Below, piece after piece: positions 1-64,000 of a stretch of 64,000 nucleotides of DNA. Under the pieces are notes generated by a model that did no database searches, had not been told where the DNA came from, and saw nothing but the letters and a program-made list of their open reading frames with translations. Source of the stretch: Longitalea arenae (GTDB taxonomy: Bacteria; Bacteroidota; Bacteroidia; Chitinophagales; Chitinophagaceae); contig NZ_JAFFJX010000002.1 of assembly GCF_016924755.1 (NCBI RefSeq), positions 806,001 through 870,000 of the forward strand, given 5' to 3'. Position 1 is the stretch's first letter. Every line of letters begins with the position of its first letter. The position numbers were made by a program, and so were the translations under genes.

Positions 1-1
1 C

Positions 2-1141
2 CTGATCTACGTGCCCACTTATATCCGGTCTGAAAGCACCGGTGACCGCTACAACGGTGAACAGCTGCTGAATGCAGGCTACGCTATGCTTGACCTGAAA
101 TTATTAAAACAGCTGCGATTGGTGGGTGGCATGCGATACGAGCACAATAAGGTTACCATGTCAACCGAAACCTACAATACCGATGGCTTTCCGGTCTTCA
201 GCGATTCTGTATATACCGAGAAGGACTGGCTTCCTTCCGTTAATCTCATCTACAGTATCACCGATAAACTGAACATCCGGGCCGCTTACAGCAAAACACT
301 GGCAAGGCCCGATTTTGTAGAACGGTCGCCCTATGTGTATTTCGACTTTGTAGAGCAGCTGCAGGTCACCGGTCAGAAAGCCTTGCAGGTAACCCGCATC
401 AGGAATTATGATCTCAGGGTTGAATATTATCCAAGCGGTAATGAGATCCTGTCTGCTTCTGTATTCTACAAAGACTTCGATAAACCGGTAGAGCGCTTTT
501 ACATTCTGGGAAGCCCCAATAACCTGGTTGAATACTGGAACCTGTACAGCGCCACCGCCAAAGGGATTGAGGCGGAGATCAGGAAATCATTGTCGTTTAT
601 TGCGCCGGGTTCCAGGTGGTTGCAAAACCTCACTTTCAGCGCCAATGCCACTTACCTGGAAGGAGAAATAAAATACCTCGTTACCAAAAGTCCTTTTACC
701 CAAAAAGACACCAGTTATATTGATAACGGCAGCCGGCCTATCCAGGGGCTGTCGCCTTACATCATTAACACCGGTTTAAATTATCAATCGAAGAACTGGG
801 GCTTTAATGTGGCATATAACCGCTTCGGCCGCCGCATTATAAATGGAGGAACCAACCCACGCATCATTCAATATGAAAATCCAAGAGATGTGGTAGATAT
901 ACAGATAAGCACACAATTGATGAAGCAGAAGGCGGAGCTCAGGTTCAATATTTCGGATCTGCTGAATCAGTATACCATCTATTATAGCAATAATATCAAA
1001 TATGCAGAAGGCGGTGGTCATCCAACAGAGAAAGACAATCATGACCCCAAAGGATCGGCTTATAATGAAGCGCTTGATTTTGCGACCTACAAGGTAAAGA
1101 AGGGAACCAGTTTCAGCATAAGCCTCACTTATAAATTGTAA
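2..1141 (+). CDS. TonB-dependent receptor, C-terminal part (5' truncated by window edge)
   Basis: The open frame enters from the left edge and ends at a TAA at 1139-1141, so about 379 residues of the C-terminal beta-barrel are visible. Alternating aromatic/polar strands, the LARPDF segment typical of TonB-dependent receptor barrels, the 'NISDLLNQ' element near the end and a final strand ending in Y-K-L support an outer-membrane TonB-dependent receptor. The plug domain and signal peptide lie outside the window, so the substrate cannot be judged. It is followed after 34 bases by a lipoprotein gene in the same direction, suggesting co-transcription with the T9SS-related genes downstream. There is no SusD partner here, so this is not a classic glycan-uptake pair. 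Confidence 0.85.
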   Translation: MIYVPTYIRSESTGDRYNGEQLLNAGYAMLDLKLLKQLRLVGGMRYEHNKVTMSTETYNTDGFPVFSDSVYTEKDWLPSVNLIYSITDKLNIRAAYSKTLARPDFVERSPYVYFDFVEQLQVTGQKALQVTRIRNYDLRVEYYPSGNEILSASVFYKDFDKPVERFYILGSPNNLVEYWNLYSATAKGIEAEIRKSLSFIAPGSRWLQNLTFSANATYLEGEIKYLVTKSPFTQKDTSYIDNGSRPIQGLSPYIINTGLNYQSKNWGFNVAYNRFGRRIINGGTNPRIIQYENPRDVVDIQISTQLMKQKAELRFNISDLLNQYTIYYSNNIKYAEGGGHPTEKDNHDPKGSAYNEALDFATYKVKKGTSFSISLTYKL

Positions 1142-1175
1142 CCATTTACAGGATTTATCTTTAAATGATATAGTA

Positions 1176-1901
1176 ATGCGTCCACTTTTTTTTCTGAACA
1201 AAATGGCCTTATCGGCGATGCTCATCTTTGCTTTACTGATCACCAGCTGCTCCAAAAATGAGCGGGCCATTGAAGAAACCAGTTATACCACCCTTGAATT
1301 AAAGGCCATAACGGTTGATCCCCTGCTGCTGCAGTTTACGGTTGATGAAACAGCCCTGGATCATTTGCTGGCAACACCAAGTGCAAGCACCAGCCTGCCG
1401 GTTAAATACATGAACCCCACGCACCGTTTCCGGGTAGTGGATCAATATAGTAATACATTATTGGCCGATACGACGGTCGATTATAAAGCCGGCGAAAAGA
1501 ACACCATCACTTTTTTTCAGCCGGTAGCCGGTGGCATGCTGGTCTTGATCGGACCGCCGGTCAATGAACCGCCGCCGGCAGCAGAAAAGAAAAAGATCTC
1601 CATTGTATATTCTTTACCTGAAGTTCCTGAGCGGGTAAAAGTGGTTGTGGATAACAGTGTAAGCGGTAATTCAGGTGCTGATTATGCGCCATCAGACAGC
1701 TTTTCTTTGAAAAGAGGGGAGTTCTCGCCTTACTTCTGGAGCTGGAACAACAGGAAGCCGAAGCTAAGGATCTATGATGCCAACAATAGCCTGATCTTAC
1801 AGGTTAATAACAGCCAGTTTGCAGAGGCCATTGCAGATTTCTCCATTTTCAGTTTTTCAGGTATTTCCGCCGGTTCCGTATCTCTTACCAAACTTTATTA
1901 A
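1176..1901 (+). CDS. Predicted lipoprotein, function unknown
   Basis: This is a 241-residue protein with a hydrophobic leader and a lipobox ending LLITSC, so the mature protein should start at Cys25 and be lipid-anchored. After the leader come two beta-rich segments: one around residues 40-120, then a Pro-rich linker (PPVNEPPPAAEKKK, about 127-140) that introduces a second domain. I do not recognise the family. It sits between the TonB-dependent receptor and the MBG-repeat protein with short gaps (34 and 20 bases), so it is probably in the same transcript. It could be a surface accessory lipoprotein for the receptor, but that is inference from position only. Confidence 0.75.
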   Translation: MRPLFFLNKMALSAMLIFALLITSCSKNERAIEETSYTTLELKAITVDPLLLQFTVDETALDHLLATPSASTSLPVKYMNPTHRFRVVDQYSNTLLADTTVDYKAGEKNTITFFQPVAGGMLVLIGPPVNEPPPAAEKKKISIVYSLPEVPERVKVVVDNSVSGNSGADYAPSDSFSLKRGEFSPYFWSWNNRKPKLRIYDANNSLILQVNNSQFAEAIADFSIFSFSGISAGSVSLTKLY

Positions 1902-1921
1902 TTCCATTAATTGTCATAAAA

Positions 1922-4606
1922 ATGAAGTCTGTTTATACGCTTTTCATTGTATTATTCATTACCCAGCTCTCTTTTGGCCAGGTTGCCCTTACCCCTGTGA
2001 TCTTTCCAAAATATATACAGGGAGCCGGTACCAATTCGGCTAAAGTGCCTTTTGTGTGCCGGGTTACCATTACCGGGTTGAACGCCAATACCACTTACCG
2101 GTATTACAACAGGTTTGTTTCCACTTTTACTGATCCCGGCAATGGGGAAGGCGTGTATTATCTGATAAAGCCGAATGGTACTTTATTCAGGGCATCGTTC
2201 CCCAGCTTATCAGGCGTCAGTAATAATGCCGGTGTGCTTACTACCGATGGTTCCGGTTCCTATACCGGCTGGTTTATTGCCGAGCCGGGTGCAGGCGCGG
2301 CATCTATTTTTGTACCTGATACCGAGATCTATTTCCGCATCATCCTGAACGATGGCACCAGTTCATCTTCGCCTGTTCACCGGCCTACCGTTAATATTCC
2401 CGTTAAAGTGATCGATTTTGGCAGTGGCGCCACCCAGGGAACTGCTATACGCAGCTCAGCGGTAACCGGTGGTACGGCCAAAAACTTCGTATTTCTATGG
2501 GATGTTGCTGATCCTGCAGGCGCACAGCCAGTATCCGGAACTTATGTAGAAGCAGATGAAATCGATAACAGCACTACGTTGGGATTTGCATCTTTTTATG
2601 CCGATCATGTAAATAATAAAGCGCAAACATGGGGTACCATCATTCCTAATAACCTGCCCAACGGCATCAAAAGGATCAATCAATACAGCGTAACCGGTGC
2701 CGTTGAAACTGGTTATAAAATTTCTTCCAATAGCGAATGGCCGGTGGAAGGTGGTGGTAAAGCCAGTACCGTTAATCCGAACGGCGGATCTGCCAATGTC
2801 ATTGTCTTGAATGGTGCGGTTGCCAGGCTCGATGGCGCCAATGTGAAAACCGATCAAACCATTACATTTAACGCCCTGGCGCCGAAAACTTACGGCGACG
2901 ATAACTTTGATCCGGGAGCAACTACGACTGCAGGTATCCCGGTAACTTATGCAAGCGACAATGCAGCTGTAGCCGGTATTGTAACCGTAAATAACCAGCA
3001 ACTGGTTGCCATCAAAGGGGCAGGTACCGCCAATATTACTGCCATTCAGCCAGGTGATGATTTCTTTAATGCCGCCAGCCAGAAAGTGGAACCATTCACT
3101 GTTAATAAGGCAGCGCTTACGGTAACGGCCGATGATCACCAGATCCTGCAGGGCGATCCAATTCCAACACTTAGCTTAACGTATTCAGGATTTAAAAATG
3201 GTGACGATGCAGCAGATCTCAGCACCCTGCCGGTGGCCACTACAAGCGCCAACCAATCATCACCACCTGCTGTTTACGATATCATTCCGGATGGCGGGTC
3301 TGCGGCCAATTATACTTTCCATTATGTATCGGGCAAACTGACAATAGTACCGTCGAAACAGGCGCAAACAATCAATTTTGCGCCCATTCCTGACAAAACC
3401 TATGGCGACCTGGCTTTTGATCCGGGTGCCACTGCGCAATCGGGCTTGCCTGTTAAATATGTGAGCAGCAATACGGCCGTAGCCGACACGGCAGATGGCA
3501 AGATCGTGATCAAAGGCGTTGGAACGACTACCATTACCGCCAAACAGGATGGTAATAGCGGCTGGCTGGCAGCACCCGACGCAAGTGTGTTGCTTACGGT
3601 TCATAAAGCTACATTGACCATTACCGCAGAAAACAAAACGCGGAATGTAGGTGAGCCCAATCCAGCCTTTACCCTACGCTATTCCGGATTTGTTTATGGC
3701 GAAACCCCTGCCGTGCTCACTGCACAGCCGGTAGCTGCCACCACTGCCACTGCCGCTATGCCTGCCGGAAAATATAAAATTACCGTTAGCGGCGCTGCTG
3801 CTGATAATTATACTATTCAGTATGTTGATGGTGAATTAACCATAGATCCGCTGGCAGTTCAAACAATTTCATTTACTGCTTTTCCAGAAAAAAAATACGG
3901 GGATGCGAATTTCAAGCTCAATGCTTCAGCCAGCAGCGGTTTGCCGCTAAGCTTTAGCAGCAGTAATCCGGCAGTTGCAATGATCAGGAACGATTCGCTG
4001 ATCATGCTGACAGCAGGGACCAGTATTATCACTGCTTCCCAGGCCGGTAATGCCATCTGGGGGCCTGCCAGTGCGTCGCAAACCCTTACCGTGCAAAAGG
4101 CCCGGCTTATTATAAAAGCCGATACTGTAATTAAAAAAGAAGGGCAAGCAGTTCCTGCACTTACTGTAACCTATAGCGGTTTTGTAAAGAACGAAGATTC
4201 TACTGTACTGACCACATTGCCCACAGTTACAACCACTGCCAGCACTCATTCCGTGCCCGGTAATTATCCAATAACGGTAAGCGGCGCCGCTGCCGTCAAT
4301 TATTCGATCGCGCAGTTGAACGGTGTTGTTATTGTATTGCCCATGCAGGGCGCCGTACAGGATAATTTGTTTGCCTATATGAACAGGCCCGGGCAATTGC
4401 AGGTAAATGTGTTCGCTGCAGACGGAGGCAAAGGAGTTATCCAGGTATTTGACCTGAACGGTACCAGGCTGGTCAATGTAAATGTTACGCTTGTAAAAGG
4501 CAATAATACATTTCATGTGCCGGTTGGTAATGTGGCGCCCGGAATATATAATGTACGGGTAACCGTAGCCGGTGTATTACTGAAAACGAAACTGATCATA
4601 CAATAG
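1922..4606 (+). CDS. MBG/Ig-like repeat secreted protein with degenerate T9SS-like C-terminus
   Basis: This 894-residue secreted protein has a signal peptide at residues 1-19 ending SFGQ. Residues about 20-305 form a domain that is clearly paralogous to the N-terminal half of the protein at 7868-9289: both share the YIQGAGT, KVPFVCR, TYRYYNRFV and WGTIIPN blocks. Residues about 312-810 are three tandem composite repeats of roughly 166 residues, beginning near 312, 480 and 646. Each repeat has an Ig-like unit with a K-x-YGD motif followed by an MBG-type unit with the YSGF motif. The last 80 residues end in APGIYNVRV, with strands resembling a type A T9SS signal but lacking the usual YPNP start. 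Cell-surface or secreted adhesive function is likely; the ligand is unknown. Confidence 0.85.
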   Translation: MKSVYTLFIVLFITQLSFGQVALTPVIFPKYIQGAGTNSAKVPFVCRVTITGLNANTTYRYYNRFVSTFTDPGNGEGVYYLIKPNGTLFRASFPSLSGVSNNAGVLTTDGSGSYTGWFIAEPGAGAASIFVPDTEIYFRIILNDGTSSSSPVHRPTVNIPVKVIDFGSGATQGTAIRSSAVTGGTAKNFVFLWDVADPAGAQPVSGTYVEADEIDNSTTLGFASFYADHVNNKAQTWGTIIPNNLPNGIKRINQYSVTGAVETGYKISSNSEWPVEGGGKASTVNPNGGSANVIVLNGAVARLDGANVKTDQTITFNALAPKTYGDDNFDPGATTTAGIPVTYASDNAAVAGIVTVNNQQLVAIKGAGTANITAIQPGDDFFNAASQKVEPFTVNKAALTVTADDHQILQGDPIPTLSLTYSGFKNGDDAADLSTLPVATTSANQSSPPAVYDIIPDGGSAANYTFHYVSGKLTIVPSKQAQTINFAPIPDKTYGDLAFDPGATAQSGLPVKYVSSNTAVADTADGKIVIKGVGTTTITAKQDGNSGWLAAPDASVLLTVHKATLTITAENKTRNVGEPNPAFTLRYSGFVYGETPAVLTAQPVAATTATAAMPAGKYKITVSGAAADNYTIQYVDGELTIDPLAVQTISFTAFPEKKYGDANFKLNASASSGLPLSFSSSNPAVAMIRNDSLIMLTAGTSIITASQAGNAIWGPASASQTLTVQKARLIIKADTVIKKEGQAVPALTVTYSGFVKNEDSTVLTTLPTVTTTASTHSVPGNYPITVSGAAAVNYSIAQLNGVVIVLPMQGAVQDNLFAYMNRPGQLQVNVFAADGGKGVIQVFDLNGTRLVNVNVTLVKGNNTFHVPVGNVAPGIYNVRVTVAGVLLKTKLIIQ
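2852..4345 (+). repeat. Three tandem coding repeats (Ig-like plus MBG units)
   Basis: Within the 894-residue protein, three copies of about 500 bases begin near 2852, 3356 and 3854. Each encodes the order QTI-F, K-x-YGD, DPGA or its variant, an AVA segment, then the YSGF and YTI-Y strands. The copies are diverged at DNA level, so the duplication is old rather than a recent slippage event. Confidence 0.8.
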
Positions 4607-4675
4607 ATCCAGGCACCTGTTCACTGAATCGTCTAACGAATCAAACAAAGAATTAATTATCCAAAACTTTTTGTG

Positions 4676-5785
4676 ATGAAGATGTTTTTTCAATCCGCTC
4701 CTTCTCTGCTGCTGATCTTAATTACTGGCGGATCATTGTCGCTACGCGCCCAGGAAAACAGCACTATTAATATAACCACTACTGCAGTTCCTTTTTTACG
4801 CATTTCACCAGATGCCCGTAGTGGGGGCATTGGGGATGCAGGTATCGCTATAAGTGCCGACGCTAACAGCGTTTTTTATAACCAGGCTAAACTGCCCTTT
4901 GCCAAAAACAGGTCGGGTGTTTCGGCTACCTATACGCCCTGGCTAAAGGAAGTGGCAGACAATATGTATCTCGCTACCCTGGCCGGGTATCACCAGCTTG
5001 ATGAGTTGCAAACCGTTTCGGCTTCGTTGCGTTACTTTAATGCAGGCGATATTGCGATGACAGATTATAACGGGAACAAACTGCAAACTGTTCAACCCCG
5101 TGAATTTGCTTTCGACCTCGGATACAGCAGAAAGTTATCTGATAAATTTGGCATAGGCGCTGCACTGCGCTATATCTCGTCCAAGCTCGTTACCGGCAGT
5201 TTCAATGGCGTGAACTACAAAGCAGGCAATGCCTTTGCGGCCGACCTTTCTGTTTTTTACAATGGGGTTGCTGAAAACGATCGTGGCTGGAGGGCCGGAT
5301 TATCTTTGTCGAACCTGGGATCCAGGATCGGGTATACAGACGATTCCAATAATAAAGATTTTTTACCGGCCAGCCTCGGTCTTGGCGCTTCTTATACAGA
5401 GGTATGGGACGAAGATAACAAAATGACCTTCGCACTGCAGGCAGATAAATTACTGGTGCCAAAAATCCCTGAAACAACAGCGTCCATGCCCGCTTACCGC
5501 GATAAAAGCGTAGTAGGAAGCTGGTTCGATTCGTTTGATAATGGCGCCCTGCAACTGGCCTTTGGCGCTGAATACGGGTTTAAAGACCAGCTATTTCTGC
5601 GCATAGGATACAATAGCAAGTCCTATTCCTACGGCAACTGGCAATATGTAACGGCCGGCGCAGGGGTAACATTCAGTATGGCAACGGTTAATTTTTCTTA
5701 CCTCGTTCCTGCTGGTGACAAAGTAAACAGAAACCCCTTAAGCAATACAGTGCGCTTAGGCCTGGTGTTTGGTATAAACAAATAG
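4676..5785 (+). CDS. porV: PorV-family outer-membrane protein of the type IX secretion system
   Basis: This 369-residue protein starts at the ATG at 4676; a GTG three bases upstream is less likely. A signal peptide ends at SLRAQ. The segment TAVPFLRISPDARSGG followed by GDAGIA and a D-AN-S-F-N pattern is the hallmark of PorV/LptO proteins, FadL-like 14-strand barrels. In T9SS organisms PorV delivers cargo to the PorU sortase on the cell surface. The gene lies between two secreted proteins that share an N-terminal domain, so it may serve local cargo. Many Chitinophagaceae carry more than one PorV-like protein, so this may be a paralogue rather than the core PorV. Confidence 0.85.
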   Translation: MKMFFQSAPSLLLILITGGSLSLRAQENSTINITTTAVPFLRISPDARSGGIGDAGIAISADANSVFYNQAKLPFAKNRSGVSATYTPWLKEVADNMYLATLAGYHQLDELQTVSASLRYFNAGDIAMTDYNGNKLQTVQPREFAFDLGYSRKLSDKFGIGAALRYISSKLVTGSFNGVNYKAGNAFAADLSVFYNGVAENDRGWRAGLSLSNLGSRIGYTDDSNNKDFLPASLGLGASYTEVWDEDNKMTFALQADKLLVPKIPETTASMPAYRDKSVVGSWFDSFDNGALQLAFGAEYGFKDQLFLRIGYNSKSYSYGNWQYVTAGAGVTFSMATVNFSYLVPAGDKVNRNPLSNTVRLGLVFGINK

Positions 5786-6378
5786 TTGTATACTCTTTGA
5801 AGAAATTCGGATCAAAAAAATGAAAAAGCAAGCCGTTACCTTTTGAAAATATAGCTGAATGGCAGCTGCCTTTGTAAAAACAAGGGCAGACTGCCGGCCG
5901 GCAGCCTTCCAGCCAACATTTTCTCTTTCCTGTAAGAAACTGCACGATTTGAATTTTTTTGAATGAATGAGCCGCATCGATCAACACCGTAGAACGGGAT
6001 CTGCAGTGTCGTTTGTAATTGAGTTGCCAATTTCCGATGATCCTGTTCAGGTCTGATCCAAAACTGTTAATTATATTTTATAACTATTGAGAAATAACCG
6101 CATAAAACGGTTAATGGACATGTATTGCCTGCATGTATGGATGCGCAATGTAGTTACCTTAATGAACACACGCCATATTAACAGAACAATAACTAATTGC
6201 TAATTCGATTGTGAAGTGTTTTTTTGATAGCGTGGATGATTATTTTTACATAGAGATCATGGTTAAACGAAAAGTGTTGACAGTATTTTTCTCCAACTCA
6301 AAGCACCAATAAATCAGTAAAAGATTACCTGTTTCATATACCATTTTCAGTAATTGTTTAAACCAAATTAAATTAATC
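5786..6378. other. 593-base intergenic region with hairpin and palindrome
   Basis: No convincing gene is present. A hairpin at 5861-5895 pairs GGCAG-TGCC-TTTG with its complement around a TAAAAA loop and may slow or end porV transcription. It overlaps a perfect 14-base palindrome, CTGCCGGCCGGCAG, at 5891-5904. The segment 6060-6378 is AT-rich and presumably holds the promoter of the next gene; I could not place a clear -33/-7 pair. Confidence 0.5.
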
Positions 6379-7740
6379 ATGAAAAGACTTATCCTGAGCA
6401 TGGCAGTGCTCGCTTTAGCCGCGGCTGCTTGTAAGAAGAACGGAGCCGAAAAAGGTTTTGATCCCCGCAGCACCTTTGCTGGTCCTTATGCTGACACCAT
6501 CACGTTGCCTTTGACCATCACAACAGACACAGAGCTGGATCCCAGCATCCTGTGGGTATTGGATGGCAAGACCTATGTAACCAACGGCGCCACCCTGATC
6601 GTGCCTGAAGGAACCCGCGTTGAAGCAAAGAAAAAATCAACCAACGATTCAGCTTCAGCGTTGATCATTACCCGTGGCAGCCAGCTGTTTGCCGTAGGTA
6701 ATGCACAAAATCCTGTTGTTTTCACATCACACGAAGCTAATCCTGCCAGTGGCGACTGGGGTGGTATCGTGTTGTTGGGAAATGCACCTTTGAACAGAGC
6801 TGATGCAACCATCGAAGGTATCAACCTGCCTAGCGTTCCTGCTGGTGTAGATATCAACTACGGTGGCGGTGCTGCAGGTCAGGGCGACGTTAACCATAAA
6901 GCTGGTGAACTGCAATTTGTGCGTATCGAGTATGCTGGTGCTGCTATTGCAACTGATAATGAACTGAACGGTTTGACTTGCGGTGGCGTAGGTGCTGGTA
7001 CTGTACTGGATCATATCGAAGTTGCCTATGGTAACGACGACGCATTCGAGTTCTTTGGCGGTACAGTAAATGCCAAATACCTGTTCGCGCTGGCTCCGGA
7101 TGATGATGCATTCGATTTCGATTTCGGTTACAGAGGTCATATTCAATATGCCGTTTCTGTACTGGATCCTAACGAAACCTATTCAGCCAATCCGAACGGT
7201 ATTGAAAGTGATAACAACGGAACAGGTGCAGCTGATCAGCCTTACACCAATCCGTATATCTCTAATATGACTGTGATCGGTTGGTCAAATGCCATTTCTG
7301 GTACATTAAGCGCTGCTCACTTCCGCAGACACAGCCTGTATGATGTGCGCAACTCTGTTTTCATTGGTTTCCCAAGAGGTATCAGACTGGAGTCTACACC
7401 TACCATCAACCACGCCAGCCATTTTTCTCATAACATAGTGCATGCTTTCAATGCATCACAAGTGCTTGATCCGGTAACTGCTCCTTTCGGCGCTGGCATC
7501 TTTACATCAACTGCATCTAATTCAAATGCTGATGTAGTATTGAACAATCCATTTAACCTGTCCAGCCCCGATTTCAGAATTGTAGCTGGTTCAAATGCCG
7601 CTACGCTGGGAACAGACTTTACCGGTTTAGACGGTTATCCTGGTTTCTTCACTGCTACCAGCTATCGCGGTGCTTTTGACGTAGTGGCTGCAGGCAACAC
7701 CAACAACTGGTTAGCCGGCTGGGCCAAATACGATTATTAA
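6379..7740 (+). CDS. Surface-type lipoprotein of a repetitive, probably beta-helical family
   Basis: This 453-residue protein has a leader ending LAAAACKKN, so Cys18 is a likely lipidation site. The body is rich in Gly/Asn/Asp with regularly spaced short strands (LIVPEGTRVEAK, ALIITRGSQL, WGGIVLLGNAP), suggesting a right-handed parallel beta-helix. A stretch around residues 214-250 is strikingly acidic (GNDDAFEFFGG and DDDAFDFDFGYRG), which might bind metal. Related proteins are widespread in Bacteroidota and often labelled only as hypothetical; I do not know a tested function. It lies between the porV gene and a T9SS-exported protein and is followed by a strong terminator at 7785-7821, so it ends a transcription unit. 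Confidence 0.8.
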   Translation: MKRLILSMAVLALAAAACKKNGAEKGFDPRSTFAGPYADTITLPLTITTDTELDPSILWVLDGKTYVTNGATLIVPEGTRVEAKKKSTNDSASALIITRGSQLFAVGNAQNPVVFTSHEANPASGDWGGIVLLGNAPLNRADATIEGINLPSVPAGVDINYGGGAAGQGDVNHKAGELQFVRIEYAGAAIATDNELNGLTCGGVGAGTVLDHIEVAYGNDDAFEFFGGTVNAKYLFALAPDDDAFDFDFGYRGHIQYAVSVLDPNETYSANPNGIESDNNGTGAADQPYTNPYISNMTVIGWSNAISGTLSAAHFRRHSLYDVRNSVFIGFPRGIRLESTPTINHASHFSHNIVHAFNASQVLDPVTAPFGAGIFTSTASNSNADVVLNNPFNLSSPDFRIVAGSNAATLGTDFTGLDGYPGFFTATSYRGAFDVVAAGNTNNWLAGWAKYDY

Positions 7741-7784
7741 TCATTATCCATTTCATCATTCATGAAACAGGTAATTTTTTAAAT

Positions 7785-7821
7785 ATGCCGGGTATCCTTG
7801 CAAAAGGATGTCCGGCATTTT
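7785..7821 (+). terminator. Intrinsic terminator after the 453-residue lipoprotein
   Basis: ATGCCGG pairs with CCGGCAT and an inner ATCCTT pairs with AAGGAT, separated by symmetric GT/GT bulges. The hairpin is followed by a short T run. Confidence 0.8.
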
Positions 7822-7867
7822 AATTCGGTATAATGATACTCGCAGATTCAACTATTAAAAAAAATTT

Positions 7868-9289
7868 ATGAAACTGAAATTTATCGTATTAGTATCGTTG
7901 CTGATCTCCACTGTGTCAGGCTTCGCACAGTCACTCACTGAAGTATATTTCCCTCAATATATCCAGGGCGCCGGTACTTTCAATGCAGGCGACGACCGCA
8001 AAGTACCCTTTGTTTGCCGCATGACGGTAAGCGGTTTAACACCCAATGCCACCTACCGTTACTATAACCGCTTTGTAGCCGATCCGGCAAGCGCCAGTAT
8101 CGGTGAAGGGGCTTACATCCTGGTAAAAGACAGCGGCGATTTTGTACGGGTAACTGCCGCCTCGCTCGCGACCACTGGCCGTTATGGCACATTCACAACA
8201 GATTCCAGCGGTGCTTACACAGGCTGGTTCGCCAATGAAGTCAGTTCCGTAGGACTCTTCACGCCTGGCAATAACATTTATTTCCGCCTGGTCCTGAATA
8301 ATGGTAACAATGGTATTACCGTTGCGCACCGCATCACTGCATCCAGTCCCGTTAAAGTAATCAATTTTGGTACTGATACAACAGCTGGTACCGGCATCCG
8401 TTGCACCCCATTGCGCAATGGCAGCCCCAAACAATTTATTCTCTTATATGATAACCTGTTCGCACAGGGCCGCCCGGTAAGCGGAACTTTTATTGAAAGC
8501 GATGGAACCGATAACAGCATTGCCAACGGGTATGCTCCTTTCTACGCCGATAGTGTAAACGGGATCCACAAAGCATGGGGTACGATCATTCCCAACACCT
8601 TATCGAATGGTATCCTGCACATTGCCCAGCGTTCACTGAACGGCAGCCTGAACCGCCTTTATCTCTCATTTAATGGTAAATGGCCCGGACAAAACTTTTC
8701 ATCCATTGATACAAAGAATACCAGCGGTGGTTTGGATAAGGTATTGGTGATCGATGGCAACAGATTGTTCATCATTAACCTGTGGCTGAATGGCGAAGCA
8801 ACGGATGAAGATCTGATCACCATGGAATGGAATACGCCTGACGAAGCCAATGCACGCGAATACGTTGTGGAAAGATCAACCGACGGTGGCAAAACATTTG
8901 CGCCTATCAGCAAACTGACAGCCGGAAGTGCAAAACCTTTCTATCAGCTTAGCGACAAACGTTCTGAAACAACTTCATACTATCGCGTAACCCTGCTGGG
9001 CAGGGATGGTGCTAAAGTAACCAGTGATGTACTGGCTGTTAAAGGGGTTATCAAATTGAACGTATATCCCAACCCGGTTCAAAACCAACTGATCATGAAG
9101 CATCCGCTTGCTGAAGCCGGTACTACCGTACAGTTAGTATCGATCGATGGCCGCCAACTGTTCACGCAAAACGTTCAACAGGGCGCTGTACAAACAACTA
9201 TCAACGTGAGCAGGCTGATCCCTGGCAATTACATGGTAGTATTTAACATGAACGGCCAGCGTCAAAGCAGATCATTTATTAAAAAATAG
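7868..9289 (+). CDS. T9SS-exported protein with type A sorting signal
   Basis: This 473-residue protein has a signal peptide ending GFAQ. Residues about 21-300 are the same unnamed domain found at the start of the 894-residue protein at 1922-4606. Next is a short fibronectin-like segment (about 310-390: EWNTPDEANAREYVVERSTD, then FYQLSDKR and YYRV). The last 75 residues are a canonical type A T9SS signal: LNVYPNPVQNQL, then VSIDGRQL, GNYMVVF and a basic tail. Cargo with this signal crosses the outer membrane through the T9SS and is normally anchored to surface lipopolysaccharide. The nearby PorV homologue fits this. A hairpin at 9303-9341 follows the stop codon. Confidence 0.88.
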   Translation: MKLKFIVLVSLLISTVSGFAQSLTEVYFPQYIQGAGTFNAGDDRKVPFVCRMTVSGLTPNATYRYYNRFVADPASASIGEGAYILVKDSGDFVRVTAASLATTGRYGTFTTDSSGAYTGWFANEVSSVGLFTPGNNIYFRLVLNNGNNGITVAHRITASSPVKVINFGTDTTAGTGIRCTPLRNGSPKQFILLYDNLFAQGRPVSGTFIESDGTDNSIANGYAPFYADSVNGIHKAWGTIIPNTLSNGILHIAQRSLNGSLNRLYLSFNGKWPGQNFSSIDTKNTSGGLDKVLVIDGNRLFIINLWLNGEATDEDLITMEWNTPDEANAREYVVERSTDGGKTFAPISKLTAGSAKPFYQLSDKRSETTSYYRVTLLGRDGAKVTSDVLAVKGVIKLNVYPNPVQNQLIMKHPLAEAGTTVQLVSIDGRQLFTQNVQQGAVQTTINVSRLIPGNYMVVFNMNGQRQSRSFIKK

Positions 9290-9302
9290 GGTTATTTAAA
9301 AT

Positions 9303-9341
9303 GCAAAAGGGCATTCCGCGGGCAGGCGGGATACCCTTTGC
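9303..9341 (+). terminator. Long hairpin after the T9SS cargo gene, without a T tract
   Basis: GCAAAAGGG pairs with CCCTTTGC and an inner CCGC pairs with GCGG. No run of T follows, so it may protect the transcript 3' end or be a weak terminator. Confidence 0.5.
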
Positions 9342-9510
9342 TTAGTAATTGTTTAAAACCGTTACAAAAATGAATTTTTCACCCTTAACAAAAAAATAAA
9401 AATAAAATAAAGGCCGAAGCGCATGATCGGTAAACGTGTACAGCCGGAACCTGGCAGTAACCGCCTTTCCGCATGAACTGTTTCTGCCTTCAGCCAAAGA
9501 ATTGATACCA

Positions 9511-10815
9511 ATGACTATAGGAAAATTAGTTGTATACCTACTGCTTTCACTGGCATTATTGCCCGGGCCTGCCTGTACCAAAAAAGACCTGGCCTGGCAA
9601 CCAACCGATTCATTGGGTACATTGAACAAATGGATCTACGACAGTATGCAGTTATATTATTATTGGAGCGCCGCGATGCCGGCGCATCCGGATTACAGTT
9701 TGCCTGCAGCACAGTTCTTTAAACAGCTCTTGTCGCCTAAAGACCGGTTTTCCTGGATCAGTAACCGAAACGGGATTGCTTCACCTAAAACAAGCGCCGA
9801 ACGCTATGGCTTTCACTATACCCTGGCGCCACATCCCTTTGACCCGCAAAAATTGGTGGGCGTTATTACCTGCGTAGTGCCGGGCAGTAATGTCAGCAAC
9901 AGGGGATTTAAACGGGGCATGTTATTTACTGCGGTTAATGACAAAATTATCACGCCTGAAAATCGCGAGGCTGTAACGACTGCTTTGATGGCTGAATCGG
10001 CCATATTGCAGCTGGCTGCTTTTAATAATGACCAGAGCGCCCTGATGGATTCCGCCAGGGTAGGGGTTCAAAGCAGCTTTGTTCCTCAAAAAAGCGTGTA
10101 TGCAACTAAAGTTTTTGAAAGGAACGGGAAGAAAACCGGGTACCTGGCCTATTTCCTGTGCGCCGATAAAGATGACGGTATCTTGTTAGCAGGTTTGCAG
10201 AAATTAAAGCAGCAAGCTGTTTCTGAATGTATCCTCGACCTGCGGTATAATCCAGGTGGCAGTGTAGCCGCTGCCACCAAACTGGCAGCCATGCTCGTTA
10301 GCCCGTTTAACCCAAACAATATATTCATCACCTATCGCGGCAACAAACATGGAGGCTCTGTGCGACAATCTTTCCAGGACGCCATTGCCTTTTCCGGTAA
10401 TACCAGTGGTAAAAATATGAGCGATCTGCAGGCGCGTAATCTTTCATTGTCGAGGGTATTTATACTTACATCTCCTGCAACAGCTTCCGCGGCAGAATTA
10501 TTAGCGCATAATCTCGCGCCCTATATTACTGTCATCCGTATTGGAGAAACGACCCTGGGTAAAGACGAGGCGGCATTTCCGATTGAAGATAAGCGAAGTC
10601 CCCGGCAGGTTGAATGGCTGATCATGCCTACCGTATATAAAATTGCCGACGGCCTGGGCCGGGGAGGCTATGATGCCGGCCTGGCGCCTGATCACCGGGT
10701 TGTTGAGACCAGCCGGTTACCACTATCACCGATCGGTGAACCAGGCGACCTGCCGGTAAATAAAGCACTTGAATTGATCTATGGTGCTACAGCCGTAAAT
10801 GTGGTGACCCTCTGA
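9511..10815 (+). CDS. S41-family peptidase, predicted lipoprotein
   Basis: This is a C-terminal-processing-type serine peptidase of 434 residues. The ATG at 9511 is preferred to an earlier in-frame ATG because it begins directly with a leader (MTIGKLVVYLLLSLALL) ending PGPAC, which probably anchors the protein by a lipid. An N-terminal helical segment with WIYDSMQLYYYW (residues about 30-45) is typical of Bacteroidota S41 proteins. A degenerate PDZ-like region follows, then the catalytic core with LDLRYNPGG and TASAAE, where Ser326 is the expected nucleophile. It probably processes periplasmic or surface proteins. It stands at the end of the secretion-related block and meets the leu operon tail to tail. 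Confidence 0.85.
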   Translation: MTIGKLVVYLLLSLALLPGPACTKKDLAWQPTDSLGTLNKWIYDSMQLYYYWSAAMPAHPDYSLPAAQFFKQLLSPKDRFSWISNRNGIASPKTSAERYGFHYTLAPHPFDPQKLVGVITCVVPGSNVSNRGFKRGMLFTAVNDKIITPENREAVTTALMAESAILQLAAFNNDQSALMDSARVGVQSSFVPQKSVYATKVFERNGKKTGYLAYFLCADKDDGILLAGLQKLKQQAVSECILDLRYNPGGSVAAATKLAAMLVSPFNPNNIFITYRGNKHGGSVRQSFQDAIAFSGNTSGKNMSDLQARNLSLSRVFILTSPATASAAELLAHNLAPYITVIRIGETTLGKDEAAFPIEDKRSPRQVEWLIMPTVYKIADGLGRGGYDAGLAPDHRVVETSRLPLSPIGEPGDLPVNKALELIYGATAVNVVTL

Positions 10816-10816
10816 G

Positions 10817-10847
10817 AAAAAAAAAAAGAGCCGCCTTACGGCAGCCC
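10817..10847 (-). terminator. Intrinsic terminator of the leu operon
   Basis: Read on the minus strand, GCTGCC and GGCGGC form a stem around GTAA, followed by a run of eleven T. It lies 33 bases after the leuB stop and touches the 3' end of the convergent S41 gene. Confidence 0.85.
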
Positions 10848-10879
10848 TTACTTAAAAGCGTGCTTGATGTACACAGCGT

Positions 10880-11953
10880 TTATAAAAATTTCAGCACTTC
10901 TTCGCCAATAGCGTCTGTGCCTAAGATCTTGCTGGCAGGTGTTTGTGCATCGGCAATATCCCGGGTGCGGAAACCTGCTTTTAATACTTTATCAACTGCA
11001 TTGATCACCGCTTCTGATTCAGCTTTCATACCGAATGAGATATCCAGCAATAAAGCAGCCGATAAAATCGATGCCAGCGGGTTGGCTACGCCTTTACCGG
11101 TAATATCATGCGCGGAACCGTGAATGGGTTCGTATACGCCGGTGCCATCACCGATTGAAGCGGAGGCCAGCATTCCCATGGAGCCTGCGATCTGCGATGC
11201 TTCATCGGTGAGAATGTCCCCAAACAGGTTGGCAGTTACCACCACATCGAAACGGCGGGGATCTTTAATGAGCAACATGGCAGTGGCATCAACAAATTGA
11301 TGTTCTACTTCCACATCAGGATATTCTTTGGCTACTTTTTGGATCACTTCGCGCCACAGGCGGCTTGTTTCAATAACATTGGCTTTATCAACCGAGCAGA
11401 GTTTCTTTCTTCTCGTGCGGGCCGCTTCAAACGCTTTGCGGGCAATACGTTCTACTTCAAAACGGCTATATTCCGCTACATCGTAAGCTGTATCGCCATT
11501 GTTCTTTCTGCCTTTCTCGCCAAAATAAATGTCCCCGGTAAGTTCGCGGAAGAACAGGATATCGGCGCCTTTTAAGATCTCCGGTTTGATGCTGGAAGCG
11601 CCCAACAGCTCATCGAATAACTTAATAGGGCGCAGGTTGGCATACAAGCCCAGCTCTTTACGCATTTTCAACAGGCCCTGTTCTGGACGAACTTTCGCAG
11701 AAGGATCGTTGTCATACTTGGGATGCCCCACCGCGCCAAATAACACGGCGTCTGATTTGCGCATTTTCTCCAGCGATTCGTCCGGCAGGGGATTACCGGT
11801 TGCTTCAATGGCCACATGGCCTATCAATGCTTCGTCGTATGTAAAGGTGTGTCCGAATTTTGCAGCGATCTTATCCAACACTTTTTTACCAACTGCAGTT
11901 ACTTCCTGGCCAATGCCGTCGCCGGGGACGATGAGAATGTGCTTAGTTGCCAT
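10880..11953 (-). CDS. leuB: 3-isopropylmalate dehydrogenase
   Basis: LeuB oxidises and decarboxylates 3-isopropylmalate to 2-oxoisocaproate with NAD, the last pathway-specific step before transamination to leucine. The 357 residues match the family length. Visible motifs are the N-terminal ILIVPGDGIGQEV, FFRELTGDIYFGE around residues 132-145, the KANVIETSRLWR segment, the metal-binding NLFGDILTDEASQIAGS and the cofactor-side GVYEPIHGSAHDI. It is the last gene of a minus-strand leu cluster and is followed by a strong terminator. A period-7 repeat element at 12007-12106 separates it from the upstream synthase gene, which may influence how much leuB is made. Confidence 0.97.
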   Translation of the reverse strand: MATKHILIVPGDGIGQEVTAVGKKVLDKIAAKFGHTFTYDEALIGHVAIEATGNPLPDESLEKMRKSDAVLFGAVGHPKYDNDPSAKVRPEQGLLKMRKELGLYANLRPIKLFDELLGASSIKPEILKGADILFFRELTGDIYFGEKGRKNNGDTAYDVAEYSRFEVERIARKAFEAARTRRKKLCSVDKANVIETSRLWREVIQKVAKEYPDVEVEHQFVDATAMLLIKDPRRFDVVVTANLFGDILTDEASQIAGSMGMLASASIGDGTGVYEPIHGSAHDITGKGVANPLASILSAALLLDISFGMKAESEAVINAVDKVLKAGFRTRDIADAQTPASKILGTDAIGEEVLKFL

Positions 11954-12006
11954 GCTTGACTTTAAAATTAGTTTTTACTAAGAATTATGAGTATCAAATT
12001 AGGAAC

Positions 12007-12106
12007 GCGTTACCGGTTTCAGGTTACAAGTTACAGGGCTTTTGAATATTGCCGAGGCCACCAGTTAAAAAGGCCCCGGTAACCGGCAACTGGTAACCGG
12101 TAACTA
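12007..12106. repeat. Paired heptad repeat, family A (CRGTTAC / GTAACYG)
   Basis: The left arm at 12007-12034 is four 7-base units (GCGTTAC, CGGTTTC, AGGTTAC, AAGTTAC). The right arm at 12079-12106 is four units (GTAACCG, GCAACTG, GTAACCG, GTAACTA), reverse-complementary in consensus. The 44-base loop begins with AGGGC and ends with GGCCCCG, which can extend the stem. It fills the leuA-leuB gap. Confidence 0.85.
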
Positions 12107-12107
12107 T

Positions 12108-13631
12108 TTAAATAAGATTCAACATCTTTTGAGTAGCCTTTATCGCCGCTACCGTTTGGTCGCTGTCGAGACCGCGGGTTTTGAATTCTTTTCCGTTAAA
12201 GCTCCAGGTGATAACGGTTTCGCAAAGGGCATCCGTTTTACCACCGGGCGGAATGCGCACGGCATAATCCGTTAATACCGGCAGTTCCTGTTTCAGCTTT
12301 TTATAAACCTTCTTCAGCGCATTCATGAAAGCATCGTATTGGCCATCGCCCTGCGCATGCTCTTCATGTAATTCGCTGTTGATCGATATTTTCAAAGTGG
12401 CTGAAGGATGAAGGCTTTTGGTGTGGGTGAGCACGTAATTGTCAATCCGCACTTTATCCTGGATATTCTTACTGTCGATCACATCGGAGATGATGTATGG
12501 CAGATCGGCCTGGGTAACCACTTCTTTCTTGTCGCCCAGCTCAATGATCCGCTGGGTAACTTTCTTGAGATCCGGTTCACTCAACTGAATGCCCAGTTGC
12601 GCCAGGTTATTTTCAATATTGGCCTTTCCACTGGTTTTGCCCAGGGCATAACGCCGCTGGCGGCCAAAACGTTCCGGCATCAGGTCGCTGAAATAAAGTT
12701 TGTTCTTTTTGTCGCCATCGGCATGAATACCCGCTGTTTGGGTGAACACGTTTTCACCTACCACCGGTTTGTTAACGGGGATGCGGAAACCGGAAAATGT
12801 TTCTACCAGTTTACTTACCCGGTACAAAGACGCTTCCTGTACTGAGGTCTTTACATCAGGCAGAAAATCGTTCAGCACGGCTACCGCACTGGCAAGGGGT
12901 GCATTACCCGCTCTTTCACCCATACCATTGATGGTAAGGTGAATGCCTTTGGCGCCGGCTTTTACACCTTCGAGCACATTGGCTGTGCCCAGGTCGTAAT
13001 CATTATGTGCATGAAAATCAAAATGCAGGTCGGGATAGCGTTTTACAATAGCCGAAATGTATTCAGTTACTTCCGACGGCGTCAGAATGCCAAGCGTATC
13101 TGGCAGCATGACGCGTTTTACCGGCAGCTTTTGAATGAAATCGAGGTACTGGAACACATATTCTTTTGAGTGGCGCATGCCATTGCTCCAGTCTTCAAGA
13201 TATACATTGACCTCGATGCCCTTTTTCCTTGCGAGTTTAATTACATCGGTAATTTCGGCAAAATGCTGTTCGGGTTTTTTCTTTAACTGGTGGGTGAGGT
13301 GATTCAGCGAACCCTTGGTAAGCAGGTTCATCACTTTGGCGCCGGCCTGCTGCATCCATTGAATAGATACATCGCCATCAACAAAAGTGAGCACTTCTAC
13401 CTGGTTCAAAAAGCCATTGGCTTTTGCCCATTTTGTAATGGCCTTTACTGCTTCAAATTCACCTTCGCTTACCCGGGCAGAAGCAATTTCAATGCGGTCT
13501 ACCTTCACTTCTGTCAACAGCAGTTGGGCAATAGTTAGTTTTTCGGTGGGGGAGAACGACACGCCGCTGGTTTGTTCGCCATCGCGGAGTGTGGTATCCA
13601 TAATCTCTATGTGTCGCTGGTCACCAGACAT
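12108..13631 (-). CDS. 2-isopropylmalate synthase / citramalate synthase-like enzyme
   Basis: This 507-residue enzyme has the HMG-CoA lyase-like barrel with the signature DTTLRDGEQ (residues 12-20), the metal-binding FHAHNDYDLGTAN and the GIHLTINGMGERAGNA segment, followed by a LeuA-type dimer/allosteric domain (about 370-507). It condenses acetyl-CoA with a 2-oxo acid. The position in a leuC-leuD-X-leuB cluster suggests a second isopropylmalate synthase-like enzyme, as in many Bacteroidota. (R)-citramalate synthase, which would feed isoleucine synthesis through LeuBCD, cannot be excluded from sequence. No canonical leuA is present in the window. The C-terminal GLDSDQTVAAIKAT segment is the usual regulatory end. 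Confidence 0.85.
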   Translation of the reverse strand: MSGDQRHIEIMDTTLRDGEQTSGVSFSPTEKLTIAQLLLTEVKVDRIEIASARVSEGEFEAVKAITKWAKANGFLNQVEVLTFVDGDVSIQWMQQAGAKVMNLLTKGSLNHLTHQLKKKPEQHFAEITDVIKLARKKGIEVNVYLEDWSNGMRHSKEYVFQYLDFIQKLPVKRVMLPDTLGILTPSEVTEYISAIVKRYPDLHFDFHAHNDYDLGTANVLEGVKAGAKGIHLTINGMGERAGNAPLASAVAVLNDFLPDVKTSVQEASLYRVSKLVETFSGFRIPVNKPVVGENVFTQTAGIHADGDKKNKLYFSDLMPERFGRQRRYALGKTSGKANIENNLAQLGIQLSEPDLKKVTQRIIELGDKKEVVTQADLPYIISDVIDSKNIQDKVRIDNYVLTHTKSLHPSATLKISINSELHEEHAQGDGQYDAFMNALKKVYKKLKQELPVLTDYAVRIPPGGKTDALCETVITWSFNGKEFKTRGLDSDQTVAAIKATQKMLNLI

Positions 13632-13639
13632 AACCTATT

Positions 13640-13699
13640 CAAATTTCAAATCACAAATTCCAGGAGCCAACCTGTTTGGAACCTGGAATTTGCATTTGG
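13640..13699. repeat. Paired heptad repeat, family D (CAAATTY)
   Basis: Three 7-base units (CAAATTT, CAAATCA, CAAATTC) run from 13640 to 13660. CAAATTCCAGG at 13654-13664 pairs perfectly with CCTGGAATTTG at 13682-13692. The element occupies nearly the whole leuD to leuA-like gap. Confidence 0.8.
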
Positions 13700-13706
13700 G
13701 TGCTTA

Positions 13707-14300
13707 TTAGTAGATGCTTTTTTCGGCGAATGACCTGATCTCGGATTTCAGGCTTTGCAGGTAATCGATATCATCGAAGCCATTCATCATATTGTGCTTT
13801 TTATAGCCATTGATCTCGAAAGTTTCAGAAGCACCGCCGACGATAGAGATCTTCTGTTCGGGAAGGTTTACTTCGAGCTCAGTTTTAGGATTGGCTTCTA
13901 TGGCCTTGAAGATCTGATCGAGGAAGGATTCGCTTACCTGTACCGGTAATATACCAATGTTCAGGGAGTTGTTCTTGAAGATGTCGGCAAAGAAACTGCT
14001 CACCACACAGCGGAAACCATAATCATAAATGGCCCAGGCTGCGTGCTCACGGCTGCTGCCGCTTCCGAAGTTTTTACCACCTACCAGTATTTTGCCGGAA
14101 TAGATGGGATTATTCAAAACAAAATCTTTTTTGGGGGTGCCATCGGCTTCAAAACGCCAGTCGCGGAACAGGTTATCACCAAATCCCTTGCGCTCGGTGG
14201 CTTTCAGGAATCGGGCCGGAATGATCTGATCGGTATCTACGTTCTCGATGGGCATCGGTACCGCGGTACTTCTTAATATTGTGAACTTATCGTAAGCCAT
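13707..14300 (-). CDS. leuD: 3-isopropylmalate dehydratase small subunit
   Basis: LeuD is the swivelling small subunit of isopropylmalate isomerase, which converts 2- to 3-isopropylmalate together with LeuC. The 197 residues match the family. Visible motifs are [12 protein letters not shown] (residues about 22-33) and the substrate-loop [21 protein letters not shown] (about 75-95). It is encoded directly downstream of leuC on the minus strand, separated by 159 bases that hold a heptad repeat element at 14311-14457. The spacing is unusually wide for two subunits of one enzyme. Confidence 0.97.
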
Positions 14301-14310
14301 TGTTTTGTTA

Positions 14311-14457
14311 GTCGTTTGTTGTTTGAGGTTTGTTGTTAGTGTTTATGGTTTATTGTTTTTAGTTTCTGGTTGTCCTCTTCAAACAGCCGTTGGTCTTCTA
14401 TTACTCAGGGATGCGAGCATTAAAACCATAAACTATAAACCAAAAACAAAAAACTGA
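14311..14457. repeat. Paired heptad repeat, family B (KRGTTTR / AAACYAT)
   Basis: Nine consecutive 7-base units run from 14311 to 14373 (GTCGTTT, GTTGTTT, GAGGTTT, GTTGTTA, GTGTTTA, TGGTTTA, TTGTTTT, TAGTTTC, TGGTTGT). After a 49-base loop, five units of the opposite sense run from 14423 to 14457 (AAACCAT, AAACTAT, AAACCAA, AAACAAA, AAACTGA). The element sits between leuC and leuD. Confidence 0.88.
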
Positions 14458-14459
14458 TT

Positions 14460-15863
14460 TTAAATGAGTTCTCTCGGATCCGTTACAAATCCCGTAACCG
14501 CAGCGGCTGCAGCTACCAGCGGGCTTGCCAGCATGGTTCTGGCGCCGGGGCCCTGGCGGCCTTCAAAATTGCGGTTGCTGGTGCTAACTGCATATTTACC
14601 GGCTGGGATCTTGTCGTCATTCATCGCCAGGCAGGCTGAACAACCGGGTTGACGCAACTGGAATCCTGCTTCCAGCAAAAGATCCAGGATACCTTCTTCC
14701 TTGATCTGTTGTTCAACGATGTGTGAACCCGGCACGATCCAGGCAGTCACATGGTCGGCCTTTTTACGGCCTTTGATCACAGAAGCAAAGGCACGGAAAT
14801 CCTCAATACGGCCATTGGTACAGCTGCCAATGAACACATAATCTACCTTTTTACCGATCATGCTTTCCTGCTCGTGGAAATCCATATAGGCTAAGGACTT
14901 GTCAAAGCTTGCTTTGCCACTGCCAATTTCTTCGGCAGTCGGGATCTTCTTGGTAATACCGATACCCATACCCGGATTGGTTCCGTAAGTGATCATGGGT
15001 TCTATATCAGCAGCGTTGAACTCATATTCTTTATCGAAGAATGCACCTTCATCGCTTTTCAGCGTTTTCCAGTAAGCCAGCGCTTTTTCCCAGGCTTCAC
15101 CTTTAGGCGCTTTCTCCCGGCCTTTGATGTAGTTAAAAGTTGTTTCATCAGGAGCAACCATACCACCGCGGGCGCCCATTTCAATACTCATGTTGCACAC
15201 GGTCATACGGCCTTCCATGCTCATATTCTCGAACACATCACCGGCAAATTCAACAAAATAACCGGTAGCGCCGGCTGCTGTGAGCTTCGAGATGATATAC
15301 AGCACCACGTCTTTGGGCGTAATGCCTTTACCCAGTTTGCCGTTCACTTTGATCCGCATTTTCTTCGGGCGGGGCTGCATGATACACTGGCTGGAAAGCA
15401 CCATCTCCACTTCAGAGGTACCGATCCCAAAGGCAATAGCGCCAAAAGCGCCATGGGTAGAAGTATGCGAATCACCGCATACGATGGTCATACCCGGCAG
15501 GGTAATGCCATTCTCGGGTCCCACAACGTGCACAATACCATTTTTGGGATTGCCCAGTCCCCAGTGTGAAATACCATATTTAGCCGAGTTGCTTTCCAGG
15601 GCTTTCAGCTGGTTGGCCGACAGGGGATCCTGAACGGGCAGGTGCTGGTTAATGGTGGGGGTATTATGATCGGCTGTCGCGAAGGTCTTCTCCGGGAACA
15701 TCACTTTCAATCCCCGGCTTTCCAGGCCCAAAAATGCTACCGGGCTGGTTACCTCGTGAATAAAATGCCGGTCAATAAACAACACATCAGGGCCATCTTC
15801 AATATGCCTGACCACATGCGAATCCCATACTTTGTCGAATAATGCAGCGGGGGTTTTGCTCAT
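14460..15863 (-). CDS. leuC: 3-isopropylmalate dehydratase large subunit
   Basis: LeuC is the iron-sulfur catalytic subunit of isopropylmalate isomerase. The 467 residues match the family, and aconitase-type motifs are all present: [24 protein letters not shown], and the 4Fe-4S ligands in FIGSCTNGR and [11 protein letters not shown]. It is the first gene of the minus-strand leu cluster. The promoter should lie in the 347-base gap it shares with the divergent GH3 gene. I found no leucine-rich leader peptide or T-box-like element there, so the mode of leucine control is not visible. Confidence 0.97.
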
Positions 15864-16210
15864 TTTATATAATTTAAATCAAGTTGCAAAATTCTTAAAA
15901 TATCGTCAGATTATAAGGGTTTTATGTGTATTTTTTCTAATAGTCGCGTTAAAAATGAAAAAACATCAAATTCTGAGTGAATCTGTTGCGATTTCTTCAA
16001 TTAATCTGCTAATTACATGAAAATGAGAAAACTTCCAACCTGTACCAGGCTGGTTCCCGATGGAAGCAATTTCAATTTTTTTCCTACCTTCAGCCTCTTC
16101 TAAGCATTCCCCCAACCAAATTTCATGAAGTACCGCGTGTAAGTTCTCATCCCGTTTACCGGTTTGAAACTGCATGAACATTTGTCTTATCTAAAATTCA
16201 ACTGTTTACA
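15864..16210. other. Divergent intergenic region, leuC / GH3
   Basis: 347 bases carry both promoters but no gene. The leuC-proximal half is very AT-rich. A hairpin at about 16031-16065 pairs CTTCC with GGAAG and AACC with GGTT; its role is unknown. No TAnnTTTG box could be assigned with confidence on either strand. Confidence 0.4.
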
Positions 16211-18601
16211 ATGAAATTTGCTACGTTCCTCTCTTTCTGTCTGTTCTGTTGTTTTTGCCATTTATATGCGCAACAACCTGCTTACAAAGATGCCAAACAA
16301 CCAGTGGCCAAACGGGTGGCCGATCTGCTCAGCCGCATGACGCTGGACGAAAAAGTGGCCCAGCTGCAAACCATGCATGCCGGGCGGCCTAAACTGGACG
16401 ATAAGCTGTTCAGCAATACCGCCAAACTCGACTCTTTATATAAGAATGGCATGGGCATGATCAATCCCGCTTTTGATGAGACCATGGATGTTACTATAGC
16501 TGCGCGTAACCGGCTGCAGGAATATCTGCGTACGAAGACCAGGCTGGGCATTCCCATCATTTTTATCGATGAAGCGCATCATGGACTGGTTCAGCGCCAG
16601 GTAGATGTGTTTCCCCATGGCATTGGTTTATCCTGCTCCTGGGATGTAAACCTGCTGGAAAAGATCTATACACATGCCGCCAAACAGGCGCGGGTTCGCG
16701 GAACCAGCCTCGTACTGTCGCCCGTAGTGGATGTCACCCGTGACCCCCGCTGGGGCCGCACTGGGGAAACCCTGGGCGAAGACCCTTATTTATGTGGTAT
16801 CCTGGGCAGCGCCATCGTACGCGGGTTCCAGGGCAGTAATAACGGCTCCATTGCCCCCGGCCATGTAGCTGCCACCCTGAAGCATTTTACCGGCCACGGC
16901 CAGTCAGAGAGCGGCAGCAACCAGGCGCCCGCCAACTACTCGCAACGGGTGATCAGGGAAGCCCATATGGAACCATTCCGCCTCTGCGTCAAATACGCCA
17001 ATCCAGCCGCTATCATGGCTTCTTATAATGAGATAGACGGTTTGCCTTCACACGGTAATAAATGGTTGCTGAAAGATGTATTGCGCAAAGAGTGGAATTA
17101 TAATGGTATCGTGGTCAGCGACTGGTTCGGCATCGATCAGTTGTGGAACAAACATTTTATTGCCACCGATCAGAAAGAAGCAGCGCTGAAAGCTTTCCAG
17201 GCCGGGGTAACCACCGATCTGCCTTATGGCGTCAATTACCGCCACCTGGGTACCCTGGTTAAAGAGAACAAGATCAACACCAAAACGCTCGACAGCGCCG
17301 TTGCCAAAATACTGGAGCTGAAATTCAGGCTTGGCCTCTTCGATGATCAGCAACCTATTGACCTGGAAAAAGCCAAAGAGAACGCGGCCGGTACGGAAGG
17401 CCGCCAGCTGGCCCTGAAAATAGCCGAAGAATCGATGGTCTTATTAAAGAATACACCCTTTGGCAATGGCAACGCCAATCTGCTGCCCTTGAAAAAAGAC
17501 CAGTATAAGAAGATCGCCGTGGTTGGTCCTATGGCCGCTGTCAATTACCTGGGCGATTACTCGGGGCTGCCGAGCAAGAATGTTTCCCTGCTGGAAGGGA
17601 TCACGAATAAAGTAGCAGGCAGTGCCGAAGTGCTGTATGCAAAAGGCTGCCTTATTACAAAAAATGGCGATAGCATCAGTCAGAATAACTACCAGTACAT
17701 CGACACCATCATTTTTCCAACCGCGGCAGAAAACGCCCAGCTGATCGATGAAGCGGTTAAAACCGCGCAACAGGCCGATATAGTAATAGTAGCAGTAGGA
17801 GAGAACGAGCAGTTGTCTCGAGAAGCCTGGGGCCCCAATCATTTTGGCGATATGGCCGATCTGCGCCTGCAAAGCCAGCAGGAAGACCTGGTAAAAGCGA
17901 TGGTGGCTACCGGTAAGCCGGTAGTGGTGTATTTAACGCATGGCCGTCCGCTCGCCATTCCCTGGGTTGCACAAAACGCGCATGCCATTGTAGATGGCTG
18001 GTTCATGGGCGAAGAAGCCGGCAATGCCTTCGCCAATATCCTGTTTGGCGACGTCAATCCTTCGGGCAAACTGACGATCACCTATCCCAAATCAACCGGA
18101 CAGGTGCCTGTTTTTTATAATCACAAACCCAGCGCCCGGTATTTTAATTATGTGGCTGAAGATAAAATGCCCCTGTATCCGTTTGGGCACGGGCTCAGCT
18201 ATACCACCTTTAGTTACTCGAAACCGCGGGTAAAAATGGCTACAGGCGCCCAGGCCAAAAAGACCAGCCTGGCCTCGGTGGAACCAGCCGGAAATCAGGT
18301 GTACGGTACCGTGGAAGTAGATGTAACCAATAGCGGGAGCATGGCAGGGGATGAGATCGTACAGTTGTACATTCGCCAGAAAGTAAGCAGTGCCACCCGC
18401 CCCGTAAAAGAGTTAAAGGATTTTACGCGTATTTCGCTTGAACCCGGACAAACCAAAACGGTTTCCTTTACCATTGACGCCGGCAAACTCGCCTTCTGGA
18501 ATGCCGACATGCAATATGCAGTAGAAACCGGCATATTTGAATGTATGGTAGGCCGCAGTTCAACCGACCTGCAAAAGGTTGAATTGAAAGTAGGTAAGTA
18601 A
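16211..18601 (+). CDS. Glycoside hydrolase family 3 (beta-glucosidase/xylosidase type)
   Basis: This secreted 796-residue GH3 enzyme has a signal peptide ending HLYAQ, so it is periplasmic or surface located. The order is GH3 N-terminal barrel (about 30-370), C-terminal alpha/beta sandwich (about 400-640) and a fibronectin III-like domain (about 690-790). SPVVDVTRDPRWGRTGE is the usual substrate-pocket motif, and Asp304 in GIVVSDW is the expected nucleophile. GHGQSESGSNQAPAN marks the xylosidase/glucosidase clade seen in Bacteroidota. It likely releases single sugars from short beta-linked oligosaccharides. It is monocistronic: a strong terminator follows at 18629-18656. The exact sugar cannot be read from the sequence. 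Confidence 0.92.
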   Translation: MKFATFLSFCLFCCFCHLYAQQPAYKDAKQPVAKRVADLLSRMTLDEKVAQLQTMHAGRPKLDDKLFSNTAKLDSLYKNGMGMINPAFDETMDVTIAARNRLQEYLRTKTRLGIPIIFIDEAHHGLVQRQVDVFPHGIGLSCSWDVNLLEKIYTHAAKQARVRGTSLVLSPVVDVTRDPRWGRTGETLGEDPYLCGILGSAIVRGFQGSNNGSIAPGHVAATLKHFTGHGQSESGSNQAPANYSQRVIREAHMEPFRLCVKYANPAAIMASYNEIDGLPSHGNKWLLKDVLRKEWNYNGIVVSDWFGIDQLWNKHFIATDQKEAALKAFQAGVTTDLPYGVNYRHLGTLVKENKINTKTLDSAVAKILELKFRLGLFDDQQPIDLEKAKENAAGTEGRQLALKIAEESMVLLKNTPFGNGNANLLPLKKDQYKKIAVVGPMAAVNYLGDYSGLPSKNVSLLEGITNKVAGSAEVLYAKGCLITKNGDSISQNNYQYIDTIIFPTAAENAQLIDEAVKTAQQADIVIVAVGENEQLSREAWGPNHFGDMADLRLQSQQEDLVKAMVATGKPVVVYLTHGRPLAIPWVAQNAHAIVDGWFMGEEAGNAFANILFGDVNPSGKLTITYPKSTGQVPVFYNHKPSARYFNYVAEDKMPLYPFGHGLSYTTFSYSKPRVKMATGAQAKKTSLASVEPAGNQVYGTVEVDVTNSGSMAGDEIVQLYIRQKVSSATRPVKELKDFTRISLEPGQTKTVSFTIDAGKLAFWNADMQYAVETGIFECMVGRSSTDLQKVELKVGK

Positions 18602-18628
18602 CCCGCTAACCTAAGAAGAACAAGTTCT

Positions 18629-18656
18629 GCCCCGGCCTCCCAGCCGGGGCTTTTTT
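18629..18656 (+). terminator. Intrinsic terminator of the GH3 gene
   Basis: GCCCCGGC pairs perfectly with GCCGGGGC around CTCCCA and is followed by six T. Confidence 0.92.
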
Positions 18657-18877
18657 CGTTCGGATGAACAGCATGTAAGAAATTATGAACTACAAAAAAT
18701 AATAATTACATTTGTTCACCCTCTTTCGTTTGCTTTGCTAAATGACCAATGCTCAGGTCTTTATTGGGCAGCTCGATTGTTTGTCATCCCTGAAAAGAAT
18801 CACTCCTTACAATTTTGTTATAATACCACTTTCTCATGCGCTTTTAATTGTCGCGGGTAAGCGATATAAGTTCCCGT

Positions 18878-18990
18878 TCCTATATTCGCGGTCCGAAAAA
18901 CCGCAGAGGTTGACCATGCCACGGTGCTGAGCTTATCGAGCGAAAAAGCGTGACAGGGTTTTCATCCTATATTCGCGGTCGGAAAAAACC
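18878..18990 (+). repeat. Direct repeat upstream of the porin gene
   Basis: TCCTATATTCGCGGTC followed by an A-rich tail ending in ACC occurs at 18878-18902 and again at 18965-18990, 87 bases apart. The second copy ends 14 bases before the porin ATG. Both are followed by a CCATG, so this may be a duplicated leader/promoter segment or a pair of regulator sites. Confidence 0.65.
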
Positions 18991-19004
18991 TAAAGAAACT
19001 TACC

Positions 19005-20405
19005 ATGAGAACAGTCTGTATGGCGATTACCGCTTCCCTTTTGTTATCCACGATAGCCCATGCTCAGGTGCAACAAGGTGAAGCCGGAAGTACAACACCC
19101 GCAGCACCAGCACAGCCGGCTCCCGAAAAAGACGCTTTAAAATTCAATCTCAATTCCGATGGAAGCCGTTTCTTCCAGTTCACGGTAATGAACCAGACCT
19201 GGGTGCGGTTCAATGAAAGCAATCCGGGTACCCTGGTAGAAAATAAGCCCAAAGACAATACATTCGACATTGGTTTGCGCAGAACACGCTTTCAGGCCTT
19301 TGGACAACTCACCGATAAAGTATTTATATATTTTCAATTCGGCCTCAACAACTTCAACAGCCAGTTCAATACCGGTGGCAATCGCAAGCTGCATGCGTTC
19401 TTTCATGATGCCCTGGGTGAATATAAAATATCAAAAGGCAACCAGCTGAAAATGGGCGCCGGATTGACCATTGCCAATGGTTTATCCCGCTTTTCCCAAC
19501 CCAGCGTCAGCAGCATTATGACCATGGATGTGCCGGTATTTGCGCAGTCAACCGTTGATCAAACGGATGAGTTCAGCCGCAAGCTGAGTATTTATGCAAG
19601 AGGCCAGGTAGGTAAGTTCGATTACCGCTTCGTGCTGAGCGATCCTTTCCCGATTGCATCGGCAGGACAAAACGGTCCCACCTCCCCGCAAGATTTTTCT
19701 ACCTTCTCTCATTATGGGCACACCCTCCAGCAACAAGGTTATATCATTTACCAGTTCTTTGACCATGAAAACCACACCACGCCATATATGACCGGCACTT
19801 ATCTGGGCAAGAAAAAGATCTTTAACATTGCAGTGGGTGGTATTTTTCAAAAAGACGCCATGTGGAAGTACGGAATGGGCGATACCGTGTACCAGGATCT
19901 GAAATTGTTTGCCGTAGAAAGCTTTCTCGATATGCCTTTAAGCCCCAAACAGGATGCGATCTCCGCCTATGCCGGGTTCTTCAATACCGATTATGGCACG
20001 AACTATTTACGGTATAATGGTTCTATGAACCCCGCCAATGGCAGATCCCCGCTTCCCATGAATTATATTACCGGTCAGGGCCCAACCTGGGGTAATTCCT
20101 ATCCCATGTTTGGCACCGGCCAGGTCGTTTATACGCAGCTGGGTTACCTCTTGCCTGAAAACTTCCTGAAAAGCAAAAGCCGCTTCATGCCTTATGCCAC
20201 GTTCACGACTGCGCGATTTGATGCACTGAACGATAAGGAGATGAACGTATACAATGCCGGTATCAACTGCCTGATCAATGGCCATAAATCAAAGTTCACG
20301 CTCGACTGGCAGAACCGGCCCACTTATGAGGTCAACCAAACCGGTGAAGTGGTAAAAGGCGTGCGGAAGAACAGCATTGTATTGCAGTACCAGGTGTTCT
20401 TTTAG
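19005..20405 (+). CDS. Outer-membrane porin (OprP/O-like fold)
   Basis: This 466-residue protein has a signal peptide ending IAHAQ, then a Pro/Ala-rich linker (TTPAAPAQPAP) and a long series of amphipathic beta strands. Motifs such as FDIGLRRTRFQAFG, YFQFGLNNFN and a terminal aromatic strand ending YQVFF are characteristic of Bacteroidota porins related to the phosphate-selective porin family. It should form a channel in the outer membrane; the solute is unknown. It is alone in its transcription unit, with a duplicated leader segment upstream and a heptad hairpin downstream. Confidence 0.8.
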   Translation: MRTVCMAITASLLLSTIAHAQVQQGEAGSTTPAAPAQPAPEKDALKFNLNSDGSRFFQFTVMNQTWVRFNESNPGTLVENKPKDNTFDIGLRRTRFQAFGQLTDKVFIYFQFGLNNFNSQFNTGGNRKLHAFFHDALGEYKISKGNQLKMGAGLTIANGLSRFSQPSVSSIMTMDVPVFAQSTVDQTDEFSRKLSIYARGQVGKFDYRFVLSDPFPIASAGQNGPTSPQDFSTFSHYGHTLQQQGYIIYQFFDHENHTTPYMTGTYLGKKKIFNIAVGGIFQKDAMWKYGMGDTVYQDLKLFAVESFLDMPLSPKQDAISAYAGFFNTDYGTNYLRYNGSMNPANGRSPLPMNYITGQGPTWGNSYPMFGTGQVVYTQLGYLLPENFLKSKSRFMPYATFTTARFDALNDKEMNVYNAGINCLINGHKSKFTLDWQNRPTYEVNQTGEVVKGVRKNSIVLQYQVFF

Positions 20406-20453
20406 AAAAACAGCAATAAAATAAAACCCTGTAATAAGGGGAATAAAGTGGGT

Positions 20454-20552
20454 AGTAAGCAGCAAGCAGCTGGCAGGGGCTTCACGGAGAAAACTTCCCA
20501 CCAGCCACTTGCTGCTGGCTACTCGCTTTTCTTACTATTGGCTCCTCACTTT
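20454..20552. repeat. Paired heptad repeat, family C (AGYAAGC / GCTRCTN)
   Basis: Left units are AGTAAGC, AGCAAGC and AGCTGGC (20454-20474). Right units are GCCACTT, GCTGCTG, GCTACTC and GCTTTTC (20504-20531), with a degenerate tail to 20552. The arms are largely complementary (AGCAAGCAGCTGG against CCAGCCACTTGCT). It lies between the porin and YhcH genes. Confidence 0.75.
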
Positions 20553-20595
20553 TTTATGTATCTTGCCTGTCATTTTAATTCCATAATTAAAGCCA

Positions 20596-21051
20596 ATGAT
20601 CATCGATCTGCTGTCAAATGCACACTTGTATTACAACCAGGGACCCTTGTTTAAAAAAGCGTTTGAATACCTTGCCCACACCGATCTTTCAAAAGTAGAA
20701 AAAGGGAAGTATGAGCTGGATGGTGACAAACTGTTTGCCATCGTGAATGAATACGACACCATTTCGCCGGATAATGAGCAGATGGAATCGCATAAAAAGT
20801 ATATCGACATTCAATATATTGTTGCTGGCGCTGAACGCATCGGTCATGACTTCTTAAAGGAACAAACACCTTCTAAGGCCTACGATTCCGAAAAGGATTT
20901 TATGTTGTGGGGGCAAAAACCATCCTTTTTCTCTGTCTTACAGCAGGGCATGTTCGCGGTTTTCTTCCCGCATGATCTGCATATGCCGAATATCTTTATT
21001 GATAGTCCTTCTTATGTTAAGAAAGTTGTGATTAAGGTGAGTGTTGGTTGA
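20596..21051 (+). CDS. YhcH/YjgK/YiaL family (DUF386) protein
   Basis: This 151-residue cytoplasmic protein has the DUF386 cupin-like fold: EYDTISPDNEQMESHKKYIDIQYIVAGAERIG is the family core (residues about 50-82), and FFPHDLHMPNI near 118-128 carries the conserved histidines likely to bind metal. Members are linked to sugar metabolism, for example N-glycolylneuraminate processing and the beta-galactosidase small subunit, but the substrate varies. It follows the porin after 190 bases with a repeat element between, so co-transcription is uncertain. Confidence 0.85.
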   Translation: MIIDLLSNAHLYYNQGPLFKKAFEYLAHTDLSKVEKGKYELDGDKLFAIVNEYDTISPDNEQMESHKKYIDIQYIVAGAERIGHDFLKEQTPSKAYDSEKDFMLWGQKPSFFSVLQQGMFAVFFPHDLHMPNIFIDSPSYVKKVVIKVSVG

Positions 21052-21068
21052 AACGAATTATGAGTCAC

Positions 21069-21168
21069 CAGTTACCAGTTACCGGTTACCAGTTGCAGCC
21101 TGCTGCAAACGAATTGGACCTTCGAAAACTACAGCCCCGGGAGACCGGTAACCGGTAACCGGCGACTG
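21069..21168. repeat. Paired heptad repeat, family A (CRGTTAC / GTAACYG)
   Basis: The left arm at 21069-21096 is CAGTTAC, CAGTTAC, CGGTTAC, CAGTTGC. The right arm at 21141-21168 is GAGACCG, GTAACCG, GTAACCG, GCGACTG. Arms are 28 bases each and the loop is 44 bases, the same geometry as at 12007-12106. It lies between two convergent genes. Confidence 0.88.
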
Positions 21169-21172
21169 CGTC

Positions 21173-22504
21173 CTATGACGCACCACTCATCTTTTGTATG
21201 ACCCAACTCCCAACCTTGCTCCCCACCACCAACCCATTCTCTATAGCGTCCATAAAATGAATGCCGCCGTAGAAGCGGCTGATGGCGGCTTCCTGGGCCG
21301 CCTGTTTAAAGGAACTGAAATGCCGCGGCGCCAATCCATAGGCTGCTTCTACATCATCGGTATACGCAAAATCATTTCCGAAAAAATGCGTTAGAATGGT
21401 GGCCGAACAGGCCGAGATCACTGAATGCCCGCTCAGGTATTCAGGAAATGGGGGCGTTTGTAAAACCGGCGTCCATTGCGGATCGATGTATTTGCGAATA
21501 GCCGTCTCCGGGCGAATGCGGTTGCTTCTGAATTTTTCATCCCAGCAACAGATAAAAGCATCCAGCAAACCTACTGCCACCCAGGTATGGATCTGCATCG
21601 CCTCTTCAAAACTTTTCCCCGCTTTTTTGCAGGCAATACCGGTGATGCCCAGCCAGTGTGCGCCCGGGGAGATCTTTTTACTACTTAATATCAGGTGACC
21701 ATCATCCTGTATCGCAAACGGATTACAATCCCAGAAAGCGGCAATGACCCGGTGCTCCATCGATACGGGTTTGCCTGCATTATAATTTTGCAGTAATAGT
21801 TTGTAAAATGCCGACTTTTTACCGGTTGAAAAAGCGGTGGGCGGCGGCGCCATAAATTGTGAACAGGAATCCAGCGTCAGCGTACGCACGGTATTGAACC
21901 AGGGCTCTACCGCCGGCAAAAAACCGGGCGGGGTAGGATACCAGCAACCTTCTTTATCGATGGGCGAATAACGCGCGTAATTACTGATCTTGTTGTAATG
22001 GTCAGCCTTTGCATAGGCCAGTATTTTTTTACTGACCGCCTTTGCGTAGCGCCAGGAATTATAGATCACTTCTTCATCATATCCCAGGCGCCGGCAGGAG
22101 TCAAGGAACCCTTGTTCGTAATCGGCTAATAACTTACCAGAGGGTTGCATTTTCTGAGCTGTTTGCAGCATGGCCAGCACCGCGCTTAGCCGAACATCAT
22201 ACTGTTGTAAGCTGTCTGGTCGCCTTAAGTCGGGATATTCGTTTAACACACCATACATACTTTTAAACGCAGCATGCTGCTGCGTCACTACTTCATAACC
22301 GGCCAGGCAGGCATAGGAAAAAAAACGGGCAGCCAAAGGCGGATTGGTGATATCATGTATCATCACTTCCGTCATTTGCGTTAATACCTGGCTGATGGCC
22401 GCTGCTGTTAATGCAGGCGCCTGTTTAGTGCGGGTGGTACAACCGCTAAGCTCGATCATAAAAACTATTATGAAGTAAGTGATAGTATGTAAACGTTGTT
22501 TCAT
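21173..22504 (-). CDS. Vanadium-dependent haloperoxidase / PAP2-like lipoprotein
   Basis: This 443-residue protein has a leader ending ELSGC, so it is probably a lipoprotein. The C-terminal half carries the vanadate/phosphate-binding layout of the haloperoxidase-acid phosphatase superfamily: PFPEYLSGHSVISA (Gly-His-Ser at 359-361) and RFYGGIHF with the final His at 416. It may halogenate or dephosphorylate a substrate at the cell surface; the two activities share this site and cannot be separated here. Its ATG overlaps the stop of the upstream UnbV-type gene (ATGA), so translation is probably coupled. It is the last gene of the SusCD-type locus. Confidence 0.85.
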   Translation of the reverse strand: MKQRLHTITYFIIVFMIELSGCTTRTKQAPALTAAAISQVLTQMTEVMIHDITNPPLAARFFSYACLAGYEVVTQQHAAFKSMYGVLNEYPDLRRPDSLQQYDVRLSAVLAMLQTAQKMQPSGKLLADYEQGFLDSCRRLGYDEEVIYNSWRYAKAVSKKILAYAKADHYNKISNYARYSPIDKEGCWYPTPPGFLPAVEPWFNTVRTLTLDSCSQFMAPPPTAFSTGKKSAFYKLLLQNYNAGKPVSMEHRVIAAFWDCNPFAIQDDGHLILSSKKISPGAHWLGITGIACKKAGKSFEEAMQIHTWVAVGLLDAFICCWDEKFRSNRIRPETAIRKYIDPQWTPVLQTPPFPEYLSGHSVISACSATILTHFFGNDFAYTDDVEAAYGLAPRHFSSFKQAAQEAAISRFYGGIHFMDAIENGLVVGSKVGSWVIQKMSGAS

Positions 22505-25500
22505 TTGCTTAATGTATAAGCTTTCACGGACTGCTGGTTGATCCCAAACAATAAGAATTGATTGATGGATAACACACGGCGCACATCTCCTTTAAGATAA
22601 AATCCCGAGCGTTGCTGATCGAGATAGCTAAACGCGCCTTTGCCGTCATTTTGCAATAACACGCCATAGTTGGCGTCGTATTTACCCGGACGTAACCTCG
22701 CTTTGTTCATATTGCCACATAAGAGCAGGTCTTCATGCCCGTCTTTATTATAATCAAGTGGGGTAATGGTAAATACCGGCGCCTGCTGGGCCTGAAGCGG
22801 CAGTGGTTTCATTTGTAATTTACCGGTGGTAGTGCTTTCAAAATACGCGGTCTGCAGGCAGTTCGCCTGTAAATGGCTGGCGCCGTCCATTTCTTCCCTC
22901 GAAAAAATATCGGTGAGGGTAGCACTTGCATAGGTTTTATAATCGGTAAAACGGGTGCGCATCATACTTATCTGATCGAGCAGTTCATCCCGCGTGCAAT
23001 AGGGATAAGATCTTTCCCGGATGTAAAAACAAAAAAGCGGATCAATGGCGCCATTGTCGTCAAAGTCTTTATAGTACAGGTCGGCGGGTTTTGCATCGCT
23101 GGCGCGGCATTGGGTATTCAAACCCAGGTTGCCGATCACCAGGTCGGGCCGGCCATCCTTGTTGAAATCACCGCTTGTGATCGTATTCCACCAGCCCCGG
23201 TAAGGTTTATCAAAATAGCGCAGCGTTTGATCCTGCAGGGTATTATTGATATTGATGTAAACGCTCACCGGCATCCACTCGCCCACGACCACCAGGTCTT
23301 TTTTACCATCCTGGTTCAGATCGATCCAGGCAGCATCGGTGATCATGCCCGCCTTTGAGAGCGCAGGCGCAATAGTTTGCAGCTGATTGGTAAATCCTCC
23401 CTTGCCATCGTTAATGAGCAAAAAGCTTTCCGGCGTTTCGGGATAACGCCCCGGAATTACCCGGCCGCCTACAAAGAGATCAGGATGTCCATCGTCGTTT
23501 ACATCCTGCGCCCGTACACAGCTTTTGCTCACCCGCATATCCGGCAGGGCATTATTGCTTTTGGTGAAATTGGCTTTGCCATCATTCAGGTATAAGCGAT
23601 CCTGCAGGAGCGGGTCATCGGAGGCATAATTATGATAACCGCCACTGGCTACATAAATGTCGTTGAATCCGTCGCTGTTCAAATCTGTAATAACGGCATC
23701 CGCATCCTCGCAGAATGCATCAGCTTCAAATGCGGGCGCTTTCTTATGTATGAACCGCCCATCTTTTTGCTGCAGGTAGATCATTGCCGCCTGCCCGCTG
23801 CCACCACCGGCAAAAATATCTTCCAGTCCATCCCCGTTCACGTCGCCTTTTACCAAACAGGGCCCGTTGAAAGACAAAGGACTTACCAGCAGGGGTTGCC
23901 GCTTGAAATCGTTTATCGCGTTTGCCGGTGCTTTATAAGGTATCGGTGCATTCGTTTCCGTAAAGAGGGCAGGGGCGGCAGGGACTGCTCTGTACAGATC
24001 CTTTGCTGCTTTTTCTTCGATTAACAATGCCTGGTCGGCCCGAATGCTTTGCAACAATTCTTGTTTGCCACTGAGCCATATTACCCGTACGGAATCAATA
24101 ACCGTTTCTGTTCCCAGTCCGAAATGAAGCAGGGATGATACGGTTGACAGATAACCGCGGGTGGGCATCTGTTCCAGGTATTGCTGACCGGACTTACTAT
24201 AGAGTATTACTTTGGCGCCAATGCCCTGGGTATTACCCGGCAGGCCCTGCAGTTTGATCTGCAGGTAATGGGAATGGTTTTGCTGGCGGGCTTCATTGCG
24301 ATAGATAAAAGCAGGCTGGTTGATATTGTTGATCACAAGATCGAGATCGCCATCATTATCCAGGTCGGCATAAGCTGCGCCATTACTATTCGACGCTGTG
24401 GTGAAACCCCATTGCGCCGATATATTCGAGAATGTACAGTTCTTATTATTTGCAAACACGTAATTGATCACATTCGAAGAGGGTATCTGGTGCACCAACT
24501 GCAACACATCTTCCCGCCGCAGGCGGCCTTTGCTTTGTACATAATCATTCATGTATTTGATGAAGTCGAGATTGGTATAGTCGCGCAGGTAGCCATTGGT
24601 CACCATAAGGTCCTTCCAGCCGTCGTTGTTGTAATCTGCTAATAAAGGCGCCCAGCTCCAGTCGGTATTGGAAACACCGGCTAACTGACCGATCTCGCTG
24701 AATAAAGGGCCAGCCATTTTGGCCTGGCCCTTTCCAATATTCAACTGCAACATATTCCGCATATACTGGTAGTGAAAGCCAGACCGAACGATCAATTCAA
24801 ACTTCTCATAATTATCCGGGGCGAATAATAATTTCTGGCGATGGTTGTCTTCGGGCAGCATATCGAGCGTATAGATATCGGGCAATGCATCGTTATTGAT
24901 GTCGGCAATATCGTTTCCCATCGAGAACTGGCTGTTTTGCCCAAGGCTTGTTTTCAACTGATCGGTAAAGCTTCCGTTATGGTTGTTGATGTACAAATAA
25001 TCAGGTACCGTATAGTCGTTCGAGATGTATATGTCGGGCCAGCCATCTCCATTGAGATCGGCGATGCCGGCGCCCAGCCCATACGTTAATGAAGAGCTGC
25101 TGATACCGGCCTGCCGGGTGATATCGGTAAAGTAGTTTTTATCATTACGCAATAACCGTACACCGATCGCAGGGTTTTCTTTTTTTAACAGCGCCGCCGT
25201 ACTGGCCTCATCCAGCACTGGCAGGGAATTGGGATTGTGATTGAGTAAAAAAGCATCCAGGTCGCCATCCCGGTCATGGTCGAAAAAATAAGCCTGGGTA
25301 CTGTAACCCGAATCCGCAAGACCGTACTCCCGGGCCTGTTCCTGAAACTGCGGATAACCCTTTGCGTCATTACCGGTATTAATGAACAGTTGATTGACCC
25401 TATTTTTCGGCTGCAGCTTGCCGGAATAACAGAGGTAAATATCCAGCCGGCCATCGCCATTTACATCGGCCATGGTGATGCCGGTCTTCCAGGGCCCTGG

Positions 25501-25848
25501 TCTTCCTGCCACACCGGCTACCCTGGTTATGTCCTCGAACTGCATAGCCCCTTTATTTAGGTAAAGCTGATTCCCGCCCATATTGGCGGTAAAATAGATA
25601 TCCGCCAGTCCATCCCCATTCACATCGCCGGTGGCCACACCGCCGCCATTGTAGAAATATTCATACATCAGCACATTTGTATTTATCCCCTCGGTTAAGG
25701 TATTGGTGAATGTAATGCGGGTACTATCGGCCGGCAGGAGGGTGAACAGGGGATGGGCCGGTGCTGCTTTGTCACCATTTCTGTGGCAGCCGAGCATGAA
25801 AAATATGCCGACACATAGTAAGCAATGTTTTGGTTTAACTTGGATCAT
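22501..25848 (-). CDS. Giant FG-GAP/VCBS repeat lipoprotein with ASPIC/UnbV domain
   Basis: This is a 1115-residue protein from the ATG at 25848. An upstream in-frame ATG at 25899 would translate a period-8 DNA repeat into the N-terminus and is rejected. The leader ends FFMLGC, a good lipobox. Two long beta-propeller-like regions carry many calcium-type D-x-N-x-D-G repeats (GDVNGDGLADIYF, ADVNGDGRLDIYL, DYNKDGHEDLLL), and an ASPIC/UnbV domain lies between them around residues 520-600 (QGIGAKV, RGYLS, HFGLG). Such proteins often sit beside SusC/SusD genes. Surface ligand binding is likely but not proven. It overlaps the haloperoxidase gene by four bases. Confidence 0.88.
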   Translation of the reverse strand: MIQVKPKHCLLCVGIFFMLGCHRNGDKAAPAHPLFTLLPADSTRITFTNTLTEGINTNVLMYEYFYNGGGVATGDVNGDGLADIYFTANMGGNQLYLNKGAMQFEDITRVAGVAGRPGPWKTGITMADVNGDGRLDIYLCYSGKLQPKNRVNQLFINTGNDAKGYPQFQEQAREYGLADSGYSTQAYFFDHDRDGDLDAFLLNHNPNSLPVLDEASTAALLKKENPAIGVRLLRNDKNYFTDITRQAGISSSSLTYGLGAGIADLNGDGWPDIYISNDYTVPDYLYINNHNGSFTDQLKTSLGQNSQFSMGNDIADINNDALPDIYTLDMLPEDNHRQKLLFAPDNYEKFELIVRSGFHYQYMRNMLQLNIGKGQAKMAGPLFSEIGQLAGVSNTDWSWAPLLADYNNDGWKDLMVTNGYLRDYTNLDFIKYMNDYVQSKGRLRREDVLQLVHQIPSSNVINYVFANNKNCTFSNISAQWGFTTASNSNGAAYADLDNDGDLDLVINNINQPAFIYRNEARQQNHSHYLQIKLQGLPGNTQGIGAKVILYSKSGQQYLEQMPTRGYLSTVSSLLHFGLGTETVIDSVRVIWLSGKQELLQSIRADQALLIEEKAAKDLYRAVPAAPALFTETNAPIPYKAPANAINDFKRQPLLVSPLSFNGPCLVKGDVNGDGLEDIFAGGGSGQAAMIYLQQKDGRFIHKKAPAFEADAFCEDADAVITDLNSDGFNDIYVASGGYHNYASDDPLLQDRLYLNDGKANFTKSNNALPDMRVSKSCVRAQDVNDDGHPDLFVGGRVIPGRYPETPESFLLINDGKGGFTNQLQTIAPALSKAGMITDAAWIDLNQDGKKDLVVVGEWMPVSVYININNTLQDQTLRYFDKPYRGWWNTITSGDFNKDGRPDLVIGNLGLNTQCRASDAKPADLYYKDFDDNGAIDPLFCFYIRERSYPYCTRDELLDQISMMRTRFTDYKTYASATLTDIFSREEMDGASHLQANCLQTAYFESTTTGKLQMKPLPLQAQQAPVFTITPLDYNKDGHEDLLLCGNMNKARLRPGKYDANYGVLLQNDGKGAFSYLDQQRSGFYLKGDVRRVLSINQFLLFGINQQSVKAYTLSK

Positions 25849-25859
25849 ATGCCGAAATA

Positions 25860-25980
25860 CAATTTCTGATTTCAAGATTTCGGAATTTTGAGATTTCATC
25901 TGGTTTTAGCCTTCCGGTAAATCGCAAAATCCCGAGATCTCAAAATCGCTAAATTCCTTACTTTACAATTCTTCATTCCT
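25860..25980. repeat. Paired octad repeat (GATTTCNN / NNAAATCN)
   Basis: Left arm 25860-25899 is five 8-base units: CAATTTCT, GATTTCAA, GATTTCGG, AATTTTGA, GATTTCAT. Right arm 25917-25980 is eight units, including GTAAATCG, CAAAATCC, CGAGATCT, CAAAATCG and CTAAATTC. The arms are complementary in consensus. It lies between susD and the UnbV gene, directly before the latter's start. Confidence 0.85.
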
Positions 25981-26015
25981 TATATACTGAGCGCTTGACC
26001 CAGGTAAAAATGTGA

Positions 26016-27896
26016 TTAATTGTACCCGGGGTTTTGTATCAATTTCAAATTCGTATTCATTTCGTCCTGCGCAATGGGCCTGAAATACATTTTATCGTCC
26101 CATTTGCGGTTTTCCTGCGCATTTACTTCCAGCGGCGTATATATATAATTATACCTGCTTTCATCGCGTTTGTAAGGCGCTGGCGGCGTAGCGCCGGGTT
26201 TCAGATTGCCTACTACATCTATGTACCTGAGCTTGCGACCAAGGGTTTCCGGGGCAATCATCCAGCGGCGGCAATCGTGGTAACGATGCTCTTCGAAAGC
26301 CAGTTCAACCCTTCTTTCATTCCAGTACCGTTGTTCCAGTGCAGCTCCGGTTTCATTCACGGCCGGCATGCCGGCCCGGTACCTGATCCTGTTCAGCCAG
26401 GTCAATGCTTCAAGATCTTCACCCAGTTCTATACAGGCTTCTATATAATTCAGCACAATTTCGGTATACCGGAAGAAAGGCCAGGGTATGGTTTGCCGGG
26501 TGGTATTGTCAACAATGTTTGGATCGGGATCTATGAATTTGCGCATGTAATAACCCGTCCAGCTGCCATTCCAGTTCTCAATAGAGCTGTTACGGGTGTC
26601 AAGCCCGGCAAGGAATTGCCCACCGCCCTGGTCGTATTTACCGGTCTGGATCTGGTTGGCGGGATCTACATTGCCAGAGATCTTATCCCGCGGTTTCCAG
26701 TCGGCCCCATCGTACAGGATCGAAGCATAAAACCGGGGATCACGATTGTTATAGGGTTGCGCTTTATGGGCTGGATTATTCCAGTCGAATTTCGATCCGT
26801 CCATCATTTCGTAATCATCTACCAATTGTTGTACAGGCGTATTACCGGCCCAGTTATGATAGCCATTGGGTCCATTGGTGAGCCCTACATACATGCCGGC
26901 ATATTCATCCTTGCTGTTCGTCCAGTACCGGCCGAAAAGGATTTCACTTTCAGCCAGTTTGTCTACATCACCGGATTTACTGCCGCCCCCCATGGCCAGG
27001 GAGATATAATTCTTTTTTCCTTCGGCTGCCGATACCGGTGCATGCAGGTTCATCTTATAACCCAGGGTCGACGCAGCATCCATGACCGCTTTGGCGGCGT
27101 TTTTGGCGGCCGTCCACCTGGCTTTCCGGTCACCGCTTACATATCCCAGTAGTTCCGGGTTGGCATAAGCGCCGATCAAACCTGATTTTGATCTGGCAGT
27201 TGGAATATCGTGCAGATCGCTGGCAGCATACAATAACATGCGTGATTTCAAAGCCATTGCAGCCAGTTCGCTGGCCCGGCCTTGCGGCATGGCCTTTCCT
27301 TTCAATTGTTGAATGGCGCTGTCACATTCTTTTATTATAAAATCAACGCATTCCTGCCAGGTATTCCGCGTAACGCTGTAATCTTCGCCCAGTCCGTACG
27401 ACCGGGTAATCAGCGGCACCCCACCGTAATACCGCACTAACTGGTGATAATAAAAAGCCCGCATGAAATGCGCTTCCCCCTGCAGTCTTTCATTAAGTGG
27501 CGGATCGTCGAAGGAAGCGGTGCGTAAATTTTCCAGCGCCAGGTTGGCCTGCCTGATCTTGGCATACATATCGTTATTACCGGCATCTTTTCCCCAACGG
27601 TAATTGGCATTCACCCAGCCGATGTTCGAGGGATTCAGGGTGCCTTCATTAACCACATTGATTCCCCGGCTGGGGTGGGTGAACAGCGCTTCATCTGATA
27701 GGGAAGCCAGCATTTGTTCATCAAATCCGCCCTGTCCCAATCCCGTATAGATTCCGGTGATAAATGCTTCCGCCAGGGCGCCATCTTTCCAGGCATCTTC
27801 TGACGGTACCCTATCCAGCGGTTTTGTATCGAGGAAGTCGCGATTGCAGCTTCCTGCGAACGCAATGATAAAAACACAAAACAGGATCTTTTTCAT
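26016..27896 (-). CDS. SusD/RagB-family nutrient-binding outer-membrane lipoprotein
   Basis: This 626-residue lipoprotein has a leader ending FAGSC, followed by the family-typical CNRDFLDTKPLDRVPSEDAW. An N-terminal TPR-like helical scaffold (EAHFMRAFYYHQLVRYYGGVPL, residues about 140-160) and a C-terminal region with WPFFRYTEIVLNYIEACIELG and RRVELAFEEHRYHDCRRW place it in the SusD family. It should form the surface lid of the SusC transporter encoded 20 bases upstream. The imported substrate is not evident. No glycoside hydrolase lies in the cluster, so the cargo may not be a simple glycan. Confidence 0.95.
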   Translation of the reverse strand: MKKILFCVFIIAFAGSCNRDFLDTKPLDRVPSEDAWKDGALAEAFITGIYTGLGQGGFDEQMLASLSDEALFTHPSRGINVVNEGTLNPSNIGWVNANYRWGKDAGNNDMYAKIRQANLALENLRTASFDDPPLNERLQGEAHFMRAFYYHQLVRYYGGVPLITRSYGLGEDYSVTRNTWQECVDFIIKECDSAIQQLKGKAMPQGRASELAAMALKSRMLLYAASDLHDIPTARSKSGLIGAYANPELLGYVSGDRKARWTAAKNAAKAVMDAASTLGYKMNLHAPVSAAEGKKNYISLAMGGGSKSGDVDKLAESEILFGRYWTNSKDEYAGMYVGLTNGPNGYHNWAGNTPVQQLVDDYEMMDGSKFDWNNPAHKAQPYNNRDPRFYASILYDGADWKPRDKISGNVDPANQIQTGKYDQGGGQFLAGLDTRNSSIENWNGSWTGYYMRKFIDPDPNIVDNTTRQTIPWPFFRYTEIVLNYIEACIELGEDLEALTWLNRIRYRAGMPAVNETGAALEQRYWNERRVELAFEEHRYHDCRRWMIAPETLGRKLRYIDVVGNLKPGATPPAPYKRDESRYNYIYTPLEVNAQENRKWDDKMYFRPIAQDEMNTNLKLIQNPGYN

Positions 27897-27916
27897 CTAT
27901 AACTAGTTTAATAATG

Positions 27917-30900
27917 TTAGAATGATACTCTTGCTCCCACATTTAAAATCCTTGATTGCGGATAATATTGTCCATTGCCGCTGGTTGATTCGGGATCCCA
28001 GATCTTCATTTTATCGAACGTAAACAGGTTGATACCGTTTGCGTACAGCCGAAGACTGCTGATACCGGCCTTCTCCATGATCTTAGCCGGCAGGTTATAC
28101 CCGAATTCGATGTTCTTCAATCGCAGATAATTGCTCTTCCGCAGCCAATAGGTATTGAGCCCAAAAGCGCCGCCGGCGAAATAGGTGTTTCCTCTGTTCA
28201 CCAACCGGGGATCAACACTGCTGGGGTTTTCCACGGTCCAGCGGTTGTCGTAGGAATATTGCAGGAAGTTGCCAATGGTGCCCGATTCGGTACCAATGAA
28301 TAGCAGTCCGCCAGTGGCGCCCTGGAATAGTAATGTACAATCGAAAGCCTTATACTGCAGGTTGAGATTTACGCCGCCGGTAAACCAGGGATCCCGGTTC
28401 TTTTCAAGGCGTACCCGGTCATCGGCATCGATCTTTCCATTTCCATCAATATCCCGCAGCTTCATGTCGCCGGGTAATAATTTATTGGTAGCGGCGCTAT
28501 AGTCGATGGTATTTTTGTTGATATCATCCTGGTCGATAAACACGCCATCGTATTCGTATACCAGGAAAGCAGCGCCATTGGTGCCAAAGGTTTTTCCTTT
28601 GGAGAGCTGATGCGGTTTCAATCCCGGTGTCTCCGGCAGGTTGATCACTTTATTGCGGGCATAACCGCCATTCACACTTACGCTGAAACGCAGGTCGCCG
28701 AAATAATCATTGTAACCGATATTGAATTCAAAACCCTTGTTACTGACCTTGCCCAGGTTCTCAGGTGGCAGGGTAATACCCGCCGATGCCGGTACTACGG
28801 CAGAATTCTGCATCAGGATCTTGGTGCGAATATTATTGAATACATCCAGTTCAAAAGTGAGGCGGTTGTTCAACGCAGAACCCTCCAGTCCGATATTCGC
28901 ATTGTTCGCTACTTCCCAGGTATAACCCGGATTCGGCACACCGGTTTCCGTAAGCGTCTTCACCATGTTCCCGTTGATGATATAGGTGTTCAATCCGTAG
29001 GTTGGCAGATAGCGGTATTCCTGCAATACATTATCGAAGAGAATATTATCGTTCCCCATCTGGCCCCAGGATGCACGTAGTTTCAGGTTATTGATAAAGG
29101 AAACACTTTGAAAGAACTTTTCTTCCGACAAACGCCAGCCAAGCAATACACCGGGGAAGAAACCAAAGCGGTCACTTGCCGGGAACATATAGGAACCATC
29201 ATAGCGCCACAGGAATTCGATCATATACCGTTCCTTGTAGTTGTAATTCGCCCGGCCAAAATAACTCAGGCGTGCCCGGTTGTAAGCGCTGCCGCCGTTG
29301 TTCAGCTGAGCATCACCACCGGCGATCAACTGATCGATAGCGGTGGAAATATAATTGCGGCGGAAAGCATTGAAGGTCTGGTTCTCGATCGTTTCGCGGG
29401 TTACAGCTGCCAGTAAGTTCAGGGTATGATCTCCAAAGCTGCGGTCGTAATTGATAAAACCCGACAGGTTGATGTTCAGCTGATCTTCCTGCGATTCGGT
29501 CAACCGCGGATCGGTAAAGGTGGAACGCACCGAGCGGATGAGTTTGGGAGTAACGCCATCAGGTTCATAGCTGGTCTTATCCCAGTTATAGAGGTACCAG
29601 GGCGTTTCCCAGCGTTTGCCGCGGCGGAAATACCTGTCTACCGCTGCAAAACCCGATATTTTCAAACCCTCTACATAGGGCACCTGGATATCAACCCGGC
29701 CATTGGTTTGAAAATAATCACGGCGGTCCTTATCATAACCGGTTTGGTTGGTGGTGATCACGACCGGGTTCTGACCGTTCTCTATATCGGGCCCCGGCAA
29801 CCCATTGGGCCAGATGGCCTGCTCTGTAGGTTTACCGCGCATGAGCATGCGGAATATAGGTTGTGCGCCTACGGTAGGAAAGAACCGGAACTCTTCGCGC
29901 GCCGTTAAGCCGATCGTCGTATTAATGTATTTGTTCACCCGCACATCGAGGTTCAGGCGCATATCATATTGTTTGTACCCCGTAGCAGAGTTTTTATAGT
30001 AACCATCCTGGTTGTTATAACCCAGGGAGGCGAGGTATTTCACATTTTCAGAACCGCCGGATAATTGCACATTATGTCTCGATTGGGGCGACCATTTTTT
30101 CAGGGTGGTGGCGAACCAGTCAGTGTTAGGATGTCCCCATGGGTCGGAGCCATCCGCGAATTTCTGAAAATCGGTAGGAGAGTAGATGGCATCTACTTTT
30201 ACGCCATTATCGGTACGGGTATAGGTTCCGTTCTGTTTGAATGCATTCCAGCCTGCCGCCCACTGATCTGCCGGCAGATCGAATAAGGTAAGTTCATTGA
30301 TGATGGTAGCGTATTCCACGGCGTCGCTCATTTCGGGTATCCGCGTAGGTTGCGCCCAGCCCTGGTTGAAATCATACGACAAGAGCGGCTTGCCCGATTT
30401 TCCCCGTTTGGTGGTAATGAGAATAACGCCGTTTGCAGCGCGCGAACCATAAATGGCAGCGGCTGCATCTTTCAGGATCGACATGCTTTCAATATCGGCC
30501 GGGTTCAGGCGTTCGAGCCCGCCGGCCCGGTCGGGCACCCCATCTATTACGATCAAAGCGCCGCTGTTATTGGGCGTATTGGAACCGCGAATGCGAATGG
30601 TAGAGCCATCATAACCGGGCTCACCGCTCGATTGAATGGTGGTAACACCCGGTAAGCGGCCCGCCAATGCATTTGATAAATTCACGGAAGGCGATTTTGC
30701 CAGCTCGGCGCCTTTCACCTGCGCAACGGCGCCGGTAACCGTTACTTTCTTTTGGGTGCCATAACCTACCACTACAATTTCACCTAACTGACCGTTGCCG
30801 CCGGGCGCCAGGGCGATCGTGATGGTCGTTTTTCCCGCAACGTTCACTTCCTGGGTTTGATAACCTACGGAACTAACTACCAGGATGGTATTACCTTCCG

Positions 30901-31450
30901 GTACATTGATAGTAAAATTGCCTTCTGCATCGGTATTGGTACCGGTGGCAGTGCCCTTTACAACAATGCTCACCCCTGGCAGGCCTACGCCTTTCTCATC
31001 GGTCACCTGGCCCTTGATCTCCTGCAACATGGCCGTTTCTACTTTTACGGTCAATACATCAATGCCGGGTGGATCACCCAACGCAGAAGATGACATCCTG
31101 TATAATATAATACGGTCTTTCACTAATTTAAAGGTGATGCCAAAAGGCGAAAGCAATTGCTCCAGCACTTCGCCGAGTTTTTTCTGACTGACTTTAATGG
31201 ATACTTTGCGGCCTGCTTCAATGGTCTTGGAACTGTATACAAAGCGGGCCCCCGTTTGATGCTGTAACAGATTGAACACATCTTTCAGTTGTTCTTTTTC
31301 AACAGACACCGAAACGATCTTGTCGAGGATGCCCTGCGCTTCGGCCGAATTATAATACGCGTACGTATTCAGGAAAAGGACGAGGAAAACTTGCAGAAAG
31401 CCCAGCTGTAAGGCAATAGGTTTCATGGCAACAAATCGTTGATAGTTCAT
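27917..31450 (-). CDS. SusC/RagA-family TonB-linked transporter with STN signalling domain
   Basis: This 1177-residue outer-membrane transporter may start at 31450 or at the ATG at 31426 (MKPIALQLGF). Order: signal peptide; STN domain (about 47-120), the module that talks to FecR-type anti-sigma factors; carboxypeptidase-regulatory-like domain (about 145-220, GQVTDEKGVGLPGVSI); plug starting after VVVGYGTQKK (about 225-345); then the beta-barrel, ending SRILNVGARVSF. The STN domain, together with fecR and an ECF sigma gene upstream, predicts substrate-triggered transcription of this locus. It pairs with the SusD protein encoded next. Confidence 0.95.
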   Translation of the reverse strand: MNYQRFVAMKPIALQLGFLQVFLVLFLNTYAYYNSAEAQGILDKIVSVSVEKEQLKDVFNLLQHQTGARFVYSSKTIEAGRKVSIKVSQKKLGEVLEQLLSPFGITFKLVKDRIILYRMSSSALGDPPGIDVLTVKVETAMLQEIKGQVTDEKGVGLPGVSIVVKGTATGTNTDAEGNFTINVPEGNTILVVSSVGYQTQEVNVAGKTTITIALAPGGNGQLGEIVVVGYGTQKKVTVTGAVAQVKGAELAKSPSVNLSNALAGRLPGVTTIQSSGEPGYDGSTIRIRGSNTPNNSGALIVIDGVPDRAGGLERLNPADIESMSILKDAAAAIYGSRAANGVILITTKRGKSGKPLLSYDFNQGWAQPTRIPEMSDAVEYATIINELTLFDLPADQWAAGWNAFKQNGTYTRTDNGVKVDAIYSPTDFQKFADGSDPWGHPNTDWFATTLKKWSPQSRHNVQLSGGSENVKYLASLGYNNQDGYYKNSATGYKQYDMRLNLDVRVNKYINTTIGLTAREEFRFFPTVGAQPIFRMLMRGKPTEQAIWPNGLPGPDIENGQNPVVITTNQTGYDKDRRDYFQTNGRVDIQVPYVEGLKISGFAAVDRYFRRGKRWETPWYLYNWDKTSYEPDGVTPKLIRSVRSTFTDPRLTESQEDQLNINLSGFINYDRSFGDHTLNLLAAVTRETIENQTFNAFRRNYISTAIDQLIAGGDAQLNNGGSAYNRARLSYFGRANYNYKERYMIEFLWRYDGSYMFPASDRFGFFPGVLLGWRLSEEKFFQSVSFINNLKLRASWGQMGNDNILFDNVLQEYRYLPTYGLNTYIINGNMVKTLTETGVPNPGYTWEVANNANIGLEGSALNNRLTFELDVFNNIRTKILMQNSAVVPASAGITLPPENLGKVSNKGFEFNIGYNDYFGDLRFSVSVNGGYARNKVINLPETPGLKPHQLSKGKTFGTNGAAFLVYEYDGVFIDQDDINKNTIDYSAATNKLLPGDMKLRDIDGNGKIDADDRVRLEKNRDPWFTGGVNLNLQYKAFDCTLLFQGATGGLLFIGTESGTIGNFLQYSYDNRWTVENPSSVDPRLVNRGNTYFAGGAFGLNTYWLRKSNYLRLKNIEFGYNLPAKIMEKAGISSLRLYANGINLFTFDKMKIWDPESTSGNGQYYPQSRILNVGARVSF

Positions 31451-31462
31451 AGATGAGTTGTT

Positions 31463-31490
31463 ATGGTGAATGGTGAATGGTCAATGGTGT
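31463..31490. repeat. Heptad repeat, family E (ATGGTSA)
   Basis: Four 7-base units (ATGGTGA, ATGGTGA, ATGGTCA, ATGGTGT) lie 12 bases upstream of the susC start. No clear opposite arm was found; a CCATTC at about 31503 could pair weakly. The remaining fecR-susC gap (31491-31749) shows no gene. Confidence 0.75.
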
Positions 31491-31749
31491 GAATAGTCCT
31501 CGCCATTCTCAGGCGCAAACATACAATCGCAGCCATCCGGTATTGGCAGAAAACAAGTCGGCAAATAAATGACCTGTTCCGGTATTTGCCGGACCTTCAC
31601 AATTGATCATGGAGATCATTCAATAATAATATGTCAGGAAAGTTGTTCCCGGTGCGGGACTACGTGATGAATAGTTTTTCTCTCATGCGACAATCGTTTT
31701 GGATGTTGGGTAATAATGAATATTAATTATCAAATGTTCCTGGCTGCCT

Positions 31750-32811
31750 TCAATCACAGCCGGAACCCTTTATCAGAATTCGTGTGCCGCGAACCTCGTA
31801 AGAGGCTTGCATGGATTCGCAAATAATTTCCAGTTGGTCGAAGAGATCCTGTCCTTTTATATCGCCTGTAAATAAACATTTCGCCAGGCTCTCATTTTCC
31901 ATCACCATCTCAATATGGTAGGACTGTTCCAGATAATGCAATACCCTTGCCAATGGTGCTTCATCGAAAACAAAGTTCAACTCCGTTATTCTTTCTTCTG
32001 CATTTCCGCCGCTAATCACCGGTAGTGGAATATCAACCAGGGTTGTTCTGAAATGATGATCACTACCATTATATATTACCCGCTGGTTGGGTTTTAATAT
32101 CACACCGCCCGATTCATCATTCCGCCGGTTCGATACGGTTTCCCGCCCGTATTCATAAACAGCTACCTTACCCGTTTGAACCGATACTTCTATATTCTTT
32201 GTATTTGGGTGGGTCTTTACATAAAAGCTGGTGCCCAGCACCTGCGTAACAATATTTTTGCTGTACACATAGAACGGCGATCTCGGGTTCCGCGTCACTT
32301 TAAAAAATGCATTCCCTTCCAGGTACACCTCCCGTTTAGCACCGGCTAATGAATCACTGAACTGTACAAGCGCCTTTGGTTCCAGGATCACCATCGATCC
32401 ATCGGGCAAATGAACAGTATCGTTGGTTAAACCATCGTTCTTTATCCGGTGCAAATACGCCAACCGCGAATGATGGTCTTCGATGGCCGACTTGCTGTTA
32501 TTGACCAGGTACCACCAGGCCGCTGCTATAACGGCCCCGCTGATAACAGCGGCACTCAACCAGCGTAACCATAAAGGCACGATAGCTGTTTTGCGTGGTA
32601 AGGGTGGGCTTCCGGTAAGCAGCGTTTGCTGTTGTACTTTCGGCCAAAGGCGCTCCAGCGACTCCTTTATTTCCTCCGGAGGCAGGGAGGGATCAATGCC
32701 TTCCTCATCACCCAGTAAGTCGTACCATTGTTCAACCAGTTTCCGTTCTTCCTCAGTGCAATCATTCTCTACATACCGTTTCAGCAAATGATAAAAGGCC
32801 TTTCGATTCAT
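31750..32811 (-). CDS. FecR-family anti-sigma factor
   Basis: This 353-residue inner-membrane regulator has a cytoplasmic N-terminal segment (1-80, with the usual YVENDCTEEERKLVEQWY), one transmembrane helix (about 82-103), a periplasmic FecR domain (about 130-230, TVHLPDGSMVILEPKALVQF, then VYLEGNAFFKV) and a C-terminal DUF4974-type domain (about 280-350). It would hold the cognate ECF sigma factor inactive until the SusC STN domain signals substrate. Unusually, the sigma gene is not adjacent: a PD40 lipoprotein gene and a heptad repeat element lie between. Confidence 0.93.
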   Translation of the reverse strand: MNRKAFYHLLKRYVENDCTEEERKLVEQWYDLLGDEEGIDPSLPPEEIKESLERLWPKVQQQTLLTGSPPLPRKTAIVPLWLRWLSAAVISGAVIAAAWWYLVNNSKSAIEDHHSRLAYLHRIKNDGLTNDTVHLPDGSMVILEPKALVQFSDSLAGAKREVYLEGNAFFKVTRNPRSPFYVYSKNIVTQVLGTSFYVKTHPNTKNIEVSVQTGKVAVYEYGRETVSNRRNDESGGVILKPNQRVIYNGSDHHFRTTLVDIPLPVISGGNAEERITELNFVFDEAPLARVLHYLEQSYHIEMVMENESLAKCLFTGDIKGQDLFDQLEIICESMQASYEVRGTRILIKGSGCD

Positions 32812-32953
32812 GTAGTTTTGTTTGTCTCTGCAGGCAGAGGTATAGATTAGTCGGTTAAGAAGGGCGCTTCCCTAAAGGGGAAGGAAAATTTATTGGGAGT
32901 AGGTTGAAAACTTAACCGTATAACGTTATTTGTTTCAGTGAAAATTCATTTAA

Positions 32954-33064
32954 CGGTTACCAGTTTCCAGTTACCAGTTGCCGGGCCTTGAATGTCGATC
33001 ACTCTACCTGCAGTCGGCAGGCTGATTTTGATCCCGGTAACCGGGAACCGGCAACCGGCGACTT
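32954..33064. repeat. Paired heptad repeat, family A (CRGTTAC / GTAACYG)
   Basis: Left arm 32954-32981: CGGTTAC, CAGTTTC, CAGTTAC, CAGTTGC. Right arm 33037-33064: GTAACCG, GGAACCG, GCAACCG, GCGACTT. Both arms are 28 bases; the 55-base loop starts CGGGCC and ends GATCCCG. It separates fecR from the PD40 gene. Confidence 0.88.
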
Positions 33065-33100
33065 TTCTGTTGATTGCAGGCATGTTTTCTACAATTCTCA

Positions 33101-33967
33101 TTAATTCAACACATCACTGGATATCCACTTCACATTAAACTCACTGCTGAAAAAGAAGTATTTCCCATCCGGAGAGAGATTAGGGCAGTACTCATAGGTC
33201 CTGGTATTAATGCCGTGGCCTAATGGTGTAGGTGTTTGCCATTGACCGTTGCGGTTATGGGAGATATACAGATCAGCCTGGCCCAGCCCACCCGGCCGGT
33301 CCGATGCAAAGACAATGTACGATTCATCAGGCGCTATCAGGGGATCATGTTCATCGAAAGTGGTATTCAAAGCTTTCCCCAGATGAACAGGCACTGCATA
33401 CCCATTGCCTGTCTTTTTACTCATATACAGGTCCAGGTTGCCATCGCGGTAGGAAGAAAAGAAAATATTACCTGCACGGGATACCGAGACGTAATATTCG
33501 GTGCTGTCGCTATTGACCGCCGTAAGCCGTTCCGGCGTCGCATAACCATTCGCGACTTTGGCCATGCGGTAAATATCATAGTCTTTGGTAGTATCATTGT
33601 TGTCTTTAGGCCGGTTCGAGATAAAATAGATAGCACTGTCGGCCGCGACGAAAGGGTCGGTATTGGAGTACAGGGTATCGAAAAGCGGGCTGATGGTTTC
33701 GGGCTGCCATTTATCTTCCCGCCAAATGGACTCATAGATCATATACTTCCGGTTTTGAGACCGGGAGAACAGAAAGGTTTTGCCATCTGTCGTAAAGGCA
33801 GCGTTGAAATCAAGCGTATCTGTCGATACAATACCCGGCAGAAAGACCTGGGCTGTGCTATCTGGCGCCGGCGAGGGATAGGCAATGCTGTTGGATGAAC
33901 AGGCTGGCAAACCAGCAGCCACTGACATAATTAACCAGGCAGCAGTCCATGTATAATTGAATTTCAT
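33101..33967 (-). CDS. PD40 (WD40-like beta-propeller) lipoprotein
   Basis: This 288-residue protein has a leader ending GLPACSS, so it is lipid-anchored. It contains repeated PD40 blades: DPFVAADSAIYFISNRP, DPLIAPDESYIVFASDRPGG and CPNLSPDGKYFFFSSEFN, each a short strand set with an (A/S)(A/P)D turn. The fold resembles TolB-type propellers that bind proteins or peptides in the periplasm. It starts 28 bases after the ECF sigma gene and separates sigma from fecR, so it may have a sensory part in this locus; this is inference from gene order. It may alternatively be a late insertion. Confidence 0.85.
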   Translation of the reverse strand: MKFNYTWTAAWLIMSVAAGLPACSSNSIAYPSPAPDSTAQVFLPGIVSTDTLDFNAAFTTDGKTFLFSRSQNRKYMIYESIWREDKWQPETISPLFDTLYSNTDPFVAADSAIYFISNRPKDNNDTTKDYDIYRMAKVANGYATPERLTAVNSDSTEYYVSVSRAGNIFFSSYRDGNLDLYMSKKTGNGYAVPVHLGKALNTTFDEHDPLIAPDESYIVFASDRPGGLGQADLYISHNRNGQWQTPTPLGHGINTRTYEYCPNLSPDGKYFFFSSEFNVKWISSDVLN

Positions 33968-33995
33968 AGCAGAAGGTTTAGGCAGGTTTTGATGG

Positions 33996-34574
33996 TCAAT
34001 ACAGACTTAACAGGAATAATTCCACAATAATAAAATCTTTCAGGTGCAGCCGCATAAATTTCAGTGATTGTGTTACATGATATTCCACCGCTTTTTCCGA
34101 CAGGTTCATATATTGCGCGATCTCTTTGGTAGAGCGCTTCTCATACCGGCTCAGGCGGAAGATCTCCTGCGTTTTATGGGGTAGTTTCTTAATGGTATTG
34201 TCAATGGCAATGGATAATTCATGTAGCAACAATCTGGACTCTGAAGAATTTTCATGCCCGGTTAGCTGATCCCTGGCTGACTGGTAATATTTTTCCCGGA
34301 TAAGCTGGGAACGGATATAATCAATGACCTGGTAGCGAACGGCAGATTGCAGGTAAGATGGCAGGTGCTGGATCTGGGCGGTCTCGCGTTTTACCCATAA
34401 GCTGATGAAAAGATTTTGCACCAGTTCTTCGGCAATGGCTTTAGACCGCACTTTCTTCAGGGCTGCCAGGAAGACCATTTCACTGTAACGCGCATAGATC
34501 TCTTCCAAAGCAGATCCATCACCGGCTTTGAGTAATTTCAAAAGTATCGCATCGTCAACAACCTTGTAGTTCAT
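33996..34574 (-). CDS. ECF-type RNA polymerase sigma factor
   Basis: This 192-residue sigma factor starts from the ATG at 34574; a TTG six codons upstream is less likely. Region 2 covers about residues 20-80 (LEEIYARYSEMVFLAALKKV, then AEELVQNLFISLWVKRE), and region 4 about 125-180 (KLPHKTQEIFRLSRYEKRSTKEIAQ, then a helix-turn-helix NLSEKAVEYHV). It has no region 1 or 3, as expected for the ECF group in Bacteroidota. It probably drives the downstream SusCD-type operon under control of the FecR protein. Autoregulation is possible, but no promoter motif could be identified. Confidence 0.93.
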   Translation of the reverse strand: MNYKVVDDAILLKLLKAGDGSALEEIYARYSEMVFLAALKKVRSKAIAEELVQNLFISLWVKRETAQIQHLPSYLQSAVRYQVIDYIRSQLIREKYYQSARDQLTGHENSSESRLLLHELSIAIDNTIKKLPHKTQEIFRLSRYEKRSTKEIAQYMNLSEKAVEYHVTQSLKFMRLHLKDFIIVELFLLSLY

Positions 34575-34863
34575 ATGGCTGGGTCTATACAAATATAACT
34601 AATTAGCCCGTGTGAAAATGTATATAACGGAATTTGGCAGACTAAGCTTGCTTGTTTTTTCATTGTCAGTAGCCTGTTACAGTTATACCAATTGGCTAAT
34701 TGCCGATATGAATTAGTTAATATCAGACAAAAGGGCGAACGTATAGGGGTGATTATGATCATGTTGAACTTATTATAATATTTCTTAATTTAGCACCCGC
34801 TACGATCATCCCGCTCTATATAAACAGTACCCTGTATTGTTCACCACCAAAAAGCAATTGCAT

Positions 34864-35466
34864 ATGAAAAAAATGTTTTTCCTGGCATCCGCCGTATTGA
34901 TGCTTTCCTTCCTGGTAGTTGATCCCATTTCAAAAAAAGAAAGGAACTACGCCACCAAACAATTAAAGGACACAGAAAAGGCGCTCAAAGAGCAGATCAA
35001 GGGGCTGTCGGAAGCCCAGCTGAAATTTAAACCTGCCGCTGACCGGTGGAGTATTGAAGAATGCGTTAAGCACCTGGCTGCCAGTGAAGAAATGTTCTGG
35101 CAAACTTTGGAAGGTACCGTAAAAATGCCTGCCAATCCCGAGAAACGCAGTGAAATAACAGTGACCGACGAACAACTGGTACAAAAGATCGGCGACCGCA
35201 GCACCAAAGTGAAGACCTCCGACAAGCTGATGCCTGAAAACCTTATTTTTAAAGACACCGACGAAGCATTTGAATCTTTCAAAAAGAACCGCGATAAAGT
35301 GATGGAATATGTGAAGTCGACCAATGATGGCCTGCGCGATCATATAACGCAAACGCCGATTGGTATGGTAGACAGTTATCAGCTAATCCTGTTCACGGCC
35401 GCTCACACCAACAGGCATACGCAGCAGATCATGGAAGTAAAAATGGATCCGAATTTTCCGAAGTAA
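34864..35466 (+). CDS. Secreted DinB-family protein
   Basis: This 200-residue protein begins at the ATG at 34864 (MKKMFFLASAVLML); an earlier ATG would put nine charged residues before the leader. The mature part is a DinB-like four-helix bundle: WSIEECVKHLAASEEMFW (about 60-77) and LFTAAHTNRHTQQIMEVK near the end give the three histidines expected to bind a metal. DinB-fold enzymes include thiol-dependent transferases; an exported version is less common. It is monocistronic, with two hairpins after the stop at 35492-35569. Confidence 0.85.
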   Translation: MKKMFFLASAVLMLSFLVVDPISKKERNYATKQLKDTEKALKEQIKGLSEAQLKFKPAADRWSIEECVKHLAASEEMFWQTLEGTVKMPANPEKRSEITVTDEQLVQKIGDRSTKVKTSDKLMPENLIFKDTDEAFESFKKNRDKVMEYVKSTNDGLRDHITQTPIGMVDSYQLILFTAAHTNRHTQQIMEVKMDPNFPK

Positions 35467-35491
35467 AAGCGTAAGGTTTCATGCAAGCCAT

Positions 35492-35569
35492 AACGGCCAA
35501 AGGAACAAGTGGTTTCTTTGGCCGTTTCCCCAAAAACAAAGCCCACCGCGGTTTACGCTGTGGGCTTTT
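35492..35569. terminator. Two hairpins between convergent genes, the second bidirectional
   Basis: AACGGCCAAAG (35492-35502) pairs with CTTTGGCCGTT (35516-35526). The next hairpin pairs AAAGCCCAC and GCG with CGC and GTGGGCTTT (35538-35568). A and T runs flank the second stem, so it can end transcription from both sides. Confidence 0.82.
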
Positions 35570-35625
35570 GTGTTGTACCCTGAAATGTGCACAATCTATC
35601 TCTGGTTTTTCATTTTCCCCACTCA

Positions 35626-36201
35626 CTATCTCTTAGATAACCCCGTATTGGTTTTCTCTAAAAGATGATTCACCTTGTATTTATTGGCGAAATGGTCATA
35701 ATGCGCCAACTCATTGTCATTGCGGAACTGCATATCCAGGTAAATATGGAACAGGTCATTATCCGGAAATGATCTCTTCAGATTCGTTACGGTCAAAGGC
35801 AGGATCTCGCCTTTGCCATAGGTTGAATAGAAATATTTCCTTACCCGTTGCGTTCCCTTTGGTTGTGATGCATACACATCTTTATAATAGATCCAAATAG
35901 GTCCTTTCTCCAAAAAATAATACGGTGTAAAGTTCCAGGTGCGTATAATGTTATTTTTGTTCTTATAGGCATAGATCTCATCCTTGAAAACATGGATCTT
36001 TTCGCCATTGTGCTTTACGATGATGAAAGGTTTGGCAATAAATTCATTGAACCGTAATTTATTGTCGTTCGATTCATCATTCGTAGCATACGTTAACTTG
36101 TTATTTTCAAAATCATCCAGTGTACGATAAACTCCGCTCTGGGCATTTGCTACCATTCCGGTGGCTACTGTAAACGATAATGCCATAAAAATCCTTCTCA
36201 T
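35626..36201 (-). CDS. Secreted protein of unknown function
   Basis: This 191-residue protein has a clear signal peptide (residues 1-20, ending VANAQ). The mature part begins SGVYRTLDDFENNKL and is rich in aromatic and charged residues (WNFTPYYFLEKGPIWIYYKD), suggesting a small beta-barrel or lipocalin-like fold. I do not recognise a family or catalytic motif. It is not obviously part of an operon: 136 bases separate it from the next minus-strand gene upstream. Confidence 0.72.
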   Translation of the reverse strand: MRRIFMALSFTVATGMVANAQSGVYRTLDDFENNKLTYATNDESNDNKLRFNEFIAKPFIIVKHNGEKIHVFKDEIYAYKNKNNIIRTWNFTPYYFLEKGPIWIYYKDVYASQPKGTQRVRKYFYSTYGKGEILPLTVTNLKRSFPDNDLFHIYLDMQFRNDNELAHYDHFANKYKVNHLLEKTNTGLSKR

Positions 36202-36337
36202 GGTCTTACGATTTATTGGTGATTGTACTATTGATTAAAGCCGCTGCACAGCTCAATGGCCGCCAGGTAAATTATAGCTTGCTGTAAAGTTTGTAGAGCA
36301 ATGAGCCCCTGAAGTAATAACGGGGCAGAAGGATCGA

Positions 36338-36715
36338 TCAGAGCCGGTGTACGCAATGCAAAATAAACAATGGAATATTCGCCTCATGCGGCGGCGCATT
36401 GTTTACTGGATAAACTTCCGGTAAAGCAGAAACCGGAACAAATGCGTAATCAGGATAAGAGGTATTCAGTGACGCCGGTACAAATTTGGCAACCCTGATC
36501 TTGGCATCATTCCGTTTTTGATCATGTCCCAGCTTGGCCTTCTTGTGATCGTCGTCGTTGCAATTACCTTTTTCCTCGTGTGATGTATTGTCCTGGGACG
36601 TGGCGCCCAGTCCTATAGAAACCAGTTTTTCCAGGCAACAATCCAGCCGCAACGTAGCACCGAAAGTGCTTGTCAGGTAAACGAGGGCCAATATGGTCAC
36701 CAGAAATTTTTTCAT
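36338..36715 (-). CDS. HYC_CC_PP family protein
   Basis: This 125-residue protein has an N-terminal hydrophobic leader (MKKFLVTILALVYLTSTFG), a Cys-Cys pair at about 27-28 followed by LEKLVSIGLG, a His/Lys/Asp-rich middle (NCNDDDHKKAKLGHDQK, about 52-68) and a C-terminal APPHEANIPLFILHC. This is the layout of the small Bacteroidota HYC_CC_PP family, often found near metal-efflux genes. Here the usual HYC triplet is replaced by LDCC, so the copy is divergent. The charged, His-rich centre suggests metal binding, but no transporter gene lies nearby. Confidence 0.7.
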   Translation of the reverse strand: MKKFLVTILALVYLTSTFGATLRLDCCLEKLVSIGLGATSQDNTSHEEKGNCNDDDHKKAKLGHDQKRNDAKIRVAKFVPASLNTSYPDYAFVPVSALPEVYPVNNAPPHEANIPLFILHCVHRL

Positions 36716-36944
36716 CAGATTTCCTGTCGCAAAACTACAGTTTGTTGCTCTTATTGCTAAAAACGCTATGCCAGTCCTTTTTCTTTTATAATTTCCTTAA
36801 CATTCTACAACTCATAGAATTATATAAATAAAATTGAGTTATGTCTGTTCTGCCGGTTTTGCGAAAAAAACAAAGGCGGGAAGCGGCTGCACAAGCAAAA
36901 AAATGCCGGTATTTACCCAAATTTAAGGGTGGCCAGCGCCCAGA

Positions 36945-37799
36945 TCACCATAAACGCAATTGTGTATATGTTGGCGCTGTTCGTACAGCAATAGTTGCTT
37001 TTTGAGGCAGCTCAAAGGGCAATGCCTGATCATTTGATCTCACCTGGTAAACGGCTGTTTCCTCAAAGCGGGACGCTACAATGATCTGTGTATTGCCGGC
37101 ATATTCGTTAAACAGCTGTTGCACCAGCTGGGGCGAATTATTATCTCTCGACAAATGGGAAAGGAACAGATGGCTCATATGTGCCGGCCGGTGTTTTGTA
37201 AATACTTCCAGCGCCTGTTTGTTCGAAAGATGGCCATGGCCACCGCGGATGCGGTTCTTCAAATGGCGGGGATAAGTTCCTTTTTCCAACATCTCTTCAT
37301 CATAGTTGGCTTCCAGGAAAGCAGCATGGCAATGTTTGAAATGCATGATCAGGTTTTCACAGGGCGAACCTATATCGGTAAAGACGCCGATGTTCACATT
37401 GTTACCATTTACCATAAAACTATGCGGCTCGGCGGCATCATGTTTTTTAGGGAAGGCCTGAACAGCAAGACTGCCAATGCGAACCGGTTCATAGGCCTTA
37501 AAATTGAACACCTGTTCTTTCTCCAGCTCTAACCGGCCATGATACAATGTGGAGTCGGTAATGTAAACAGGCAATTTATATTTCTTTGCGAGCACAGGAA
37601 TGCCGCAGATATGATCGGTATGTTCGTGGGAAACAAAAATGGCTTTCACCATTTGCATCGATAAACCGAGGCGGTTCATACGCCGTTCCGTTTCGCGGCA
37701 GGAAATCCCGGCATCTACCAGGATGGCTTCCTGGTCGTTGCCTACATAATAACAGTTTCCATTACTTCCGGAATTAAGCGATGCAATAAACAGCGACAT
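36945..37799 (-). CDS. YycJ/WalJ-type metallo-beta-lactamase-fold hydrolase
   Basis: This is a 284-residue cytoplasmic protein from the ATG at 37799; an earlier ATG adds 19 residues that look non-coding. SLNSGSNGNCYYVGN opens the fold, and FVSHEHTDHICGIPVLAKKY carries the H-x-H-x-D-H zinc motif, followed by a later conserved FLEANYDEEML and HGHLSN. The YycJ family consists of exonuclease-like hydrolases implicated in coordinating DNA replication and cell division. It is transcribed alone on the minus strand. Confidence 0.9.
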   Translation of the reverse strand: MSLFIASLNSGSNGNCYYVGNDQEAILVDAGISCRETERRMNRLGLSMQMVKAIFVSHEHTDHICGIPVLAKKYKLPVYITDSTLYHGRLELEKEQVFNFKAYEPVRIGSLAVQAFPKKHDAAEPHSFMVNGNNVNIGVFTDIGSPCENLIMHFKHCHAAFLEANYDEEMLEKGTYPRHLKNRIRGGHGHLSNKQALEVFTKHRPAHMSHLFLSHLSRDNNSPQLVQQLFNEYAGNTQIIVASRFEETAVYQVRSNDQALPFELPQKATIAVRTAPTYTQLRLW

Positions 37800-38410
37800 G
37801 GTCTTACAAAGATAGGGTTTGAACGGTGCCAACAGCCAGGCAAACCCGCTGATCACCCGGGCCGGACAGGATTTTTTTATCCCCAGGCTTTCTTATGCCT
37901 GCCAAAAATTATGTCTACAAATTCGTTCGCCTCAGACAACCGACCTTCTGGCAGAAATATCGTTTAAACGGTACAGCGAAACAGCGTCAAAAACCAACCG
38001 TGCCACGGTTTGCATCCGTAACACGGTTAAACCTTTTATTTCGCTTCATTTCCACGGCAGGGGTTCTTGAAAATCGAAAATATCCGGCCGTTGGTCCTTC
38101 ATTTTTTCCACAACGGCGAAAAAACGATAGCCCGTAACAGATAAATATTGAAATTGCTGCGCATAACAATACAATGCTCCCATTGTCATTTATCAGCATT
38201 TGTAACCCTGCCCCTAACCATCGTAATATTACTGGTTGCACTTTTATCAATAACCTCTTATCTGCTTAAAGCAGAACGCGCTAAACCCCGGAAAACAGGC
38301 AGGAAAATGGGAAGTTTCAAGACAGGCGTAGTATAAAAGCAATAGTGGATCCCGCATAAAATACCGGTAACCGCAAAGCGGCAACCGGCAATTATAAACT
38401 TATCTTATCT
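37800..38410. other. 611-base region without a convincing gene
   Basis: The region lies between a minus-strand hydrolase and a plus-strand lipoprotein, so it should hold two promoters. The only notable frame is a TTG-initiated 62-codon stretch at 38148-38336 with one hydrophobic segment; it has no ATG and I do not call it. A half heptad element lies at 38367-38394. Confidence 0.45.
38367..38394. repeat. Half heptad element, family A right arm
   Basis: Four 7-base units (GTAACCG, CAAAGCG, GCAACCG, GCAATTA) give the 28-base right arm of family A. No matching left arm was found upstream, so it may be a decayed copy. It ends 16 bases before the next ATG. Confidence 0.75.
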
Positions 38411-38884
38411 ATGAAAAGATCGCTGCTCATAGTTGTATCTGCATCTTTGTTATCGTCCATTTTCTATTCCTGCTCAAAGAGCAATTCATTTATCCATTGT
38501 ACCAACTGGGTGGGTGATTATGCTTTTTATGAAGCTCCCGTGCCTACGGCTACCGGCATTAATAAGATCATGGAATGGGAGTTGTCTGTATCACAGCAAC
38601 GGGATACCTGCTGGGGTATGTTAGAGATAACCGGTCTTACGAATTATATGAAAATATTGACAACGCTTTCAGGGGATTCTTCGAAAGTGGATGTCGTTTA
38701 CTACAAATACCTCGATGGTACTACCCATTTTAATCCGGGCGACATCTTGTTCAGTTTGAGCAGGGACGACAGCAGCAAAATACTGACCAATTGGAACCGC
38801 CTGCAACCGATGCTGGCGGAATTTCCTGACGTGGAAGGCAGCTGTTTCAAACGATTGAAGAATAGAAAAGCGAATGATCTGTAA
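38411..38884 (+). CDS. Small predicted lipoprotein, unknown function
   Basis: This 157-residue protein has a leader ending SIFYSCSKS, giving lipidation at Cys21. The mature part has the pattern WVGDYAFYEAPVPT, then MEWELSVSQQRDTCWGMLEITG and a C-terminal GSCFKRLK. It reads like a small extracellular lipocalin-type or lipoprotein fold common in Bacteroidota, with three further cysteines that could form a disulfide. No enzyme motif is seen. The next gene, GH43, starts 115 bases downstream in the same direction, but a promoter-like box in between argues against a shared transcript. Confidence 0.72.
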   Translation: MKRSLLIVVSASLLSSIFYSCSKSNSFIHCTNWVGDYAFYEAPVPTATGINKIMEWELSVSQQRDTCWGMLEITGLTNYMKILTTLSGDSSKVDVVYYKYLDGTTHFNPGDILFSLSRDDSSKILTNWNRLQPMLAEFPDVEGSCFKRLKNRKANDL

Positions 38885-38966
38885 AGGCTGGTTGGTGAAA
38901 AATAGATCTCATGATCTCTGAACCGCTAAAATTGCTGATTCTTTCAATTGCTTAGAACTTGTTTTG

Positions 38967-38974
38967 TAAATTTG
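38967..38974 (+). promoter_or_regulatory. Candidate -7 box for the GH43 gene
   Basis: TAAATTTG matches the Bacteroidota TAnnTTTG consensus 26 bases before the ATG at 39000. A TTG at 38948-38950 could be the -33 element with a short 16-base spacer. GTAAA and TTTAC flank the box as inverted half-sites. Confidence 0.45.
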
Positions 38975-38999
38975 GTTTACAACCTTACAGAACTTGCCC

Positions 39000-40676
39000 A
39001 TGATAAAAAGAATATTCCTGCAAACGATCGCCTGCCTCATGATTGTTAATGTATGCAGCTTTGCCCAAACCGCCCGGGTCTCCAATCCCATTTTAGCCGG
39101 CTTCTATCCCGATCCTTCCATTTGCAAGGTGGGCAACGATTATTATATGGTCAATTCTACATTTGCCTATTACCCAGGTCTGCCCATATTTCACAGTAAA
39201 GACCTTGCCAACTGGGAACAGATCGGTTTTGCCATGGACCGGCCCGAACAGCTGGACCTCGAGGGGGCCGGCGTATCACGTGGCTTGTTTGCGCCTGCCA
39301 TCCGCTTTCATAAAGGCACTTATTATATTACCTGCACCCACATCGATAAAGGAGGCAACTTCATTATCACGGCTAAAAATCCCAAAGGCCCCTGGAGCAA
39401 CCCGGTGTACCTGCCCAGGGTGAATGGCATCGACCCTTCGCCTTTCTTCGACGATAACGGTAAAGCTTATATCGTTTACAACAGCGTTGCCCCGGATGAT
39501 AAACCGCAATATGACGGCCACAGGACCATCAGAATGTATGAGCTCGATCTGGCTACCCTGCAAACGAAAGGTGAAGAGATCCTATTGGTAAATGGCGGCA
39601 CAGACATCACTCAAAAGCCGGTATGGATAGAAGGTCCCCATATTTACAAATACAACAAGATGTATTACCTGTTGTGTGCGGAGGGAGGAACCGGCTTCAA
39701 CCATTCCGCTGTCGTTTTCCGCAGTAAAAAGATAGAAGGTCCCTATGAGCCTTATAAAGGCAATCCGATTCTTACCCAACGAACTTTGGATGTGAACAGA
39801 AAAAAGGCGGTCACCTCTACCGGTCATGCCGACCTGGTTACGGCTCCTGATGGCAGCTGGTATGCCGTTTTCCTCGGCTGCCGCCCTTATGCAGGCGGGC
39901 ATTACAATACCGGCCGCGAAACTTTCATGGCGCCGGTGAAATGGAAAGAGGATTGGCCGGTGATCCTCGCCCCCAATGAAACAGTCCCTAATAAAGTAAC
40001 CATCACCGGCGCTACAGCCAAGGACCCATTGCCTTTCAGCAGTGATTTTCATTTTATTGATAATTTTAAAAATACCACACTGAACAAGCGGTACCAGTTC
40101 CTGCGAACCGTAAAGGCCCCCTGGTATCATATAAATAGTATTTCGGGCTTACTCACCATTCAATTAAAGCCCGAGACCTGTGCTGATAAAGGAAATCCGG
40201 CATTCATTGGTTTCAGGCAATCGCATCAGCGGGGATATGCCGCCACCGCATTGTCGTTTACCCCTGCCAGTCCGCAGGAAAAAGCCGGACTGCTGGTCTT
40301 TCAGAATGAACAGCATTATTACTTTCTCTGCCAGTCCATAGACAATAACCAGCCCGTGGTGCAATTATACAAGGGGCCTGGTAAAGAAGGCGGGCAGCCC
40401 AAACTCCTGGAGGTTTATAAGATCCAGACCAGCACTAACCAGCCGCTGCAGCTAAGAATACAGACCAACGGCAACGCCTATGCTTTTTATTATGCAGAAA
40501 AAGGCAGCAACAACTGGCGGGTGTTAAAAGAAGGGGTTGACGCCAGTTTCCTGAGCACCGCCACCGCCGGCGGTTTTGTAGGTTGTATGTATGCTATGTA
40601 TGCAACGTCGAATGGCGCACCTACAACGAACAATGCAGTGTTCAGCCTGTTTGAGAGCAAGGGAAATGATCAATAA
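39000..40676 (+). CDS. Glycoside hydrolase family 43 (beta-xylosidase/arabinofuranosidase type)
   Basis: This is a 558-residue secreted enzyme with a signal peptide ending CSFAQ; the ATG at 39000 is chosen over an upstream TTG. The five-bladed propeller (about 28-320) shows the GH43 triad: Asp38 in GFYPDPSI, Asp145 in GIDPSPF and Glu211 in WIEGPHIYK. A C-terminal beta-sandwich (about 345-555) is the GH43 C2-type domain that completes the active site in xylosidases. It probably removes xylose or arabinose from short plant-derived oligosaccharides. No SusCD or other xylan genes adjoin it. Confidence 0.93.
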   Translation: MIKRIFLQTIACLMIVNVCSFAQTARVSNPILAGFYPDPSICKVGNDYYMVNSTFAYYPGLPIFHSKDLANWEQIGFAMDRPEQLDLEGAGVSRGLFAPAIRFHKGTYYITCTHIDKGGNFIITAKNPKGPWSNPVYLPRVNGIDPSPFFDDNGKAYIVYNSVAPDDKPQYDGHRTIRMYELDLATLQTKGEEILLVNGGTDITQKPVWIEGPHIYKYNKMYYLLCAEGGTGFNHSAVVFRSKKIEGPYEPYKGNPILTQRTLDVNRKKAVTSTGHADLVTAPDGSWYAVFLGCRPYAGGHYNTGRETFMAPVKWKEDWPVILAPNETVPNKVTITGATAKDPLPFSSDFHFIDNFKNTTLNKRYQFLRTVKAPWYHINSISGLLTIQLKPETCADKGNPAFIGFRQSHQRGYAATALSFTPASPQEKAGLLVFQNEQHYYFLCQSIDNNQPVVQLYKGPGKEGGQPKLLEVYKIQTSTNQPLQLRIQTNGNAYAFYYAEKGSNNWRVLKEGVDASFLSTATAGGFVGCMYAMYATSNGAPTTNNAVFSLFESKGNDQ

Positions 40677-40908
40677 GGGCCCGCTCAAATAAAAAATCAG
40701 TAAAAATACGGTTGCTATAATATGCCGGACTTAGTAGCTTAGCCAACTGAGTTCCCACCCAACTGACTTTCTCTGTTGATGAACTAACCATCATGTACCC
40801 GCTGGAAAGAATGAATTGTTACCGGTTTTTCCGGTGGCCAGCTGCCTTATTCGAAAAAGCGCAGCCTTCGAAACAACCCATACACTGATTTATTAAACTG
40901 AATGAAAG

Positions 40909-41694
40909 ATGATCCAGTTCGACAAAGGGCCGGGCGCTGCATTTGCCAAACATTTTGCCGCCCTGCCTGATCATGATGCCATTAAAGAGCATTTCTGGTA
41001 CGACTGGGGCCCGGTGTTCTATCGGGGCCGGCTCGATGGAAGCGCCAAAATTATATGTGTAGCTTCTGATCCCGGGCCTACGGAACGTATTGCCGGCAGA
41101 ACCCTGGTGGGCAATGCCGGCCAGCGCGTACAGGGCTTTCTGCATAAGATCGGTTGTACGCAATCTTATGTTTGTTTGAATGGATTTGCATTTGCCCTCT
41201 TTCCCAGTCATCTCAGTCAGGGATTAAAGATCATCGGCCAACCCGATCTGACGGCCTGGCGCAATAAGCTGTTCAATATGCTTAAGAAGCCCTCCCTGAA
41301 AGCGGTCGTGGCATTTGGCGCCGTGGCCCAAAAAGCCGTACAGCTATGGGACAATAAAGGTGATGTACAGGTGTTTGAGACCTATCATCCCAGTTATCAT
41401 TCAGGTGGCGCGGCCGGCGAGAAAAAAATGCTTACCGACTGGAACCGGGTAGTAACGGCTTTGCGGGCGATCATTCCGCCCGATGAAGGTGCTTCCACCA
41501 CCTTGCCCCTGTACGGAAATAAATTTGCAGAACATGACTATGCCGCTATTCCACGGCTCGACCTGCCATTCGGTTTGCCCGATTGGTTCGGCAACGATGC
41601 ATTCTTCAGAAAAAAGCGGAGCATGAACAGTGTAAGCAGGCCTTCTCCCGATGACCGCCACACTTTGTTATGGAAAGCCCCCAAATTCAGTTGA
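40909..41694 (+). CDS. Uracil-DNA-glycosylase-fold protein
   Basis: This 261-residue protein has the UDG superfamily core: ICVASDPGPTERIAGRTLVGNAG (residues about 47-69) is the motif 1 region with the catalytic loop, KAVVAFGAVAQKAVQLW is the central strand-helix, and TYHPSYHS (about 160-167) is the substrate-side HPS loop. It may excise uracil or related bases, but several branches with this fold have other roles. The stop codon is followed by one base and then the ATG of an amidohydrolase gene, so the two proteins are almost certainly co-translated. Confidence 0.8.
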   Translation: MIQFDKGPGAAFAKHFAALPDHDAIKEHFWYDWGPVFYRGRLDGSAKIICVASDPGPTERIAGRTLVGNAGQRVQGFLHKIGCTQSYVCLNGFAFALFPSHLSQGLKIIGQPDLTAWRNKLFNMLKKPSLKAVVAFGAVAQKAVQLWDNKGDVQVFETYHPSYHSGGAAGEKKMLTDWNRVVTALRAIIPPDEGASTTLPLYGNKFAEHDYAAIPRLDLPFGLPDWFGNDAFFRKKRSMNSVSRPSPDDRHTLLWKAPKFS

Positions 41695-41695
41695 T

Positions 41696-43366
41696 ATGCC
41701 CAAAAAACCTGTCATAGACCCGCTGGAAAGCCCTCATTACGCATTACAGGGCATTATCGTAACGATGGTTGCGCCGGATGAAATTATCAAAGGAACCCTA
41801 TTTGTAAACGCTGCCCGCATTGAAGCGATCATCCCCGATGGCAAACCGGTTCCCGAAGCGCTGCGCAGTTACCCGGTGATCAAAACCAAAGGCACCATCT
41901 TCCCCGGTTTTATTGAATTGCACAACCATCTCAGTTATAATTGCCTGCCCCTGTGGCAAGTGCCCAAAAGATACGAGAACCGGGCCCAATGGAGTGGTAT
42001 TGATCCCTACAAACAACGCATCAGCTATCCCATGAACCTGCTGGGTAAAACAAAGGGTTATGTTGAAGCCATTGTCCGCTATGTCGAATGTAAATGCCTG
42101 GCCGGCGGAGTAACCACTTCGCAGGGCATTATGCTCTTCAGCAATGCCGGTATCAAAAAATTTTATCGCGGTATCGTACGTAATGTAGAAGAGACCGCCG
42201 ATCCAACACTGCCCGACGTAGATGCGCATATTCCGGATATTGTTGCCCGGGATGCAGAAAAGTTTTTTAAGCAGATCCAAAAAAGCAGCTGCATGCTGCT
42301 GCACCTGAGCGAAGGTACCAATGCATCGGCCCGCAAACATTTCACCAACCTGCAGTTCAGCGAGAACGAATGGGCGATTGGACCATCTCTCACCGGCATA
42401 CATTGCGTAGCGCTGCAAGCGCCGGATTTTGCCATCATGAAACAAAAAGGAGCTTCCATGGTATGGTCGCCCTTCAGTAACCTGCTGTTATATGGACAAA
42501 CAGCCGATATTAAAAGCGCGAAGGCCAGCGGCATTACCATTGCGTTGGGCAGCGACTGGTCGCCCAGCGGCAGCAAGAATATGTTGGGCGAATTGAAAGT
42601 AGCCAAATTGTACAGCGAGGCAAATGGTAAGCTGTTCACCGATTATGAATTGCTGGCCATGGCCACCAAAAATGCCGCCCGCATCATAAAATGGGATAAA
42701 GAACTGGGTACCCTTGAAAAAGGCAAACGGGCCGACCTGGTGGTCATACACAACCAGGGCAACGATCCTTACAAAAACATACTGCAGGCATCAGAGAAAA
42801 GCATAAGCCTGGTAGTGATCAATGGAACGCCCAGGTATGGTGATGCTGCCTTAATGCGCTCATTTGATCTCAGGCATACAGAAGCCAAAACCATTGCCAA
42901 AAAACAAAAACTGTTTTATCTGCAACAGCTGACCCAGGATCCGGTAGTAGGTGAGCTAAGCTTATCAGAAGCTACCAAACGGATGCGGGATGGCTTGCGC
43001 AATATCAAAAAACTGGCCGCAGGTTCTTTACCTTTAAGGGGGATGTTAGACAAAGCTGGAAACCGTTTCCTGGTGCCGCTTAAAGCAAGACCTGAAGCCA
43101 ATGCAGAACCCGAATGGGTATTGGTGCTCGATCATAATGAAGATGAAGGCGAAGCGGTTCGCCCCCATTTCGATCCCATGGCAAAACATGGCCTGCCTTT
43201 TAAAAAAATAGCGGCTATGGAAATAACCCCCGAGGTACTGACCCCGATCCAGCTCGATGCGCTCACCGTAGCCAGCGACAAAAGCTTTTTCAAACGCATT
43301 GGAGCCCAGATAAATTTGCCTGATTATATCAAGAAGGGCTTGAAGAAAATGTATGCCGATCTGTAA
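41696..43366 (+). CDS. Amidohydrolase-family metal-dependent hydrolase
   Basis: This is a 556-residue protein from the ATG at 41696, one base after the UDG-fold gene stops; an ATG 15 codons upstream would overlap that gene. GTIFPGFIELHNHLSYN (about 72-88) has the H-x-H metal site on strand 1, GIHCVALQAPD a later barrel strand, and GSDWSPSGSKNMLGELK the final metal-binding Asp. The tail (about 420-556) is longer than in guanine deaminases or chlorohydrolases and contains no known domain. A cyclic amide or nucleobase derivative is a reasonable substrate guess, given the partner gene, but unproven. Confidence 0.85.
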   Translation: MPKKPVIDPLESPHYALQGIIVTMVAPDEIIKGTLFVNAARIEAIIPDGKPVPEALRSYPVIKTKGTIFPGFIELHNHLSYNCLPLWQVPKRYENRAQWSGIDPYKQRISYPMNLLGKTKGYVEAIVRYVECKCLAGGVTTSQGIMLFSNAGIKKFYRGIVRNVEETADPTLPDVDAHIPDIVARDAEKFFKQIQKSSCMLLHLSEGTNASARKHFTNLQFSENEWAIGPSLTGIHCVALQAPDFAIMKQKGASMVWSPFSNLLLYGQTADIKSAKASGITIALGSDWSPSGSKNMLGELKVAKLYSEANGKLFTDYELLAMATKNAARIIKWDKELGTLEKGKRADLVVIHNQGNDPYKNILQASEKSISLVVINGTPRYGDAALMRSFDLRHTEAKTIAKKQKLFYLQQLTQDPVVGELSLSEATKRMRDGLRNIKKLAAGSLPLRGMLDKAGNRFLVPLKARPEANAEPEWVLVLDHNEDEGEAVRPHFDPMAKHGLPFKKIAAMEITPEVLTPIQLDALTVASDKSFFKRIGAQINLPDYIKKGLKKMYADL

Positions 43367-43620
43367 ACGCCCGCTTTTGCGGTAAAACGTTACGCGTTTG
43401 GCGTTTGGCAGTTTTGCCTTACATTCGCATGGTGAACGATAACGTTAAAATATTTTACTCCTACCTGGCATTCCTGCGAAGCGCATGCGCCAATGTGCCA
43501 TAGCATTTACGTTTTTTGTACATATCCCATTTTCTTACAACTGTAAACCCTGAATTACCTGTCCGTCCTTGGCGGAAACCGGAAGGGTTATTATATTCAT
43601 ATTGTTAATCAAAATTAATT

Positions 43621-44679
43621 ATGAAACATATTGCCGTTATCGGACTGGGCAAAGTGGGTTCACTGGTGGCCACTTTGCTGAATAATGTATTTACTGTTAC
43701 CGGTGTTGATAAAAACAAACCTGCCGATGTACCATTTGAAACAGTTACCGGAGATGTAAAAGATGCGAAATTCCTCGAAGAGCTGTTATCGAAACACGAT
43801 GCCGTGGTATCCTGTTTGCCCTATAACCTGAATTTGCCCGTAGCCGAAGCTGCTTATAAAGTAGGCATTCATTATTTCGATCTTACCGAAGATGTGCCCA
43901 CGACAAGCGCTATCCGTAAAATGGCGGAAACTTCAAAAGGTGTTATGGCGCCGCAGTGCGGCCTGGCGCCCGGCTTTATTGGTATTGTGGGCGCCGATCT
44001 TTGCCATCGCTTTACCAAATTACGCGATGTAGAGCTGCGCGTGGGCGCCTTGCCGCGTTTTCCCAACGGGTTGCTGGCTTATTCATTTACCTGGTCGCCC
44101 GCCGGAGTGATCAATGAATACATCAATGATGCAGAAGTGATCCACAATGGAATGCGCAAGATGGTACCATCCCTGGATGGCATAGAACAGATCAATATAG
44201 AAGGGCAGGAGTTCGAAGCTTTCAGCACCAGCGGTGGATTAGGCACTTTGTGCGAAACCCTGGAAGGCAAAGTAGATACGCTGAACTACAAGACCATCCG
44301 CTATCCCGGCCATGCCCGGCTCATGCGATTTTTGTTATATGAGCTGATCCTGAAAGACAAACGCGCCTTAACGGAACAAATATTAACAGAAGCCAAACCG
44401 CCGGTAAGGGAAGACGTCGTTTATGTATATGCGGTGGTCGAAGGCTGGAAAGGGCAGGAACTGGCCCGGGAAGAATTTTATCAAGCCTATCATCCCATTA
44501 CCATCAATGGCCAGGAATGGCGGGCCATTTCCTGGACCACTGCCGCTTCCGTAGCTGCTGTAGTGGAAATGGTAGCCAATAAAGAATTGCCGCAAAAAGG
44601 ATTCATCAAACAGGAAGAAATTCCGTTTGAGAAGTTCCTGAGAACGAAAAACGGAAGCCTCTACGCGAAACAGCCATGA
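43621..44679 (+). CDS. Saccharopine dehydrogenase family protein
   Basis: This 352-residue protein opens with a Rossmann dinucleotide motif (HIAVIGLGKVGSLVATLL) and shows CLPYNLNLPVAEAAYKVGIHYFDLTED (about 62-90) and QCGLAPGFIGIVGADL (about 113-128), as in saccharopine dehydrogenase/reductase. The C-terminal catalytic domain covers about 125-320. The next gene encodes a DUF1338 protein, a family whose tested members act on 2-oxoadipate, two steps later in the saccharopine route of lysine breakdown. That pairing supports a catabolic role in lysine degradation. Confidence 0.88.
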   Translation: MKHIAVIGLGKVGSLVATLLNNVFTVTGVDKNKPADVPFETVTGDVKDAKFLEELLSKHDAVVSCLPYNLNLPVAEAAYKVGIHYFDLTEDVPTTSAIRKMAETSKGVMAPQCGLAPGFIGIVGADLCHRFTKLRDVELRVGALPRFPNGLLAYSFTWSPAGVINEYINDAEVIHNGMRKMVPSLDGIEQINIEGQEFEAFSTSGGLGTLCETLEGKVDTLNYKTIRYPGHARLMRFLLYELILKDKRALTEQILTEAKPPVREDVVYVYAVVEGWKGQELAREEFYQAYHPITINGQEWRAISWTTAASVAAVVEMVANKELPQKGFIKQEEIPFEKFLRTKNGSLYAKQP

Positions 44680-44693
44680 TCGTCAGAAGGTGA

Positions 44694-44799
44694 ATGGTCA
44701 ATGGTCAATGGTGAATAACAGCTGCCGAAAGTATAGTGAGGACCGATGAAGCGTGAGGCTTGTATTTAAAGAACAACAAACCATAAACAATAAACTATA
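44694..44799. repeat. Mixed heptad element (ATGGTCA units, then AACNATA units)
   Basis: Units ATGGTCA, ATGGTCA, ATGGTGA occupy 44694-44714. After a 57-base loop, AACAACA, AACCATA, AACAATA and AACTATA occupy 44772-44799. The two sides are only partly complementary (ATGGT against ACCAT), so it combines a family E arm with a family B arm. It fills the gap between the saccharopine dehydrogenase and DUF1338 genes. Confidence 0.78.
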
Positions 44800-44828
44800 A
44801 ACCCCTGAACGGGTGAGGATAAATAAAT

Positions 44829-45722
44829 ATGTCAACCATACTTGAAAATGTATTAGAAGGTTTGATGCACAGGTACCGTGAGCGGGTACCCGATGTGTCG
44901 GGCATTGTCAATGCCATGATAAAGGAAAATATCATCCAGCAGGCATCTGACATTGAGAATGACCATATTGCATTTCGAACAATGGGCGTGCCGCACCTGG
45001 GCATCCAATCGCTGGAAAAGATCTTTTTACACTATGGATATCAGAAAAGGGACTATTACCATTTTCCCGAAAAGAAACTGGATGCTTACTGGTATGCGCC
45101 GCCGGCGCCGCAGTATCCGCGGATCTTCATCAGTGAGCTGCGGGTAAAGGACCTGTCACCTGAAGTGCAGGCAATCATTACAAGTTATACGAATGAAGTT
45201 ACTGCCGACCCGGTAGAACAGCTGAACCTGGATGATGCAAGAGCAGTAGACCAGTTCCTGCACAGCGGTTTGTGGCGCTTACCCACCTGGGAAGACTTTG
45301 AAGCGCTGGGCAAACAAAGCGAATACGCAGCCTGGGTAATTTATAACCGGTATTACCTGAATCATTTTACCATCAGCGTACACAATCTCAAAGAGGGCTA
45401 CAATACCATTGCCCAATTCAACGAGTTCCTGGAACGCAATGGGTTTACCCTGAACAATGCGGGCGGAAAGATAAAGACCAGTCCGGATGGCGGGCTGCTA
45501 CAAAGTTCAACCGTTGCGGAAATGATCGATGCTCGTTTTGCCGCCGGCGATGTACATAATATCTCCGGATCCTATGTAGAGTTTGCCGAAAGGCGGGTTT
45601 TGCCGCAATTTGCGCATTTGCCCCAAGATCTGATAACGCGCGAACACCGCCGCGAGGGGTTTGAAGCCGGCAATGCCGACAAAATATTTGAAAGCACCTA
45701 CAGTTCGCAAACAAAGCGGTAA
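44829..45722 (+). CDS. DUF1338 / 2-oxoadipate dioxygenase-decarboxylase (HglS-like)
   Basis: This 297-residue protein belongs to the DUF1338 family, whose characterised members use Fe(II) and O2 to turn 2-oxoadipate into D-2-hydroxyglutarate in lysine catabolism. Expected metal residues are visible: His46 in NDHIAFRT with Arg50 four residues on, His179 in LNHFTISVH and Glu251 in SYVEFAER. The length is below that of the longer proteobacterial enzyme, consistent with the compact form of the family. The upstream saccharopine dehydrogenase makes a short lysine-degradation cassette likely. The intermediate steps to 2-aminoadipate and 2-oxoadipate are not encoded here. Confidence 0.85.
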   Translation: MSTILENVLEGLMHRYRERVPDVSGIVNAMIKENIIQQASDIENDHIAFRTMGVPHLGIQSLEKIFLHYGYQKRDYYHFPEKKLDAYWYAPPAPQYPRIFISELRVKDLSPEVQAIITSYTNEVTADPVEQLNLDDARAVDQFLHSGLWRLPTWEDFEALGKQSEYAAWVIYNRYYLNHFTISVHNLKEGYNTIAQFNEFLERNGFTLNNAGGKIKTSPDGGLLQSSTVAEMIDARFAAGDVHNISGSYVEFAERRVLPQFAHLPQDLITREHRREGFEAGNADKIFESTYSSQTKR

Positions 45723-45744
45723 ATGCTGCAAGCTGGTGCTACAG

Positions 45745-45769
45745 GTGCCACACTTTGAAAGTGTGGCAC
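45745..45769. repeat. 25-base perfect palindrome (REP-like), copy 1
   Basis: GTGCCACACTTT and AAAGTGTGGCAC are exact reverse complements around a single G. A near-identical copy lies at 56391-56413. It sits 22 bases after the DUF1338 stop codon. Confidence 0.88.
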
Positions 45770-45895
45770 ACTTCGTTAAAGGGAACACCTGAGGCAACCT
45801 TTTGGTCCGGTTTTCCGACTTTGTGAGTTACCATACATATCCTGGAATTCGGTATCTTTCGGGCACAGACCAAGCATGTAAAAAAATAACATATC

Positions 45896-46639
45896 ATGAA
45901 GAAAACGATCCTAGTTTGCCAATTGCTTTTAATACTGACTGCTATCATCTCGCTTTCCTGTAAAGAAGACGATCCCCCGGCAAAAGACAGGGTGCTGGTA
46001 TTTTCAAAAACAGCTGGTTACCATCATCAATCGATCGATATAGGGGTGAAAACCATCCAGGAGCTGGGTGTGAAATATAAGTTTGCGGTAGATACCACTA
46101 CCGATTCCACGAAATTCGTAAGCAGCAACCTGAAGCAATATGCCGCCGTGATCTTTTTAAATACTACCGGCAATGTATTGGGTGATGAACAGCAGACGGC
46201 TTTTGAGCAATACATTAAGGGAGGTGGCGGTTTTGTGGGCGTGCATTCCGCAACAGATACCGAGTACGGATGGCCCTGGTATGGCAAACTGGTAGGCGCT
46301 TATTTTTTAAAACATCCCAAGATCCAGGAAGCTGTTTTGAACATCAGGGATCCGAAGCATATCGCCACCAGCCATTTACCCAATCCCTGGAAACGTACCG
46401 ATGAATGGTATAATTTCAAGGATATCCAGACTGACCTGCATGTACTTATCTCCATTGATGAAAATTCTTATGAAGGCGGCAGCAATGGCGCCCATCACCC
46501 CATGGCCTGGTATCACAACTATGATGGCGGCCGTGCATTTTATACTGCGTTAGGACATACAGAGGAATCCTATGCCGACCCTTTGTTCCAGCAGCATTTA
46601 TGGGGTGGTATTCAATACGCGATAGGAAAGAAGAAGTAA
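45896..46639 (+). CDS. ThuA-domain lipoprotein
   Basis: This 247-residue protein has a leader ending IISLSC, so it is lipid-anchored. The rest is a ThuA (trehalose-utilisation) domain with a glutamine-amidotransferase-like fold: VLVFSKTAGYHHQSID, AAVIFLNTTGNVL, YIKGGGGFVGVHSATDTEYGWPWYGKLVGA and MAWYHNYDGGRAFYTALGHTEESY. In Bacteroidota such proteins accompany carbohydrate-related dehydrogenases; the reaction is not settled. It stands alone and ends at a clear terminator. Confidence 0.9.
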   Translation: MKKTILVCQLLLILTAIISLSCKEDDPPAKDRVLVFSKTAGYHHQSIDIGVKTIQELGVKYKFAVDTTTDSTKFVSSNLKQYAAVIFLNTTGNVLGDEQQTAFEQYIKGGGGFVGVHSATDTEYGWPWYGKLVGAYFLKHPKIQEAVLNIRDPKHIATSHLPNPWKRTDEWYNFKDIQTDLHVLISIDENSYEGGSNGAHHPMAWYHNYDGGRAFYTALGHTEESYADPLFQQHLWGGIQYAIGKKK

Positions 46640-46665
46640 TTGATGGAACAATATTAAATATTTTC

Positions 46666-46690
46666 AGCCTTCCATTCGGGAGGCTTTTTT
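46666..46690 (+). terminator. Intrinsic terminator of the ThuA gene
   Basis: AGCCTTCC pairs with GGGAGGCT around ATTC, followed by six T. It lies between two convergent genes. Confidence 0.9.
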
Positions 46691-46715
46691 GTTAGCGGCA
46701 TACATGAAGGGGAAG

Positions 46716-49163
46716 TTATTGTCCTTTCTTCATTATCTCCTCATACACTTTTTCGGCGTTTTTGTAAGCAGCTTCGGCTGCGGTTCGTTCTGCTGCCCTG
46801 ATATTCCCCTGTTTCATTTTCCAACACTGCTGCACAGCCCGTTTACACCACTCCGCACTTTTTTTCAGCTGCACATGCTGCTTATTCACCGCCACAAATA
46901 CCGGATTTGTATGAGCGCTCGGATATATTCGCAACGCTACCCAGGCCGGTTTGCTGATAGTGTAATTAAAACTGAGATCTTTCCATTGACCATCAGCAAC
47001 TATTTCTGTTGTATCAACCGCTATCCCGTTCACGATGAATTCTACTGGCACTTTCCTCGATCTTCCAATCCGGGCGCGTTCAATATGCCAGTAAGGCTGC
47101 CGGTCGATGGGCCTATGTGCAATCGTAGCGCCATATTCATCCTGCTCCACCGGAAGCATGGCTGCGACTTTTGCCCGAACGGTCACCGACTGCTTGCCTG
47201 CCAGATGTAACTCACTGTTGCCTGTGCCGGCTTCAAGTCCATTCACTGAAAAATCAATAATATGCGCGTTGCCTTCCGATACGTATGACCGGCCTTCTTT
47301 TATCGCCTTTACATAACCGGCATAACTCAATACGCTGTCTGATTTAAAATAACTTCTGGCCATGCCTACTCTTTCATCATACACACAGGGAAAATCTGTT
47401 TCGCCGCTCAATCTGGTCCTGAAGCCGCAATTAAGGGTATGGTACCACATATTGAGTTCCCAGGGGGCAGGCGTATCACCGGCACTGTAAAAATCCAGCA
47501 GATTCTTCGTAACGGTTACAATATATTCATTGGCCCCGATGCCATCCATTTTCGGCGTAACATCGTTGGGGAGCGATGTGGTTGCCTGCATCGGCTGCAG
47601 GCCATTGCCCGAATGCGCATACCCGGTTATGGCGCCCTGCGAGCGGGCCCATTGTAAAACGGGTTGGGTCCAGCTGGGCCAATCTTCTATTTGCCGGGTG
47701 CCTGGGTAATCGTCTTCTTTCAGCTGCAGCAATACCACATGGCCGGCATGTGAAGAAGGAAAGCCGGATACTTCCACATCATAGCGCATTACATTGCCGG
47801 GCGTTGATAAAGTATCGGTAGTACCGGTGAAGAACTGCTTCTGATGATACCATCCGGGCCCCCATGCCAGTACTGCCGCAATGCCCAGATCTTCGCCCAG
47901 CACCTGCCGCCACATGTCGGGTGGTTTTACCCCTTCTTCCGGACTCTCGTAGTGACTGCACCCGGCTGCATGCACATGGTGGTCGGCGCTGTACCAGCCC
48001 AGCCGCGCCATATGCACCCACCTTTTCAACTGAAAGGAAAGTTGAATGGAATCAACCCCTTTAGGTATAGTAATTTCTTTGGTTTGCACCGTATACTCCG
48101 GACCGCGGGTAAAACTTACCATATACCTGCCCGGGGGCAGCAACACATGTTCCCCATCACGGCGATAGACCTGGGGTTGAAAGAAAAAATCCGGGTATTC
48201 GTCATAGGCGGCAACCCGCCGGGAGGGCAGGGGATAAATGCCTGTAAGCCTGGCCGGCACTTTGTACCCTGTAGCCGGCATCCAGGATTCCCAATACTCC
48301 AGCTGGGCGCTGGTGAAACGGTAATCGATGTCCGAGCGGTTGATGGCTGTAACCGAATCATCGACGATACGTTCAATACCATCGGAAAAAATAAAGGAAG
48401 CCATAGTGGAGGAACCGTCTTCGTCCTTCACCTGCAGCTTCACTTTTACGGAAGGAAGAATGTTGAATAAGACGCTGATCGTATTCCGGAAACCAATATC
48501 CTGGGTCCCCTGGCCGATATTAAATCCTATTTCTGCTTCGCGTTGACCGGCATCTTTACTGTACAATTGCACTACGGCATATTCAAGTAATAAACCCGAG
48601 AGCTGGGCCAGCAAAGGCCTGTTTTGATACATCTTGATCTCCAGGAAGCGGTTGGCTACCTGTCCGGCCGTCAACAGGTTCTTCTCCATGGCGCGCTGGT
48701 TAAAAGTAGATACATGCAGTACCGGTTCTGCATGAACGCTTTCTGCATTCAACCGGGCGGTAACGCCGGCTTCATTGTGCACTTTCACGAGGAAGCTCGT
48801 CCACCCATGTTGCATTAAACGCGCCATGGCCGGTCCCCTGGTCACTTTAACGCGCGCTTCGGGATTGATATTGACCATCGCAATACAATATGGGTCGAGC
48901 AAAGCTTGCAGTTGCCTGGCAACTTCCCTGGTCAGGGGCTTTTGCCGCAGTGCATTCAATTGTTTTATATCTGCCTGCGACAGCGAGCTGCCCAAAAATG
49001 TAAGCGCCTCGTTTAACCGTAAGGCTTGTGCCAGCAACGGCTGCGGTTCTACGCCCGTAACAAGGGGAAGTTCATCGCTCTTTACAGTGGGGGTGTGCTG
49101 TGCAAACAAAAAAGATGGCAGGCATAAAATAATGTATAAAGACAGGATGTGGTATTTCAGCAT
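46716..49163 (-). CDS. CehA/McbA-family PHP-type metallohydrolase
   Basis: This is an 815-residue secreted protein from the ATG at 49163, which gives a proper signal peptide (MLKYHILSLYIILCLPSFLFAQ); a start 36 codons upstream would not. The first half (about 30-400) is a beta-rich accessory region without known motifs. The PHP-like catalytic domain follows, with WYSADHHVHAAGCSHYESP (metal His pair), GYAHSGNG and a final DFPCVYDER segment. CehA/McbA relatives hydrolyse esters and carbamates, but most bacterial members are untested. An exported form suggests action on an external ester or phosphate compound. No operon partner is evident. Confidence 0.85.
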   Translation of the reverse strand: MLKYHILSLYIILCLPSFLFAQHTPTVKSDELPLVTGVEPQPLLAQALRLNEALTFLGSSLSQADIKQLNALRQKPLTREVARQLQALLDPYCIAMVNINPEARVKVTRGPAMARLMQHGWTSFLVKVHNEAGVTARLNAESVHAEPVLHVSTFNQRAMEKNLLTAGQVANRFLEIKMYQNRPLLAQLSGLLLEYAVVQLYSKDAGQREAEIGFNIGQGTQDIGFRNTISVLFNILPSVKVKLQVKDEDGSSTMASFIFSDGIERIVDDSVTAINRSDIDYRFTSAQLEYWESWMPATGYKVPARLTGIYPLPSRRVAAYDEYPDFFFQPQVYRRDGEHVLLPPGRYMVSFTRGPEYTVQTKEITIPKGVDSIQLSFQLKRWVHMARLGWYSADHHVHAAGCSHYESPEEGVKPPDMWRQVLGEDLGIAAVLAWGPGWYHQKQFFTGTTDTLSTPGNVMRYDVEVSGFPSSHAGHVVLLQLKEDDYPGTRQIEDWPSWTQPVLQWARSQGAITGYAHSGNGLQPMQATTSLPNDVTPKMDGIGANEYIVTVTKNLLDFYSAGDTPAPWELNMWYHTLNCGFRTRLSGETDFPCVYDERVGMARSYFKSDSVLSYAGYVKAIKEGRSYVSEGNAHIIDFSVNGLEAGTGNSELHLAGKQSVTVRAKVAAMLPVEQDEYGATIAHRPIDRQPYWHIERARIGRSRKVPVEFIVNGIAVDTTEIVADGQWKDLSFNYTISKPAWVALRIYPSAHTNPVFVAVNKQHVQLKKSAEWCKRAVQQCWKMKQGNIRAAERTAAEAAYKNAEKVYEEIMKKGQ

Positions 49164-49270
49164 GGCAACCCTTTTACGAATGATCAAATCGTTAACTGCA
49201 AAGGGATACGGAGGCTGTTGTAAGCCACAAAAGTAGGGAATTGGGATGTTTGCCGGAGAGACCACACCCA

Positions 49271-50053
49271 TTATCCCATCCCGATCACCTTCGCCGCGCC
49301 AACATATTTTACCGGTTCAATATTGTTGCGCTGCATGGTGCCAAAGGCAATGCCCAGGCCAACCAGCGTGCTGCAGGAACCGTGTGCTGTGTCGGGTTTT
49401 ACCGTCAGTTGACTGGCTGCAGCAGGGTCGTTCACGGGCAACCACCCTGTATTCGTGATCTCGGGCCCATACCACTGATCTCCTTCAGTTCTGTACCTGG
49501 TACCAGTGAAAAACAGATCGGGCACTGGTCCTGCCACTGCAGTAAACTGGTACCAGTTATAATTACCCGGCACTATAAAATTGATACCTGGTATTAAAGC
49601 AGGGATATCAATAGTCACCAACCCTTTTTCTTTTTGCATTCGACATGATACAGGCGTTCTTACGATGGATTCAAATAAATACCGCCGGTTTAATGTAAAC
49701 CCTTCCAGTAACCGGGGCTCCTTCGAGATCAAAATATGCCGCTTTCCCAAATCGCTTTCATGATCCATTTCCTGTATGGGTTTCAGCAACGCATTTAATG
49801 GACCGGTTATATTATAATCAGCCAGGAAAAGCAGGGGTGACAAGATATCTTTTATATGCCGCACCGCTTTAGCCCTGCCGCCAAATTCATTGTTATTGCG
49901 GCGGGTGTTCGCAAAGGCTGAAGAATGCTTCACCTGCTTTCTGGAAGGGCCCCCTTTTTTGCGCACAACGATCTTGTTTGTACCACGCATTTTGTAAAAG
50001 CTGAGGTTCTGCAGGGAACCTGTAATCTGTATTGTACCATCTAACAGTGCCAT
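49271..50053 (-). CDS. Conserved Bacteroidota protein of unknown function
   Basis: This 260-residue protein has no signal peptide. The N-terminus (MALLDGTIQITGSLQNLSFYKMRGTNKIVVRKKGGPS) and the basic NTRRNNNEFGGRAKAVR stretch (residues about 48-64) are familiar from multi-copy hypothetical proteins in Chitinophagaceae. The second half (about 140-260) is beta-rich and Gly/Pro-containing and could form a small domain, perhaps carbohydrate-binding or structural. I do not recognise a catalytic motif and have no functional assignment. It is monocistronic with a complex palindromic region upstream. Confidence 0.75.
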   Translation of the reverse strand: MALLDGTIQITGSLQNLSFYKMRGTNKIVVRKKGGPSRKQVKHSSAFANTRRNNNEFGGRAKAVRHIKDILSPLLFLADYNITGPLNALLKPIQEMDHESDLGKRHILISKEPRLLEGFTLNRRYLFESIVRTPVSCRMQKEKGLVTIDIPALIPGINFIVPGNYNWYQFTAVAGPVPDLFFTGTRYRTEGDQWYGPEITNTGWLPVNDPAAASQLTVKPDTAHGSCSTLVGLGIAFGTMQRNNIEPVKYVGAAKVIGMG

Positions 50054-50153
50054 GTGTACGGGTTTATTGTGAATGAAATTGGGTTTGCGATAGCAACAGG
50101 GACAACTCTCACGTATTATAGAAACAACTAAATAGTATAATTGTACTAAAGCG

Positions 50154-50233
50154 GAGATATGCCGGACTTAAAAAAAGGCGAGATAACAGCGGGACAAGTC
50201 CGGGATATCTCGGGGATATCTCCGGGATATCCT
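50154..50233. repeat. Inverted repeat with iterated GGGATATC units
   Basis: GAGATATGCCGGACTT (50154-50169) pairs with AAGTCCGGGATATCTC (50196-50211) at 15 of 16 positions. The right arm continues as two further GGGATATC-containing units of 11-12 bases to about 50233. Confidence 0.8.
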
Positions 50234-50507
50234 GATTTCTCGTATCAAAACAAACAGGGGTTGCTGCGAAGGAAAGGCCTGGTGAACCCTGAGTGCCCGC
50301 GATAATCACTTCCACTCTTGCTGACATAAAAAATTAACAATATATTACAGCCCAAACCAGCCATTGCTAACCAACCTATAACCCTGCTGTAAAGGCCTGA
50401 CCTTTCGGGCAATTAAGACCTGGAAAACGACATACATAACTGAGTTTATTCACATTATACCGGATAGCGGTGGTAAAACACAAACTACAGAACTGAAGCG
50501 AATTGCT

Positions 50508-50515
50508 TATTTTTG
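50508..50515 (+). promoter_or_regulatory. Candidate -7 box for ftsE
   Basis: TATTTTTG fits TAnnTTTG and lies 20 bases before the ftsE ATG. No clear TTG -33 element was found at the expected distance. Confidence 0.4.
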
Positions 50516-50535
50516 TTTCAACTTAACGGATCAGT

Positions 50536-51225
50536 ATGCAGGAGAATATTATTGACTTACGGCACGTAAACATCTATCAGGGGAATAATCTTGTTTTACA
50601 GGATGTAAATTTCAAAGTTCAGAAAGGGGAGTTCGTGTACCTGGTTGGAAAGACCGGCACCGGTAAATCGAGCCTGTTAAAGACCATGTATGGCGACCTG
50701 CGCCTGAAAGAAGGGGATGGTACTGTCGTTGGCTTTAACCTGCGCGAGATGGACTGGAAAAAAGTGCCTTTCCTTCGCCGGAACCTGGGCGTGGTGTTCC
50801 AGGATTTTCAGCTGCTGACCGACCGTAACGTGAACGATAACCTGCGTTTTGTACTTCGGGCCACCGGCTGGAAGGACGAAAAGCTGATGGATGAAAAGAT
50901 CATCGATGTGCTGGATAAGGTAGGCCTGAAAGCCAAAGGCTTTAAAATGCCTTTCGAGCTGAGCGGCGGCGAACAACAACGCGTTGATATTGCCCGCGCC
51001 CTGCTCAATTCGCCCAAACTGATCCTGGCCGATGAGCCCACCGGGAACCTCGACCCCGAAACTTCCGATGAGATCATGCAGCTGCTATTCCATATCTCAC
51101 GCGATTATGGTACTGCTATTGTAATGGCTACCCACGACTATATCGTTATCAACAAATACCCGGCCCGTACCGTACGTACCGAAAGAGGCCGGGTGATCGA
51201 TAACGCTAAAATATCCATTGAATAA
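50536..51225 (+). CDS. ftsE: Cell-division ATP-binding protein FtsE
   Basis: This 229-residue ABC ATPase has Walker [13 protein letters not shown] (about 37-48), Q-loop VVFQDFQLL (about 92-100), signature LSGGEQQR (about 140-147), Walker [15 protein letters not shown] and the His switch in MATHDY. With FtsX it forms the FtsEX complex, which activates peptidoglycan hydrolases at the division site. ftsX is not in the window. The 3' end overlaps the convergent glycosyltransferase gene by 20 bases. Confidence 0.9.
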
Positions 51226-52327
51226 GCCGCTGGGCATTGCGCTTATTATCGAATGTAGACAGCAATAATGTGTTCCGCAGGCGGATCTCTTCTTCTGCAA
51301 ATGGCTGCCGGTACAACTGTACTACCAGGCTCTTAAAAGCATTGGCATTCGCCCCGATATGGCAGGCCGGTTCCAGCCCGGTGCTTTGAACCGTAGCTTC
51401 ATTCACCAGGCAATGCCGCCCGTTAAAGAGGGCATTCAGCAGTTTCAGCTTTACCCCCGTTACATTGAAGGATGGAAGGATGTTTATCTGCGCCTTGCCG
51501 ATCATGTCCTGCATTTCCTGTTCAGACGGATCAGCCACCAGGCAGGTGTTCCGGTGATTATTGGCAATACGTTGTAATCTTTGCGAAGGCGCCTTTCCGG
51601 CAATTACCAGTGGCACCTTCAGATCATTGAACACTTTTTCCATTAACCAGATGGCCGCGCGCTCGTTTTCGATGACCGACAAATTCCCATGGTATAAACA
51701 AAAGCAACCCACCCCTTCGGGCGCCGATACCTGGGTATAGGGTAAGAATACCGGCAGCGTGGCCACTTTTTCCGCCCCAAATTCCTTGCGATAAACATTG
51801 GTATCCTGGTCAGATACAGCCAGCACCAGTCCTTTATTGGCAATGGCTTTTTCGTACTGTTTCAGCAGCCTGCTTTCGTTCAGGTAATACATTTTTTTAA
51901 ACAAAGAATGGCTGGCATGGAACAACTGCTTATAATATTTATACTCCACGTTATGCAGCCGCAGAATGATCTTGCGGTTATTGAAACGCTCATCGTGCAA
52001 CAGATAGGTACAGTGTACGCCTTCCAGTAATATGGGATAGCTATCCTTCAGTAGTCTTTCCTCCAGTTGAGCGTTGGTGCGGGAAGCTACGATATAAGGC
52101 AATTTATGCGAGAAACCCTTGTGGCCGCATTGCCGCGGATAGTACCGTACTTCCGCACAATACTGTTCCAGTTCGGGTTGTTGTGGACGTTTGTGTTCAA
52201 AACAATGTAAATGGATACGGATGCCTTGCTGATAAAGGGCTACCAATTTATAAAAAAGATCAAAATAGCCGCCATGATCAACAGGGTAGGGTACGTCGAA
52301 TGAGATAATATGTAAATGTTTTTCCAC
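51206..52327 (-). CDS. Glycosyltransferase (GT4-like fold)
   Basis: This 373-residue protein starts at a GTG (52327); no nearby ATG fits. The N-terminal Rossmann half begins HIISFDVPYPVDHGGYFDLFYKL, as in transferases that act on polysaccharide or lipid carriers, and residues about 200-310 hold the nucleotide-sugar half (CFCLYHGNLSVIENERAAIWL, then LVIAGKAPS and a later INILPSFNVTGVKLKLLNAL). It is the second of a pair of glycosyltransferase genes separated by three bases, so translational coupling is likely. The sugar product, perhaps part of a surface glycan, cannot be told. Confidence 0.85.
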   Translation of the reverse strand: MEKHLHIISFDVPYPVDHGGYFDLFYKLVALYQQGIRIHLHCFEHKRPQQPELEQYCAEVRYYPRQCGHKGFSHKLPYIVASRTNAQLEERLLKDSYPILLEGVHCTYLLHDERFNNRKIILRLHNVEYKYYKQLFHASHSLFKKMYYLNESRLLKQYEKAIANKGLVLAVSDQDTNVYRKEFGAEKVATLPVFLPYTQVSAPEGVGCFCLYHGNLSVIENERAAIWLMEKVFNDLKVPLVIAGKAPSQRLQRIANNHRNTCLVADPSEQEMQDMIGKAQINILPSFNVTGVKLKLLNALFNGRHCLVNEATVQSTGLEPACHIGANANAFKSLVVQLYRQPFAEEEIRLRNTLLLSTFDNKRNAQRLIQWIF

Positions 52328-52330
52328 TGG

Positions 52331-53416
52331 CTAGAATATGTTTTTATAGAACTCCAATAGCTTTTTTTCTTCCTGCTGCCAGTTAATGGCTTCTCTTGCC
52401 TGTAAACAATTTTGTTGCAAACGGTTATACAATTTTTTGTTATTTAATAATTCATTCAGCCCCCCGGCTATTGTTTCGGGGCGCAGGTCTTTTATTAGAA
52501 CAGCCACATCGTGCTGATTGTTTATTTCCTGGTAAGCCGGGTAATCAACACACAATTGGGGTAGCCCGGCATGCAGGTAGTCAAAGAAGCGGTTTCCCAG
52601 CGAATGGTAATTGTTCAAACCATTGTTTTCGAACAGCGTTACCCCTGCCCAGGCCTGCAGGGTATACTGCCGCAATTCCGCGGGCAGGATTTTTCCTTTA
52701 AAGATCACTTTACCGGTAAGTCCATGCTCCTTTACCAGTTCCCGGGCGGCCTGCATAAAATTTCCGTCACCACAGATCACCAGGCGGGCATTTACCTGTT
52801 TCATAGCGGGTATCAGGGTCTCAAAACTACGGCCTTCGTTCACGGCTCCCTGGTAAATAATATAACGCTCGGGTTTATCGGGTATCGTAATGGGATACAA
52901 AACGGGCACATTCCGCACCACGGCATACTGTACCTGATACAAGCGGTAAAATTCCCGGGCAATGGCGTCATTGACGGTATAGCCGTATTTAAATTTTGGT
53001 ACGGTATATTGCTCTACCTTTTTCCAGATCCGGTATACCGCCGGGCGGGTGACCACTTCTTTCATTTCGCAGAACAATTCATGCGCATCGTATACCCGGG
53101 GCACTGCTTTCAGCTTTGAGATAAAATAAAAGGGAAGGATCGTGTCCAGGTCAATAGCGCAAACCGCATCGGCCTTTTTAAATAATAAGTAGAGGAAGAG
53201 GCGCAGATTGTATTCCAGGTAGCTGATCTTGCCGGTCCTGAAGAAGCAAAACAGCCTTTTTTGCTGAAAGGGCCGCGGCACGAGGGCAGGGGATGCAGCC
53301 CATCGCCGTCCGATGAGGCTTACCCGGTAACCAGCTTCGGCCAGGGATGTACAGATGCGTATCATCCGCTGGTCGTAGTTCAGGTCGTTGGTGACGGCGA
53401 AAACGAGGTGTTTCAT
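52331..53416 (-). CDS. Glycosyltransferase family 4
   Basis: This 361-residue protein starts at the ATG at 53416 (MKHLVFAVTNDLNYDQRMIR), with six fewer residues than the longest frame. It has the GT-B two-domain form: AEAGYRVSLIGRRW near the N-terminus, AVCAIDLDTILPFYFISKLK and VYDAHELFCE in the first domain, then YIIYQGAVNEGRSFETLIPAM, RLVICGDGNF, VIFKGKILP and the donor-binding ENNGLNNYHSLGNRFFDYLHAGLPQ. Together with the downstream transferase it probably builds an extracellular or lipid-linked glycan. A family A heptad element lies just upstream. Confidence 0.9.
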   Translation of the reverse strand: MKHLVFAVTNDLNYDQRMIRICTSLAEAGYRVSLIGRRWAASPALVPRPFQQKRLFCFFRTGKISYLEYNLRLFLYLLFKKADAVCAIDLDTILPFYFISKLKAVPRVYDAHELFCEMKEVVTRPAVYRIWKKVEQYTVPKFKYGYTVNDAIAREFYRLYQVQYAVVRNVPVLYPITIPDKPERYIIYQGAVNEGRSFETLIPAMKQVNARLVICGDGNFMQAARELVKEHGLTGKVIFKGKILPAELRQYTLQAWAGVTLFENNGLNNYHSLGNRFFDYLHAGLPQLCVDYPAYQEINNQHDVAVLIKDLRPETIAGGLNELLNNKKLYNRLQQNCLQAREAINWQQEEKKLLEFYKNIF

Positions 53417-53475
53417 ACGGTTTGAGAACGGCAATGATATATAAATGTTTGCAAATCACTAAATTTATCTGTCAC

Positions 53476-53574
53476 CAATTACCAGTTACCAGTTGCCGGT
53501 TGCCGGCGCTGCCATGCAGGCAGCTTGATTATAGGCGGAGAGGTCGAATCCTGGGCCCCGGAAACCGGTGACGG
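53476..53574. repeat. Paired heptad repeat, family A (right arm decayed)
   Basis: Left arm 53476-53503: CAATTAC, CAGTTAC, CAGTTGC, CGGTTGC. Right arm: GAAACCG and GTGACGG (53561-53574), after which the phase is lost. The loop is 57 bases and ends GGGCCCCG, like the copy at 12007-12106. Confidence 0.82.
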
Positions 53575-53643
53575 TTCCCGCCGCAAAATAGTGTTTTTAA
53601 AAAAAATATCCCCATCCTATCCACTCAAATAGAATTTATTATA

Positions 53644-53651
53644 TACCTTTG
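53644..53651 (+). promoter_or_regulatory. Candidate -7 box for rpsO
   Basis: TACCTTTG fits the TAnnTTTG consensus 47 bases before the rpsO ATG. No convincing -33 motif is visible. Confidence 0.5.
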
Positions 53652-53698
53652 CCGGCAAATTAAGAAGAAAATTTTTGGATGTCTTTAAACAAATTGAG

Positions 53699-53971
53699 AT
53701 GCCTTATTTAACAAAAGAGAAAGTTTCAAGCATTTTTGCACAATACGGTGGCGATGCTAAAAACACAGGGTCCGTAGAGGGACAAATCGCGTTGCTGACA
53801 GAACGCATCAACAGTATTTCTTTACACCTTCAACAGAACAAGAAGGATTTCTCTACTCACCGCGGTCTGATGACAATGGTGGGCCAGCGCAAACGCCTTC
53901 TGAACTACTTAAGCAAACATAACCTGCAAGGTTACCGCGCTTTAATTGAAAAACTTGGCATCAGAAAATAA
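53699..53971 (+). CDS. rpsO: 30S ribosomal protein S15
   Basis: S15 binds 16S rRNA early in small-subunit assembly. The ATG at 53699 (MPYLTKEKVSSIF) gives 90 residues, the usual length; an upstream ATG adding eight residues is rejected. Visible signatures are GSVEGQIALLTERI (about 27-40) and LHLQQNKKDFSTHRGLMTMVGQRKRLLNYL (about 43-72), the core rRNA-binding helices. It is followed by a perfect 16-bp terminator and then pnp, the same order as in many bacteria. Confidence 0.97.
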   Translation: MPYLTKEKVSSIFAQYGGDAKNTGSVEGQIALLTERINSISLHLQQNKKDFSTHRGLMTMVGQRKRLLNYLSKHNLQGYRALIEKLGIRK

Positions 53972-53986
53972 GTGTATATAATAATA

Positions 53987-54030
53987 AACAACTATTCCCA
54001 ACTGAACGTCGGTTGGGAATAGTTGTTTTT
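53987..54030 (+). terminator. Intrinsic terminator between rpsO and pnp
   Basis: A 16-base arm, AACAACTATTCCCAAC, pairs perfectly with GTTGGGAATAGTTGTT, then a T run. In other bacteria, hairpins at this position are processed to control rpsO and pnp stability. Confidence 0.93.
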
Positions 54031-54146
54031 GCTATACTTTTTTTTCTGAACTTGTTGCTTTAATAACCTGGTCGCTGATGAATCTCCGGCTCTACATCCC
54101 ACCTATGCCGAAGGATATCAGCTGCCATAAACTACAATTTTAGAAT

Positions 54147-56294
54147 ATGCTCTCTCAACCAATTAGCGTAACTTTTGATATAGGGGGCGGACGCGAGGTT
54201 TCTATTGAAACCGGCCGCCTGGCCCGTCAGGCAGACGGAGCCGTAACGGTTCGCCAGGGCAATTGTATCTTACTGGCCACAGTTGTTGCCAATAAAGAAC
54301 CCAAGGAAGGACAGGAGTTCTTTCCCCTGGTAGTTGATTATATGGAAAAATTTGCGGCCGCCGGCCGTATCCCCGGTTCATTCTTCAAACGCGAAGGCAA
54401 ACTGAGCGATTATGAAGTGCTGGTGAGCCGGTTGATCGACCGCGCTTTGCGCCCGCTTTTCCCGGAAGATTATTTTTGCGATGTACAGGTGCTGGTAACG
54501 CTTATTTCAAGCGATAAAGAAGTAATGCCCGATGCACTGGCCTGCCTGGCCGCATCTGCAGCCCTGGCCGTTTCAGATATTCCCATTAAAGAGATCATTT
54601 CCGAAGTGCGTATAGGCCGCGTAGAAGGTCAGTACATCGTAAACCCCACTCGCAGTGAATTGGCCAATGCCGACATGGATTTCATGATTGGCGCTACCAG
54701 CAAGAACCTGATGATGGTGGAAGGCGAATCTGAAGAATGCAGTGAAGAAGACCTCGTGAAAGCCCTCGAGATCGCCCACGATGCGATCCGCATTCAGATC
54801 AAAGCCCAGGAAGAACTGCGCGCCAAAGTAGGCGTTCAAGGTAAACGGGAATATACCAAACCCGAGCAGAATCCTGAGCTGCAACAAAAAGTGATCGATT
54901 TCGCCAAAGATAAGATCTACCAGATCGCCCGCGCTGCTTCTGCCAAACACGACAGGAACGATGCGATCGATAACCTGAAAAAAGAACTGATCGAAAGCCT
55001 CGGCGAAGACGCTGAAGATGATGTTAAGAAAAAGGCTAAAAAATATTTCGACGACCTGCAATGGGAAGTGGTTCGTAATATGATCCTCGATGACCGCATC
55101 CGCTTGGATGGCCGTCAGCTCGACCAGGTTCGTCCGCTGAACATGGAAGTGGATATCCTGCCTTCGCCGCACGGTTCCGCTTTATTCACCCGTGGTGAAA
55201 CGCAATCTTTAACAACGGTCACTTTGGGTACGCCTTTAGATGAACTGCTGGTAGAAAGCGCCGCCACGTCTGACTACACCAAATTCATTTTACACTATAA
55301 CTTCCCGCCATTCTCAACCGGGGAGGTGAAAATGATGCGGGCGCCCGGCCGCCGCGAAGTAGGTCACGGTAACCTGGCCATGCGGTCACTGAAACAAATG
55401 ATGCCGGGTAATGAATATCCTTATACCGTTCGTATCGTAAGCGATATCCTGGAATCGAATGGTTCTTCTTCGATGGCTACCGTATGCGCCGGTTCGCTGG
55501 CCCTGATGGATGCCGGTGTGCCTATTCCCAAACACGTAAGTGGTGTGGCCATGGGTTTGATCACCCGCGCCAGCGATGGTAAATACGCCATTCTTACCGA
55601 TATCCTGGGCGATGAAGATCACCTGGGTGATATGGACTTCAAAGTAACCGGTACCCGCGAAGGCATTTGCGGTGTACAAATGGATATCAAGATAGACGGT
55701 TTAAGCATGGATACCATGCGTGAAGCGCTGGCGCAAGCCCGCAACGGCCGACTGCACATCCTCGATGCCATGTATGAAAGTATCGCCGAAGCAAGAGCGG
55801 AGGTGAAACCACATGCACCAAGAATGGAAAAACTCTTCATCGACAAGGAATTTATTGGTGCTGTGATCGGGCCCCAGGGTAAGATCATCCAGGAAATTCA
55901 ACGCGAAACCGGAACTACCATCAATATTGAAGAAATTGGTAACTACGGTGAAGTGAGCATCTTTAGTCCGGCCAAGGAAGGGCTTGAAAAAGCCGTTGCC
56001 TGGATCAAAGGCATCGTTGCCGTTCCTGAAGTAGGTTCAGTGTACGAAGCCACCGTGAAAGGCATTAAGGAATTCGGCGCATTTGTTGAATTCTTACCTG
56101 GCAAACAAGGTTTGTTACACATCAGCGAGATCAGCTGGAAACGCCTCGAAAGCATGGAAGGGGTGTTGAAAGAAGGCGATAAGCTGAAAGTGAAACTGAT
56201 CGGCATCGACCATAAGACCGGCAAGTTCAAACTGAGCCGTAAGATCCTGATGCCAAAACCAGAAGGTAAAAAACCTGAAAGTCCAACGTCATAG
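54147..56294 (+). CDS. pnp: Polyribonucleotide nucleotidyltransferase (PNPase)
   Basis: PNPase degrades RNA 3' to 5' with phosphate and is a core part of RNA turnover. The 715 residues contain the first RNase PH-like domain (about 10-145), an alpha-helical domain (about 150-300), the second catalytic domain (about 310-550: FSTGEVKMMRAPGRREVGHG, GSSSMATVCAGSLALMDAG), a KH domain (about 560-615: IGAVIGPQGKIIQEIQRETG) and an S1 domain (about 625-695: GSVYEATVKGIKEFGAFVEF). Order and length are standard. It lies downstream of rpsO and ends at its own terminator. Confidence 0.98.
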   Translation: MLSQPISVTFDIGGGREVSIETGRLARQADGAVTVRQGNCILLATVVANKEPKEGQEFFPLVVDYMEKFAAAGRIPGSFFKREGKLSDYEVLVSRLIDRALRPLFPEDYFCDVQVLVTLISSDKEVMPDALACLAASAALAVSDIPIKEIISEVRIGRVEGQYIVNPTRSELANADMDFMIGATSKNLMMVEGESEECSEEDLVKALEIAHDAIRIQIKAQEELRAKVGVQGKREYTKPEQNPELQQKVIDFAKDKIYQIARAASAKHDRNDAIDNLKKELIESLGEDAEDDVKKKAKKYFDDLQWEVVRNMILDDRIRLDGRQLDQVRPLNMEVDILPSPHGSALFTRGETQSLTTVTLGTPLDELLVESAATSDYTKFILHYNFPPFSTGEVKMMRAPGRREVGHGNLAMRSLKQMMPGNEYPYTVRIVSDILESNGSSSMATVCAGSLALMDAGVPIPKHVSGVAMGLITRASDGKYAILTDILGDEDHLGDMDFKVTGTREGICGVQMDIKIDGLSMDTMREALAQARNGRLHILDAMYESIAEARAEVKPHAPRMEKLFIDKEFIGAVIGPQGKIIQEIQRETGTTINIEEIGNYGEVSIFSPAKEGLEKAVAWIKGIVAVPEVGSVYEATVKGIKEFGAFVEFLPGKQGLLHISEISWKRLESMEGVLKEGDKLKVKLIGIDHKTGKFKLSRKILMPKPEGKKPESPTS

Positions 56295-56335
56295 TCATTA
56301 GCAATTTGCTATTCGACAATTGGCAAATATGATAC

Positions 56336-56368
56336 AAAGGCCTGTAACTAAAATTGCAGGCCTTTTTT
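56336..56368 (+). terminator. Intrinsic terminator of pnp
   Basis: AAAGGCCTG pairs with CAGGCCTTT and is followed by a T run. It is 23 bases ahead of the REP-like palindrome copy 2. Confidence 0.9.
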
Positions 56369-56390
56369 ATTTAAGGTGTTATTTGAGCCA

Positions 56391-56413
56391 TGCCACATTT
56401 TCAAAGTGTGGCA
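56391..56413. repeat. REP-like palindrome, copy 2
   Basis: TGCCACATTTT and AAAGTGTGGCA flank a C. One C-to-T change from copy 1 (45745-45769) converts a G-C pair to G-T, so the hairpin can still form in RNA. It lies in the leader of prmA. Confidence 0.85.
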
Positions 56414-56438
56414 CAGCCACCACCCCAACTTTTCAACT

Positions 56439-57254
56439 ATGCAGAATTATATACATGTCAGGTTCCAGCCTGTAACAAAAGAACAACAGGAGATCTTGAT
56501 CGCCCAATTAAGTGAACTGGGTTATGAAGGATTTGAGGAAGGCATCCATTTTATTTCAGCCTATATACCCGAAGAACAATTTAATGAACCGGATACTTAT
56601 GCGTTGATCGCCGGTACAGATACTTCTGTTTCAAAAGAAGTAATAGCACCCCGCAACTGGAACGAGGAATGGGAACAGCATTTTCATCCTGTTATCATTG
56701 ATGCATTCTGCGGTATACGCGCTCATTTTCATGCCCCCCTGCAACAGGTACAGCACGAGATCATCATTACGCCCAAAATGAGTTTTGGCACCGGGCATCA
56801 CGCTACCACACACCTGATGATCCAGGCCATGCAGCAGCTATCCTTCACCGGTAAAAATGTACTTGATTTTGGAACGGGCACCGGCGTATTGGCGATACTG
56901 GCAGAAAGGCTGGGCGCCAACCCGGTGCTTGCTATTGATAATGATGAATGGAGCATTAACAATGCGCAGGAAAATATAGCGCTTAATCACTGTTCAAACA
57001 TCACCATAGCGCAGGCAGATAGTTTACAAATGTCAACGGAATTCGACATAATCTTGGCCAATATCAATAAGCATGTACTTATTGCAAATATGCAGGCAAT
57101 TAAACAACATTTAACATTAGGTGGCGTTGTAATAATGAGCGGTCTTTTGATCGGGGACAGACCCGATATCGAAAAGTCGGCTATTGATTGTGGATTATCA
57201 GTTCTGGCGTGTAAGACAAGGGGAGATTGGATGTGTTTACTGTTAAAAAAATAA
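56439..57254 (+). CDS. prmA: Ribosomal protein L11 methyltransferase
   Basis: This is a 271-residue methyltransferase from the ATG at 56439; the longer frame from 56376 would translate the REP-like palindrome and is rejected. NWNEEWEQHFHPVII, PKMSFGTGHHATTHLMIQAM, VLDFGTGTGVLAILAERLGA (SAM site, about 145-165), AIDNDEWSINNAQEN and FDIILANINKHVL are the full PrmA set. It trimethylates lysines and the N-terminus of L11. It follows pnp after a terminator. Confidence 0.95.
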   Translation: MQNYIHVRFQPVTKEQQEILIAQLSELGYEGFEEGIHFISAYIPEEQFNEPDTYALIAGTDTSVSKEVIAPRNWNEEWEQHFHPVIIDAFCGIRAHFHAPLQQVQHEIIITPKMSFGTGHHATTHLMIQAMQQLSFTGKNVLDFGTGTGVLAILAERLGANPVLAIDNDEWSINNAQENIALNHCSNITIAQADSLQMSTEFDIILANINKHVLIANMQAIKQHLTLGGVVIMSGLLIGDRPDIEKSAIDCGLSVLACKTRGDWMCLLLKK

Positions 57255-57333
57255 TAACAGCAAGAACATGATAGTTACCAATTAATTAACTTTTTTTCCA
57301 TATTTTCGTCATCTAACTTCAACCAACTATTCA

Positions 57334-57993
57334 ATGAAAGAAGCTTTACTCATTGTAATAGCATATTTGATCGGCTCTATTCCAACAGCAGTTTGGGTTA
57401 GTAAAGCGTTTTTTGGAATCGATATCCGTGAATATGGCAGCGGAAATGCCGGTGCTACCAATACTTTCCGCGTTTTAGGCTCCAGATGGGGCACTTTTGT
57501 CATGATTATTGACATGTTAAAGGGCGTAGCCGCCACCAGCCTGTATATTTTACTTCCTTTTTATATGAGCGGGGCCAATGAGTGGGAGCGCACCAACTTT
57601 ATGGTTGGACTGGGCTTAGCCGCTGTATTAGGCCATATATTCCCGATCTGGGCCGATTTCCGGGGCGGGAAAGGGGTTGCCACCCTTTTTGGAATGATCC
57701 TCGCCATTCAGCCCCTGGTGGCCGTATTGTGCGTAGGCATTTTCCTCCTGGTTTTATATCTCACCCGTTTCGTATCACTCAGCTCCATACTTGCCAGCAT
57801 TGCCTTCGCCGTGTTCATCCTGGTGATCTTTAATGAAAAAGAGCCATTGTACCGGGCCTTTGCCATTGCGGTGGCCTTACTGGTAGTTCTTACACACCAG
57901 AAGAATATCTCCCGCCTCTTACGTGGCAGCGAAAGCAAAGTTCCTATCTTAAAGTACCGTGACCGCCGCAGAGAGCGCAGAAGAAACAAATAA
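57334..57993 (+). CDS. plsY: Glycerol-3-phosphate 1-O-acyltransferase (acyl-phosphate dependent)
   Basis: PlsY transfers the acyl group of acyl phosphate to glycerol 3-phosphate, the first step of phospholipid synthesis. The 219-residue protein has five or more membrane helices and the three family motifs: GSIPTAVWVSKAF followed by REYGSGNAGATNTFRVLG (about 28-50), GHIFPIWADFRGGKGVATLFG (about 95-115) and a later SLSSILASIAF. The basic C-terminal tail (DRRRERRRN) ends just one base before the heptad array at 57994 begins. Confidence 0.95.
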   Translation: MKEALLIVIAYLIGSIPTAVWVSKAFFGIDIREYGSGNAGATNTFRVLGSRWGTFVMIIDMLKGVAATSLYILLPFYMSGANEWERTNFMVGLGLAAVLGHIFPIWADFRGGKGVATLFGMILAIQPLVAVLCVGIFLLVLYLTRFVSLSSILASIAFAVFILVIFNEKEPLYRAFAIAVALLVVLTHQKNISRLLRGSESKVPILKYRDRRRERRRNK

Positions 57994-58184
57994 CGGTTTG
58001 TGGTTTATGGTTTGTTGTTTGTGGTTGTTCAATCTTTTGGGCTCGCTATAAACAGGTTTATAGTTTATGGTTTGTGGTTTGTAGTTGTTCAACCTTTTGC
58101 GCTCGCTACTGATAGTTAAACAGGTTTATAGTTTATCGTTTTTTGTTTATGGTTGATCAATTTTTTCTGCTCGCTACTGAGCCT
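57994..58184. repeat. Three tandem units of five family B heptads plus a fixed tail
   Basis: Each unit has five 7-base TGGTTTA-like repeats (starting 57994, 58054 and 58122) followed by a TCAAYYTTTT-xx-GCTCGCTA segment. Unit lengths are about 60, 68 and 63 bases. It starts immediately after the plsY stop codon. Confidence 0.87.
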
Positions 58185-58320
58185 TAGCTCATGAACCTGG
58201 GAACTTAACAACTCGCGGACCATAGAAACTAATAACTCATGGACTCATGAAGTGAATGACTTAAGAACTTAGAAACTGAATAACTTAAGAACTCATGAAC
58301 TGATTAACTCATGAAGCGAT
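58185..58320. repeat. Degenerate octad array of 17 units
   Basis: Seventeen consecutive 8-base units without a phase change; examples are TAACTCAT, GAACTCAT, GAACTTAA, GGACTCAT, GAACTGAT and TAACTTAA. Consensus is about GAACTYAT. It directly follows the family B array and ends 179 bases before the M48 gene start. Confidence 0.87.
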
Positions 58321-58499
58321 TGTAGAATAAATTCCTCCAACCTTTTATTGCACTTTCCTGTTAGGATACAAATATGTCCTGTTTATTATTTTGATGTTGC
58401 CGTTTTCATTTTATAAGTTTGTTAAAGAATCAGTTATAATCTGCATAATTTGCAGTTGGAATTAAACAGGCCGAAGAGCTTGGTATAAGGATTGTTTAA

Positions 58500-59345
58500 A
58501 TGAATAGAAGAAAACCTATAGAAATGAAACAAGTTATGCATAAAGTTATTATTGCTGCCGTGCTGGCAACAGGTATAACTTCCTGCTCCCAGAACTCCAT
58601 CACGGGCAGGAACCAGCTTTCCCTTTATAACGAAGCCGACATTCAATCAATGGCCTCCCAGCAGTACCAGCAGTTCTTAAGCCAGAATAAGGTGGTTAGC
58701 GCCAGTGCCAATAAAGACGCCGAAATGGTGCGCCGCGTAGGCGCCAGGCTGGTGGCTGCCATCAATCAGTATTATGCCTCCAAAGGCCTTACCCAGGAAC
58801 TGGAAGGTTATAAATGGGAATACAATCTCGTTGATTCAAAAGAAGTGAACGCCTGGTGTATGCCTGGCGGAAAGATCGTAGTATATACCGGTTTATTACC
58901 CATCACACAGAATGAAGCCGCCCTGGCCGTTGTAGTAGGCCACGAGATCGCCCATGCCCTGGCAAAACATGGTAATGAAAGAATGAGCCAGGCAACCGTT
59001 CAGCAATTGGGTGGTGTAGCCCTGCAAACCGCCATCGCCAATAAAAGCGCCGCTGCTCAGAACTTACTGCTGAGCGCTTATGGTATTGGTTCTAATGTAG
59101 GTGCTCTGTTGCCATTCTCCCGTAAACAGGAGCTGGAAGCAGACCGGTACGGATTGATCTTCTCCGCTATGGCTGGTTATAATCCCCAGGAAGCAATTCC
59201 TTTATGGGAAAGAATGAAAGCAGCCGGCGGCAGTTCAAAACCACCGGAAATCTTAAGCACCCACCCGGCCGAAGATACACGTATCGCTAAATTGCGGGAG
59301 CTTATGCCGGAGGCTATGAAGTATTATAAACCCGTAGGTAAATAG
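58500..59345 (+). CDS. M48-family metallopeptidase lipoprotein (BepA/YcaL-like)
   Basis: This is a 281-residue protein from the ATG at 58500; ATG at 58524 is an alternative giving a shorter leader. The leader ends TGITSC, so it is lipid-anchored, probably in the periplasm. HEIAH at 148-152 is the zinc motif, and ELEAD at 211-215 provides the third ligand. CMPGGKIVVYTGLLP and STHPAEDTRIAKL are typical of Loi/Oma1-type peptidases in outer-membrane quality control. It is monocistronic with a terminator at 59366-59393. The upstream gap is filled by repeat arrays. Confidence 0.92.
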   Translation: MNRRKPIEMKQVMHKVIIAAVLATGITSCSQNSITGRNQLSLYNEADIQSMASQQYQQFLSQNKVVSASANKDAEMVRRVGARLVAAINQYYASKGLTQELEGYKWEYNLVDSKEVNAWCMPGGKIVVYTGLLPITQNEAALAVVVGHEIAHALAKHGNERMSQATVQQLGGVALQTAIANKSAAAQNLLLSAYGIGSNVGALLPFSRKQELEADRYGLIFSAMAGYNPQEAIPLWERMKAAGGSSKPPEILSTHPAEDTRIAKLRELMPEAMKYYKPVGK

Positions 59346-59365
59346 CACAGCTTACAATATTTGTC

Positions 59366-59393
59366 AAAGCGTCCCATACCGGGGCGCTTTTTT
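59366..59393 (+). terminator. Intrinsic terminator of the M48 gene
   Basis: AAAGCGTCCC pairs with GGGGCGCTTT around ATACC, followed by T. Confidence 0.85.
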
Positions 59394-59481
59394 AGTTATT
59401 AGATGAATGAGGATGTATGAAAAATAACGGAAGCGTTTGAGAATCGCTTAAACGACTACCTGCGCCACCAGGTACCCAAAT

Positions 59482-59534
59482 AAAAAGAGGCTGCATCATA
59501 CTTCACTTCACTTTTGATACAGCCTCTTATTTTT
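59482..59534. terminator. Bidirectional terminator between M48 and rsgA genes
   Basis: AAGAGGCTG and ATCA pair with TGAT and CAGCCTCTT around a 16-base loop. An A run on the left and a T run on the right let it work on both strands, ending rsgA from the right. Confidence 0.85.
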
Positions 59535-59549
59535 CTCCAAAACTGCCTA

Positions 59550-60611
59550 TCAGTACTTCCTGTTCCTGCGGTGTTTTACCACCTGCTTTACCATTTTTGA
59601 AAACCGCCTTTCGTGTTGCCGCCTGTCGGCTTCACTGGCCTTAAAGTGGTTTTGCTCTCGCAATAATTTCAGATAGCTGCGATATACGAGTTCAGGTAAT
59701 GTACCGTTTTCGACGGCTGTTAGGATCGCACAACCCGGTTCATGCTGATGGGTGCAGTCGCCAAACCGGCATAACGGCGCCAATTCGTCTATCAGCGGGT
59801 GATGTACGCCTTCACTTTCTGCGGCTCCCGTAAGGCCGAACTCGCGCATGCCCGGTGCGTCAATGATTATGCTGCCATTGGGTAGCAATACGAGATGCCT
59901 TGCAGTAGTGGTATGTTTACCCTTGTTGTTGGCACTGCTGGTAGCACCTTCCGCCTGCATCTTATAACCCAGCAGGCTGTTGAGCAGGGTGCTTTTGCCA
60001 ACGCCCGATGATCCCAGCAGGATATAGGTGTGGCGGCGCAAAAGATACTGGCTAGTCCATTCATATTGGAGCGCCGGCTTGAGCGCACTGGTGAGCAGTA
60101 CAGGACAATTGTACCCCAGCTCGTGCACCTGTTGCCGGTATATTTCGGGATCGGGTACAAGGTCTGCTTTATTGAGGATGATGATAGGTTTAATATTGCA
60201 CTGCACGATCTGCTGCAGGTAGCGTTGCAGCCGCATGAGGTTATAGTCGCGGTCGAGCCCCTGCACGATAAAGGCCGCATCGATATTGGCTGCCAGCACC
60301 TGGAGGCCGCTTTCAGTGCCTGGTGCTTTCCGGCTCAGTTGATTGAAACGGGGCAGGGTGTCGATGATAACGCCTCCCTCTTCATAACATTTCAGCAAGA
60401 CCCAATCGCCCACCTTAGGGTAGGCTTCCGGTTCGCGGCTGTTCATGAGGGCGCCGGAGAGTTGTGCTTCCACGTTACCACCTTCGGTAATTACCAGATG
60501 TTTAAATCCCTGGATAGAAAGGACCCTGGCGGCTTCGAGTCCTGATGACCGGCTTATTTCGAATTGATGCTTGAAATGCTCATTCCATCCGTACGACTGG
60601 AGTGTCGACAT
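59550..60611 (-). CDS. rsgA: Ribosome small-subunit-dependent GTPase A
   Basis: RsgA helps the last steps of 30S maturation as a circularly permuted GTPase. The 353 residues (ATG at 60611; 13 extra codons rejected) show an OB-like start, ILNKADLV (G4), LLGSSGVGKSTLLNSLLG (G1), TTTARHLVLLPNGSIIIDAPGMREFG (G2/G3) and the C-terminal zinc site CRFGDCTHQHEPGCAIL. The tail after 300 is basic, as in the family. It has its own transcription unit, with a nested hairpin at 60687-60736 in the likely leader. Confidence 0.95.
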   Translation of the reverse strand: MSTLQSYGWNEHFKHQFEISRSSGLEAARVLSIQGFKHLVITEGGNVEAQLSGALMNSREPEAYPKVGDWVLLKCYEEGGVIIDTLPRFNQLSRKAPGTESGLQVLAANIDAAFIVQGLDRDYNLMRLQRYLQQIVQCNIKPIIILNKADLVPDPEIYRQQVHELGYNCPVLLTSALKPALQYEWTSQYLLRRHTYILLGSSGVGKSTLLNSLLGYKMQAEGATSSANNKGKHTTTARHLVLLPNGSIIIDAPGMREFGLTGAAESEGVHHPLIDELAPLCRFGDCTHQHEPGCAILTAVENGTLPELVYRSYLKLLREQNHFKASEADRRQHERRFSKMVKQVVKHRRNRKY

Positions 60612-60686
60612 GGTATAAATAATTTTGCCTTGCTTGTGCGGTACATGCACAACATAGCGGTTACAATAATGTAATTAAAGACTTTC

Positions 60687-60736
60687 ACGCAGGTGAACGG
60701 AGATTGTCAAAGCAACATAGCTTTGCGGACCTGCGT
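60687..60736 (-). promoter_or_regulatory. Nested hairpin in the rsgA leader region
   Basis: ACGCAGGT (60687-60694) pairs with ACCTGCGT (60729-60736), enclosing CAAAGC/GCTTTG (60708-60713 and 60720-60725). It lies 76 bases upstream of the rsgA ATG and could fold in the transcript on either strand. Confidence 0.6.
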
Positions 60737-61184
60737 TAAGCAACAATGATCGACAGAAGATAATATGGTGACTGGCGTGTCATGAGATGCAAAAGTAATC
60801 ATTTTGATGATATGTCTGCGCGCTTAATGCCGCCGGTATTTTTACGATTCCATTTAGTAATAACTGAAGCATTGACGCCTGCATGTGAATAACCAACCCT
60901 GATAGAGCCCCTTTTTATGATTATGATCGGCAAAAGTGGCACATAGCTTGTTTTCTACCCCCATGAATCAACAACAGCATCTTCCCTAAATAAGCTGTTA
61001 TACTGTATGCGTGGTTAAGGTTGGATTTTCTGCCCATGTATCGCAGGTCCCGGACCGGCTCCCCCGCCGGTGTGAAAAAAGTATAACAGTACCGTTGAAA
61101 GGTCCAGATATCCTCTCTATCGTCAATCGTTTAGCGTGATTCGACAATGCCAGCTGATGGTCAAAAGCCGAGGCAGTCAGTAAT

Positions 61185-61205
61185 GTTTACTACTATGTAG
61201 TAAAC
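61185..61205. promoter_or_regulatory. Perfect palindrome, operator-like
   Basis: GTTTACTAC and GTAGTAAAC are exact inverted arms around TAT, 70 bases before the amidase ATG. Size and symmetry suit a dimeric repressor. Confidence 0.6.
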
Positions 61206-61275
61206 GACGCATTCATATGCCTGGCGGCTGTCGATTGCCGGTTAAACAATCCTGTCAATTAAACCTCATTTCATT

Positions 61276-63108
61276 ATGAGAAAGCGGAAAATGCTTGCCC
61301 TGACCATCGTGGGAATATTATTGCATTTGTTGGTGCAGGCCCAACAAAACATCCTGGGTCTGGAAACTTATTTTGAAGAAGCATACTGGCGTTATCCCAA
61401 TATTCCAAAAGGGGTGCTGGAAGCGGCAGCTTATTCCGCGTCCCGTTTCACCAATCTGCAGCCAGGTTCGAACCATACAAATAACTGTACGGGTATGCCG
61501 GAACGTTATGGCATCTACGCACTCGTCGAAAACGGACGCGGGTATTTCAAGAACAATCTGCTTACCGTATGCAGCGGCAGCGGCATTACACCCGATCAAT
61601 ATAAAAAAGATGTACGCTTGCAGGTACTGGCTGTTGCAAAATTTCTCAGCCGGGAGGCCAGCATGCGGCAAATGGATATAAAGATCAGCGCAGAAGGTTT
61701 TGCTGTATTATTCGATAAGCTGGCTGAATTTCCCGACGACAGTTCTGCGATCAATCAATATGCACTGGCCCTGTACAAATATGATATCTACGATCATTTG
61801 CGCCGCGGGTTCAGCCTCCCTTCGCTCAAAAGGGCGCCGGTGAAAGTGCAATGGGAGCAAGTTTTTCCGGCGCCTTTATTACGCAAATTACAATCGCCGG
61901 TTGTAGCGATCAATGCAGCTGAAGACAGCATCGGGATCTCCGCAATACCCGTAAAGGCTGATGGCAGCACCATTTTTACCGCTAAACACCTTCCCGGTCC
62001 AGGCAGCGGCATGGAGCCGATAGAAGCAAGCGAAGCAGATCATTCACCGGCCGTTTATGTACAGGCACATACCGGTAATTACCAGCAAGGCCGCAAAGGA
62101 ACAAAAATCACCCATATAGCCATTCATACAGCAGAGGGCAGTTATGCAGGCACCATTTCCTGGCTCAGGAATCCGAATGCACAGATGTCGGCCCATTATA
62201 TCGTTCGCGCATCAGACGGCCAGATAACCCAACTGGTAAACGAAAACGATATGGCCTTACATGTTCAAAACGCCAATGCTTATTCAATTGGCGTGGAGCA
62301 CGAAGGTTATATGGAACACGGTAATAAGTGGTATTCCGGTAACATGTACCGCGCTTCGGCTGCGCTGGTACGTGATATCTGTATCCGCCGTTCCATTGAT
62401 GAGAAAGCCTGCTTCCGCGGACAGCCGGCGGCCGGCACTGATTTTCAGGCTGCCGGCATCCATATCAAAGGGCATCAGCATTACAGTGGTAATATGCACA
62501 CTGATCCCGGCAAGTACTGGAACTGGACCCTGTATGCTGATCTGCTGCTGGATAAACAGGTAATGGAAATAAACAACGAAGCGGCCTTTACAACCATCCC
62601 CAACGGCATTTACCGAATTACCAATGTGCACAGCAAAAAGGTGTTGAACACGCGGGACTGTTCAGGCCACCAGATGGCCAAACTCACGCAAAGTGCATGG
62701 ATGGGCCGGAATTGCGAGCGCTGGCGTTTTGAATATGCGGGTGATGGCTGGTACAAGATCACCAGCCTGCTGAGCGGCCGGGCGCTGGATGTACCGGGCG
62801 GCACTAAGGAAAATGTACAGATCTACTTAAAAGACAGTAAAGACCAGGATGGTCAGTTATGGCGTTTGCTGGAAGCGGGCAGTAAAGGCGAGCTGCGCCT
62901 GGTAAATAAAGCCAGCGGCAAATCGCTTGACGTATTTGGCGGTTCTGTCAATAATGGCGCTGCGATCCTGCAAACGGCCTGGACGGGTAAAAGCCGCCAG
63001 AAGTGGACGATAGCCGCTGTACAGGCCAATGAACTCACTGAAGAAGACAGCAATCGATTCAGGAAGGTGCAGCTCGATACAACGGAAGTCATTCCTGCAG
63101 GCAATTAA
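61276..63108 (+). CDS. N-acetylmuramoyl-L-alanine amidase with C-terminal ricin-type lectin domain
   Basis: This is a 610-residue secreted protein with a signal peptide ending LVQAQ. Residues about 25-190 form an accessory domain starting ETYFEEAYWRYPNIPKG. The Amidase_2 domain covers about 260-420, with expected zinc ligands His284 (AIHTAEG), His400 (KGHQHY) and Asp410 (HTDPGKYW). Residues about 440-600 are a ricin B-type lectin domain (two QxW-like repeats: LDVPGG...GQLWRLL and LDVFGG...RQKWTIA). It may cut peptidoglycan of self or competitors. A palindrome upstream suggests specific control; a long terminator lies 220 bases after the stop. Confidence 0.92.
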   Translation: MRKRKMLALTIVGILLHLLVQAQQNILGLETYFEEAYWRYPNIPKGVLEAAAYSASRFTNLQPGSNHTNNCTGMPERYGIYALVENGRGYFKNNLLTVCSGSGITPDQYKKDVRLQVLAVAKFLSREASMRQMDIKISAEGFAVLFDKLAEFPDDSSAINQYALALYKYDIYDHLRRGFSLPSLKRAPVKVQWEQVFPAPLLRKLQSPVVAINAAEDSIGISAIPVKADGSTIFTAKHLPGPGSGMEPIEASEADHSPAVYVQAHTGNYQQGRKGTKITHIAIHTAEGSYAGTISWLRNPNAQMSAHYIVRASDGQITQLVNENDMALHVQNANAYSIGVEHEGYMEHGNKWYSGNMYRASAALVRDICIRRSIDEKACFRGQPAAGTDFQAAGIHIKGHQHYSGNMHTDPGKYWNWTLYADLLLDKQVMEINNEAAFTTIPNGIYRITNVHSKKVLNTRDCSGHQMAKLTQSAWMGRNCERWRFEYAGDGWYKITSLLSGRALDVPGGTKENVQIYLKDSKDQDGQLWRLLEAGSKGELRLVNKASGKSLDVFGGSVNNGAAILQTAWTGKSRQKWTIAAVQANELTEEDSNRFRKVQLDTTEVIPAGN

Positions 63109-63327
63109 AAAAGACGAAGGCCAGGCTGGTCAAATGGCCGGCTTTCACCAGCAGAAAAACAGGAGAGGAGTGCATTTTGTCAAACCGACACATATTCATA
63201 AAGCATTATATAACCGTTATAATGCCATCGATAAGCGGCGCAGCCAAGATCTAAGCATTTTCTAATCTCTCCGGCAACAGGTTTCTTCAGGCTTGATGCT
63301 GATCGTTTTAGATCCAAGCAATCCTAT

Positions 63328-63389
63328 AAATTTCAACAACAATGGGTGTGGATGGAGTGATCCGCACCAATGTTGTTAAATTTTTTTTT
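63328..63389 (+). terminator. Long composite terminator
   Basis: AAATTT and AACAACA pair with TGTTGTT and AAATTT; GGTGTGGAT inside pairs with ATCCGCACC (one G-T). A nine-T run ends it. Confidence 0.88.
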
Positions 63390-63409
63390 ATCTAGTGCCT
63401 AAGTTTTCA

Positions 63410-63417
63410 TACCTTTG
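63410..63417 (+). promoter_or_regulatory. Candidate -7 box for the last gene
   Basis: TACCTTTG fits TAnnTTTG 51 bases before the ATG at 63469 and follows the terminator directly. The same sequence occurs before rpsO. Confidence 0.5.
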
Positions 63418-63468
63418 CAATCCCGTCTATTTTTTAAAACCTGAAAAGCTTATACAAAAACCTTCGGC

Positions 63469-63915
63469 ATGTCGCAAAATTTGTTAGAAAAGCTTCAATT
63501 ACAGGAAGAAAAAAACGTGTTAATCCAGGGTTTACCTTCCTCAATCGAGAAGCAATTTGCCAAATTATCGTTTGCCAAAAATGTAACACCACTGTTAAAA
63601 ACCCGTAAGATCGACTTTGCTCTGGTGTTTGCAGTAAACGAAAATCAACTGAACTGCATTTTAAGGGATGTTCTTCCCGCCCTTCAGGAAGGAGGCAAAT
63701 TCTGGATCGCTTATCCAAAAAGCACGTCCAAAATTGCTACCGATCTGAACCGGGTATGTAGTTGGGATGGCGTTAGGAACGCAGGCTTTGATAACGCTGA
63801 TGAAGTGGCTTTGGACCATGTATGGACCGCAGTAAGGTTCAACAAGGCTGTAGCTACCGCAAAAGCTGGCGGCAGAAAAAGAGTGGTTGCTCCTGCTCCG
63901 GCAATGGTTGACTAA
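63469..63915 (+). CDS. DUF3052-like protein
   Basis: This 148-residue cytoplasmic protein has the pattern of DUF3052-type proteins: KIDFALVFAVNENQLNCILRDVLPALQEGGKFWIAYPKSTSKIATDL (about 46-93) and a C-terminal LDHVWTAVRF (about 118-127). The middle resembles half of a Rossmann-like fold. A basic tail (GGRKR) and a Pro/Ala-rich end follow. Function is unknown to me. It has its own promoter-like box, and the gene ends 85 bases before the window edge, which shows nothing further. Confidence 0.75.
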   Translation: MSQNLLEKLQLQEEKNVLIQGLPSSIEKQFAKLSFAKNVTPLLKTRKIDFALVFAVNENQLNCILRDVLPALQEGGKFWIAYPKSTSKIATDLNRVCSWDGVRNAGFDNADEVALDHVWTAVRFNKAVATAKAGGRKRVVAPAPAMVD

Positions 63916-64000
63916 TTTTCCCGTGCATTATTTACATGTATGTAAACTGTCTCATCACGACAGCTAATTAAATTTATTGCTTAACCCCGGCCGGCTATGC

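Follow-up and report, generated by a model that had tools for sequence, protein, structure and literature searches.

Period-7/8 Repeat Arrays as Putative Arms of Hairpin-Bounded Elements in Bacterial Spacers and Their Association with PF05635 Genes

Tandem arrays with units of seven or eight bases recur in the intergenic gaps of Longitalea arenae, and genes of PF05635 (the 23S rRNA intervening-sequence protein, a four-helix bundle) are located within hairpins of the same period. We hypothesize, with about as much confidence as doubt, that these arrays form the arms of hairpin-bounded elements, a family resident in intergenic gaps and often found directly behind a stop codon, that its gene-carrying form holds PF05635, and that the copies in the window (the whole stretch of 64,000 nucleotides that was analyzed) are its gene-free relatives. 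Similar hairpins around PF05635 genes in several bacterial groups suggest an overlooked family of genetic elements. A bolder proposal, possible but on balance doubtful, is that these are widespread DNA elements of several phyla, in which PF05635 works with arms recognized by their 7/8-base spacing and pairing rather than by sequence, in which the arms are actively rewritten together, the words changing and the match being kept, and whose gene-free copies occupy hundreds of Niastella spacers, a figure extrapolated from 64 candidate elements counted in 1.04 Mb.

Results

An earlier, sequence-only reading of this DNA had described a family of intergenic period-7/8 repeats, an observation that largely holds, and the genome contains more of them than chance would give. 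In 864 kb of this genome (assigned to the genus Niastella), intergenic arrays with a score of at least 12 numbered 53 for period 7 and 34 for period 8, and the remaining periods between 2 and 13 gave 1-5 each; within genes there were 7 and 5, respectively, and at periods 6-9 five Markov versions of the spacers yielded 0 or 1 arrays. Unit sequences differed freely from locus to locus in the period scan. At a score of at least 14, an inverted partner lay within 300 bp of 52 of the 150 arrays in a genome sample (mirror and complement controls gave 6 and 2), and 98 were without a partner at this threshold. Arrays were rarer in divergent gaps (9/81) than in codirectional (63/244) or convergent ones (16/63), and of 102 arrays in codirectional gaps 29 began at most 12 nt from a stop codon. 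One family A pattern gave 583 matches against 39 for its reversed-pattern control; the other family A patterns turn into the family C word (CCATTGR) when reversed, and their control columns are therefore not clean.

Thirteen window sites had been named as carrying units of seven or eight bases, and eleven of these were recovered by TRF and/or the period scan (Table 1). As for the other two, the site placed at 25860 really lies at about 25919-25956, where four to five eight-base units can be made out by eye, below the scan threshold, and the site placed at 20454 has few tandem copies yet forms a strong hairpin. That every site keeps a paired-arm layout proved too strong a claim, which holds for about half of them: an arm-pairing score of 13 is reached at six of the 13 (12009, 13647, 14328, 20445, 21063 and 32954), and no partner arm was seen by eye at 25919, 31463 and 58185. 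When ten sites were folded as RNA and compared with shuffles, eight gave z scores of -2.8 to -5.3 and two (44685 and 53470) gave no signal; among these, 38360 folds into a single short hairpin, and at 57995 the pairing joins modules rather than a left and a right arm. A search of the window for known Rfam RNA families returned no match at the gathering threshold.

Table 1. Repeat arrays and hairpins at the 13 window sites (window coordinates).
Span	Feature and context	Arms or arrays	Detection and folding
12009-12104	Two-armed element, family A (RGTTRCC), leuB-leuA gap	12009-12035, 12076-12104	Period scan, arm pairing, folding z -3.3
13638-13698	Two-armed element, CAAATYY-type units, leuA-leuD gap		Period scan, arm pairing, folding z -3.7
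14307-14454	Two-armed element, family B (GGTTTRT), leuD-leuC gap	14307-14371, 14423-14454	Period scan, arm pairing, folding z -2.8
20445-20529	Strong hairpin, AGCAAGC-type units, gap behind stop codon		Arm pairing, folding z -4.2
21063-21167	Family A element with two arms, convergent gap		Period scan, arm pairing, folding z -3.8
25919-25956	Single eight-base array, AAATCNCA-type, one arm		By eye; not found by TRF or period scan
31463-31488	Single array, family C (GGTSAAT)		TRF, period scan
32950-33062	Two-armed element, family A	32950-32982, 33034-33062	Period scan, arm pairing, folding z -5.3
38363-38391	Half element, family A, single short hairpin		TRF only, folding z -3.9
44689-44802	Family C array facing family B array	44689-44716 (C), 44772-44802 (B)	Period scan; folding no better than shuffles (44685, z +0.09)
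53474-53575	Family A array with weak right arm, upstream of S15 gene	53474-53506	TRF, folding z -0.95 (53470)
57995-58157	Three tandem modules: family B array plus similar GTTCAAYCTTTT..GCTCGCTA-type segment		TRF, period scan, folding
58185-58315	Eight-base array, family J (AACTNATG-type), without clear partner arm	58243-58315	TRF, period scan

The loops of gene-free copies are, by eye, mostly dissimilar to one another, contrary to what recent copying would predict. A BLAST comparison of loops with all spacers was dominated by matches between arrays; among the matches listed, likeness outside the arrays joined window 32975 to the spacer starting at C22:447593 (E 0.001). The element at C11:779130 has a loop that contains, by eye, its own terminator-like hairpin.

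PF05635 matches numbered 72 in total and occurred in all nine searched genomes of Niastella. Of these 72 loci, 30 that ranked high by score were taken for a test of their flanks, and 29 had full flanks. Complementary flanks were present at all 29 loci but at only 2 of 112 control small genes, and complementary flanks with period-7/8 arrays on both sides at 22 of 29 loci and 1 of 112 controls, the loci coming from nine genomes and the controls from the source genome. Among 69 named PF05635 loci from several phyla, period 7/8 was found in 81 of 138 near flanks compared with 6 of 138 far flanks. Across the phylum, 90 of 118 sampled genomes contain a PF05635 match, but among 30 loci from genomes of the phylum outside the genus the strict arm test was passed by only 4 and the loose one by 10. 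No arrays appeared in 100 kb sampled from each of two genomes that have 11 and 13 PF05635 genes. The number of PF05635 genes was also considered as a predictor of array density, and a small sample gave it no support.

The six PF05635 matches of the source genome all lie outside the window, and therefore none of the window sites carries the gene. The genome's own PF05635 elements include some with arms of families known from gene-free arrays, namely A (C22:439303), H (C22:473824) and B (C22:942300). The PF05635 protein is under purifying selection, with a pN/pS of 0.11-0.24 in 17 pairs from three sites.

Comparison with sister species supports the earlier claim that the unit changes while pairing is retained, both at orthologous gaps and at orthologous PF05635 loci. 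Orthologous gaps often hold different units that still pair inside each species. When whole 200-nt flanks of orthologous PF05635 loci were compared, with no choice of segments, 28 of the 37 pairs showed stronger pairing within species than across them (3 of 20,000 in the re-pairing test). Chosen arm segments paired better within species in 17/17 and 37/37 comparisons, counts that are biased because the segments were picked for within-species pairing.

The presence of elements also differs among these species. The leuA-leuB gap holds a PF05635 gene, a gene-free hairpin or neither, and the three genomes that carry the gene there (G400, G399 and, with a partial copy, G397) are not neighbors in the leu-gene tree. 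Where the source genome has the 20445-20529 hairpin, the gap of its sister G400 is short and contains no element, and at the 31463 site G401 has about one unit only. For a few whole elements, including those at window 20406 and C22:894768, one sister species has a copy and another lacks it. Grouped by eye, 24 of the 29 PF05635 loci lie at seven gaps common to two or more species, which gives no sign of recent movement of the gene-carrying form.

Many arrays are followed by a (G)AATACAG motif, irrespective of their unit. In 378 flanks of the source genome AATACA was seen near array ends 26 times with 4.5 expected, and GGAATACAG likewise follows the left arm of the PF05635 element at C22:439303. 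Downstream of the genus PF05635 genes the motif was seen 4 times with 3.7 expected, and the phylum set showed no enrichment either. Nor do the counts support the motif as a mark of PF05635 elements beyond the genus (2 seen upstream, 2.2 expected).

Discussion

Hypothetically, slippage would add units to an element of this kind, 7 or 8 bases at a time, and its two arms may be held alike at the DNA level, for example through template switches from one arm to the other in a cruciform or a single-stranded hairpin. We favor upkeep at the DNA level because the wobble test gives no support for conserved pairing in the sense RNA. The PF05635 protein may act on the hairpin through its shape and spacing and not its sequence, and gene-free copies would either derive from gene-carrying ones or be spread by the same machinery. 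Of the roles that the sequence-only reading had listed, a non-autonomous mobile element is the best candidate, since the same arm types also occur in gene-carrying versions and a few whole elements differ between sisters; clean differences of this kind were few, and no target duplication was found in those compared.

The hairpins could instead act in mRNA, where RNase III would cut them and they would serve its processing or stability, much as if rRNA intervening sequences had moved into mRNA spacers. We consider this distinctly unlikely. The start of many arrays just behind a stop codon and their scarcity in divergent gaps are consistent with it, as are the eight of ten folded window sites that beat shuffles and the precedent of the Coxiella intervening sequence, for which the accessible text of PMC4990558 describes an S23p gene, a stem, heptamer repeats and cutting by RNase III. 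However, promoter avoidance would also place arrays behind stop codons, and conserved pairing in the sense RNA predicts more G.U-type than A.C-type mismatches, whereas on the sense strand we found the opposite: 131 against 177 (32 against 45 by element), with stricter thresholds giving 93 against 145 and 75 against 114. The roles of mRNA stabilizer and attenuator suggested earlier draw support from the position of the arrays but not from the wobble test.

It is likewise unlikely, in our estimation, that the arrays are neutral heptamer and octamer satellites made by slippage, with hairpins that arose by chance or by quasi-palindrome template switching and PF05635 genes as passengers. Among long simple repeats, heptamers are reported to be the commonest class in the majority of genomes, and slippage has been offered as the explanation (Mrazek et al. 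2007, as cited in the accessible text of PMC4679880); the many arrays without a partner at the threshold used, and the array-free samples of two PF05635-rich genomes, point the same way. Against such an origin stand the contrast between near and far flanks of PF05635 loci, the inverted partners well above controls, the common motif behind arrays of unrelated units and the purifying selection on the PF05635 protein. We give very little credence to the idea that some other enzyme, for instance a single-strand (Y1/REP-associated) transposase, acts on the hairpins, with the PF05635 genes as picked-up cargo. Hairpin shape, dispersion and the presence or absence of whole elements between sisters would fit it, and REP elements and HuH enzymes are known from the literature. 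REP and BIME elements combine a short palindrome bearing a fixed tetranucleotide with a REP-associated transposase; in contrast to those families, the units here vary freely between loci.

The proteins of the S23p/PF05635 family are stated to have no known function in the accessible text of PMC4990558, and in that of PMC10053308 a PF05635 protein is described as resembling Avd of diversity-generating retroelements. A tie between PF05635 and paired 7/8-base arms outside rRNA would supply the family with a testable substrate, carry intervening sequences beyond rRNA and account for part of the heptamer repeats in bacterial spacers. It would also provide a natural case of two DNA arms that switch words in concert, a change that resequencing can measure.

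The STRR heptamers of cyanobacteria, degenerate seven-base units in dispersed arrays, are like the arrays described here; we know of no gene-carrying form of them and of no paired arms. The earlier statement that no named relative exists was incomplete, as relevant precedents are found in the TAACTGA heptamers (PMC4679880) and in rRNA intervening sequences (PMC4990558). According to the accessible text of PMC4679880, direct repeats of TAACTGA occur in Beggiatoaceae, Cyanobacteria and some Bacteroidetes, assemblages of other heptamers have been reported in Bacteroidetes, and TAACTGA in the main genome studied stands mostly before start codons, with one inverted set in 170; that text shows no link to PF05635. 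Both systems are intergenic tandem heptamers, and the family A form AGTTACC appears, from its letters, to be one base away from TAACTGA. However, TAACTGA is one fixed word and the elements here use many, the units listed in 864 kb being other 7/8-base words. A literature search, made mostly outside subscription papers and preprints, found nothing that ties PF05635 genes outside rRNA to 7/8-base arms.

The closest known system is the rRNA intervening sequence, although the elements here are outside rRNA. As the accessible text of PMC4990558 describes it, inverted repeats close the loop that holds the S23p gene in the 23S intervening sequence of Coxiella burnetii, the tandem heptamers of this sequence differ in copy number between strains, and it is called a selfish element. 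The likeness lies in the PF05635/S23p gene in a loop between inverted repeats and in the tandem heptamers. A complementary terminal stem is present at every genus PF05635 locus with full flanks and at the six window sites that reach the pairing score, and the gene itself is carried in the genus. Intervening sequences, however, lie within a 23S or 16S rRNA gene and are excised by RNase III, whereas these elements lie between protein genes, and no rRNA was found in the 20 non-Bacteroidota PF05635 loci scanned with Rfam. Unlike intervening sequences, most of the elements here are gene-free, and both of their arms are made of seven- and eight-base units.

Arrays in the window and across the genome

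Intergenic arrays scoring at least 12 in 864 kb of this genome (the window and 800 kb further) numbered 53 at period 7 and 34 at period 8, against 1 to 5 at each remaining period between 2 and 13, with echoes at the multiples of 7 and 8. Five Markov-randomized versions of the intergenic DNA yielded 0 or 1 for periods 6-9, confirming the excess over randomized DNA that a sequence-only reading of the window had anticipated. A milder mismatch penalty over the whole 864 kb gave 76 and 46 respectively, against 0 to 9 at the other periods from 4 to 12. Many unit words occur among the arrays. Reading the family A word RGTTACC in reverse gives the family C word CCATTGR, probably a coincidence, and this spoiled the reversed-pattern control for the genome counts of family A.

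That reading had listed 13 tandem sites in the window, with paired arms. Arrays were recovered by TRF, a period scan or both at 11 of the 13, and the other two differ. Pairing of arms holds for about half (six of 13 reach an arm score of 13). Folded as RNA, eight of ten sites beat their shuffles (z from -2.8 to -5.3) and 44685 and 53470 did not; among the eight, 38360 and 57995 do not fold left arm on right arm. A separate divergent gap (50199-50231) holds the 11-mer TCCGGGATATC three times, with related words in sister species.

Repeat families (letters are our own labels) and located features; plain positions are in the window, C22 is a contig of the same genome
Feature	Position	Description
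Period-7 families A-D		A RGTTRCC, B GGTTTRT, C GGTSAAT, D GCAATNG
Period-7 families E-G		E GCTKAAG, F AACTNTG, G AAACGNA
Period-8 families		H GATTTNNG, I CTRATNTG or GATAATNTG, J AACTNATG
leuCDAB gene run	10880-15863	Three spacers, a different repeat hairpin in each
Hairpin	20445-20529	Few tandem copies
Array (by eye)	25919-25956	About 60 bases from the site given as 25860
Tandem modules	57995-58157	Three, each a family B array and a similar GTTCAAYCTTTT..GCTCGCTA-type segment; one module in sister species G401
PF05635 element, family A arms	C22:439303	AATACAG-type motif also behind left arm
PF05635 element, family H arms	C22:473824	
PF05635 element, family B arms	C22:942300	

An inverted partner within 300 bp (score at least 14) accompanied 52 of 150 arrays, against 6 in the mirror control and 2 in the complement control. 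Gene calls came from a simple script, which makes the gap borders approximate. Arrays lay in 63 of 244 codirectional gaps, 16 of 63 convergent ones and 9 of 81 divergent ones; of the 102 arrays in codirectional gaps, 29 began within 12 nt of a stop codon. Promoter avoidance can account for both the position behind stop codons and the scarcity in divergent gaps.

The family A three-unit pattern, with one mismatch allowed, had 579+435 matches in this genome, matched in all nine same-genus sisters (from 3+2 to 175+297), and was found in 14 of 59 genomes tested; a narrower pattern matched 6 of 395 genomes in a phylum sample, this one included. Array density was 14.1 per 100 kb here, against 4.0 and 3.0 in 100-kb samples of two other genomes (G033, G029). 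No arrays were seen in 100 kb each of G065 and G103, nor in 160 kb in total from four genomes without a PF05635 match.

Possible movement, array growth and retained pairing

Among 588 aligned gap pairs there were 31 clean length differences of at least 40 bases, 16 of them with period-7/8 arrays and none with arrays of period 5, 6, 9, 10 or 11. Some gaps contribute several of the 16, and these represent growth inside arrays. At two places whole elements are present in one species and absent from another, a pattern consistent with insertion: at window 20406 sister species G401 and G395 contrast with G400, and at C22:894768 G401 contrasts with this genome. No target duplication was seen at either. 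Two sister spacers are modular. That of G396 (contig C5, orthologous to C22:998218-998488) is 538 bp long and contains roughly eight modules in tandem, in each of which a few heptads of GTTACAG type are combined with a GGGAATACAAAATACAG-type joint; a full hairpin closes the series. That of G400 (contig C198, orthologous to window 33968-33995) measures 603 bp, against 28 bp in the window genome, and consists of roughly seven modules of 81 bp, built of heptads of GCTGCAA type with the joint AATACAGGCGAAAG.

The idea that units change and pairing is retained was supported. In the spacers between the genes we take from Pfam to be leuC, leuD, leuA and leuB, sister species carry, by eye, hairpins of differing words in the same gap. 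All 17 cases (8 in G401, 4 in G400, 5 in G396; 241 kb compared) showed higher arm pairing within than across species, a count biased by the choice of arm segments for within-species pairing and including one or two non-array cases. An unbiased comparison of whole 200-nt flanks, using 24 orthologous PF05635 loci grouped by eye from flanking sequence into seven sites (obgE, gltX, argC and so on, our labels), gave the higher score to within-species pairing in 28 of 37 pairs (28.1 against 21.4 on average); random re-pairing attained the observed sum in 3 of 20,000 trials. Pairing is demonstrably better within species than between them. Unit length varies at the obgE-labelled site, with a step of 8 in four loci (L131, L137, L138, L153) and 9 in L142. 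Behind a stop codon at 45723-45895 the window has a hairpin around GTGCCACACTTTGAAAGTGTGGCAC, and the sisters show, by eye, differing hairpin-like sequences in that gap.

A gene-carrying form

In three sister species (G400, G399, G397) the leuA-leuB gap contains some 530-550 bp with arms on either side of an open frame matched by PF05635, the 23S rRNA intervening-sequence protein model; the G397 match is partial (positions 31-105 of the model, in an 84-residue frame). Across nine genomes of the genus there are 72 PF05635 matches, 2 to 14 per genome; this genome has six, all outside the window. Flanks were examined for 30 of the 72 loci, high in the score list, 29 with full flanks. Complementary flanks (score at least 19) were present at 29 of 29, against 2 of 112 small genes taken from this genome (any PF05635 genes among them kept), and complementary flanks with period-7/8 arrays on both sides at 22 of 29, against 1 of 112. 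In PDB the protein profile hits 2gsc and 2rld and, in third place and weakly, a different chain, 7a8s. pN/pS was 0.11 to 0.24 in 17 orthologue pairs from three sites, with synonymous changes saturated in many, and on this measure purifying selection acts on the protein.

Beyond the genus, 30 PF05635 loci from other genomes of the phylum passed a strict test in 4 cases and a loose one in 10. The best 80 of at least 566 loci in named genomes, many in metagenome bins, came from Bacteroidota, Nitrospirae, Planctomycetes, Verrucomicrobia, Desulfobacteraceae, KSB1, Elusimicrobia and others. Among the 76 usable loci of these 80, flanks had 8 or 7 as their best period in 35 cases on the left and 54 on the right, and complementarity was at least 19 in 48, against 146 of 1,500 crossed flanks. 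For 69 full-length loci, period 7 or 8 appeared in 81 of 138 near flanks against 6 of 138 flanks about 1 kb off. Period-7/8 arms are tied to PF05635 genes in this genus, which we take to be Niastella, and in the named sample of other phyla. Rfam recognized no rRNA at 20 non-Bacteroidota loci. One KSB1 bin (L266) has two Acido-Lenti-1 RNAs (2486-2531 and 3059-3104) close to its PF05635 gene.

Arm families link the gene-carrying and gene-free forms: those seen at three of this genome's PF05635 elements (see table) also occur in gene-free arrays. A unit-independent (G)AATACAG motif lies behind many arrays. AATACA was seen 26 times against 4.5 expected in flanks of this genome (n=378), 15 against 4.2 in G400 (n=132), 12 against 4.6 in G396 (n=168) and 6 against 1.7 in G401 (n=124); 14 flanks of G395 had none. 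Within 16 nt of the array end the motif occurred 64 times, against 2 to 8 for permuted words and 23 for the overlapping word TACAAA. Around the genus PF05635 genes enrichment was moderate upstream (11 of 29, 3.7 expected) and absent downstream (4 seen, 3.7 expected), and the phylum set gave no signal. At leuA-leuB the gene is present in three of nine species, which are not neighbours in a leu-gene tree with some weak inner nodes (support 0.24, 0.82); of the other six, this genome, G401, G396 and G395 have a gene-free hairpin, G398 a short remnant and G403 none. Repeated loss, repeated gain or transfer are possible explanations.

Upkeep as RNA or DNA

Pairing maintained in the sense transcript should leave more G.U than A.C mismatches. 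In 106 codirectional-gap elements the sense strand instead had 131 G.U against 177 A.C (32 against 45 by element), and stricter thresholds left the direction unchanged (93 against 145, 75 against 114). Because these counts are non-independent within elements and among orthologous elements, we read them as no support for sense-RNA pairing. Antisense-RNA pairing would also yield an excess of A.C. As between upkeep of the DNA and the sense-RNA rival, the mismatch pattern favours the former.

Comparison with known systems

The TAACTGA heptamers (PMC4679880) have period and intergenic place in common with the elements described here; they come with neither arms nor a PF05635 gene in the available portion of that source. 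The rRNA intervening sequence belongs to a class defined by its location in rRNA, which the elements here do not share, and, as described in PMC4990558, it is the best precedent for them.
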